A stretch of 64,000 nucleotides of DNA from Cliona cf. orientalis. Its lineage: Eukaryota; Porifera; Demospongiae; Clionaida; Clionaidae. The notes under the pieces are model-generated. The model was not told the DNA's origin and searched no databases. It saw only the letters and a list, made by a program, of their open reading frames with translations. Location: assembly GCA_963930775.1 (NCBI GenBank), contig OZ005702.1, positions 992,001 through 1,056,000 of the forward strand, given 5' to 3'. The position numbers and the translations under genes were made by a program. Shown here piece by piece: positions 1 to 64,000 of this stretch. Within the stretch, counting starts at the first letter, position 1; every line of letters begins with the position of its first letter.

Positions 1-14
1 TTCTGTCATTATTT

Positions 15-185
15 TTAAAAATGGAGGAATGTATATTATATAAGTGTTGTTGTGTGGAACAATTATGGTGTTTCTGGCTAATAATATTACCTCATACATT
101 CCATTATACTGTAATGTAGTTTATCTTTCAACATGGGTTTACAATATAATGTGTGTAAGTATTGCTTCCTCTTGGAAGGAAAGGA
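15..185 (+). repeat. dispersed repeat family S, copy 1
   Basis: The block begins with AAATGGAGGAATGTATATTA and continues through TTTCTGGCTAATAATAT and CATACATTCCATTA. The same block recurs at about 4015-4470, where it is split by a transposon, and at about 8513-8675. The end points are approximate. Confidence 0.7.
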
Positions 186-410
186 TTTCCACTCCTTTGT
201 CGCTCAGAATGAGGAGGACGGGGAGACATTCTTGAAAGAGGTCAGTTAATTAGGATTAGCCTAAGCGAGCCCCACATAAACAGTACAGTTGTATGTGAAT
301 TGTATGTATAATATTATGGTATGTAAGTCACGTGAAATATATGCCCAGCATGGCTTTATGGACATAAGCACGAAGTATTTTATCGCGCATTCTCATTTCT
401 GGGTCAGGGC

Positions 411-558
411 CGTATGTACGCTGTTCTAATTTAGCGAATTGCAGATTTACACTCGTGGTTTTAGTATAGAGTGGTACAAGACCAGAGTTATTGCCATACT
501 ATACTAAAAGTATGAATATAAATCTGCTATTTGCTAAATTAGAATAGTGTACATATGG
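411..558. repeat. foldback (inverted) repeat
   Basis: The left arm carries TTCTAATTTAGC, AGATTTA and TTTTAGTATA. The right arm carries TATACTAAAA, TAAATCT and GCTAAATTAGAA. The arms are about 60 bases with several mismatches around a short loop. This is a typical non-autonomous foldback element; I identify no target-site duplication. Confidence 0.65.
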
Positions 559-1714
559 CAGGTACACGGTAAGTTAACTATGACTGTCGTGGTCTACTTG
601 GATCTGTGTCCATGGTCTTCACAATCTATGGCTTTTCAGGCTCGCCCCAAACAGGTCCTGCATGTCTATAGTAGTATGGTGGATATTGGTATTCATCATT
701 GATGATAACATTCAAAATTAGAGCTCTGCAGTAGAGCACATACCCAGTGCACACATTGCACAATCTGTAGATTGAGCAGAAAGCACATGCCTGTATGCAT
801 TGTGCATTGAGTAGGCATTGTTCATAGGCGTGGCTATGATGGCTAAGAAAAAGGCACTATTTCTGACGCTTAATGATCGTATCCCTCGATTTGAAATATA
901 CTGAAGCCAGTTGTTCGCCTACAATGAGTCGCTCAGGTGCCTAGATCTTGATATATTATGGTGATTTTTGTGCTCACGATAACTACAACTACAACGATAC
1001 GACCGATTACTTTATCCCCTTACGCATGCACACAGGGTAAATATTGGTCCGAGTACCCTAGCACCAGACGTTTCATAGGCGTTGCCCAAATTATATCAAT
1101 TGAAGGGTCTATGTCATACGAACTTCCTAGCAACTTAGGAATGCATAACACCGTATAGCCAGAAATATTGGCGGGAATTAAATTTGGCGGTTGAGCCCAA
1201 AATCGCTATTGCAAGAATATTAGTGGATTTAAATTTGGAGATTTGGTACCGGATCGCCATACGTATATATGCGAGTAGGAAATTTTGGCAGTTGTAATAT
1301 AGACCACCAAACCGCCAAATTTTCCAGCTATATTATGGTAATTAGTAACTGGTCCATGTGTCTACCAGCCCCACCCCCACCTTGCATGCAAAGCCCTAAC
1401 ATTATTTTCCGTCTAATTTACTGTATTCAAATGACAGAAAATACACGACCTGTGTCTGCTATATATTATGTCTATGAAATGTCCTTATATATGCACATAC
1501 CAGACACAGACAAAGGTACAATGTTATTGTCATATCATAATAATTATAATGAATATAATATTATGAGGGGTTAAAAATGTAAAAATTACTGCATTAATTG
1601 CCCAGCGGCACCATCATCATTACCTCCACCCCTTCCACCACCTTCACCACCTCCACCTCCTCCACCCCTTCCACCATCTCCACCATTTATACCTCCTCGA
1701 TCACCTCCACCCCT

Positions 1715-3407
1715 TCAACCATCTCCACCTCCTCCACCAACTCTATCTCCTCCATGAACAGCATCTCCGCCAACTCTACCATATACGCCTCCACCAACAA
1801 CATCATATTCACGAGCAGCACCACCTTAATAGTTGCCGTATCAAAGAAAATAGTATAAAAGAATAAGGGGGTAATAGATCACATACCTTGTTGCTCTTCA
1901 TCTCCCTCATTGTCTTTTATTGGTTTTAGTCGTGAGTATAGGCAACAGCCAAATGCCAGGCTAAATGAGACAAGGGATGTCAATGCCATTCCTACCACAG
2001 CAACTATAATAATTATATATTGAGTTTCAATAGTGCTGGCATCATTCGTGGAAACACTGGTGGCGCTGGTTTGCACGTGCACATGCACAGTTTCTGATTT
2101 CAGTGTATTACATGTACTTATGCTGGGATCGACTTGACAGTAGTAGTGTCCACTGTGTGTTTTATTTGGATTTACTATAGTATGTTGGCATACTACATGG
2201 GGCCCTGTATCTTCCATCGGTCCAATGCATTCCCTCTGTTCTTGATTAGGACCGTAATATAGTTGGAGTTTGGTTTTGTGGTGTAAGCCACTGCCATTGC
2301 ATTGTAGAAGAAGGTGATTGTCTTTGGTGGTGGTAGTTGTTAGGTGAATGACTGTATGATCCATAATTGGTAATGTCTATGTAAGTATCATGGACTACGT
2401 TTACAAATCTTAAATAATCATATTTGTACCAAGTGATAACTTGGTATCCTGGTATAATATTATTTTGTTGGCTAAGGGTCACATGCAGTAGTTATACTTA
2501 CAGCGTACATGGATACTATGATGCTTGAAGGATATCATTACAGGTGTGGTTCGAGTATGATGAAAGATCTATAGATACAAGCAGGTAGTTGTATAAATAC
2601 TTACGTGGAGGTCTTATATTAATATATACAAGACCGTATTTATCGTTGCATGAAGCATTCAGCATCACTGCTGTTTTCCCCGAGCAGTACACTTCTTCAG
2701 GAATCTATAGAATAAATGCAATAGCAGCTCCACAAGATGAAGCCATTCAAGGCAGTAGCTATTTTCAGCATTTGCATGCCAGTTAAAAAGTAAATTCGCC
2801 AAAGCATCAAATTGCCATATAGCCGAAAAATTTCACTGGACAAATCTCACCAAGCCCAGCTATCTTTGCATTACAGAAATAGGAATACATTTTGCCACTA
2901 TAATAATAAGAACTCTCTAGAGCACATACCCCATGTGCTGCATCCAATTACTTTACCCCTTGTGCATGCATGCACACAGGGTAAGTATCTTCTATGTAAT
3001 CATTAACACAAGGCAAAAAAAAAAAAATTCACTAACAAAGCACATGGTAAAATTGGTGAAATTTTTCTCGTGGTGAAATTTTCAGTAATACAGTATGGTG
3101 CAAATACCTCTATCCGTATAAATTTTTTGTCCTCAGATATTTCGGCTACTATCCCACTTTTGTCTACCGTGACATGTGTACATTCTGGATTTCTTAGACG
3201 TTCATGAGCTTGAATACACAATTCTCCGCTGGCTGGTGCCCATGTGCTTATGGAGCAATTGAAACCACGAGAGTTAGTATTCCGTGGTATACAGTCTGGT
3301 TTTTCACACTGGTCATCTTGTCCATTCACATAATATATCCTGCACACCCATACTGTGACTAGAGTGAGGTAGAGTACTACGCACGATAGCATTGATCCTG
3401 TGATCAT
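1715..3407 (-). CDS. Ig-like single-pass receptor with Gly-rich tail (paralogue A)
   Basis: Model: complement of 1715-1824, 1887-2351, 2605-2704 and 3108-3407; 975 bases, 324 residues, phases 0, 1, 1. The start at 3407 gives a hydrophobic signal peptide (MITGSMLSCVVLYLTLVTVW). A cysteine-containing N-terminal module follows, then a short exon with VYCSGKTAVMLNASC, then an exon with an Ig-type end (SGHYYCQVD) and one membrane helix (YIIIIVAVVGMALTSLVSF). The cytoplasmic part is short, acidic and then glycine-rich with tyrosines (REYDVVGGGVYGRV). The gene at 5357-7761 has the same modules and phases, so the two are tandem paralogues. The tail ends at a TGA (1715-1717) beyond which the same frame stays glycine-rich to 1586. 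Ligand and function are unknown. The last intron acceptor (TTAAG) is weak. Confidence 0.65.
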
Positions 3408-4014
3408 ATTATTATTATTATTATTATAGTAGTATACTATCAAGTTAATAAAATATAGGCTGTCTGTATTGCAAAAAGATGTCATTCTATCATGATAGTG
3501 ACTTACTGAGGAGCTTGAAGAGATGTCTTTTATTGTTTGAATTTGATGTCAACTATTGAGAACTGTAGCTGTATTTATAGAGAATGACTGTGCATGTGTG
3601 CATGATTTTGTGATAGGACTGCAGTGGTGTGATTCGCTCGTTAGACCCTCATTTGGTGTGTAGTCTATCCATTTAGGAATATCATTGTCATGCATGACAA
3701 TAGTCGCAACCCTTGTGACAATTACCATGAATTGTTTTGCAATACAAAGGTAGCTGGGCTTGGCGAAATTTTTATCTTAACACATCATCTCTGAAGTTCC
3801 AATCCAAGTTACAATCTAGTGTCAAACTACTACAACCTAACTACTAAAAGATTGTCACAGCCTTGTTATAAGCTCATGTTACAGTTTCAAATAGTATTTT
3901 ATCCCAAGGTTGTGATCTTTGTATGGATATAATAATAATTATATCCCTGTTGTATATGGCCTGTACCGTAGGGGTAATTCCCAGGGATTTGCCCTTATTC
4001 CCTTATCTGTCATT

Positions 4015-4470
4015 TTCTTAAAATGGAGGAATGTATATTACATAAGTATTGCTGTACATAGTCCATGCCATAAAATCGTATGGAATAATGATTATGGTAT
4101 TTCTGGCTAATAATAATAATTACCGTATTTCCTCGAAATCTCGCCGCGGTGAGATTTAATTTCAAGTCGCTGCACCCTGCGGCGAAATTTCGAGGGCGGC
4201 GACTAGTCCACTCACCCGCCTTGCGCCTGTGCACTCATCCATTTCGATAGTGGAATCGCGCGTGTGCGCCTGCATTCCGCGTACTTAGAATCCGACGACC
4301 CTTTTCCATGCGGCGAGATTTCGAGGGCAGCGTTTATTGAAACCAACGTCCTTATAGGTGCGGCGAGATTTTGAGGACGGCAGAATTTCGAGGTGCGGCG
4401 AGAGTTCGAGGAAATACGGTATGCTCATACATTCCATTAGAATACTGTAATTAGTTAAGAGAGGGTATTT
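4015..4470 (+). repeat. dispersed repeat family S, copy 2 (interrupted)
   Basis: The start matches the copy at 15-185 (AAATGGAGGAATGTATATTA). The similarity breaks after GGCTAATAATAATAAT and resumes at ATGCTCATACATTCCATTAG. The interruption is the TA-flanked element at 4123-4419. The intact copy at 8513-8675 shows the uninserted arrangement. Confidence 0.7.
4123..4419. mobile_element. MITE with CCGTA termini and TA target site (family 1)
   Basis: The left end CCGTATTTCCTCGAAATCTC and the right end GAGTTCGAGGAAATACGG form a terminal inverted repeat. TA flanks both sides (4121-4122 and 4420-4421). The 297-base interior repeats a roughly 22-base motif like GCGGCGAGATTTCGAGGGCGGC several times in both orientations. 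It is nested in a family S repeat, and the copy at 8513-8675 is the empty site. A TA duplication is typical of Tc1/mariner-related elements; there is no coding capacity. Confidence 0.85.
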
Positions 4471-4539
4471 TTTCGCATTCTTCATTGCACACTGCATATG
4501 ATGTATTATGGTTAGTCTTCACATGAAAACTTGACCATG

Positions 4540-5320
4540 TCCTCACTAGCTGCTTAGCGGAAATGGTGTATGTGGTAAAGGTCGTCAATATAGGGGTTCA
4601 CTGTACAGTATAATGCGGACTCTAGCCTCGGATCATCGGGAGTCTGAGAGTGGCTCTCAATCTTGATAGTGAAAAGTTTCAAAGCTAAGAAGAACTCAAC
4701 AGCGCCATACAGCTAGATCAGTTGGCGGCACGCTGCTCATGGTGTGTGCTATATATAGCACAGGGCTATCTATATATTATATCCACGGGATTACATCAGC
4801 CTATAAAACGCGTGAAGTTCGGCCGTCGCTGCTCGTCAGAGAAGGCAACATGCTGCTTGTAAGGTATTCGCTGGATACATGGGCAAGATACTCTACATAT
4901 TTCACTAAATTTCAAGTCCCAGAAGGGCTTCATTGAGGCCCTGAATTTTCTCATAGTTACCTCATAAAGTACATCATAGGTTTTATCAAAATTATTCATA
5001 ATTCAGGGTTGCATACAGAATTTTTTTCTGGGGGGGGGGGGGGGGGGGGGGAGGGGCGATCTCACGGACGACTTACGTATGTATATGCGCCGCTGCCATG
5101 CATATATACTAGTAAATAAATCACACAATAATGCTGTGATAACAAACAATTTCTTTTTGCTTGTGTATGTAATCATATTATTTGTGCTGCATATATTACA
5201 TGTATATTATTATGGAATTCTGGGGGGGGGGGGGGATCCCAGTGCCCCTCCCCCCTCTGTATGCAACCCTGTAATTACCTAGTAACCGCAAAAAAAGTAA
5301 ATTGCTACTGAGGACATAAA
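4540..5320 (+). repeat. dispersed repeat family R, copy 1 (diverged)
   Basis: It shares long stretches (AAAGGTCGTCAATATA, ATATCCACGGGATTACATCA, GTATTCGCTGGATACATG) with the copies at 20464-20915 and 41065-41533. Its right part is expanded by poly-G tracts (5030-5051 and about 5221-5234). It ends with GTAAATTGCTACTGAGG, similar to the TACTGGG end of the other copies. There is no coding sequence. Confidence 0.65.
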
Positions 5321-5356
5321 TACACAGAATAATTGTAATATCCATGGTCAAAAATG

Positions 5357-7761
5357 CTATTGTCTTCCGCCACGGTCAGCACCAACAGCACCGTCTCCAC
5401 CTTGACCTCCTCCACCTCCTCCTGCACCTTGACCTCCACCATCAACTACTGTGCATGTATAGTACAGCTGGTATTAGATTTTGTGCTATTTCAGAGGGGA
5501 GGGAGATCCTAGGGTGGCCCTTCCCTCCATCTAGTTATAGTGGGAAACCCTTGCGTGCATGGCAATAAAAGAGTGCCATGCAGATATGATACTAAATGGC
5601 AGGATTTATGTGTAATCTTACCATTTGGAATTTGTTGATATCCATTTTGTCCTCTGTGGCGGCAATACAGAATAATGAATACACATAACAATATAGCTAC
5701 CACGATGACAGCAATTAGTTCTAGTCCTCCCACACTTCCCAGGCTGATTATGATGGTATAGACTGATGGATCCGGAGGTGCTGTTGTAATAATCGGTTGA
5801 GCGGGAGTGGTATCAGTGATATTTATCGGTTCAGGGTCTGACTTGATTGAAAAGCCATCAAGTCTCAGTTCACAGTAATATTGTCCACTGTTTATAAGTG
5901 AAAGTGTCACTTGACATCCATCACTAGTACAGTCCGTATGAATTATGCCATTTGGACCATATAGGTCACAGTCTTGATCCTGGTAGTTTGAACTGCAAAC
6001 TATTTGCACCTTATTATACAGATTCAGTCTCTGATAATGTAGATAAACTTCTGCAGGTGATCATAATAATTATAATATTATTATCATGAAGACTGAGACC
6101 CTATAACAGGGTTGTTCCCAGGAAAAAAACTTAGGCATATAGTGGATTGGCGTGGTTTGGGAGGAATTTGTGAACACACGAATCATTTTGGTCTATGTTT
6201 AAGGCGTGGGGGGAGGGGGGGGAGGGGTGGGCGGCTATGCTAAAAGACTTGGGGAGAACACTATATTATACTACTGCATACTTAACTCCTTACCAATTTT
6301 CTCTATTGTGATTACAACCAGCTCGACCCAATGGCGTGCATGAGTTTCTTCTGGACAAGTAAAATTAGCCGTGAATATAATAGGATCAGTGATGTCAGCA
6401 TTGATCTGCTCAGTTGCATAAAAATATAATATTATTATTGCATAGCACATGCATGGTGAATATTATAATGGAGGTACTGCTCCATAGCCTCGCCCCCAGG
6501 CTCCTTGATCTTTTTCAATGCATACACAAGATGGGAGCCTGAGGACGAGGGTACTGCCCCACAAGAGCAGTAATTCCATTGCTCATGTGTACTGCATGTG
6601 AATATTATATCAGTTTCCAAACTTTTTTGCCATCATGTAGTTTATCCATCTGTTTATCTAGTAGCAAGTGTATTTACCAAACCACATCTGGGATAGGCTG
6701 GCAAATCGTACTAAAAATAGAACATTGCCTGTACTAATCATAGATATTAGTCGGGGAACAAGGGCTAAATAATAGTTAGACACTGTTTAGGAGGTTTCTA
6801 TGTGATTTAGAAGACTGAAGGGCTCTGTGTAGAATCCCGAGCGAAGCGAGGGTTCTACTGAGCCCTGAGGTCTTCTAAATCACGTAGAAACCGACTAAAC
6901 AGTGTCTAACTACTTTAGATCCTAGCAACAATGCCCAAAAGCTTTGTATATAAACAATTGCCTAGCAACAAACTAGCCATAGGCAAACAAAACTTACCAG
7001 GTTTTTTATGGAGCTTACAAGGTTTTTTATGGGGCTTACAAGGTATTTTATGAAGGATAGATACTACTGTTTAACCAATCAGATCACTGTATTTGTTACA
7101 AGTAGGATCTAAAAGACTTTATGTTGAGCAAACCTTGCTTCATGCTATATCTATAGAGGATGATTATAGAGCTCTTAACAGTAGCTTATCCAGGATTTGT
7201 AGTTGCACGCAAACTTTTTTTTCATTAACACAAGATAGGCTGTATTTGGACAAGAAACTGCATGTGGTATTAAGGAGCAAATTGTAAAGGCCAATAATAG
7301 TTAATTAGTAGTAGCTACCAAAAAAACAATAGTACTTGAGTTCCCCCCCCCCCCCCCCCCCCACCAAAATACAGTGCCACTGCTAACCTTTAATATTATA
7401 TAGACTCCTTCTGATTCCCTCCAATAGACAAGCAACTCATCTGATGGTGATGATGACCATTCTTCAAATTGATGATCAGTTTCCTTGCATGAATGGTATT
7501 CTTTATTTGATACCAACGTACTAGTTATATATATGTACTCGTCTGGACAATAAGGGTTGAGATAACAGGTAGTGTTCTGTATTTTATATGTAAACTCGTT
7601 AGGGCAATGTATGTACTCATATCCTCCTTCACTAGCTGTGATATATAGAAGCAACAAAGAAATCCTGTATACACATGGAATTATAATAATACATATAATA
7701 GTAGTTCATTATCCATAGGCCATATGGCTTACCAGATATGTGCTACTCCCTGCATAGTCAT
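5357..7761 (-). CDS. Ig-like single-pass receptor with Gly-rich tail (paralogue B)
   Basis: Model: complement of 5357-5445, 5622-6050, 6294-6405, 7388-7664 and 7733-7761; 936 bases, 311 residues, phases consistent throughout. The signal peptide spans the first intron (MTMQGVAHIW then ISLLLLYITAS). A cysteine-bearing N-terminal module follows, then an exon with FTANFTCPEETHARHWVELV, then an Ig-type strand pair ending SGQYYCELR. A membrane helix lies in GLELIAVIVVAILLCVFIIL. The tail is short and basic, then glycine-rich (GGGQGAGGGGGGQGG), ending at TAG in 5357-5359. Exon order and phases match the gene at 1715-3407. It is probably a cell-surface recognition receptor; I see no signalling motif. 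A poly-C tract lies in the intron just downstream of exon 2. Confidence 0.72.
6775..6910. repeat. 136-bp near-perfect palindrome
   Basis: The outer arms read GTTAGACACTGTTTAG and CTAAACAGTGTCTAAC; the inner arms include GATTTAGAAGAC and GTCTTCTAAATC around CCGAGCGAAGCGAGG. It lies in intron 3 of the Ig-like gene at 5357-7761. A fragment of the same family occurs near 29661-29710. Probably a foldback transposon. Confidence 0.8.
7343..7362 (+). repeat. poly-C tract
   Basis: An uninterrupted C homopolymer of about 20 bases lies in an intron next to exon 2 of the Ig-like gene. Its length is likely to vary or be misassembled. Confidence 0.9.
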
Positions 7762-8216
7762 TATTGGTTTTCTGAATCTACTGTAGAGCAACTGAATGGC
7801 ACTATTATCTTGACATTCGGCTATCTATCTACCTGTAAGGTACTATGGTGATAGTGAGCAGTCCCTGCTCTGGTAAACACCCATGTGACTACACATAAAT
7901 GCCACAACTACTAATTTTGTGGGGGTAATATGCCTTATCAGAGTAGCCCTACAGCCCAGGGACCAGTCCCTGGGATTTCCCCTTGTTGCACACTCCTTAG
8001 CTTATGAGTGAGTTTTTAGAAGAAATACACCCTTTACCGAATGATACAAAAGTCAGTTATCATGTACGTGCTGTAAATAGGCATAGAGTGCATGAGCAAC
8101 TGGATTGTTTATTTACCTCTAAAAATTCAAGTTGAGCTTAATGCTCGAGAAGAAATGAAAGTTTAAGAACTCGTGTACGCACCCGTGTAGCTCTTGTTTA
8201 TGATAGCTACTATTGG

Positions 8217-8327
8217 GACAAGTCAGCGTATACAATATTATGAACATAACGTAGACAAGTCAGCGTATACAATATTATGAACATAACGTAGACAAGTCAG
8301 CGTATACAATATTATGAACATAACGTA
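8217..8327 (+). repeat. 37-bp tandem repeat, three copies
   Basis: The unit starts GACAAGTCAGCGTATACAAT and ends CATAACGTA. Three consecutive copies are identical, beginning at 8217, 8254 and 8291. Confidence 0.95.
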
Positions 8328-8512
8328 TTATAGCTAGTGATCTGAATTATTGTAACTCTTAATTACCCTGCACGCATGTGCAAGGGGTAAAGCAATCTGT
8401 TTGTCAGTCTGTCGTCGGCACGGAAATTTCCAGATCTCGAATTCTAAGCATCTATGCATGCTGTAAGCACAACAATGTGGGTGCCTCTAAACTGAAAATT
8501 AGGTAGCCATTT

Positions 8513-8675
8513 TAAAATGGAGGAATGTATATTATGTAAGTATTATTGTGTATAGTCCATAAAATCGTGTGGAATAATTATGGTGTTTCTGGCTAATAAT
8601 ATGCTCATACATTCCATTAGAATACTGTAGTATAGTTTATCTCTTAACATGGATTCATAATGTGTGTATAGCTAT
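8513..8675 (+). repeat. dispersed repeat family S, copy 3 (intact)
   Basis: It is continuous from AAATGGAGGAATGTATATTA through GGCTAATAATATGCTCATAC to the end. It serves as the empty-site reference for the element inserted in the copy at about 4015-4470. Confidence 0.75.
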
Positions 8676-8697
8676 GATCTGAATTATTGTAACTCTT

Positions 8698-10253
8698 TTA
8701 ATTCTCAAACCGTTTCATCAAGTCTGCTATCTTTGTTGGTTTTGGGGCTGGTGGAGGTGGATTTGCCTTCTTCTCAAACTGCTCCTGGGCCACTGAGTCT
8801 GACACCTGTTCTGTCTTGGGAAGAGGAGGCGGTCGTTTCGACTTCTTACCACTGCGAACCCCTTTACCGACATGAGCAGCGGGCGATGTAAAATCACTGC
8901 TAACAACAACTGGCGCTGGGGGCTGCAGCTGCATCTTAAGCTTGCTAGGGGGATTCTTCTTGGCGTGATTCGCCATCAGGTTATACGATATATTCTCTTC
9001 TGTCGATATTTGCCATATAAGGTCATTATTGATGGTCTGTGTACCAGCATCACTACTCGGCAGCTTCTTAGGTTTTGTTCCCTTCTCTCCTCCTCCTCCC
9101 CCTCCTCCCGCTGCGTGGACATCTCGGTAGTACCTCACAATCAGGTAGGTTAGGCAGACCATTATAAGGATGATCATGGCCAGAAGAGCGCCTACAATCC
9201 CACCCAAGACGTTGATGATTGCGTCCTTTCTGCTCTCGTTTTTGCTGTCCTTTGCTCTGTTTAGGGTAGTTGATGGAGTGTTGACAGAGCATGTGCTATC
9301 TGTCATGGACGAAAAAGATGTACTGTAAACTAGATTATATAGTATGCTTATTTGGCATCTCCGTCTCTTCTCTCTCACTCTCTCTCCCTTTTTCTGTACT
9401 AAATATCTCTCGCCTATATGCATGGACAAAATGGCTACTATATACCTGGCGTGATGGTCAAATCAATGAGAGGTTGCTCTCTGAACGCCAGAGAGAGGCT
9501 TGGTCCCAGTAGCTCGACAGTGTCAGGAAGCTGCTGTCTGTAGACATAGTTTAGCTCTCCACCAGGCTCAAAGAGAACTTGGAAAGCCTGGTCAAATAGC
9601 GGTGGCAGCTCAATTCCTACCACGTCTCCAGGTTGGACAGAAATTCTGTCTCTTTCATCCAGCGTGTGTACGATAACTTCACAGTCAACTTGTGACGAAG
9701 GCACTGAGTTTTCCATTATGACACTCTGTCCGGTTCTAGAGTACTCCACACCAGACGTGTCATTGTTTCTTCTCCAGATCTGTAGCGTGGGGAATTGTGT
9801 TCCTGGTCCAGCCCTTCCCGCCGCCCTCCAGCCGGTTATCGTACCACAGCAGGTGAACTCTGCGTCTGGGATGAGCCTCGTCTCGATCGAGTTAGCCAAT
9901 CCCCTGGCTTCCCCGCCTCTGAAGCACGATACACTTACGGGTATTTTACACTCATTCTGCTGCCCCAGTACAACTGCATGTTAGGGGAAAATTTTTTTTT
10001 AAATGCAGCCTCACATAACTATAGTCGTGTAGTGGTCACTGTGTGAGACAGCCACCTCCTTGTTACAGCCACTTAGTTCAAGCTCCAAGTGGCAAAGCTC
10101 ATGGCTTTAAGGCAGCCACCTCTCTAATACAAAAACTAATTTTCTGCCCATAGGTGACCGTTACAGACATAGCTATGGTACATTATGCTTACCTTGAGCT
10201 CCACATATCTGTATAGTCAGAAGAACAACTACTATTAGTAGCTGTGTTTCCAT
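8698..10253 (-). CDS. single-pass receptor, six-Cys-family ectodomain, proline-rich tail (C)
   Basis: Model: complement of 8698-9299, 9446-9973 and 10193-10253; 1191 bases, 396 residues, both introns phase 1. Exon 1 encodes the signal peptide (METQLLIVVVLLTIQICGAQ). Exon 2 (about residues 21-196) is the shared ectodomain with SIETRL, GTITGW, LQIWRR and GDVVGIELPP. Exon 3 adds a short stalk, a membrane helix (about 224-251) and a 145-residue cytoplasmic tail with a poly-Gly stretch, YNLM (a YxxM motif) and two proline-rich segments (RPPPLPK, NPPPPAPKP) of the SH3-ligand type. Unlike its relatives it lacks the TCG/QCR cysteine pair. The proline-rich tail suggests cytoskeletal or SH3 signalling output; ligand and role are unknown. 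Confidence 0.8.
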
Positions 10254-10922
10254 TCCTCTGGTACCTGTGCTACTCAAGTATATCTTTTGGTTACACTTTT
10301 CAACATCAACATTTAATGTAGTATATATGTACTGTGACGAGGAGTGAATTGGTTATTCGCACGCCAAGACATCTAAGCCACACGAGAGGGAGGATCGTAG
10401 TATTGTTTTGACACGGGAGGATGCTGATATAGAGCTGTGTTTGTGGTCCTCTGTCCTAATACGGGAATGTGTCCCATGAGGTGCAGCCAAGCTGCATGGT
10501 GTTGAGCTATGCATGGTACCGTACATACAAGTGATGACTGAATATTATGTATAATAATATTATGTGTACTTTGTGTCTCCATTACCGGCTATAGCATGTG
10601 TAGGTGTAGAACACTGTAGGTTTAAGTAGCCTGTAGTATATAGTATTAAATTTGTACCATTCTCTGTCAGTGTGAATACTGGGCACTTGCCATAAGTCCG
10701 GCTGGCTTGCCACCTGAGCTGTAGGCATGGAGATATGACACCTTTGTCACACGTCATACTCTCTCTCATCTGGGAAACCAATTGAATCAACTATGCACAT
10801 AATTATATGCTGTATGATGGGAGATTATTTTAGGATTCCAATATTCATGGTTTTCATGATTAATCACCATCCCTAAAAAATGCTATGTAACACATGATAT
10901 TTGTATTATACTTTAATATCTA
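10254..10922. other. intergenic region with decayed duplicated segment
   Basis: There is no clear gene. The segment 10541-10800 recurs at about 16225-16480 and is part of the tandem duplication around the receptor genes. It contains a 76-codon open frame on the minus strand, but the two copies differ by indels that do not keep the frame, which argues against coding. Confidence 0.6.
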
Positions 10923-13175
10923 TTAGGCACGTAAGGTCCCATAGCACTCATTCTCATTCATATCCACTTGATGGTCACTGCCAGGAACTGAGTTGGGGAG
11001 TACCACACTGTACATTGGGTCTTCAACATCCTTCTTCATTTCTGCACTTGCACCTGCATCCTTGATCTTGTCTTCTTCACCGCTTAGTCGATTCATTGCC
11101 AATGATGTACTAAGTGTGCTTTGTTTTTTCTTAGTCAGTTTGACAATGGCAAGTACTATTATGAGAGTAACAAGAACTGTTATGAGGGCTCCCATGATAA
11201 TTCCGCCTACTGCAACTCCTGCTATTGTGCCCACTGTTGCTGTGCTAGTACCCTGACTTCCAGTTGGAGCTTTAATGGCACTGTTCGTAGTTGATCGTTG
11301 TATGTCTACGATGGTTGAAATTTTTTCAGTAGTATCCTCCTCCGTTGTTGGACTGGTTGACATGCTTTCAATTGTTGGAAAGTCATTTGTAGTAAGTTCA
11401 TTTGTTGTTGGTATTGTTGTCACAGACCCATCAGTTGCAGCATTAGGAGACACTGTGGTACATGTAGTTGATGCAGTCAAAATTAGGTTTATCACCCTTG
11501 TACTTCTCAAGGCTAGGCACCTAAGTGGTTCTGGGACTATAGGTAGGTTTTGCCTGAGTAGGCAACGTATGCAAGGGAAAAAGATCAGAGTGACTGGGGA
11601 CAAGGCTAGCGAAGGGGATTAATATTATGGCTAGCTTAGCATTTGATTGCTCACCTGGTTCAATTTCTAGACTTATCAGTAGTTGGTCACCCGACTGTCG
11701 AAGAGAATAGCTGGATGTATGTACCGAGGATTGCAGCTGTCGACGGTAAATGTAGTGGTCTTGTGTTTTTTCAGGAATGGATATGAAGTAAAGATGAAAG
11801 CCACTGACAGTCACTTGAGGTAGCTCCACTCCTAAAACATCTCCTGGCTGAACAGAGACTTGGTAATCTGCTCTCAGCCTACACTGGAAGATCTGGCCAC
11901 AAGTCTTTGTCACTATTTCACACCCCAATCCCTCGGGATTTACTGGAATATCTTGGCCTGGTTAACGCTCGGCGCATGCGCACGAGGGTTACAGTAGTCT
12001 GTTTGTCTGTCTGTCTGTTTGTCTGTCTGTTACCGCTCTACTGCCAGCGTAAAACATTTATGCAACAAAATGAACGTACCAGCCAATTTTTCGCCAAACT
12101 CCAAAGGTTTTCAACTGAGGGATTTTGCTAAAAAGCTTTCTCTCACGAGTTATAGCTTATTCTTTGTCTTTAGCATAGCGAGGTCAGCCATTTTTCAGTT
12201 CCCAGTATAGTAAACTATGGTTAAATCCCCTCCGTATACTACCTGTGGTAATGCCTATAACCATATATGGCTACAGGATATACTTCATAGGCTATATATA
12301 GAGCAAACTCAGGAATGCCAATCTGTAGTTGTCACGTGGCAGTGCATGTCTATTAAAAGCCCACCATTCATCCTGGTCATAGGCTTTTCCTGAAGTGAGC
12401 CTGAGGCTACATCATAGCTATATGGTCTCATCTTTAATAGAATAATTTGAGTAAGTTGCAAACATCTACTCACTATCCTGTCATAGCCTTGTAGTGCATG
12501 AGGCCAAGCTTGCATGCATATGGTCACAGTGTATCTTGATGACAGTATTATACCGTAGCTAGCTGTCTGCAGTCCAGCAACCTGGCCCGGCAGTATTACT
12601 ACTTTAATGAATAACAGCTCACACACATCAGCACAATTTAAATAGTAATCACTGCAAGAACACCCCAGAACGTCATTTGCACAAACATGACTATTATTCC
12701 ATCTTGATTTGTGACTCACATTGCACAATTGAATATCAGCATTATTAACCATCATAAGTACTGTTTTGATGTGCTGAATTTGCGCCGAGCGTTTTGCACT
12801 TTAGTGCTTTCATTTGTAGTAGTAGTCCGATCCTCGTGAGGGATCTGCTCGCCAAACTTGCAGTTCTGGATACTGATTCTTACTTTGTACTCTCTCACCA
12901 GTTACTGTCCAGCCCACTATAGTGCCATGGCAGGTGAAGTTCGCAGAAAAGAGAAGCCTTGTCTCAATTCCTTCATGTAGTCCTCTGTAGCTGCCCTCTG
13001 TGCATGATACGTATGTTGATGTCAAACACTGGGACTGACCTATACATATGTTATTCATGTATATAGGTATAACCATACAGAGGAAAAGCTGGTAACAATG
13101 TTTCAGAAATTTTAACTGACCTGAAGCTCCATTGATAGAAATAGCCACAATAGCCAACAAGATCTGGATGCTCAT
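10923..13175 (-). pseudogene. receptor of the six-Cys family, ectodomain exon broken by insertion (D)
   Basis: Recognisable parts: signal exon 13121-13175 (MSIQILLAIVAISINGASG), ectodomain 5' part about 12814-13039, ectodomain 3' part 11655-11963, and membrane/tail exon 10923-11452. The neighbour at 14319-15792 has the same gene uninterrupted. Here about 850 bases separate ...SDYYYK from PGQDIPVN, and a TGA follows the YYYK codons directly. I see no GT donor before that stop, so splicing is unlikely to rescue the frame. The tail exon is intact: Thr/Ser-rich stalk, helix (GGIIMGALITVLVTLIIVLA) and motifs YSVV and YGTL. The break is probably recent because both flanks remain clean. Confidence 0.75.
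11964..12812. mobile_element. insertion inside receptor D exon, 13-bp inverted termini
   Basis: Comparison with the intact exon in the neighbouring gene places the insertion between CCTGGTT and TTGTAGTAGTAG. The left terminus AACGCTCGGCGCA and TGCGCCGAGCGTT (ending 12793) are perfect inverted repeats. About 19 further bases (12794-12812) precede the resumed exon, so the right boundary or a second event is unresolved. The interior has a CTGT-rich stretch near 12000-12030 and a 148-codon minus-strand open frame (12309-12755) that I do not recognise. I assign no superfamily. Confidence 0.75.
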
Positions 13176-14318
13176 CTTTTCCGTCGATGCTAAATGTCGT
13201 AACCTCGCAGTGTTATTTGCAATAGAAATACTATGGCAGAATCTCTGCATGACAGAAATCACACATAGCATAGGAGGGTTAACGTTGCGACAAGTACAGA
13301 TGGATGGAAGGCCAAAGCTCTACCTACACTTTGCAGTGAGGATTAATAACAGATGCCAGCACTTGTGGTGGCCTCAATCGCAAAACAGAGTCCAACAGAG
13401 ACCATTAGCAGATCAGTGTCATCAGACAGTATTGACAGGAACACTTGTAGCACAAGAATGGTTTGGGAATCACATATTGACAAACATGCATGCATAATTA
13501 TTTTATACCATGCAGTGTGGCATACATGCCGCTAAACTGCAACAAATGTGGTGGCCTCAATCGCAGAGCTGAGTCTATAGCTGAGACCATGCATTAGCAG
13601 ATCAGTGTCATCTGCAGATCAGACGCCCGACAGTGTTGACCTGCAGGAACACTTGTAGCACAAGATTGATTTGGGAATCATATATTGACAAGCATGCATG
13701 CATGCATAATTATTTTTATACCATGCAATGCATAGTATTACATGCCGCTAAATTGCAACAAATGCAAGACCACGTATATATGCATGTACAACCATACTAG
13801 AGATTTCTGATCTTTGCATGCAAAGATCAGATTGCCTTTGGGGAGGTATAAGTTTCTCAGTATATTTCAGATGATGAAAACAGTGGAAATCTAAACAAGA
13901 TACTGTGAAATCTCAAGTATTGTTGTACATGTACGTGGTCTTGCATTAAATTTTGTTGCAGTTTAGCGGCATGACATTGTATGCATTGCATACTATAATA
14001 TAATTATATTATAACTAGAGCTCTGTAGAGCACATACCCCGCGCGCACATTACGCAATCTATATAGATTTACTTCGGTGCAGAGCTATAAGTTTGTGACC
14101 TTGAGAGAAATAATGGAAATGCTGCTTAGTTGTCCTGGTGATACTTGAAACAGCGTTCTCTGCACCCTGACTAGGAAGACATGAAGATAAGGCTTGTGTC
14201 ATACTAGCATTCATTCCTTTTCATATCTATTCTAATTACTATACAAGATGACTATAATATAACATTATCAGAAAACAGAAGCTCCTACGGTAATTTGAGT
14301 CTCATTCCTTTGTGTCTA
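13176..14318. repeat. intergenic tandem duplication plus inverted arm
   Basis: A roughly 200-base unit starting near GTGGTGGCCTCAATCGCA is present twice, at about 13360-13550 and 13548-13760; the copies share TTAGCAGATCAGTGTCAT and GGAACACTTGTAGCACAAGA. The sequence GCCGCTAAATTGCAACAAAT near 13745 recurs inverted near 13935-13975. I see no gene. The short ORFs across the first unit reflect the repeat. Confidence 0.7.
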
Positions 14319-15792
14319 TTAGGCACGTAGGGTCCCATAGCACTCATTCTTATTCATATCCACTTGATGGTCACTGCTAGCAATTGGGTTGGGGAGTACC
14401 ACATTGTACACTGGCTCTTCAACATCCTTCTTCATTTCTGCACTTGCACCTGCATCCTTGATCTTGTCTTCTTCACCACTTAGTCGATTCATTGCCAACA
14501 ACGAAAGTGTGCTTAAAGTTTGTTTTTTCTTGGTCAGTTTGACAATGGCTAGTACTATTATGAGAGTAACAATAACTGTTATGAGGGCTCCCATGATAAT
14601 TCCACCTATTGCAACTCCAGCTATTATGCCTGCTGTTGCTGTGTTAGTACCGTGACTGACAATTGGAGCATTAACGGCATTGTCAGTGGTTGCATCTGAA
14701 ATGGTTGAAGTTTCTTTACTACTCTCCTCTGTTGTAGTGGTTGACATTCTTTTAGTTGTCGAAAAATTGTTTGTTGTAGGCATTGCTGTCACAGATCCAT
14801 CAGTAGTAGTATCAGGAGACACTAGTACAGTAGTTGATACCGTAAATCTGGAAATTTTCGTTGTAAAAATATTTTCGTAGTCGATGGCAGCTACGAAAAT
14901 TAATCTTACGAAAATTAGCATGCATATATTTAATTATTTAACGCTACTGCGGTAAGGGGTCGTTCCTACGAAAATATTTTTACATGAAAATTTATCATAC
15001 GAAAGTTACTTTACACGAAAATTTCCAGATCTACGGTACATGTATAATCATGCATATTCTACATGTCTTTATTTGCTGCAAAGAGGATTATAGCTTAGGA
15101 TTTGATTGCTTACCTGGTTCAATTTCCAGACTGATCAGTAGTTGATCATCCAACTGTTGAATAAAATGGCTGGATATATTTACTGAGGATTGCAGCTGCT
15201 CACGATAAATGTAGTGGTCTTGTGTTCCAGGAATGGATATGAAGTAAAGGTGAAAGCCACTGATAGTCGTTTGAGGTAGCTCTACTCCTAAAACATCTCC
15301 TGGCTGAACAGAGACTTGGTAATCTGCTCTCAGTCTACACTGGAAGATCTGTCCACATGTCTTTGTTACTATTTCACATGCCGATCCCTCTGGATTTACC
15401 GGAATATCTTGGCCTGGTTTGTAGTAGTAGTCCGATCCTTGTGAGGGATCTGCTCGCCACATTTGAAATTCTGGATACTGATTCCCACTTTGTACTGTCT
15501 CGCCAGTTACTGTCCAGCCCACTATAGTGCCATGGCAGGTGAAGTTCATAGAAAAGAGAAGCCTTGTCTCAATTGTAGTGGATCGTCCTCTGAAGCTGCC
15601 CTCTGTGCACGATACATTTGTTGATGTCAAGCACTGGGACTGACCTACTTAACATGACGATTTGTTGAAAAACTGATAGCTATATATATGTATAATATAT
15701 TGATAATATTTCAACTGACCTAAAGAGCCATCGATAGTAATAGCCACAATAGCCACCAAGATCTGGATACTCTTTGGAATCATCTTTTCCAT
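14319..15792 (-). CDS. single-pass receptor, six-Cys-family ectodomain, YxxV/YxxL tail (E)
   Basis: Model: complement of 14319-14821, 15114-15644 and 15720-15792; 1107 bases, 368 residues, introns phase 1. The start chosen is the first of two in-frame ATGs (15792), giving signal peptide SIQILVAIVAITIDGSLG. The ectodomain exon (about 25-201) has all six family cysteines (SQC, VSC, FTC, ACE, TCG, QCR) and GDVLGVELP. The last exon holds a Thr/Ser-rich, probably O-glycosylated stalk, a helix (GGIIMGALITVIVTLIIVLA) and a tail with VYNVVLPN and ECYGTL about 20 residues apart, possible SH2-binding tyrosines. Intron 2 contains a 197-base TA-flanked element. This is the best-preserved member of the D/E/F trio. 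Confidence 0.82.
14840..15036. mobile_element. MITE with CCGTA termini and TA target site (family 2)
   Basis: The left end CCGTAAATCTGGAAATTTTC and the right end GAAAATTTCCAGATCTACGG are inverted repeats with one mismatch. TA flanks both sides (14838-14839 and 15037-15038). The paralogous intron of the neighbouring gene is uninserted at 17150-17151 (GTTGATACATG). The interior repeats ACGAAAATT-type words. At 197 bases it has no coding capacity. It lengthens the intron from 93 bases in the paralogue to 292. Confidence 0.93.
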
Positions 15793-16699
15793 CGATGCAA
15801 AATTTGAGCTAGCTTGGTATAAAAATGCGATAGCAAGGGTTGTTTCAAAATTAATTGACAATGTCATACATGTAAGCTATGACAGGTCTTTTGTTCCAAG
15901 ATACACACACAAAAGAGTTGAAATTAATTCTTTGCGCATTCTATCGTAACTACTTGGCATAACTACTCACTACATTAATACCAAAAATAATATTAGGAAT
16001 AATTATTATCTCTCTTGACGGTTGTAAAATTCCTTCGTGGAGACAGATATATCATGAGCAGACAGCCAATGACTCCTCTACACATAAGAATCTACGACTT
16101 TGTGTGATGTAATATATTTGCCTTTGGAGGCCTGAGCATGGGAGTGGTGTGCTCTGGGAAATCCCAATGTATGATGCAATCATTAATTTTATACGTATCC
16201 GGCCCACACCTATTAGATGTATGTATAATAATATGTGTACTTTGTGTCTCCATTACCAGCTATAGCATGTGTAGGTATAGAACACTGTAGGTTTAAGTAG
16301 CCTGTAGTATATAGTATTTAATTTGTACCATTCTCTGTCAGTGTGAATACTGGGCACTTGCCATAAGTCCAACTGGCTTGCCACCAGCTGTAGGCGTGGG
16401 TGGGGATATGACACTTCTGTCAGACGTCATACTGTCTCATCTGGGAACCAATTGAATCAACTATGCACATAATCATGTGCTGTTGATGGGAGTTTTTTTA
16501 GGATTCCATGGAATATTCATGGTTTTCATGATTAATTACCAATCCAAAAAATGTTATACACATGATATTTGTATTATAATTATACATAAGGGTAGCTACA
16601 TAACAATGTCAGTAAACAGATATATTTCTGTATACTTTAGTCTAGGCACGTAAAGTACCATAGCACTCATTCTTATTCACATCCACTTGATGGTCACTG
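15793..16699. other. intergenic region between receptors E and F, duplicated
   Basis: About 15870-16210 is a copy of 17975-18320; it ends at CACCTATTAGAT, the point where SMC5 exon sequence begins in the other copy. About 16225-16640 resembles 10541-10920. The remnant of the E-type tail end (ATGAGTGCTATGGTACTTTA on the minus strand) lies near 16645-16670, out of frame with gene F. I see no separate gene. Confidence 0.65.
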
Positions 16700-17893
16700 C
16701 TAGCAGCTGGGTTGGGGATTGAGTATCACACTGTTACCGTACACTGGCTCAACATCATTCATTTCTGCATCCTTTTTCCTGGTCAGTTTTGCAATGGCTA
16801 GTACTATTATGAGAGTAACGAGAACTGCTATGAGGACTCCAGTGATAATTCCACCGATTGCAACTCCAGCTATTGTGCCCACTGTTGCTGTGCTGCTAGT
16901 ACCCTGACAGCCAATTGGAGCTTTAATGGCATTGTCGGTGGTTGTATCTGAAATGGTTGAAGTTTCTTCACTACTCTCCTCTGTTGTAGTGGTTGATAGT
17001 CTTTCAGTCTTTGGAAAGTCATTTTTTGTCGGCATTGCTGTATACGTAGTGGTTGGTATTCTTTCAGTCTTCGGAAAATCGTTTGTTGTTGGTATTGCTG
17101 TCACAGATCCATCAGTAGTAGTATTAGGAGACACTAGTACAGTAGTTGATACATGTATAATTATGCTTATTCTACATGTCTTTATTTGCTGCAAAGAGGA
17201 TTATAGCTTAGGATTTGATTGCTTACCTGGTTCAATTTCCAGACTGATCAGTAGTTGATCATCCAACTGTTGAATAAAATGGCTGGATATATTTACTGAG
17301 GATTGCAGCTGCTCACGATAAATGTAGTGGTCTTGTGTTCCAGGAATGGATATGAAGTAAAGATGAAAGCCACTGATAGTCGTTTGAGGTAGCTCTACTC
17401 CTAAAACATCTCCTGGCTGGACGGAGACTTGGTAATCTGCTCTCAGTCTACACTGGAAGATCTGGCCACATGTCTTTGTTACTATTTCACACGCTGATCC
17501 CTCAGGATTAACCGGAATATTTTGGCCTGGTTTATAGTAGTCCGATCCTCGTGAGGGATCTGCTCGCCAAACTTGAAATTCTGGATACTGATTCCCACTT
17601 TGTACTCTCTCACCGGTTACAGTCCAGCTCACTATAGTGCCATGGCAGGTGAAGTTCATAGAAAAGAGAAGCCTTGTCTCAATTGTAGTGGATCGTCCTC
17701 TGAAGCTGCCCTCTGTGCACGATACATTTGTTGATGTCAAGCACTGGGACTGACCTATGTAACGTGACGATTTGTTGAAAAACTGATAGCTATATATATT
17801 ATATTGATATTTCAACTGACCTAAAGAGCCATCGATAGTAATAGCCACAATAGCCACCAAGATCTGGATACTCTTTGGAATCCTCTTTTCCAT
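16700..17893 (-). CDS. single-pass receptor, six-Cys family, truncated tail (F)
   Basis: Model: complement of 16700-17133, 17227-17754 and 17821-17893; 1035 bases, 344 residues, introns phase 1. The signal and ectodomain exons are almost identical to those at 15114-15792, with all six cysteines. The stalk carries an extra Thr-rich repeat. After the helix (GGIITGVLIAVLVTLIIVLA) the tail is shortened: about 30 residues found in E are missing, and a small frameshift turns the end into NPQPSC followed by TAG. The old reading frame, with the YGTL end, is still visible downstream to about 16645. It may be a receptor that has lost one tyrosine motif, or the start of decay. Confidence 0.72.
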
Positions 17894-18319
17894 CGATGCA
17901 AAGTTTGAGCTAGCTTGGTAAAAATGCATGGCCCCAGAACATAGCAAGGGTTGTTTCAAAATTAACAATGTCATACATGTAAGCTATGACAGGTCTTTTG
18001 TTCCAAGATACACGCACAAAAGAGTTGAAATTAATTCCTTGCATATTCTATCATAACTACTTGGCATAACTACTCACTACAAAAATAATATCAGGAATAA
18101 TTATTATCTCTCTTGACGTTTGTAAAAATTCCTTCATGGAGACAGATATATCATGAGCAGACAGCGAATGACTCCTCTACACATAAGAATCTATGACTTT
18201 TGTGTGATGTAATATATTTGCCTTCTGCATGGAGGCCTGGGAGTGATGGATTCTGGGGGAAATCCCAATGCATGATGTAATCATTAATTTTTCATACATA
18301 CCTGGCCCATACCTATTAG

Positions 18320-22005
<3,686 letters not shown>

Positions 22006-22715
22006 TCCTCAACAATAATGGCAAGTTATGGCAAGAGAGCTAGACATGATTGACTATAGTGATATTATTAATGCATGTTGATTGACTTTTGCAAAATACT
22101 TTCATGTTTAAACACGTCCCTCCTAACTCATATTCATCAACCTATGGCTGATTTAAAGTATGTTATCTTTCACCGCAAGTTCCGTTGGGTTAGCTTAATT
22201 TCCCCTTTTCCTCATCATTGTCGTGCATTTGCCTTGATCATCTATCTATGACTCATTATAATATTGATTATTCTAAAGTGTGCTTAATCTAGCATGTAAT
22301 TGCCTCTCTTTACTTTAGCTGTGGTGGCACTCTGTGAATGTTATTTTAATAATAAAATAAATATTATTATTCTGATTTTAATGAAGAGTCCATTAGACTG
22401 GTATATAGCTCTATTTTGAACACCTATAATTATAATATGCGATAACAATTACATATATCACTGAGGAAATGCTGCCCACATTTTCATGCCCTTTCAGACT
22501 CTGGGACTTAATTATAATAGCTGTTAATTTTGATGGTGTGTGGCCAGCACCAAGTGAGGAATGTCACGGACACCTAATATATATTATTATGGCATTGGTG
22601 GGCAATTCATTACCACAGCAAAAGGTATTATGCTAGGAATGCAAAGTTACGATAAGCAATTTGCGAGTAGCTATAATGTCAGGAAGAATGGAGTATGCAT
22701 GATTTATACAAAAAA
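22006..22715. other. intergenic region between SMC5 3' end and receptor H
   Basis: I see no gene. It contains a run with AATAATAAAATAAATA near 22350, plausible as SMC5 3' UTR and polyadenylation sequence. The two neighbouring genes converge here. Confidence 0.5.
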
Positions 22716-25636
22716 TTATGTTGGGATAGTTTCACGGTTGCTGTAGCTGTTCACGTCTGTCACCTCTTCAGAGTCAAAGAGAGAGTTGTAAATTTGTAAG
22801 CTTTTATTCATCGCCCTGTCATTGTCCGGTGTCGTCGCATTCAAGACCAGTATCTTTGGCCCACGAGTGTTGGGTAGAGTATCACTGAACCTCTTATTTT
22901 CGACAACATAAGGTAGTGATATTTCGTGTCTTAGCTGGCATTTTTTCGACGGAGTAGCCGCATTTGCGTCCGTCCCCTGTTTGGAGCGCCTCAGGTGAAC
23001 GAAGTACACACATAATATTATCAGGATCACGAGGAGAGTGACTATGACAAGAATTCCAAGCGTCCCCCCAACAGCTGCTCCTGTCGTTAAATCCGTCCTC
23101 TCTATGGTAATATGGAATTAATTATGGTATAGGAAGGTGCTACAAATCTAATTGTAGCTCTGAAAATTAACGTACCATTACAAGATTTTCCATTTTTGCT
23201 CAGTTGGTATCCTTTTCTGCAACTGCATACAAACGAGCCAACTGTGTTAGAGCAGCTATGCTGGCACCCTCCATTGTTGCTCTCACATTCATTGACATCT
23301 ATGTTTTAAAAAAAATCATCTTGATACTTGTACAGGAACTAAAGATCATTTCTTGGTGAGATATTATGTAAACTCTCAAGAATCCAGAGTTTACAAAGCT
23401 ATTATTGCCTCGATCACCTAGCTTTGAGAGGAATACTGGATTCGATCAAAGCTTACCTAAGCAAGTTTCTCCATCAGGAGCAATTTGATAGCTTTGGTTG
23501 CACTTGCAGCTGTAGCTCCCGTTGCTGTTCACACACAGCTGTTCACAGCTGTGCGCACCTAGTGAACACTCGTTCCTGTCTGTACAGGTCCTTCCATCGT
23601 TAGTGAGCATGTACCCATGATGGCAGCTGCACCGATATGACCCCTCAGTGTTGTGACAGACATGTTGACACTCATGTGTGTCATCATTAGCACATTCATC
23701 GATATCTGAAAATCATGAGTAATTTTTGTGTTATGTATGAGAAGGAATTAGATGGGGGTTTACCATTGCATAGTCGGCCATTACTGCCTAGTGTGTAGCC
23801 TTTTCTACAACTGCATTCAAACGATCCATCAGTATTGGAGCAAATATCCTGACAGCCGCTGCTATTACTTGCACACTCATCGATATCTGTACAATCATTA
23901 TGCATTGTAAAAGTGTGCTTTGTAGTAGGATATGTACATGTAGCTAGCTGGACCTGTGCAGTTTGCTCTATCGGAGTTGAGCTGATAGCCTGAATGGCAC
24001 TCACACCTGAATCCACCAACGGCATTGATACAGAGTTGTGAGCAGTTGTGTGTTCCCAACGTGCACTCGTCTACATCTATTATAAAATTTAATAAAAGAA
24101 CAATTATTAATTATTACAGCACGGTTGAGTAATGAGTTCCTCGTTCTGTACTTAATAAGAACTGATTATGCCATAACTTTGTCATGCATCATTGAACTGT
24201 GGGGGAAGCATTTAAACAATGCGATTAACCCATACCATTGGAACGTAGGTGCTCAATGGAACAGAGTAATAAGGTACAATCCTTGAAAGTCCAGGGTGTG
24301 AGACGCCCTGACTCAGGTATCTATCTACCCCCACTCCTACACTCGGTCACATTTTCAGCTTGCATACTACTTGTTATTAGTAGCTATGTGTCTATAATGA
24401 AGAGGCCTACCATTGCAAGATTTGCCATCTGTATCTAGCTCATAGCCATCTCTGCAACTGCATCCATTGATATTAGAGCACTGTTGTGCACAACCTCCAT
24501 TATTAGTAGCACACCTATTGATATCTACATTAGCAAAAGTGTCAAGATGACTTTTGTTTTTGTCACAAATTCAATGCGAGCATGATTAACTTTGGACTCA
24601 CAGCTACATGTGTTGTTGTCGGGATTGAGTAGATAGCCTGGCTCACAGTCACACATAAAGCCACCTCCCATGAGAATATTGACACACCTTTGCTGGCAAT
24701 TGTGAGTGCCAGCTGCACATTCATCGGTATCCAGGCATGACCATCCGTCGCTAGCCAGTGTGTATCCTTCATAGCAGCTGCACTCAAGTGAGTCCATTAC
24801 GTCTGTGCAGATGTGATCGCAGATGCTAGTGTTGACTGCACATGGACTAATGTCAACAACTGCCGGACAGAGTATAAGATTATGTTTATAGCAACAGCTA
24901 GAGATTTTTAGAGAGATTGAATTTTTCATTGCTGCTTACCTGTGCTAACATTCAAGTAGAGGAGCACTTTGTCCTCTTCTATGACATCTTGTGAACCAAC
25001 TCTCAGTGAAGCATTGGTCACCATCATCATGTCTTCCTGATACCAGACATATGCATACTGGCTGATGTTTGAATCAGATGTGAAGAACAGCTCAAAGCTT
25101 TGATTCAGAAGCGGAGGCAACTCAATTCCTACAATATCTGTCTCTGACTGAACTGCGATTTGATAAGTCTCATTCAGTCTACATTGAAAGGTATTGTTAC
25201 ATGTCAATATCTCTTCACACTCCACTCCATCAGCATCTGGGTCAATTGGAATGGCTGGGCCTTGTTTGTGATAATAGTCCTCTGAGTCTCCATCTGTGGT
25301 GATGTTTCTTCTCCAAATCTGCAGCTTTGGAGGCTCAGTGCCTTGTCCTGCCATTCCAGACACTGTCCATCCAGCTATAGTGCCATTGCAGGTGAACTCC
25401 ATCGAAGGGATTAGTATGGTTTTGGTGAAATTACTCGATCCTCGTCCAGTGCCTTCTTCACAAGATACATTCATGCTTTCCAAGCATGGTATACTTTGAG
25501 ACTCACCTGTATGGTATGATAATTATTAGACTAATAGCCTTGGGTGAATGGCAACTAACTGACCTTGAGCTTCACATAGGTACAATATCTCAGCCAGCAA
25601 TGGGAGAAACTGAAGAGCCACTTTTAATCTAGACAT
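22716..25636 (-). CDS. single-pass receptor: six-Cys ectodomain plus eight EGF domains (H)
   Basis: Nine exons: complement of 22716-23101, 23176-23298, 23457-23705, 23764-23886, 23954-24076, 24411-24524, 24602-24859, 24940-25506 and 25564-25636; 2016 bases, 671 residues, every intron phase 1. Signal peptide [20 protein letters not shown]; ectodomain about residues 25-213 with six cysteines, [10 protein letters not shown] and GIELPP. Eight EGF-like domains follow (about 214-543), several of the calcium-binding DxDEC type. The helix is near 551-577, with a tail of about 95 residues containing YVVE and YNSL. It is followed downstream in transcription by the SMC5 3' end on the other strand. Probably an adhesive or recognition receptor on the cell surface; ligand unknown. 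Confidence 0.88.
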
Positions 25637-25984
25637 CTTTGAGTGTAGCTAGCTTACTGATCATGAGCTTGTGGAAGGGTGGTCTGAGCTTGCATGAGTG
25701 GAAGTGCATGCCGCTGCATGAAACTATTAACATTTGCAAGCAATTACATTAATTAATCACTCTGAAAATTCTTGTTATGGATCAGTGAACCTTCAATGAA
25801 ATTCATTGTGGATAACTTTATTAATTTTGTGCTATAGGGTCCATAGTAAGGATTAATATTATGAGGATACGTACTACACCATCTACTTCCTGGGGTATTA
25901 TCAATAACATTAAACACAGAAAAGATCAATGTTGGCTATATTATATGATGTACAGGTATTGAATATGTCACTGCGCATAAGGAT
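25637..25984. other. short intergenic region between H and the kinase gene
   Basis: About 350 bases hold nothing I recognise. It must contain the promoter of the minus-strand gene H and the 3' end of the kinase gene. Confidence 0.5.
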
Positions 25985-28900
25985 TCAGTCTTCTTCTGCA
26001 TGCCCAGATGAGGAATCATAATGATCCAAAGAAATTTCAACAGTGAGATAGTCGGCCTTCTCCGCGAGAGTCTTGGAAATAGTCTCCACCAAAACGGAGA
26101 ATGAGCGTCGTTTGTTGGGATCCAGCTCCCAGCACAGCTGCATTATTGAATACCTAAAGTGTATGACATTGTGTAAAGGTAACCCATGGCCAGCTTCGAT
26201 CAAATTAATTTGTACATTTCATCACTGCAGGCTGTATTATTAGGTTTTTCTAGCCTCTTCCCTCCCTGCAGCTCGGTTTTCAGTGATGTTGGTCTGATGC
26301 CATCATAGGGAACTTGGCCTCCTGTGAAAATCTCCCAACATGTTACTCCAAAACTCCACTGGAGGTATATGGACCCGGGGGGGGGGGGGGGGGGAGGATG
26401 GGGATAAAATCGATTATGATAAGCTAAGCTATAATTGTGCTTCTTACAACGTCCGATTTTTCAGAAAAGATATAATCTGAAAAAGTCTCTGGAGCCATCC
26501 ACCTGAATGGCAACTTGATTCCCATGTCTCCTGATGCTAGGCGGTAGTACTCCTTGTCTTTCGTATTCACTGATAAACCGAAATCTGCAACTTTGATGAC
26601 CATATTCATATCCATCCTACATGGGTAGATCTAGCTATGCATGACGAATGTACTTGTGTCACCTGTTGGTTATTACGTACATGCAATTCCTTGCTGCCAG
26701 ATCTCTGTGAACCACTTTTTTACTGGCAAGATATTTCATACCTTTGGCCACCTGTAGGCACATGTCCAATAGCCGCTTTTCTATCTGCACAGATGAAGGA
26801 TGCATGCATGTGATTGTCACATGATTCCATAATAATCACTGCCATGTCAATAATATGCACATGCATAGTAATAACTATTGACTTACTTCTTGTGACTGTG
26901 CAATTTCTGTATCTGGTGGCACCACAAGGCTCGATTTTTTCTTCTTCAGATATGTCAGCAAACTACCATTTGCCATATATGGCAGTATGATGTAGGGTAC
27001 TGGTCCACCATCGAGGCACACTCCCTTCAGATTCATTACATTTGGATGGTTGAAGCTTTTCATCTTTGCACTCTCCCGAAGTAGCTCTTGAATCTTATTC
27101 TTATCAATGAAACCTATGAATTTATATTATACTATACATTTTGTTCAACTTAATTGCCCCCAAGCATGTCGAGAGGGTGTGGCCTACAACCACCGCATTA
27201 AAGCATTTGGATTCACCTGGTATGCCTTACTAAGTATGCTACAGGGAAGATCACTGTACATAGAGTAGGTATACCTTTCAGTGTCTTGATGGCAACAATC
27301 TCTGTAGCAACCTGATCAACTTCAAGATAGCCTTTGTATACTATACCAAATTCACCTAGTCGTGTGCATAAGTTATGTTATACATACGGTGTACATGTGT
27401 ATAGTGTAAAGTCATCCACTTTTCAGGTTTACCTTGTCCAATTGGATCTGATATTTGGAGGTTTTTGGAGCTGATTTTTAGAGATGATGTGATTTTTGCC
27501 TTGAGTGATCCCTTTATCACCACCCCATGTTGTATCGTTTCATTGGAGGAATCAGAACAATTTAATGTCCCATCTGTGCCACTAAGAGTCCTAAGCAAAT
27601 CCATGCACATGATTCAATCTAATAAATAACCTGGTAACCTGATATTATTATACCGTTGATTTGTTACTTTTTTATGCCGGTGGTAGTACGTCTGCCTCTG
27701 AGGTGGATTAGTATGATTTGCTGCTTCTCTATCGATACAGTTAACAAATACTACAACCACAATTAGCAAACCAATGAGCAAACCAACTACTGGCACTACC
27801 ACGATAAGGATGACAGTTATACTACTGGAAACTGCAGACCCAGAAACTGCAGGAAATACATACTGCATCACAATAATTATCGAAACTGACAAATAAGTAG
27901 TAGACTATGTGCATCAGTCCTGTATGATCTCTGCATGTGTATTGAAATTAATGGGCATGAGAATATTATAATAATATTATGGCCAAATGGCTTTGTGTAG
28001 AACCGTGATTACATATTATAGATGGCACATCACTGGATCCGGATCTGCAAGTAGTTCCATCAGAGTCGAGCTGGTAGCTAGAGTTGCATCCACATAAAAA
28101 TCCTCCATTGGCATTGATACAGCGCTGCTGGCAGTTGTGCATGCCAGCTGTGCATTCATCAACATCTAGGCAAGATTTCTCGTCAGAAGAAAGTGTATAG
28201 CCGTTGATGCAACTGCACTGAAGTGACCCAGTGGAGTTGATGCAGATTTGAGCACAGTCATTTATACTAGTGTGACACTCATTAGGATCTAGTGAGAGCA
28301 TGCATGCAGTGTAGATTTCAATGCATGCAGAACTGGATCAGATCTAATACAGCTAAACTGGCCACGTGCATGCATGGCATGCATACCAATCATGAATATT
28401 AGCAGCTATCTATAATTACACTCACCCCATTCAACTTCCACATCGAGAAATAAAATGTCTCCTACTATAATATCTTGGGTACCACTCATTAAGCTGGAGG
28501 AAGTCACTTCACGTCTCCAAACATGTTGTATTTGTTCACTATTATCTACAAAAAGCAGCTCAAATAATTGATCATTAAGTGGAGGCAGCTCCACTCCAAT
28601 GATATCCAATCCAGCAAAAATAGAAACGTGGTTAGCTGCAGATAGCCTGCAGTGAAGTTCTTGACCGCAATTTACATTTCTGGTTATTGTTTCACATGAT
28701 GATCCGTGAGCATCTATTTGAATTTCTGGCCCATTCTTGAAGTATAAATTTGCATCAGTGCTGCTTCTCCTCCATACCTGCAGCTTTGGGTACATTGTTC
28801 CAGTTCCATTCCTTCCAGACACTATCAATCCCACGAGAGTCCCTGTGCAGTTGAATTTCATTGCTGAAATTAACCTCGTCTCCCTACTGTTTTGTATAGT

Positions 28901-29093
28901 CAGTCCTCTCTTAGTACCTTGTGTACATGACAGTTCACTGAATGTCAAGCATGAATCTATAAAATATTAATTATTATTATTATTGTGCCACCATAAAATC
29001 TGTAAAGAGATAGAACATGCACAAACCTTCAATTCCATTCGTCGTAAATATGACTGCCATGATAACAAAAAGCCGCTTGAAAATCACTGCCAT
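25985..29093 (-). CDS. receptor tyrosine kinase with six-Cys ectodomain and two EGF domains (I)
   Basis: Eleven exons: complement of 25985-26153, 26216-26358, 26448-26616, 26681-26784, 26887-27113, 27275-27355, 27433-27590, 27639-27846, 28034-28288 (alternative end 28013), 28426-28956 and 29027-29093; about 703 residues. Signal peptide, six-Cys ectodomain (23-199), two EGF domains (about 200-284), helix ([20 protein letters not shown]), then a kinase. All key kinase residues are present: GQGEFG loop (405-410), VAIK lysine 430, a Glu in [14 protein letters not shown] (Asp 537), DFG 555-557, paired activation-loop tyrosines (EYYRL) and WMAPE. It should phosphorylate tyrosines on itself or partners. 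Kinase-less relatives sit on both sides. Demosponges are known for large RTK expansions with unusual ectodomains, which fits. Confidence 0.9.
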
Positions 29094-29935
29094 AACTTAA
29101 CGTTAACAACCAAGCACAGATCCTATAGCAAGTAGCTATAAGCATATTTATGTAGATATCCATGGCATTGATTCATATTATGTTATCATGATCGATACTT
29201 CCAGGAACCTTTGACTAGCCTTCGAGTAGCTAGCTATGGTTTAATGTGTGCATATCTCTAAACTGAAATCAGGTAGCCATTAGACTTGTAGTGGCAGTGA
29301 AACATTAATTTTTGGACTTTGCATGCTGCATGCATGGTCAATTGTATATTATAATAATATTATAGGTTTTCTGAATTTCAAATTGAATTAAAAATTTTTC
29401 ATTATTATGTTGTACATGAATTACCATTATTATCGTGCATCTAACTCAAATTTAAACATTGAAAATTGTCTAGCATGCAACTGCACATAAACCCCTATAG
29501 ACTGCATACATTAATTTAGGCTTATCAAGTGAAAACAGAGAAATAAAATCACCAAACATGGGCAAACATGAGTCGCTCCTCATAAAAACATAAGTTTATC
29601 ATGCTGTTTACTACAGTGAATCAGATGTTTTTGCTTAGCTATAATATTATAGTTTCTCTTTAGACACTGTTTTTTTATGTGATTTAGAGCACCAAAAGAT
29701 CCCGAGTGGAACATGTCATTGAGATAATGATTTTTCCCACTATAATAATATTATTATGGCAATAATATAGGTTCTGTCCACACTCCAGGTTATATAAATA
29801 TACGTAACCTCTTTCCTAGACCAGAATGAATATAACAATACATATAGCTAGGTATAATCTGTAGTAGCTATTATTAGCTGTTCATTCTAAAATTAGCAAG
29901 CAAGCACTTAACTACAATAATTATCAACAGCTGAT
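29094..29935. other. intergenic region, AT-rich
   Basis: There is no gene. A degraded relative of the palindrome at 6775-6910 lies near 29661-29710 (TAGACACTGTTT, GATCCCGAG). The rest is AT-rich and featureless to me. Confidence 0.5.
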
Positions 29936-31362
29936 TTACTGTACTATAGCTGTGTATTCGGTATCCTCGTCTTCACTGGCATGGAAGGGTGCTTCTAGCA
30001 CTGACATCCTTTGAGTCTCATCAAAAATTACGGTGACCCTGCTCTCCCCATAAGCTTCATTATTTTGCATTGTGATTTCTGATTTATTGCTACTTCTTTT
30101 GATCACACATGCCAGGATCACCAAAAGTAGGATGATCAGAAGTAGCAGTGGAGTGCCAACAGCTCCGCCCACTGTAGCTCCTATTATCAAACAAGAGGCT
30201 TTTCCTATTGTAGGATCATAAAAAGCAATAATAAAGTTTCTACTTGGTTAAATTAAATTTTGCTAGTGGATATTACGCTTGTACCTCATGATCATGCAGT
30301 ATAGCTATAATATTATACTAATCAACTACCAGCTCACCAGAATAGTTTCTTCCATCAGAGTTGAGTTGTGATGAAATATTATCAGACTCTGGTAATAGAT
30401 TACAACATAATTACAGTCACATTACTTTCAGAGTAGTGTACATGTAAAGCATAGCATGCTGTATTGCTAAGTATTAATAGGTATTAATATATGCACACCC
30501 TGTTCAATTTCCAGACTAATCAATAGCTGATCATGTAAGAGACGAAAGGAATGCCCATTCACGGCTGTAATTTCTACTGAAGAACCCAGCTTCCTTCGAA
30601 AAATGAAGTGATCTTGCATGTTTGGAACTGAAATAAAGAAAAGTTCAAATCCGCTGCTATTAAATGGAGGTAGCTCCACTCCTAGAATGTCACCACGTTG
30701 AACAGCAACTCGATTATTAGCTTTCAGCCTGCACTGGAAGATCTGGCCACATGTCTGCGTGATTAATTCACATGCCGACCCCTCAGCATCTACTTGAATA
30801 TCTCGACCTTGCTTGTCATAGTACCTGCTATGTGAGCTATTCTCTCTCCAGACCTGTAGCTTAGGATACTGTGTTCCTTCTCCCCTTCGTCCAGCCACTG
30901 TCCACCCCACTATAGTGCCAGGGCAGGTAATTTTTGCTGAGAAAAGAAGTCTGGTCTCAATTGTGTCAATCCGTCCTTTAGTAATGCCTTCTGTGCATGA
31001 CAGGCTTGTCGACGACAAACATTGGAGCTGGCCTACACAAAATAAGTGATAGCTGTTGTTATAGTAATAATGTATAAGTATTAGGTTCTGATAGCTAGCT
31101 CTTGCACTGATCATAATGTAGCTACGTACATAGAGACCAAATAATAGAATAGGTGTGTGCATATGCATCACCAATAGTAAGGCCGTGTGCATGCATCCCT
31201 TCAGAATCTGTACCATGCAAAATAATTATTAATGCTGACTCCCAGTCAGAGCTATCGTGATTAACTGCATTAATTACCTTCAGCTCCAGCAGCACAAGTA
31301 TCCTGTACACTCCATATTATGCAGATGAAAATGATCAGCCACTTGCCGGAACTGGGAGGCAT
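29936..31362 (-). CDS. single-pass receptor, six-Cys family, one mini-exon stalk (J)
   Basis: Model: complement of 29936-30204, 30338-30388, 30499-31032 and 31278-31362; 939 bases, 312 residues, all introns phase 1. Signal exon (PSSGKWLIIFICIIWSVQDT); ectodomain exon with six cysteines, GTIVGWTVAG and GDILGVELPP. One 51-base mini-exon encodes DNISSQLNSDGRNYSG, where the usual cysteine is tyrosine. The last exon has a helix (PLLLLIILLLVILACVIKR) and a tail with YGES and EYTAI. It is the first of three recent tandem copies (J, K, L), and its tail differs from the other two after the YGES motif. Function unknown. Confidence 0.85.
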
Positions 31363-32163
31363 TTTGCATAAGTTATACTGCATGCATGCGTTTCTTACTA
31401 CTGTCTGGTCTCAGAGCTACAGGAAATTTCCTAGCTGTACTTGTGCATGATCATTGACTTTCCTGCTTCTTATAGATAATCAAACGCCGGAAACGTACAA
31501 TCTTACAGCTGGCGTTGAATAGATATTGTGCATGTGCTGTCTGCTCATGCACACAACCTAGCACAATATTATGTGTATGGGAAAAATTAATAAAGTGTGC
31601 AATATTCATAATACTGGTATTAATTATACATTTATACGAAGAAAGACGAAGTGAAGGTGATCCATCCATGCAGTGGTTTTATAACAATAATAATTATTAT
31701 GATTATGTAATTTAGTGCTGGTTAGATGCTTTCAAAACAGCTTCAGTATTAAACGTGAATAATAGAGAGAAAGAGAGATGTATAATAGCAACCTGTACAG
31801 AATTACCTGCTCGCGCATGCGCAGCAAGGGTTAAAGCAACATGCGCACATGCTTTGTAGGTAAAGGTCGTCAACAAGCACCTCATGTCAGCTCAGTTTCT
31901 CATATACAGTATAGTGATGCTTTCTCTTTGGTAAAGCATTAAATTTCAATTATTATTGTATGCAACATATCCAGTAAACAGTATTTATTAGGGAGACACT
32001 GCCACTGTTTGATATATCAGGAATGAAAAATTGAGGGGCAAAATGCTTTCAAAGATCAAAATTAATGTCCTGGAAATTCATATTAGCTATATTATAACAA
32101 TAATATTCAATCTGACCGTTACTAGCAAGAAAGCACTCGACTATATATTATTATCATATTGAT
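31363..32163. other. duplicated intergenic segment with empty transposon site
   Basis: There is no gene. About 31440-31800 is the upstream flank shared by the three tandem receptors, including a DCP2 remnant (31715-31797). The uninterrupted sequence TTTGGTAAAGCATT at about 31928-31941 is the paralogous empty site for the transposon at 35389-38711; the target TAA is 31932-31934. Confidence 0.8.
31715..31797 (-). pseudogene. DCP2 3'-end fragment (remnant 1)
   Basis: On the minus strand the sequence reads FNTEAVLKASNQH then a stop, matching the DCP2 C-terminus (FNTEAILKASNQHQT) at 43285-43340. It is joined to GAGAGAAAGAGAGATGTATA, which matches DCP2 intron sequence near 44991-45012. It is a relic of the DCP2 gene carried along in the tandem duplication and then internally deleted. 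Confidence 0.8.
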
Positions 32164-34809
32164 TCACTGTACATTAGTGTATATATCGTCTTCCTCACAA
32201 GGTAACTTCATAATATTATTAGCACTGACATCCTTTAGTTGTGTTTCATGAGAGCTCTCTCCATAAACTTCATTTCTTTGTGTCATAATTTTTGATTTAT
32301 CACCATTCCTTTTGATCACACATGTCAGTATCACCAAAAGTAAGATGATTAGAAGTAGCAGTGGAGTGCCAACAGCTCCGCCCACTGTAGCTCCTATTAT
32401 CAAACAAGCTGCTCCTATATAGTCTCTACATGCAGGATCATATAAATCAATTTTCCATGGGTTAAATAAATTTCATATTTGATATAGTAGTATGCAATGA
32501 CAGTGTCATGATCCTCATACAATATCATAATCATGTATGTAATAATAATATTATATTATGCAGTATACAAAATAATAGCTACGTATACTTGACATACTAT
32601 GATTACTATTATAATGCTCACCGGAACAGTTTCTTCCGTCAGAGTTGAATTGCAATGAAATGTTATCTGGTAATGCATGGTATATTGGTTTCAAGCAATA
32701 TTTAACTGTTAAGCACATTTTCCATCATGAAGCTGGGTTTAATTTTATGTTTGATGTATACAATGCCCTGCATGTAGCTCATGCATATAATAATAATAAT
32801 TATTACTATTATTATACTTGACAAAAAATTTAATATGGATTTCATGTATGTAGGAAAATTAAAATGTGTAGGACAAAATTTTCTACACATTTCATTATTA
32901 TTACAAAAATTCTGCCCTATCCTCTGCCAAACATTTGTATAGGAAAGCTCATGTTTGGGTAATCACATGTGACATAAGGAAATCTTAGTTTAATTTTGGT
33001 CCAGTGTTAGTGCCAGTATTATGGCTATACACTTATTATATTATAATGCTACAGTTTCTTCCATCAGAGTTGAATTGTGATGAAATATTATCTGAAACTT
33101 TTGATTACAACAATACGTATTACGGTTGTATTACCGGTAATTTCAATTGAGCCATGTATAATATAATATATAGGCTTAGCCAGTTTGTAAAATCTCACTG
33201 ACAAACAACATGACATGCAAAGCTATAATATTAAACTAGCTTGATCATGATACACCAACTGGACATTATTGAAATTTTGTAGTGCACAATAGAGTAGCTA
33301 ATATTATTATGCTTACCGGAACTGGAACATGTGCAGTTTTTTTCATCAGTGTTGAGCTGAGATGAAGTATTGTAATTGTCTGGCAATATTATTATATAAT
33401 ATAATATTATTATTACCGCATTACAAATTTAATATAATTATGCTCACTGGAACAATTTGTTTCTGAGTTGAACTGTGATGAAGTGTTGTCTGGCAATGGT
33501 ACAAATTGAATACGTTATAATGTACAACAAGCTGAATTTAGCTGATAATTATGATTTGCACAGTAGACTATAATATACTCTGCTTACTGCTACATGTAAA
33601 ATACACAGCTCTTTCTATTTAAATTTTGTAAACTCTGTAGATTCTCTCTAGCCTATATAGCTCGTCCCCAGAAACGCATGCATTGAATAAAGATCGGGGA
33701 GACTGGGGATTAGGTTAGATTCTCTTCATTAGTATAATATTAGCTACAGCTATAGTACGTACTTGCAGTATAATAATATTATACTAGTGCATGTATTAGG
33801 TACCTTGTTCAATTTCCAGACTAATCAATAGCTGATCACCTAAATGACGAAAGGAGCGCTCAGATATGTGTACTGATTCGCCCAGCTGCTTTCGAAAAAT
33901 AGAGTGTTCTTGTGTGTTTGGAACTGAAATGAAGAAAAGTTTAAATCCACTGCTATTAGTAAGTGGAGGTAGCTCCACTCCTAGAATATCGTCATGTTGA
34001 ACAGCAACTCGATTAGCTGCCCTCAGCCTGCACTGGAAGATCTGGCCACATGTCTGCGTGATTAATTCACATGCTGATCCCTGAGCATCTACTTGAATAT
34101 CTTGACTTTGCTTGTTGTAGTAACCTCTTCGTGAGCTGTCACCTCTCCAGATCTGTAGCTGAGGGTACTGCATTCCTTCTCCCCTTCGTCCAGCCACTGT
34201 CCACCCCACTATAGTGCCAGGGCAGGTAAAATTTGCCGAGAAAAGAAGTCTGGTCTCAATTGTGTCAATCCGTCCTTTAGTCATGCCTTCTGTGCATGAT
34301 AAGTTTGTTGATGACAAACATTGGAGCTGGCCTGCATGTAATATATATATTCTGCACGCTATGAAGACTGCATAATAATATTATTATTAACTGAATTCGA
34401 GTTAGCAATAATAGTGTGCCTTACAAAATATTAATGCTCACTCCTAGTCAGTACATAGATCTTAACTAACCTTCGGCTCCAATATGCATGTAGCTTCCCA
34501 GTAATCAGCTAGCTATTTTACTATAGCCTATTAATTTAGCAGCTAGGGGCATAGCTATCCCATGATTCATTGGTATGGATTGATAAGAGGTATATAGCTG
34601 ATTTTGTAAGCAGCCAAAATTATTTTAGCACAAGGTCAAAAAGAAAATTATTTTATCTTGTGAAGGTTGGTATGGCAAGAGCCACACTTTACCATACCCT
34701 GGCTACACCACTATTAAATTTTAGTACCTTCAGCTCCAGTAACACTAGTACCCTGTACGTTCCATACGCTGCAGATGAAAAGGATCAGCCACTTCTGACA
34801 CTGAGACAT
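32164..34809 (-). CDS. single-pass receptor, six-Cys family, multi-mini-exon stalk (K)
   Basis: Model: complement of 32164-32414, 32622-32666, 33317-33379, 33448-33489, 33804-34331 and 34728-34809; 1011 bases, 336 residues, all phase 1. Signal exon (SQCQKWLILFICSVWNVQ), six-Cys ectodomain (GTIVGWTVAG, GDILGVELPP-type DDILGVELPP), three usable mini-exons forming an N-glycosylation-rich stalk, then helix and a short tail with VYGES and IYTNV (a YxN, Grb2-type SH2 motif). A fourth mini-exon-like block (33050-33091) has lost its splice donor and is probably skipped. It is nearly identical to gene L outside the inserted elements. Confidence 0.83.
32622..33489 (-). other. mini-exon array of receptor K
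   Basis: Three phase-1 symmetric exons of 45, 63 and 42 bases lie at 32622-32666, 33317-33379 and 33448-33489. Each encodes a variant of N-[I/T]-S-x-Q-[F/L]-N-[S/T] followed by a single cysteine, for example NISLQFNSDGRNCSG. Each is flanked by CAG or similar acceptors and GTGAGC or GTAAGC donors. A related block at 33050-33091 keeps the acceptor and sequence but ends in AACTGTAGCA instead of TGTTCCGGTGAGC. Confidence 0.85.
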
Positions 34810-35388
34810 TTTGCATGAGTTACTGTTTCTTACTCAGCTACTTTCTGAACCCAGAGCTACAGGAAATTTCCTGTACTTCAGTGTGATCATTGCTTTTTCC
34901 TGCTTCTTATAGATAACAAACGCTGAAACGTAGTCTACAGCTGGGCCATTGTGGTGTCTGCTCATGCGCACAAACATTATGTAGGTAAAGGTCGTCAACA
35001 GGCACATGCACACCAGATAGCCTCATGCAGGCTGGCATGACATTGTGTGTAGGAAATTGACAAAAAAGTGTGCAATATTCATAATACTGGTAATATACAT
35101 TATGAAGACGAAGTGAAAGTGATCCATCCATGCAGTGGTTTTATAACAATAATAATTATTATTATGTAATTTAGTGCTGGTTAGATGCTTTCAAAACGGC
35201 CTCAGTATTAAACGTGAATGATAGAGAGAAAGAGAGATGTATAATAGCAATCTGTACATACTTTTTGAGAATTACCCGCGTGCGCATGCGCAGCAAGGGT
35301 TCATGATTTGTAGGTAAAAGTCGTCAACAGGCACATCATGTCAGCTCAGTTTCTCATATACGGTATAGTGATGCTTTCTCTTTGGTAA
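34810..35388. other. upstream flank of receptor K, duplicated
   Basis: There is no gene. It resembles 31363-31935 and 42879-43290: shared TTCCTGCTTCTTATAGATAA, a TTATGAAGACGAAGTGAA block and the GCATGCGCAGCAAGGGTT motif. It includes the second DCP2 remnant and ends at TAA (35386-35388), the left target duplication of the transposon. Confidence 0.75.
35171..35266 (-). pseudogene. DCP2 3'-end fragment (remnant 2)
   Basis: The minus strand again encodes the DCP2 C-terminal residues (FNTEAVLKASNQH), then jumps to DCP2 intron sequence. ATACTTTTTGAG and AGAGAGATGTATAATA match about 44991-45040. About 1.6 kb of the last exon is missing between the two parts. Confidence 0.8.
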
Positions 35389-35677
35389 GGCCAAATAAAA
35401 TTGAATATTAGTTTCTCATCCCCGCCCGCCTCTAGTTTTTCCTCTGCCTGACCACATTTGAAGGCCTCCGGTCAAAAAGGGCAGTTAAACGCCTCCGTAT
35501 ACTTTGGAGAAAACGGAGTTTAAACATTTACGGACTGAATATACGTAAAAATACTAGTTTGCAAGAAAATTTCCGGACACATGCACGTGCTACGCAAAAG
35601 CCTTGTTGCGCAATTGCTCAGAGAAAGTGCCTTCTGCTGGACCGTCCTCCTACTGCGTTTTTGTGCCGTTTTTGCGG

Positions 35678-37089
35678 ATGGAAACGGCTGAGTATCTGTG
35701 TGGAGAGTGTGCAAACGAGGTAAAAGATGAGGATAAGGCTGTTTATTGTGAAGGTGCGTGTCAGGCTTGGTTCCATGCCCAGTGCGTGAATGTGAACGAT
35801 GAACTGTATGCCCATTTATCCGACTCAGAAGAAAAATGGGAATGGGCCAGTACAGTTAATAAGAATACACCCCTGTTGAGGAACACTTTTCCGATTCCCC
35901 TAAAGACAAGTAATCGGATAAATTTCCCCCAGAAGACTTAATTAAAATGGAGGCAGTGACCCCCAAGATATCGTTAAAATGCGCCATTTTACCCCCAGAA
36001 CATCATTAAAATAGCCTCAACACCCCCCAAGACTTCATCAAATCAAGCTCCCCCCTCAGGATACAATTATCGTTCCTCAACAGGGGTGTATCCTTATTAA
36101 CTGGAATAGCCCAATGCCCTTTGTGTCAAAAAAGTGATTTACCACCTTTCAACAGCGTGGACGCCGTCGACTGTTTTCATTTCGATTTTCAGCAGAACCT
36201 GCCAACTCCAAAGCTGACCGTTGGTCAGCAGTTTTACTGTAGGCTGCTCTGGACCTACCTTTTTGGGATTTATTCTGCATCAACACAGCTAACTGCTGCG
36301 TACATGTGGCATGAACTGCTGGCGAAGAGAGGAGCAAATGACGTGATATCCTGTATAACACATTTTGTATACTGCAATCCGTTGGGCCGAACCGGTGCAA
36401 AGTGGAGCATATGGTGGGCTGATAACTGCCCAGGGCAGAATAAAAATAACTACATAATTTGGTTTTTTCAAGATCTCATCCGCCGCAAAGTGTATACAAG
36501 GATTGACTACAAATTTTTGGTTGTTGGGCATACATATTATGGTCCATCAGACCGGAGTTTTGGAGTTATAGAGCAGCATACATCCAAAGTTGAAACTGTT
36601 TATACTCCTCAGCAGTGGTATGAGCATGTTAAACAAGCATCTATCGCTGTTAGAGTAACGGAAATGGAGCAGACATCTTTCCGAAACCACCGACAGCACC
36701 TACGAAAGCTGTACACAGAGAGAAGTCAGGATACAGACAAGCAACCCCTAGACTTCAGTCGTATAGTTTGGTTCAACTTTGGGAAAGGGGAGAAAGTTCA
36801 AGAAGGAAAAGTGATTATGGTTGACCACCCCAAGGAGGTGTGGGTGAGACACACATACAGTGTCGCAGAAGCTCCGAAACGTGTTTCCTATTTGAAGAAA
36901 CGGGGTGTTCAATCTGGAATAGACAGGAAGCCTCCACCATTGTACCAACAGTACCCTATTCCCCTGAAGAAACCCAAAGCAGATGACTTACGTAAGCTAG
37001 TTTCAAATTTTGTGCCTAGCAAATATCAAGACTTTTATGCTGAACTGCCAACCGATGGTAGTGACAGCTCTGATACCGACGAAGATTAG
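35678..37089 (+). pseudogene. transposon protein: PHD finger plus DDE-like C-terminal domain, split by insertion
   Basis: The first part (35678-35843) encodes a PHD-type zinc finger (YLCGECANEV, AVYCEGACQAWFHAQC, EKWE). It is interrupted by a 269-base element and resumes at 36116 with CPLCQK, which supplies the last zinc-ligand pair. Without the insert and one AAT copy the frame is 1140 bases (379 residues). The second part has the acidic motifs HFDFQQNLPTP, WWADNCPGQNKN and YYGPSDRSFG, the pattern of a DDE-type transposase core. I recognise this pattern from animal transposon-like proteins but cannot name the superfamily. The N-terminal half usually joined to it appears on the opposite strand (37218-38354). 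Confidence 0.75.
35844..36112. mobile_element. 269-bp MITE nested in the transposon's PHD exon, AAT target duplication
   Basis: The ends GGGCCAGTACAGTTAATAAG and CTTATTAACTGGAATAGCCC are imperfect inverted repeats that extend through ACACCCCTGTTGAGGAAC and its complement. AAT occurs on both sides (35841-35843 and 36113-36115). Removing the element and one AAT gives the codons for E-K-W-E-C-P-L-C, the expected end of the PHD finger. The interior has short repeats of the CCCCCAAGAYWTCRTTAAAAT type. Confidence 0.9.
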
Positions 37090-37217
37090 CATGCAGTATC
37101 TTATGCTCTCATTGTCCCATTCTCCCCGTAATTACGTATGTATTGATACTCTTATTTCTATTTCATAATGTATCAATAACACTATGTATAATAACATTAA
37201 CAGCAATTTTATTTAAA

Positions 37218-38354
37218 TTAATTGTTTGGGTCTGAAGAATGTTGCATTTGAGCTTCCCATGATTCCTTACTTAGATTCTGATCATAGCATAAAGTGTCAT
37301 AGCCGCACTTGGCTAATGCTAGGTGGTCCTCGTGCTTCTTCTGCAAGGCAGCTTTCTCAGATTCACTAGCCTGTTCCATCTGCAATTTCAGTGAGTCACA
37401 TACGTCGCATGTATCACTTCGTGGATATCCAAAGTGGATGTTAAATTCACTGACAAATATGTCATGATAAAGGTGCTCTGAAACAAGAGGTTTTCGAAGC
37501 TTTTCCACCGGTTGATGTGCAATCCTGCGTTGAACGTTATCTTCTTGAATCTGAATGTACTCTGGGTCATGTGCTTCCAAAAACATCCTGTGAAGCTTGG
37601 CTATAGAGAGCTCTGGAGATAAGTACACTCGCCCTCTATTATCCTGCCGTGAGTAATGACTATGTCTCACAGGAAAAGACCGAATGTGCTCCCTGATCAG
37701 GTCTTTCAAGCTCTCATCAACTGCAACATGCTTGTCGTGCTTTCCTCTTCTGTCTGGCTCTAAACTTGCACCATCTCTACCCTGTTTTTTACGGAGAATA
37801 AGCAGTCGTTTAGGTCCGAATCCATACACGGAGCAAAAAGCCGTCTGGCACACTTTTATATCAACTCCTTTTTCATTCCTGATGAAATACTCGTATGTAA
37901 AACAACTATCTTCAGCTGGTGGCCTTCCAACTCGGTTTCCTTTTGCACTAATAGTAGGGTTTGCTTTTCTTGCGTGGCCACGTGTTTTTTTTGTCTCTCT
38001 TCGTTTTAGGATTCCATTCAGGTAAATATTCTGTTCCTCGTAATACATACTCTCAAATTCATCTCTCACTTTACTCAGGTGGGAAGGAGAAAACTGCTGC
38101 AAGCACTTCTTTCTGCAGCAGTCAGTTTCACTGAGGTCTGATATCTGCAAACGTGGTGAGTTTTTCCTTAATCCTGGTCTTTTGACATGCTTTTTAGTCC
38201 ATTTATCTGGATTTCTCACCCTCTTCCTTCCAGTTGTACCCGTCTCCTGTTCTGCAACCACTTCTTCGACGTGCCCTACAGTTGGAGAATACAAGAAGCC
38301 GAAATCAGACTGCTCAGACACTCTTGGAGGACTAGCCTGATTCCCTTCCGCCAT
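37218..38354 (-). CDS. transposon protein: N-terminal half of DDE-type family
   Basis: A single open frame of 378 residues starts with ATG at 38354 and lies inside the transposon, convergent with the plus-strand gene (128 bases between the stops). It contains a cysteine cluster (DCCRKKC), a basic region (RETKKTRGHARKAN), a segment YFIRNEKGVDIKVCQTAF, the block FPVRHSHYSRQDNRGRVYLS and a CDVCDSL motif. In related animal proteins these blocks precede, in one polypeptide, the DDE core found here on the other strand. It may supply DNA binding. Whether it acts with the other protein is unknown. Confidence 0.75.
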   Translation of the reverse strand: MAEGNQASPPRVSEQSDFGFLYSPTVGHVEEVVAEQETGTTGRKRVRNPDKWTKKHVKRPGLRKNSPRLQISDLSETDCCRKKCLQQFSPSHLSKVRDEFESMYYEEQNIYLNGILKRRETKKTRGHARKANPTISAKGNRVGRPPAEDSCFTYEYFIRNEKGVDIKVCQTAFCSVYGFGPKRLLILRKKQGRDGASLEPDRRGKHDKHVAVDESLKDLIREHIRSFPVRHSHYSRQDNRGRVYLSPELSIAKLHRMFLEAHDPEYIQIQEDNVQRRIAHQPVEKLRKPLVSEHLYHDIFVSEFNIHFGYPRSDTCDVCDSLKLQMEQASESEKAALQKKHEDHLALAKCGYDTLCYDQNLSKESWEAQMQHSSDPNN

Positions 38355-38711
38355 ATTTGAACGATAGCCACGTGCTGGGAGGGGTCCTAGCTGGGGTCAA
38401 AGTGCATGCAATCACTTCCGCGTTGCTTGCGCAGACTCTAGGATCATAGTACGTGCTTTTTGCAGCGTTGTCTCAATTTCCGCCCGGAAGCGTTTTATTG
38501 CCCTTTTTGACCGGAGGCCTTCATTTTATTTCATGAATATCATTAAAACTATCTGCACAAGGCATTACGTCATATACTCGCCCATTTTTTAATGAAATTC
38601 ATGATGACATTTAATGATATTCATGACAAAAAATAAAATAAAAAGCCACCCTCCCGCCTGGGGAAATTCCTGAACATAGGATGAGAAACTAATAATCAAT
38701 TTTGCTTGGCC

Positions 38712-38949
38712 TAAAGCATTAAATTTTAATTATTATTGTATGCAACATATCCAGTAAACAGTATTTATTAGGGAGACACTGCCACTGTTTGATAGATCAG
38801 GAATGAAAAATTGAGGGGCAAAAACTTAATACTTTCAAAGATCAAAATTAATGTCCTGGAAATTCATATTAGCTATATTATAACAATAATATTCAATCTG
38901 ACCGTTACTAGCAAGAAAGCACTCGACTATATATTATTATAATATTGAT
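38712..38949. other. right flank of transposon, duplicated intergenic segment
   Basis: It starts with the right copy of TAA and continues as AAGCATTAAATTTTAATTATT, nearly identical to 31932-32163. No gene. Confidence 0.8.
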
Positions 38950-41900
38950 TCACTGTACATTAGTGTATATATCATCTTCCTCACAAGGTAACTTCATAAT
39001 ATTATCAGCACTGGCATCCTTTAGTTGTGTTTCATGAAAGCTCTCTCCATAAACTTCATTTCTTTGTGTCATAATTTTTGATTTATTACCATTCCTTTTG
39101 ATCACATACCGGTATGTCAGTATCACCAAAAGTAAGATGATTAGAAGTAGCAGTGGAGTGCCAACAGCTCCGCCCACTGTAGCTCCTATTATCAAACAAG
39201 CTGCTCCTATGGTCTCTACATGCAGGATCATATAAAACAATTTTCCATGGGTTAAATAAATTTCATGTTTGATATAGATCTAGTATGCAATGACAGTGTC
39301 ATGATCCTCATACAATATCATATATCATGTATGTAATATAATATTATATGCAGTATACAAACAATAGCTATGTATACTTGACATTATAATGCTCACCGGA
39401 ACAATTTCTTCCGTCAGAGTTGAATTGCAATGAAATGTTATCTGGTAATGGTATAATATACAATGTTAATATTGGTTTCAAGTAATATTTGAGCACATTT
39501 TCCGTCATGAAGCTGGGTTTAATTTTGTATGCAATGCCCTGCATGTACCTCATGCATAATAGTAATGCATAATATTATACTAGGACAAAAATCTGGATTT
39601 CATGCATGTAGGAAATGTATAGGACAAAATTTTCTACACATTTCATTATTACTTACAAAAATTCTGCCCTATCCTCTGCCAAACATTTGTAGGAAAGCTC
39701 ATGTTTGGGTAATCACAACATAATCTTAATTAGTTTTGGTCCAGTGTTAGTGCCAATATTATTATATAACGAAAAATATTTTTCCGAGAGCGATAATTTT
39801 CTTATAAAACCGCTTCCTGTCTCTCGTGTATTTGGGACTCGCTCAGGCTCGCCCCGAATTAGCGTAAACATTGACTGACTAGACTACGGAGTGCTGACTC
39901 TAAAGAAAAGGAATTCCAAAAAGTTACACTGAAAGACTACAGGCACAAGAGTTCCTGAAGCTTACAAAATCTTGTAGCTACACTTATTATAATATTTTAT
40001 CATAATGCTCACCGAAACAGTTTCTTCCATCAGAGTTGAATTGTGTTGGAATATTATCTGGAATTACAACAATAATATTATTATGGTTGCATTAATTTCA
40101 ATTGAGCCATGTATAATAGGCTTAGCCTATAGATAGTATATGTCGGCCAGTTTGTAAAATCTCACTGACAAACAACACGATAAACTTGCTGTATTGAATC
40201 ATAGGCAGAGGAAGATGTCGGGAGTAGGGGGGGGGGGCACAAGTTATCATGTGCAGAATTATAAATTTAATCCATAAAGCTTCCCTCATTGATTCTTTTA
40301 TAATAATGTGACCTGGTCCAGGGTTTTGCCTGACTTAGCTACTCAGAATCAAACAACAATGGCGGTGATAGCATGTGTTTGCATAGCTTCAGTGGCTCGG
40401 GGGGGGGGGCACTATCTCTACTTCAGGCTGGTTTGGGGGGGGGGGGGGAGGGGGTGGGCATGCGCCCCTGGTGCCCCCCTGCTTCCGCCACCTATATATG
40501 TAAACTAGCTTGATCATGATACACCAACTGAAATTTTGTAGTGCACAATAGAGTATTAATATTATTATGCTTACCAGATCCGGAACATGTGCAGTTTCTT
40601 TCATCAGTGTTGAACTGAGATGAAGTATTGTAATTGTCTGCAATGGCAATATTATAATAATAGTATTATTACCGCATTACAAATTTATTATATTATTATA
40701 ATTATGCTCACTGGAACAGTTTGTTTCTGAGTTGAACTGTGATGAAGTGTTGTCTGGCAATGGTATACAATACGTTATAATGTACAACAAGCTGAATTTA
40801 GCTGATAATTATGATTTACACAGTAGATTATGCGCATGCTCTGCTTGCTGCTAAAACACACAGCTCTCTCTATTTAAATTTTGTAAACTCTGTCTGAGAT
40901 TCTCTCTAGCCTCGTCCTCAGTCTCCCCGATCTTTGTTCAACGCACGTGAGAAACGTGTGCGTTGAACAAAGATCAGGGAGACTGAGGACGAGGCTAGAT
41001 CTCTCCATTAGTAAAATATTAGCTACAGCTAGTACATACTTGCATGCTATGGTATAATCATTACATCCCCAGTATAAATTTACTTTTTTGCGGTTATAAG
41101 GTAATTATGTTGTAATTATGATGTGTCGTCATAGCGCTAAAATTCAGAGCCTTTACAGAACACTTCTGAGATCTGAAAATCGATAGAATCACACATTAAC
41201 TTACATACATACCCAGCGAATACATTAAAAGCTGAGTGCTACTTTCTCCGACAAGTAATGCTGGCCGAACTTCACGCGTTCTCTTGGCTGACGTAATCCT
41301 GTGGATAAATAAAGCTAGCCTTGCGCTATTTATAGCACGCGTCATGCCACGACCGATCTGAAGTTCGGAAGCTGTACCGTGCTGTCGAGTTCATCTCCTT
41401 TGATTGAAGCATCGAAACTCGAAGTCGAGAGTCGGTCTTAGACTCCATCTCTGCGATTGAGGCCCCGGCATCGATGTGTATATTGACGACCTTTTACCAC
41501 ATGCACCATTAGAACTATGTAGCTACTGGGGATGTGGTCAAGTTTTTCATAATAATACCAATGCATGTATTAGCAGGAGCATATAAGCCGCCCAAAGGGC
41601 GGAAAAGGAGCGTCCGACTACTGTAGGGTTGGCTGTAGCATGACATTGTGTTAGGTGAAGTACCATTAAGACTACACTTCCTTATTTGGAACGTGGAGCT
41701 GGTGCAGTGCACAGCAGATCACTTTTGTACAAGCCACACTGTACTAGCTAATTGACTTAGTCTGTAGTGTGGTTGTAGACTGTGCACTACAGGCGGTGCT
41801 ATCGCTATGGAGATCGATCAGAGCTTAACCAATGGAAATACCCTGCAGCTGGCCACTCCATGTAAGGTAAAGCATTGCTAATGAACTTCGCCTAACACAT

Positions 41901-42878
41901 CTGACACGCAGTCGGACGCTCCTTCGCCGCCCTTCGGGCGACTCATATGCTCCTGGTATTAGGTACCTTGTTCAATTTCCAGACTAATCAATAGCTGATC
42001 ACCTAAATGACGAAAGGAGCGCTCAGATATGTGTACTGATTCGCCCAGCTGCTTTCGAAAAATAGAGTGTTCTTGTGTGTCTGGAACTGAAATGAAGAAA
42101 AGTTTAAATCCACTGCTATTAGTAAGTGGAGGTAGCTCCACTCCTAGAATATCGTCATGTTGAACAGCAACTCGATTAGCTTCCCTCAGCCTGCACTGGA
42201 AGATCTGGCCACATGTCTGCGTGATCAATTCACATGCCGACCCCTCAGCATCTACTTGAATATCTTGACCTTGCTTGTCGTAGTACCTGCTATGTGAGCT
42301 ATTCTCTCTCCAGACCTGTAGTTTAGGATATTGCGTTCCCTCTCCTCTTTGTCCAGCCACTGTCCAGCCCATTATAGTACCAGGACATGTAAAATTTGCC
42401 GAGAAAAGAAATCTTGTCTCAATTGAGTCAGATAATCCTCTAACAAGGCCTTCTGTGCATGACAGGCTTGTCGACGACAAACATTGGAGCTGGCCTACAC
42501 AAAAATCAATAAGTAATAGGTGTTGTTATATAGTAATAATGTATATAATTATAAGTAATTAGGTTCTGATAGCCTTGTACACAGTGCAATACGGTCTTTT
42601 GCACTGAATACAAAGCTATGTAGCTACATACATCAGAGGCCAAATTGAATAGCTAATTAATGTATAGCAGGTATGTGCATGTGCATCACCAATAATATAA
42701 TAATACTATAGCATGGCCATGTGTATGCATCCCTTCTGTGCCATACAAAATAATTAATGCTAACTCCCAGTCAGAGCTATCGTGATTAACTGCATTAATT
42801 ACCTTCAGCTCCAGCAATACGAGTATCCTGTACACTCCATATTATGCAGATGAAAATGATCAACCACTTCTGAGGCAT
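38950..42878 (-). CDS. single-pass receptor, six-Cys family, four-mini-exon stalk (L)
   Basis: Model: complement of 38950-39206, 39397-39441, 40013-40057, 40575-40637, 40712-40753, 41967-42494 and 42803-42878; 1056 bases, 351 residues, all introns phase 1. Signal exon (PQKWLIIFICIIWSVQDTR), six-Cys ectodomain (GTIMGWTVAG, ILGVELPP), four intact mini-exons, then helix and tail ending YTNVQ. Relative to K it has a short in-frame insertion (YR) just after the helix. Two inserted elements and a hairpin in the introns enlarge the gene. It sits next to DCP2, whose 3' end lies 400 bases upstream of its start. Function unknown. Confidence 0.83.
39397..40753 (-). other. mini-exon array of receptor L
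   Basis: Four symmetric phase-1 exons of 45, 45, 63 and 42 bases lie at 39397-39441, 40013-40057, 40575-40637 and 40712-40753. They encode NISLQFNSDGRNCSG, NIPTQFNSDGRNCFG, NYNTSSQFNTDERNCTC... and NTSSQFNSETNCS. Acceptors end in CAG; donors are GTGAGC or GTAAGC. The second exon corresponds to the decayed block in gene K. Confidence 0.87.
40906..40998. repeat. 93-bp hairpin repeat in receptor L intron
   Basis: Arms of 41 bases (CTAGCCTCGTCCTCAGTCTC... and ...GAGACTGAGGACGAGGCTAG) flank an 11-base loop, with one mismatch in the parts I checked. Gene K has a decayed version near 33645-33720, so the hairpin predates the duplication. Confidence 0.85.
41065..41533 (-). repeat. dispersed repeat family R, copy 3, in receptor L intron
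   Basis: It is bounded by CATCCCCAGTA and TACTGGGGATG. It is the reverse of the copies at 4540-5320 and 20464-20915 (AATCGCAGAGATGGAGTCTA, CATGTATCCAGCGAATAC-type blocks). It is absent from the corresponding intron of gene K, so it was inserted after the duplication or lost in K. Confidence 0.75.
41574..41955. mobile_element. 382-bp MITE, 46-bp inverted ends, 7-bp target duplication
   Basis: The left end CAGGAGCATATAAGCCGCCC and the right end GGGCGACTCATATGCTCCTG are inverted repeats of about 46 bases with several mismatches, each ending in GGAGCGTCCGACT or its complement. GTATTAG is duplicated at 41567-41573 and 41956-41962. Gene K shows the uninserted site GCATGTATTAGGTACC (33790-33804). 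CAG termini and a 7-8 base duplication suggest a hAT-type element. It lies just outside the donor of the ectodomain exon. Confidence 0.9.
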
Positions 42879-43284
42879 TTTGCACGAGTTATACTGCATA
42901 GTATCTCTTACCATTTTCTGGTCTCAGAGCTATAGCAAATTTCCCGTAGCTAATTGTGATCAATGATTTTCCTGCTTCTTATAGATAATCAAACGCCGGA
43001 AACGTACAATCTTACAGCTGGGCGTTGAACAGACATTGTGCTATCTGCTTATGCATACAGCCTAGCACAATATTATGTAGGTAAAGGTCGTCAACAGGTA
43101 CATGCATGGCTCACATCTATATGCAGGTAGAGGTCACTTCTCATGCAGGTCGGCATATGTACAGGAAAATTTAATAAAGTGTGCAATATTCATAATACTG
43201 GTAATATACATTATGAAGACGAAGTGAAGGTGATCCATCCATGGAGTGGTTTTATAACAATAATAATAATTACCGGTATTATGA
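42879..43284. other. intergenic region between receptor L and DCP2
   Basis: There is no gene. It shares blocks with 31440-31700 and 34870-35160 (CTTCTTATAGATAATCAAAC, GTAGGTAAAGGTCGTCAACA), which define the right part of the duplicated unit. Confidence 0.75.
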
Positions 43285-46200
43285 TTATGTCTGGTGCTGG
43301 TTAGATGCTTTCAAAATGGCCTCAGTGTTAAACTTGAACCCGACCATACTGGCAGCTGGTTTCAACACCACACTGTAGCCATAGTAGCCATCTTGTCCCG
43401 CATCACCTGGACGTGCAGGTGAGGAGTGATAACGAGCCATTCCTCCTCCTTGTTCTAGCTTCAATCTGGACAAGTCAGCGGAAGCAACCTCTTCTCCATC
43501 ACGACTCCTCGAAACCTGCTGATATTGCATATTATCATACAGTCCAGCTGCTCTGTCTTGGGTCCGAGTCTGCGGGGAAGCTTGTTGATGACCGACTCTT
43601 CCATACAGCTGCCCTTGAGTCTGAGGATGAGCGGAGGAGTGGATCTGCCAGCCTGCAGCTGCTGGGGGATACTGTACGGTAGCAGCAGCAGACTGAGTAG
43701 TAGTAGAAGGAGGGAAAAGTTGTCGAGCAGCTGCCACATAAACAGGCACAGCTGCCGTGTGAACAGGCACAGAACTAGCTGCTACGGTGTGATAGTTTTG
43801 ATAGTACTGATGAGGGTGCTGGTTTGTACTAGTAGTAGCAGCTGCCAGCATTCGACGAGGTGACTGCTGTTGTGCATGCCCAGGCCCAGGCCCAGGTGCT
43901 GCGATGGGAAACGCTGAAGGAGGAGGAGGAGGGGGACGAGTAGATACATGTCCCGTTGTTGGTGGAGGTTTAGCTACAACTGGGTGTGGCGTCGCATTCT
44001 GCTGAACGTGATAAGGACCAACGTGTACAGCAGCAGCACCATGAGCAGCATGAGCTGGACTGGAATTGGATTTCTGTGGCTGTTGCATAGAACCAGTTCC
44101 ATACTGTTGAATTGGGTTCACACTTCCCCCACCGGGATACATAGCAACGGGCTGTACGTAATATGGGTAATGATGATGATGGTTGCTAGGCACATGCGGC
44201 GATGGATGGTCTTGCTGATGATGCAACTGGTGATAATGAACTTGTTGATGATGATGGTGCGGGTGATGGGAGGAGTTATTAGTGTACGTTAAGTGGGAGG
44301 GGTAGACGGCATTGTGAGAGTGGTAGCCCGTGGTGGTGGTGTGATGCAGTGGAGCTGGGAGGGTGTGATTGGGGTGGAGGGTGTGGGGATGTTGGGGAGG
44401 GTAGGGGATGGGAGCCGTGTCGTCTCGCGAGGTGTTAGTGGTCATGGGTGATTGTGGAGGAGGAGCATGATGGGGACTTGGGTGATTAGTAGATTGGTAA
44501 TTATGTATTTCCGTTCCCGAGTATGGAGCATTGTACATTCCCATGCCTCCATATCCCGTTCTATATTCGCCAGTTTCATTCCCATATCCCATTCCATAGC
44601 GATGGGAGATCACATCCAATGGTGGAGCTGATGGAGATGCAGGTTTGGAGTCAGTCTGTGGGACTGAAGATTTGGAATGGGACTGTTGCTGCACTGGATT
44701 CTGAAAGTGAGCTGAGATGGTCTTTCCCTTAGAAGCTCGTGCAGAACCCTTGGAATTGCTAGCAATCCACTTTTTAAGTTGACTACGATAAAAAAAAACA
44801 GTAAAATCTTCGTCAGTCAGTCTTCTCTTAATGGGGCAAACTAACCTTATGAAAGGAATGATCATAAAGAAGCTATTTGCACTCTTTCCCAGGGCTTGCT
44901 TGGAGGTGAGGTCCTTCCTATGGCGAGGTAGGCCATCGATGCGAAACCACTGAATGCTCTAATGAGAGAAACAAGCACACTCACGATTAGAATGATAGAG
45001 AGAGAGATGTATGATAACAACGTGTACATACTTTTTACTTAATGAGTTTTCTACAATGCAGGTTACCAATAGCTACCGTATTACCTCTAATTTAACGGAC
45101 ACCAGAAAAATAATTATTTTGGCCAATGTCCGCTATAATTAGAGCACACAAAAATAGTTGGCGTTCGAAGTGTCCGATGAATTGGAATACGCTTTCACGC
45201 ATGCGCATTCGGTCAAACGGACGTGCGATTGAGCAGCTGCAGAGATTGAGTAAATGAGACGGTACCTGGAGCTCCCTGTTCATGGTGGGAAAGATAACAA
45301 CTCGCCTCCTTCATACACTGACATGGGTATAGGTAGCGCGCTAGCCGAGCTGTCCGCATTAGAACTACGATGTCCGGATGATTAGAACAACAAAAATTCA
45401 AACTTCATTGACTGTCCGGTGTAATTAGAGGTAAAAAAATAATTCGAAATGGTGTCCGGATAATTAGAGATGTCCGTTAAATTAGAGACAATACGGTATA
45501 TCAAGCACACGACCAAAAGAATTTAACAAAGAAGATATTAATTTATCAAAGATTGTAGGAATTGAAATAAAGTCACATGACTCACCCTGATCTCCTTCCT
45601 CGTCTTGGGTTCAAAGTGTGTGTTGTCGGGCACACCTGGGATGATGTACATCTTAGCCTCGGAGCCGTTGACTTGGGCAACGAGGTGCCATTTCTCCTTG
45701 ATGATCCCACGGCTATCAAAGCCCGTCTCTTCGTAAAGCTCCCTGACAGCTGCATCAATGTCGTTCTCTCCCTCCTCCAGCTTCCCCTTGGGGAAACCCC
45801 ACGTCGTAGAGGCAGGGTATCCTTGAACAAGAAGACACTATAGAGTAGAGCAGAATAACATTATTACTTTAATCCTTAGAGGATGGGTTAGGGAAGGAAC
45901 TAGCTAGTGGAATTTATTTAGTTAAACAAAGTCCAGGCGCAGGTCTGTGCCATAGCCCTCTGAGTGACCTTTAATCAGACTATTTATAAAATCACTTCTC
46001 CACCCCTCCCCCAGAAATAAATATGATCAATGTTTGCTTATCCGTTCTCTATTGTTTGAATAGTGCTGCATAAATATTTGTAGGACAGCCCTTACCATTG
46101 AAATAAGAGGCCCATTATCGTATCAATAGAAGAAGTATGTCAACAGACCTTGGTCCAGTCATGATTGAGGATGATGCCTCCTCTTACGGGCTTCTTGTAC

Positions 46201-47023
46201 TTGTGAGCCTTCCACTGAGCGACGTAGTTGTCCAGGTCAACCATTACTGAGTCCTTCACCAGGAATGGACAGTGTTTGAAAACTGTCAGGTAGGTGGCCA
46301 TGGAGGGAGAAGGATGGGGGGAGGAGGAAGGTGAGGAGTCAAGGAAAGAAAGAGAACCAGCTCCTCACAAGGAGCTACAAGGATGAGGTGACTATATATG
46401 CATTCAGCGTGAAATATTGAAAAATTGAGAATGGGCCTTGGGATGTGATCCTAATGATGTTATATCTCTTAGTATATCCACCAGAAGGATGTATAAGTGA
46501 TTGGACCGACATGCTCCAAGGGCACATGAGAACTGTAGAGCTGTTTGTCACACAGTTCTCAGGTGCTCTCAAAATACTCCAGAAAAATTGTGGTAAGTTT
46601 GGCCTCTCTCTCTCTCTCTCTCTCTCTACTGTATGCAAGTTGAGTGTAAGGATACTTGCTGCCATGAACTCCTTCATGCTGCACCCCGGGAGGGTGGAGT
46701 CCTCAGGCCGAACAAGATCGAGGTAGAACCAGTAGGCCAGCTCTATGTGCGTGCACAGCTTCATCGGGTCATCTTGGTCCTCCCTCGGGATGTTCAGGAG
46801 GAACCGGCTGTTGTTCAATGGTAGAGACATGCATATGAGGGCGGAGAGAGTGTTTAAATTATATGGGGCGGGGACATATATAATTTATAAATTTAGAAAT
46901 TGTTGTATGGGACACTATACCAATTTTTAATAGGCGTAAATTGTGTATAAAATTATCGTACCTGGCTAGATCGTTGAGTACCGCCTCGTTGATACTCACT
47001 GGCTTGATCGATTTGGCCGCCAT
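43285..47023 (-). CDS. DCP2: mRNA-decapping enzyme DCP2
   Basis: Six exons: complement of 43285-44782, 44846-44958, 45586-45837, 46149-46282, 46656-46807 and 46962-47023; 2211 bases, 736 residues. The start MAAKSIKPVSINEAVLNDLA is followed by the N-terminal regulatory domain (SRFLLNIPREDQDD, HIELAYWFYLDLV, GCSMKEFMAA). The Nudix box runs from GKLEEGENDIDA to REL.EETGFD (about 134-156) and the box B region (IQWFRIDGLPRHR, PFISQLKKW) follows. The enzyme removes the 5' cap from mRNA in the cytoplasm with DCP1. The C-terminal 490 residues are low complexity, rich in His, Pro, Gln and Ser, typical of disordered P-body tails. A 421-base MITE lies in the intron between exons 4 and 5. Its 3' end was copied into the receptor duplications. 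Confidence 0.95.
45076..45496. mobile_element. MITE with CCGTA termini and TA target site (family 3), in DCP2 intron
   Basis: The left end CCGTATTACCTCTAATTTAA and the right end TTAAATTAGAGACAATACGG are inverted repeats with two mismatches. TA flanks both sides (45074-45075 and 45497-45498). The interior repeats TGTCCGGATNATTAGA-like words in both orientations. At 421 bases it is non-coding. Confidence 0.88.
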
Positions 47024-47264
47024 TGCTAACTTCAAATTTAAACTTAAACCACGCCCCATTCATTAGTCGGATAATTAGATTGCACCTTATTAATAATGTG
47101 GTACAGTGTCGTCAAATCTGATAGTCACAAATTTCAGGTACAGTGTATACAATGTCGTGAGCATAAATAATTTCTGCGATACAAATGATATAATTATACT
47201 GATATACAAAAATAATACAAGTTGGACATAATATTATATACACACAAATTTAATTATCAAACAA
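47024..47264. other. short region between ABCG fusion 3' end and DCP2 start
   Basis: Only 241 bases separate the ATG of DCP2 (47023) from the stop of the ABCG fusion gene (47265), both on the minus strand. The interval must contain the DCP2 promoter and the 3' end of the ABCG gene. I see no element to name. Confidence 0.5.
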
Positions 47265-59744
<12,480 letters not shown>

Positions 59745-60526
59745 GATGATGGAAATTCAGGCGCTTCTTTGATCGAGTACTTTTAACATTTATAGCTACG
59801 TAGTTTACTTCAAAATTCTAGGCTTCTTCACCTATATTGGTACTATGGAGACAACCTCTAAGACTGCGAGCGATGTCTTATATACACTTGAAACTTGATA
59901 TCACAACACTAGAGATCTGTACGCGTACACAGTGGTAACGTGAAGAACACGCAACGTCTGAGCAGACCACCAGCCCCTCCCACATACACTTCCCATTATT
60001 CATTGCCGCTTTGCATGCATGCGCCGGATATTAAACATTGCGATTCTCAAGACACAACAGTACACAAACCATGAGATGGAGTGATTTATAGAACCATAGA
60101 TGATATAGAACACACAATAAAAGTGAACCAGTGATAATAATTGCCGACAGCAAGATTACTACAAGATAATGAACAATACATTACTGAGTAACTCAACGGA
60201 TACAGAACAATGCATTGTAACATAACGTAATTATGGCTATCGTAGTTGGATTAGTGGAATGCGTTCTATTCCTCTCTGGGGTAGTATTGAGATATACTGA
60301 ATGTGGTAGCATCAAATCTTTCATGGTGACTTCCTCTAGTATCAGAGTGGAGGTTTCTTTGAGAAGGGTAGGTGATGGAGTTGTGATTGCTGAAAGCTTG
60401 CGAGAAAAGGAGGGAGAGAGAGGGAGGGGGAGGGTCATTGGGTAGGATGTAGGGGAGAGGAGTTGGAGAGGTGTGGAGTCGTCCTTGATCAAGGAAACTA
60501 GGTAGAATAGGCTACAGAGAAGCAGA

Positions 60527-60586
<60 letters not shown>

Positions 60587-63500
60587 TAATTATGTCTTGA
60601 AATAACTAGGAAGTAGGTTCTTGAAGCATAATATATAACAGCACAGGGGGCATTTCCCTGTATGCAGTAACTGTCATTTACAAAAACACAAACAAATCTC
60701 CTAGCCTCAAGTAAACTAAATGTGATGTGCCATTAGCACAACGTTGAGACAAACAGAGCTAAAATCAACAAAAAACAGTCCACTCAACTCTAAGCTGACT
60801 ACACTTATGTAGCTCTATTGGGGGGAAAATAACCTGACCACATGTTATTGAAATGGAAGGATGGGAAATGTGTCAAGGAAGCCCTCCAATCAGAGACATA
60901 ATTAAGAAACCTGTGACTGCTGGCCTTGGACAAAGTAAATCATACAAATACTTCCGTGCAACAGACATCCCTATAACACAGTAGAACCCCTCTTAATGGC
61001 CACCCTGTCTATAATAGCCACTCACCTTGGTCCCAACTGTATCGCCACACTATTATTATAATATTATAGCGAAAAATCCCTGAGATAGCCTAGGCCACCC
61101 CACTGTAATGGCCATAACTTCAATTCCCCACCAATGGTGGTCACTACTGAGGGATTCCACTGTAATCACATTATAGCACTTTTATAGTGAAACACTGTGC
61201 AATGTCAGACAAATTCAATCACAAGGACAAAACTCCGCTCAAAGGTTGCAGTGATACTGAGACAAAACAGCAACAAACAAGGACACAACCCAATGATGCC
61301 ATGCCATAGTCAATGGTGCGTACACGTATAATAATAGTGTTATGATGCAATGATGATGTAATAATTATTATACTATTATTGCTGGTTCGGCAAATAGTTT
61401 GGGGAGTTAGCGAATGATGCCACACACATATTCCTCCCCCTCCTTCCCACGTCCCGGATCGTATTAGCACAACTGCTAATTCAATTATCACCCAAGGAAA
61501 CTAGCTATAATTATACACACATACAAAGTCGAACAAGGACGGTATACTATATAGAAAAAAGGCGAAATTATGGGAAGGGCCAATAAGAGAAAAACGTAAT
61601 ATCAAAAAAAGTGATTCATCAGCATATCTCACAGAAAATTTTCCTGTAGCGAGTAGGAAATATAATTATTATTATGGAGAGGGGTATGGTAGCACACTAC
61701 CTAATGCATTGTGAGTGTCCACTTGGTGCCAATGCAGATCTGTGAGTGGAGTCCAAATTCCTTCGTGCTACGAGTCTTAATTCTGGCATAGCAAATTTCA
61801 CACATTAATTTTGGTAAGCGACGATAAACCAGGCTCCGCAACGTGCCAATTTTCGAACTAAAATAGCCATGGGAATAATCCAGAGAGGAATGATAGTTTA
61901 TTATTGCTCCCACTTAATCCATTTCCTGGGATCAAATATTTTACAGATGGGATTTTGATAGCGCATGATGAATTAATCGCCAGAAATCCATAGCAAACAG
62001 GTCGGAGTACCTATACTATTTCATCAACAAAAATCAGATAAGACTAGTAGTTACGCACAAAAATTCCCAAAAAATGGGGTGTGGGGGGATACTGCTGATG
62101 CAGTGAGATATTCCACATTTCTGTGATGTTTTGTGCAGAGGTCAGTTTTCAAGGAAACCCTAGGAAACGCCCAAAAAGGTATTATTTTTCATCTATTTAT
62201 GGCTTGGAATTGGGTTAAGGAAATACAACACCGTGTGTTAATTCGATGGTTTACACAGCCATTCAGAGCCACGTTTTTAACATACTTAGCTTATGAGGCG
62301 TATCGATATCAGGCGGATAGCACTGTATGAGAGAAAACAGAACTGTCGACGCTGTTGCGGTCAAAAGGGAATTCCAGGTGATCAAAGACGACGATAATGT
62401 TTGTTTGTTTAGTCTTAATAGCCCCAATAGAAAGTTCCAGACAGCCTAGCAGCATGCATGCGCATAGGAGACGGCGCTGTTATCACGATTGTGTAAGTGG
62501 GCGAGTGCATAAACTTGAGGCACGTCACAGACGTGGGAGGATCTGCATGGGAACAAGTTCGCTTCGTTTAGTTCAATATCTTTACCATACTTCATATCAA
62601 GACTACATGTATATATATATAATTATTATATATACGTGCTGGAGAGGATATTTCAATTAGTAGAGGAGACACGTCATAGAAGGTCTGAATAGAGGAAATT
62701 GAATCATTTTTAACCTTCAAAATAATCCAAGAGGATATTATGATTTTTTTGAGTGAGCAGAGACATAATATTATAAAAAGTTTGGCCATGCTTCTAGGAG
62801 GGACCGAGAAGGAAAGTCAGTTTCTCCAAGTGATCTTAGTCTATTTATCACCTGGATCTGAGAAGATATTATGATTTTCTGCATGGGCTGAGGCATAACA
62901 CTTGGTCATGTTTATGGAGGAAAACTAGGACATTTCACTTCCTTCAAGTGATCTCATCAGCTAGAGCTGTAGGCTTATCACCTCTACCATGACTGTGTAC
63001 AGACAGTGTCCTACACGTTTTCATAATCAATGGCTGTTGTTTAGTAGTTGGTCGATAGGTAAATAATAACTATTATTATTATCAAGATGTATTAATCTAC
63101 ACACAATAAAATTCCCAGAGTTTAGGAGTTGACGAGTTTTTATCGTCATTCCCAAGACTGTGTATCAATAGTCTCCTAGTCATGGTAAACTCTAATGGTA
63201 CATAATATTATTAACTTATGGCATTATATAATCTGCACAAATTAGACTTTCAAAAGAATACAGAGAGAGGATAAGTTTGTTGGTTTTAGGATAATCCCAA
63301 AAGCCTTTCCAGGTTATGACAAAAATTTCTCGAACAGTTTAGCAGTTTGTGGTCTTAGATGCAAGAGAAACATAACAGGGAGGAGGAACCATTTTCAGTA
63401 TGGGTAAGATAAATGAGAAGAGGCGTAAAAAAAAGTCGAGACATGATATTCAGTTCCCTGTTAAAAATAATTAGGGCATAGGGAAGTTATCGTACGATCT

Positions 63501-63770
63501 TTACAGGGCGTAGCATAACTCTCTATACAAATAGACCATTAGAGAAAGGGTTAAGAAAAACATAGATCATGTGATTTTAGTAATAAAGTATGGAATATTA
63601 ACTGATATTCTTTGTGTGTGGGGGGGGGGGGGGGGGGGGGAGTAGAATAATATTATATACATTGCCATCTTTATTTGCAAACGAAGACAGGAATTATTGA
63701 GAATTCATCACATAGAACAGCCTAAGCTAGCCCCCCTCCCCTCCCCTCCAAAATGCCATTTTCAACGACA
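59745..63770. other. region without recognised gene
   Basis: I find no open frame with recognisable domains or a consistent exon chain. It holds a GA microsatellite (60531-60580), a poly-G tract (about 63621-63641) and AT-rich stretches. The first few hundred bases must include the promoter of the ABCG fusion gene. The right part may be 3' UTR of a gene entering from the right. Confidence 0.5.
60531..60580 (+). repeat. (AG)n microsatellite
   Basis: A perfect dinucleotide run of 25 repeats ending before AATTCATAAT. Confidence 0.97.
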
Positions 63771-64000
63771 TTATATACACATAGAGTAATGATGTACCAT
63801 TTCACTGAGATCTTCCACCAATTCCTGATCATCACCTCCTCCCGCTGCCGCCACCACACCGACACTAACAGTTTCAGGACATTCCTCCTCTTTCCCTTCA
63901 CCATCACAAACAGTATCAGTCATAACATCCCCTTCCTCCTCACTAGCATCAAGATATCTGTGTAGCTGCTGAATGGGTGGTATGGAGGACATGGGGGGTA
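63771..64000 (-). CDS. possible C-terminal exon of a gene entering from the right
   Basis: The minus strand is open from the window edge to a stop at 63771. The encoded end is acidic (SEEEGDVMTDTVCDGEGKEE) with an Ala/Gly stretch and finishes HHYSMCI. The composition looks coding rather than repeat-derived, but the piece is short, has no domain I recognise, and no splice site confirms it. Confidence 0.3.
   Translation of the reverse strand, partial: PPMSSIPPIQQLHRYLDASEEEGDVMTDTVCDGEGKEEECPETVSVGVVAAAGGGDDQELVEDLSEMVHHYSMCI

What the first reader, a model, noticed from the sequence alone, without database searches (positions are those of the whole stretch)
8698..42878. Cluster of nine receptors sharing one ectodomain exon but with swapped stalks and cytoplasmic ends
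Seen: nine minus-strand genes (C, D, E, F, H, I, J, K, L) each have a signal exon, one phase 1-1 ectodomain exon with the same pattern (SC..EG, ETRL, TC.GT..GW, C..., QCRL, GD.LGVELPP), then different modules: Thr/Ser stalk, eight EGFs, two EGFs plus kinase, or mini-exons. Tails carry a kinase, proline-rich SH3-type motifs, YxxV/YxxL pairs or YTNV. Known: sets of receptors with a common ectodomain and contrasting signalling tails are typical of immune and self-recognition clusters. Inference: this is a candidate sponge recognition locus with an ectodomain family I cannot assign to any named domain.
Basis: partly seen in the sequence, partly recalled or inferred. Interest (0 to 1): 0.9.

Follow-up and report, generated by a model that had tools for sequence, protein, structure and literature searches.

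The report
Sponge-type receptors sharing one ectodomain
A cluster of cell-surface receptor genes shares one unnamed, sugar-binding-like outer domain but carries different inner signalling ends, and it is a small branch of a family of roughly a hundred such domains in this animal's genome, many of them next to tyrosine-kinase exons.

Summary
The cluster is real. Nine minus-strand genes (window 8698-42878) carry one homologous ectodomain exon; eight are intact, D's is split by an 851-bp insert. Signal exons, phase 1-1 ectodomain exons and swapped stalks and tails check out at sequence level. Five genes (E, F, J, K, L) give stop-free receptor models.

None of 40 members matches a Pfam family above cut-off. 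AlphaFold2 predicts a confident all-beta domain (pLDDT 89), only remotely like carbohydrate-binding and phage tail domains; by sequence it is not an Eph ligand-binding domain.

The same genome (216.8 Mb) gives 91-115 ectodomain matches per query, on seven contigs in the first search. The 27 closest copies of one Eph/EGFR/FAK-like kinase exon all lie within about 5 kb of an ectodomain. Two C7 arrays mix receptor kinases with kinase-less receptors, some with multi-tyrosine tails. Window gene I has a different, Mer/Met-like kinase.

In one array (C7b) kinases stay alike while ectodomains are saturated; in another (C7a, few exons) the reverse holds. Window paralogues show purifying selection (dN/dS 0.13-0.49), no support for hypervariable self-recognition.

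Best reading: a large receptor family for ligand recognition signalling by phosphotyrosine. Ligand, species and polymorphism are untested.

The parts
8698..10253 (-). Gene C: signal exon 10193-10253, ectodomain exon 9446-9973, TM plus proline-rich tail exon about 8698-9299
   Evidence: tail acceptor is one of several candidates
10923..13175 (-). Gene D: signal exon 13121-13175, ectodomain split into 12813-13034 and 11653-11961, Thr/Ser stalk + TM + tail (YSVV, YGTL) about 10923-11452; probably disrupted
11962..12812 (.). 851-bp insert inside the ectodomain exon of gene D; AACGCTCGGCGCA occurs near both ends in inverted orientation; DNA-transposon-like
14319..15792 (-). Gene E: complete model, 368 aa (signal 15720-15792, ectodomain 15114-15644, stalk+TM+tail 14319-14821; tail YNVV and YGTL)
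16700..17893 (-). Gene F: complete model, 344 aa (17821-17893, 17227-17754, 16700-17133); tail shortened relative to E
22716..25636 (-). Gene H: signal exon 25564-25636, ectodomain 24940-25506, EGF exons between about 24859 and 23176, TM + tail exon from about 23101
25985..29093 (-). Gene I: signal 29027-29093, ectodomain 28426-28956, two-EGF exon 28040-28288, TM in ORF 27617-27904, tyrosine-kinase pieces about 25988-27400 ([30 protein letters not shown])
   Evidence: splicing to the kinase not modelled
29936..31362 (-). Gene J: complete model, 312 aa (31278-31362, 30499-31032, mini-exon 30338-30388, TM+tail 29936-30204; tail ends YTAIVQ)
32164..34809 (-). Gene K: model 286 aa (34728-34809, 33804-34331, 32164-32414; tail ends YTNVQ; mini-exon remnant near 33053-33095 left out)
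38950..42878 (-). Gene L: model 316 aa (42803-42878, 41967-42494, mini-exons 40013-40057 and 39397-39441, TM+tail 38950-39206; tail ends YTNVQ)

Best explanation
The nine genes are one branch of a large receptor family built on a single unnamed ectodomain, an all-beta, jelly-roll-like domain of about 175 residues that resembles carbohydrate-binding modules. Most family members lie elsewhere in the genome, as receptor tyrosine kinases with one to three ectodomains or as kinase-less receptors. The ectodomain sits on a symmetric phase 1-1 exon and can be joined to new stalks and tails by exon shuffling, as in gene I with its different kinase. Mechanism (inferred): ectodomains bind glycans or glycoproteins on microbes or other cells. 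Ligand clusters receptors, kinase-bearing members phosphorylate themselves and the tyrosine tails of kinase-less members, and SH2 proteins dock there; C recruits SH3 proteins through its proline-rich tail. Shown: homology, exon phases, architectures, nearness to kinase exons, predicted fold. Inferred: splicing outside the five complete models, ligand class, clustering, trans-phosphorylation, recognition role.
For: Ectodomain family: 91, 98 and 115 genome matches with three queries, overlapping and not merged. Linkage: 27 of the 27 closest K1 kinase exons lie 1.5-5.0 kb from an ectodomain match, while 0.22% of the genome lies within 10 kb of one (the cut at 27 was set after seeing the gap in identity from 83% to 75% or less). 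Module order ECTO-TM-kinase in at least 11 units on C7, interleaved with at least 8 ECTO-TM units whose next downstream ectodomain or kinase feature is another ectodomain, 5 of these with multi-tyrosine tails (read from the listing). Gene I kinase: none of its 121 other matches lies in the listed ectodomain arrays, and of its 20 nearest paralogues 0 lie within 200 kb of an ectodomain. Fold: pLDDT 89.4, pTM 0.86; structural neighbours include carbohydrate-esterase N-domains, CBMs and a lectin-like domain. In array C7b, kinase exons have median pS 0.183 / pN 0.027 and ectodomains pS 0.719 / pN 0.474. Subtypes recur on other contigs.
Confidence: 0.47

Rival explanations
1. An ordinary lineage-specific radiation of receptor tyrosine kinases and their kinase-less relatives used in development, adhesion or growth control, with no special recognition role.
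For: Gene I and the C7, C3, C11 and C5 arrays have kinase exons next to ectodomains; window dN/dS 0.13-0.49; related kinase exons are numerous genome-wide, 150 scored of 287 candidates; the same genome has 17 Eph ligand-binding matches.
Against: Ectodomains within array C7b are saturated while its kinases are nearly identical (the reverse in C7a); copies turn over (broken D, shortened F); 8 of the 9 window genes show no kinase motif.
Confidence: 0.31
2. An allorecognition locus: polymorphic receptors of this cluster distinguish self from non-self tissue through homophilic or allelic binding.
For: Cluster of related receptors with different tails; recent ectodomain pairs on C7 with dN/dS 0.91-1.14 (3 of the 19 close pairs listed).
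Against: The six within-subfamily window pairs give 0.13-0.49; the family is spread over seven contigs; no population data. Matches at 96-99% over 136-163 aa for C, J and L say little, because the database is clustered at 90% and the individuals are unknown.
Confidence: 0.12
3. A birth-and-death tandem array, much of it decaying, with no common function beyond what each fused tail provides.
For: D broken by an insert, F tail shortened, K/L duplicate blocks, transposon-like ORF between K and L.
Against: Eight of nine ectodomain exons are open with splice sites, five complete models have no internal stop, and selection is purifying.
Confidence: 0.08

Closest known systems
Eph receptors (Ephrin_lbd PF01404), including the sponge Ephs of Krishnan et al. 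2019 (PMC6485061; outline, abstract and passages read)
   Different: No PF01404 match in 40 members; the genome's 17 PF01404 matches lie on C4, C8, C2, C1, C6 and C17, the nearest 198 kb from an ectodomain; hhalign probability 0.3% against four of them; EGF, Thr/Ser stalk or tandem ectodomains seen; fn3 and SAM not looked for.
Vertebrate paired receptors (e.g. Fc-receptor-like or NK receptors; recalled, search listing seen)
   Same: One ectodomain type with contrasting tails encoded in a cluster.
   Different: No Ig or C-type lectin match to the ectodomain; no canonical ITAM/ITIM seen by eye; sister members carry kinase exons.
SRCR receptor expansions of sponges (PMC10855680 and PMC4772301, seen as search listings only)
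   Same: Large receptor families in sponges linked to recognition.
   Different: Different domain; this one has no Pfam entry and is tied to tyrosine-kinase exons.
Carbohydrate-binding modules, carbohydrate-esterase N-domains, Cwp84 lectin-like domain, phage minor tail domains
   Different: Identity at most about 15% in those tables, no clear family match; a shared fold shows no function.

Membership tests
Eph receptor | Ephrin ligand-binding domain PF01404 by sequence | tested here: not met
   0 of 40 members match at E <= 1; own-genome PF01404 matches lie elsewhere; hhalign 0.3%
Eph receptor | Eph LBD fold | tested here: inconclusive
Eph receptor | Eph-like tyrosine kinase | tested here: inconclusive
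   K1 exon (C7 arrays): best PDB hits EGFR, EphB1, EphB4, EphA7, FAK; gene I: Mer, Met; no kinase tree built
Eph receptor | fn3 repeats and SAM domain | not tested
   only ten window ORFs were scanned with Pfam for architecture and ten; no array gene was scanned
Receptor tyrosine kinase (gene I) | Signal peptide, ectodomain, TM, tyrosine kinase with glycine loop, catalytic lysine, HRD and DFG | tested here: met
   signal, ectodomain, EGF; TM; [15 protein letters not shown]; [13 protein letters not shown]; PF07714 in four pieces, one of them below the cut-off; joined splicing inferred
Paired receptors | Clustered genes with one ectodomain type and contrasting cytoplasmic tails | tested here: met
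Paired receptors | Activating and inhibitory outputs on a shared ligand | not testable with these tools
   no ligand or signalling data
Paired receptors | ITAM/ITIM, or charged TM for an adaptor | tested here: inconclusive
   tails read by eye: YTNV, YTAI, YNVV, YGTL; no strict ITAM/ITIM seen; no formal scan
Allorecognition locus | Extreme allelic polymorphism | not testable with these tools
   only 90%-clustered protein matches of unknown individuals
Allorecognition locus | Diversifying selection on the ectodomain | tested here: inconclusive
   window pairs dN/dS 0.13-0.49 do not show it; C7 pairs reach 1.14; pairwise averages only, no site models
Carbohydrate-binding module | Sequence or clear structural match to a CBM family | tested here: inconclusive

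The most novel reading that the evidence does not exclude
Early animals evolved a tyrosine-kinase-based counterpart of paired immune receptors: one jelly-roll, lectin-like ectodomain family of about a hundred members, mounted on two kinase lineages and on kinase-less multi-tyrosine tails, so that kinase members trans-phosphorylate kinase-less members that see the same class of ligand, giving a combinatorial recognition system for microbes or neighbours without Ig, Toll or NLR domains.
Probability: 0.25. Interest if true: 0.9.

Novelty: new variant of a known kind. Interest (0 to 1): 0.7.

Why it matters
Sponges tell self from non-self and live with dense microbial communities, yet the receptors are poorly known. 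A family of roughly a hundred ectodomains with no library entry, lying next to tyrosine-kinase exons and kinase-less partners, is a concrete candidate set if the host is a sponge. It is directly testable with ectodomain binding screens and comparison of individuals. It also offers a clear natural example of one ectodomain exon joined to different signalling outputs.

Tried and rejected
Rejected: Eph ligand-binding domain by sequence. Rejected: any Pfam or NCBIfam family; weak matches only. PHROGs gave one weak tail-protein match in 1 of 40 members (E 0.0014) and one at 0.071, not enough to name it. PDB sequence searches gave nothing below E 0.1. Remote homologues were sought with a wider alignment (149 proteins at E <= 0.01, 120 listed); none of those 120 shows a Pfam domain, so no bacterial source was recognised. 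Close relatives in viral and prokaryote genome collections, sought with peptide patterns of gene J only: none. Structural families absent from the VIA list are not excluded. A model of the four Eph LBD exons was made (pLDDT 76) and not searched further.

Positive selection in the window: looked for by pairwise Nei-Gojobori only, not found; site models were not run. Two of the six pairs involve the broken gene D. Species and phylum: not identified. Literature: the ectodomain was not found described in searches; the Amphimedon genome paper is not held, so a description there cannot be excluded. PMC6485061 was read as outline, abstract and passages; PMC6993872, PMC8662651, PMC8242945, PMC5450542, PMC10176882 and PMC7385117 as passages only; other papers as listings.

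Limits of counts: genome matches are exon pieces, not genes (D counts twice), and only the best candidates are scored; 91 matches of 100 scored; 98 of 133; 115 of 150 scored of 157; 150 of 150 scored of 287; 122 of 150 scored of 175. One search used positions typed by hand (27 + 31 of the 150, 20 of the 122), and only the ectodomains, not the weaker ones. Of the next 31 kinase matches after the 27, 4 lie within 10 kb of an ectodomain and 2 of these within 5 kb. The tree used 66 of the 107 hits, chosen by hand as the window's subfamilies with short ones dropped, plus 8 window ectodomains (not D); contigs there are told apart only by their length.
Full report
What is in the window. Nine minus-strand genes between 8698 and 42878 carry one homologous ectodomain exon of about 175 codons. 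The exon of gene J alone finds the other seven intact copies and both halves of D; a profile from the eight intact copies does the same. Pairwise identity of the intact copies runs from 35% (C against E or I) to 97% (E against F). Three groups are clear: J/K/L (79-87% identical), D/E/F, and the single genes C, H and I (D is not in the tree). Signal exons ending in phase 1 precede all nine. All eight intact ectodomain exons have AG and GT borders in phase 1-1. Complete, stop-free models were obtained for J (312 aa), L (316), K (286), F (344) and E (368).

Exceptions. The ectodomain exon of D is cut by an 851-bp insert (11962-12812) with an in-frame stop at the junction. AACGCTCGGCGCA occurs near both ends of the insert in inverted orientation, and 57 bp of its end recur at 88% in L040. 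F's tail is in a shifted frame relative to E and stops before the YGTL motif. Of the eight intact copies, 6 have ETRL, 6 TC.GT..GW, 6 QCRL and 1 the exact GD.LGVELPP.

Modules. J, K and L have a short linker, one TM and tails ending YTAIVQ, YTNVQ and YTNVQ. L has two mini-exons, J one; K's remnant lacks the same donor. D, E and F have Thr/Ser stalks and tails with YSVV, YNVV and YGNS. C has a proline-rich tail. H and I have EGF domains (PF07645 and others). Gene I ends in a tyrosine kinase: PF07714 in four pieces, with GEFGIVYKG and VAIK, [11 protein letters not shown] and WSFG.

It is not an Eph ligand-binding domain by sequence. The genome holds 17 PF01404 matches on C4, C8, C2, C1, C6 and C17, the nearest 198 kb from an ectodomain. 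A profile comparison with four of them gives 0.3% probability. A shared fold class remains possible; Krishnan et al. describe the Eph LBD as galactose-binding-like (PMC6485061, abstract and passages).

The family outside the window. The window is C14:992001-1056000 of a 216.8-Mb, 149-contig genome. Single-sequence searches gave 91 (J), 98 (L026 copy) and 115 (C) matches at E <= 1e-3. These overlap, were not merged, and count exon pieces. The 91 lie on C7 (31), C5 (30), C14 (11, with both halves of D and one copy outside the window), C11 (11), C3 (5), C10 (2) and C8 (1). Weak matches to C appear near other kinase exons (C7:509-600k, C15, C10), which suggests a wider superfamily.

Linkage to kinases. 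A kinase exon from the C7 array (GSGQFG type, 'K1') scored 150 matches. The 27 best (E <= 1.9e-33, at least 83% identity) all lie between 1.5 and 5.0 kb from an ectodomain match; only 0.22% of the genome is within 10 kb of one. The cut at 27 follows a gap in identity (83% to 74-75%) that I saw before choosing it. Of the next 31, 4 lie within 10 kb, so related kinases mostly belong to other genes. Feature order in the fetched C7 stretches shows at least 11 units ECTO(1-3)-TM-kinase and at least 8 units ECTO-TM followed by another ectodomain, 5 of them with multi-tyrosine tails of the NEAYSP / EDNVAYG kind (my reading of the listing; weak TM-like patterns were passed over; no transcripts). Some K1 exons (C7:443.7k, 464.3k) have no ectodomain found just upstream. 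K1 is closest to EGFR, EphB and FAK kinases in the PDB.

Gene I is different. Its kinase exon is closest to Mer and Met. Of its 122 genome matches the best is itself, and none of the others lies in the C7, C5, C11, C3 or C14 ectodomain arrays. Its 20 nearest paralogues (65-73% identity) lie on contigs without an ectodomain or more than 200 kb from one. So the ectodomain seems to have been joined to at least two kinase lineages; no kinase tree was built.

Evolution. Over the fetched arrays, 17 kinase exons have median pS 0.253 and pN 0.054 (136 pairs), and 28 ectodomains pS 0.701 and pN 0.474 (378 pairs). In array C7b the contrast is sharp: kinases pS 0.183, pN 0.027 (45 pairs), ectodomains pS 0.719, pN 0.474 (136 pairs). 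In C7a it is reversed: 4 kinases pS 0.628, pN 0.251, 3 ectodomains pS 0.088, pN 0.084. C11a (2 kinases, 3 ectodomains) goes with C7b: pN 0.000 against 0.089. The two parts evolve apart in some arrays, by constraint, gene conversion of the kinases, or both. Among the 19 closely related ectodomain pairs listed, dN/dS ranges from 0.13 to 1.14; three are 0.91-1.14, all on C7. The six within-subfamily pairs of the window give 0.13-0.49, with no 40-column window of pooled pairs where pN exceeds pS. This speaks against strong diversifying selection at this cluster, though pairwise averages miss selection on few sites.

Elsewhere. The 5.8-billion-protein collection gave 107 hits with A1 and 149 at E <= 0.01 with a wider alignment, 120 of them listed. 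Of all those listed, one carries a precomputed Pfam domain (P0005, PF15102; its place in the protein is not shown). In a tree of 66 of the 107 plus 8 window copies, the subtypes C, H, I, J/K/L and E/F each group with sequences of other contigs. Hits sharing one contig length (514276, and 95239) fall in both the J/K/L and the E/F-type clades, which suggests the two-subtype cluster exists in other genomes. The closest matches reach 98.6% for J (138 aa), 96.9% for C (163), 95.6% for L (136) and 93% for E and F, but only 53% for H and 62% for I. Nothing was found in viral or prokaryote genome collections with patterns of J.

How it likely works. The outer domain probably binds a glycan or glycoprotein. 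Kinase members would autophosphorylate on clustering, and kinase-less members would be phosphorylated in trans or by cytosolic kinases and dock SH2 proteins. Only the parts and their order are shown; ligand, clustering and phosphorylation are inferred. I prefer ligand recognition (microbe, food or neighbour) over self-recognition because the window shows purifying selection and the family is spread over many loci.

Literature. Eight full-text searches did not turn up a description of this ectodomain or of this arrangement in what their listings show. Papers seen in passages report 13 sponge Ephs (PMC6485061) and almost 200 'cytokine receptors' with kinase, Ig or fn3 domains in Halichondria panicea (PMC8242945). 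The Amphimedon genome paper was not available.

Verdict. A real and interesting receptor family with an unnamed ectodomain; the window is a minor, mostly kinase-less branch. New variant of a known kind (clustered receptors with a shared ectodomain and swapped signalling ends).

Noticed in passing
window 18320-21843 (+): An SMC-type gene (SMC_N E 5.4e-8 at 21349-21843, below the cut-off; looks like SMC5 by eye) lies on the opposite strand inside the receptor cluster, between F and H.
   Followed up: partly
window 1882-2376 and 5512-6060 (-): Two single-TM proteins with Ig-like sequence by eye (weak Ig_2 match, below cut-off, for the first; none for the second) lie just beyond the cluster.
   Followed up: partly
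window 36010-37086 (+): Transposon-like ORF with DUF7869 (E 1.1e-15) between K and L, next to a 392-aa minus-strand ORF without Pfam match.
   Followed up: no
window 31932-34336 vs 38712-42499 (-): K and L share duplicated blocks, 91% identical over the ectodomain and 88% over the tail region.
   Followed up: partly
G000 C15:6.69-7.06 Mb, C5:8.02-8.32 Mb, C11:1.33-1.39 Mb: Further arrays of related tyrosine-kinase exons with no strong ectodomain match: probably receptors with other ectodomains.
   Followed up: no
G000 C8:5.47-5.52 Mb: Eph ligand-binding exons lie near kinase exons 66-72% identical to that of gene I.
   Followed up: no
L040:290-344: Copy of the end of the insert that splits gene D lies about 4 kb from the distant family member on C14 at 2.75 Mb.
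   Followed up: no
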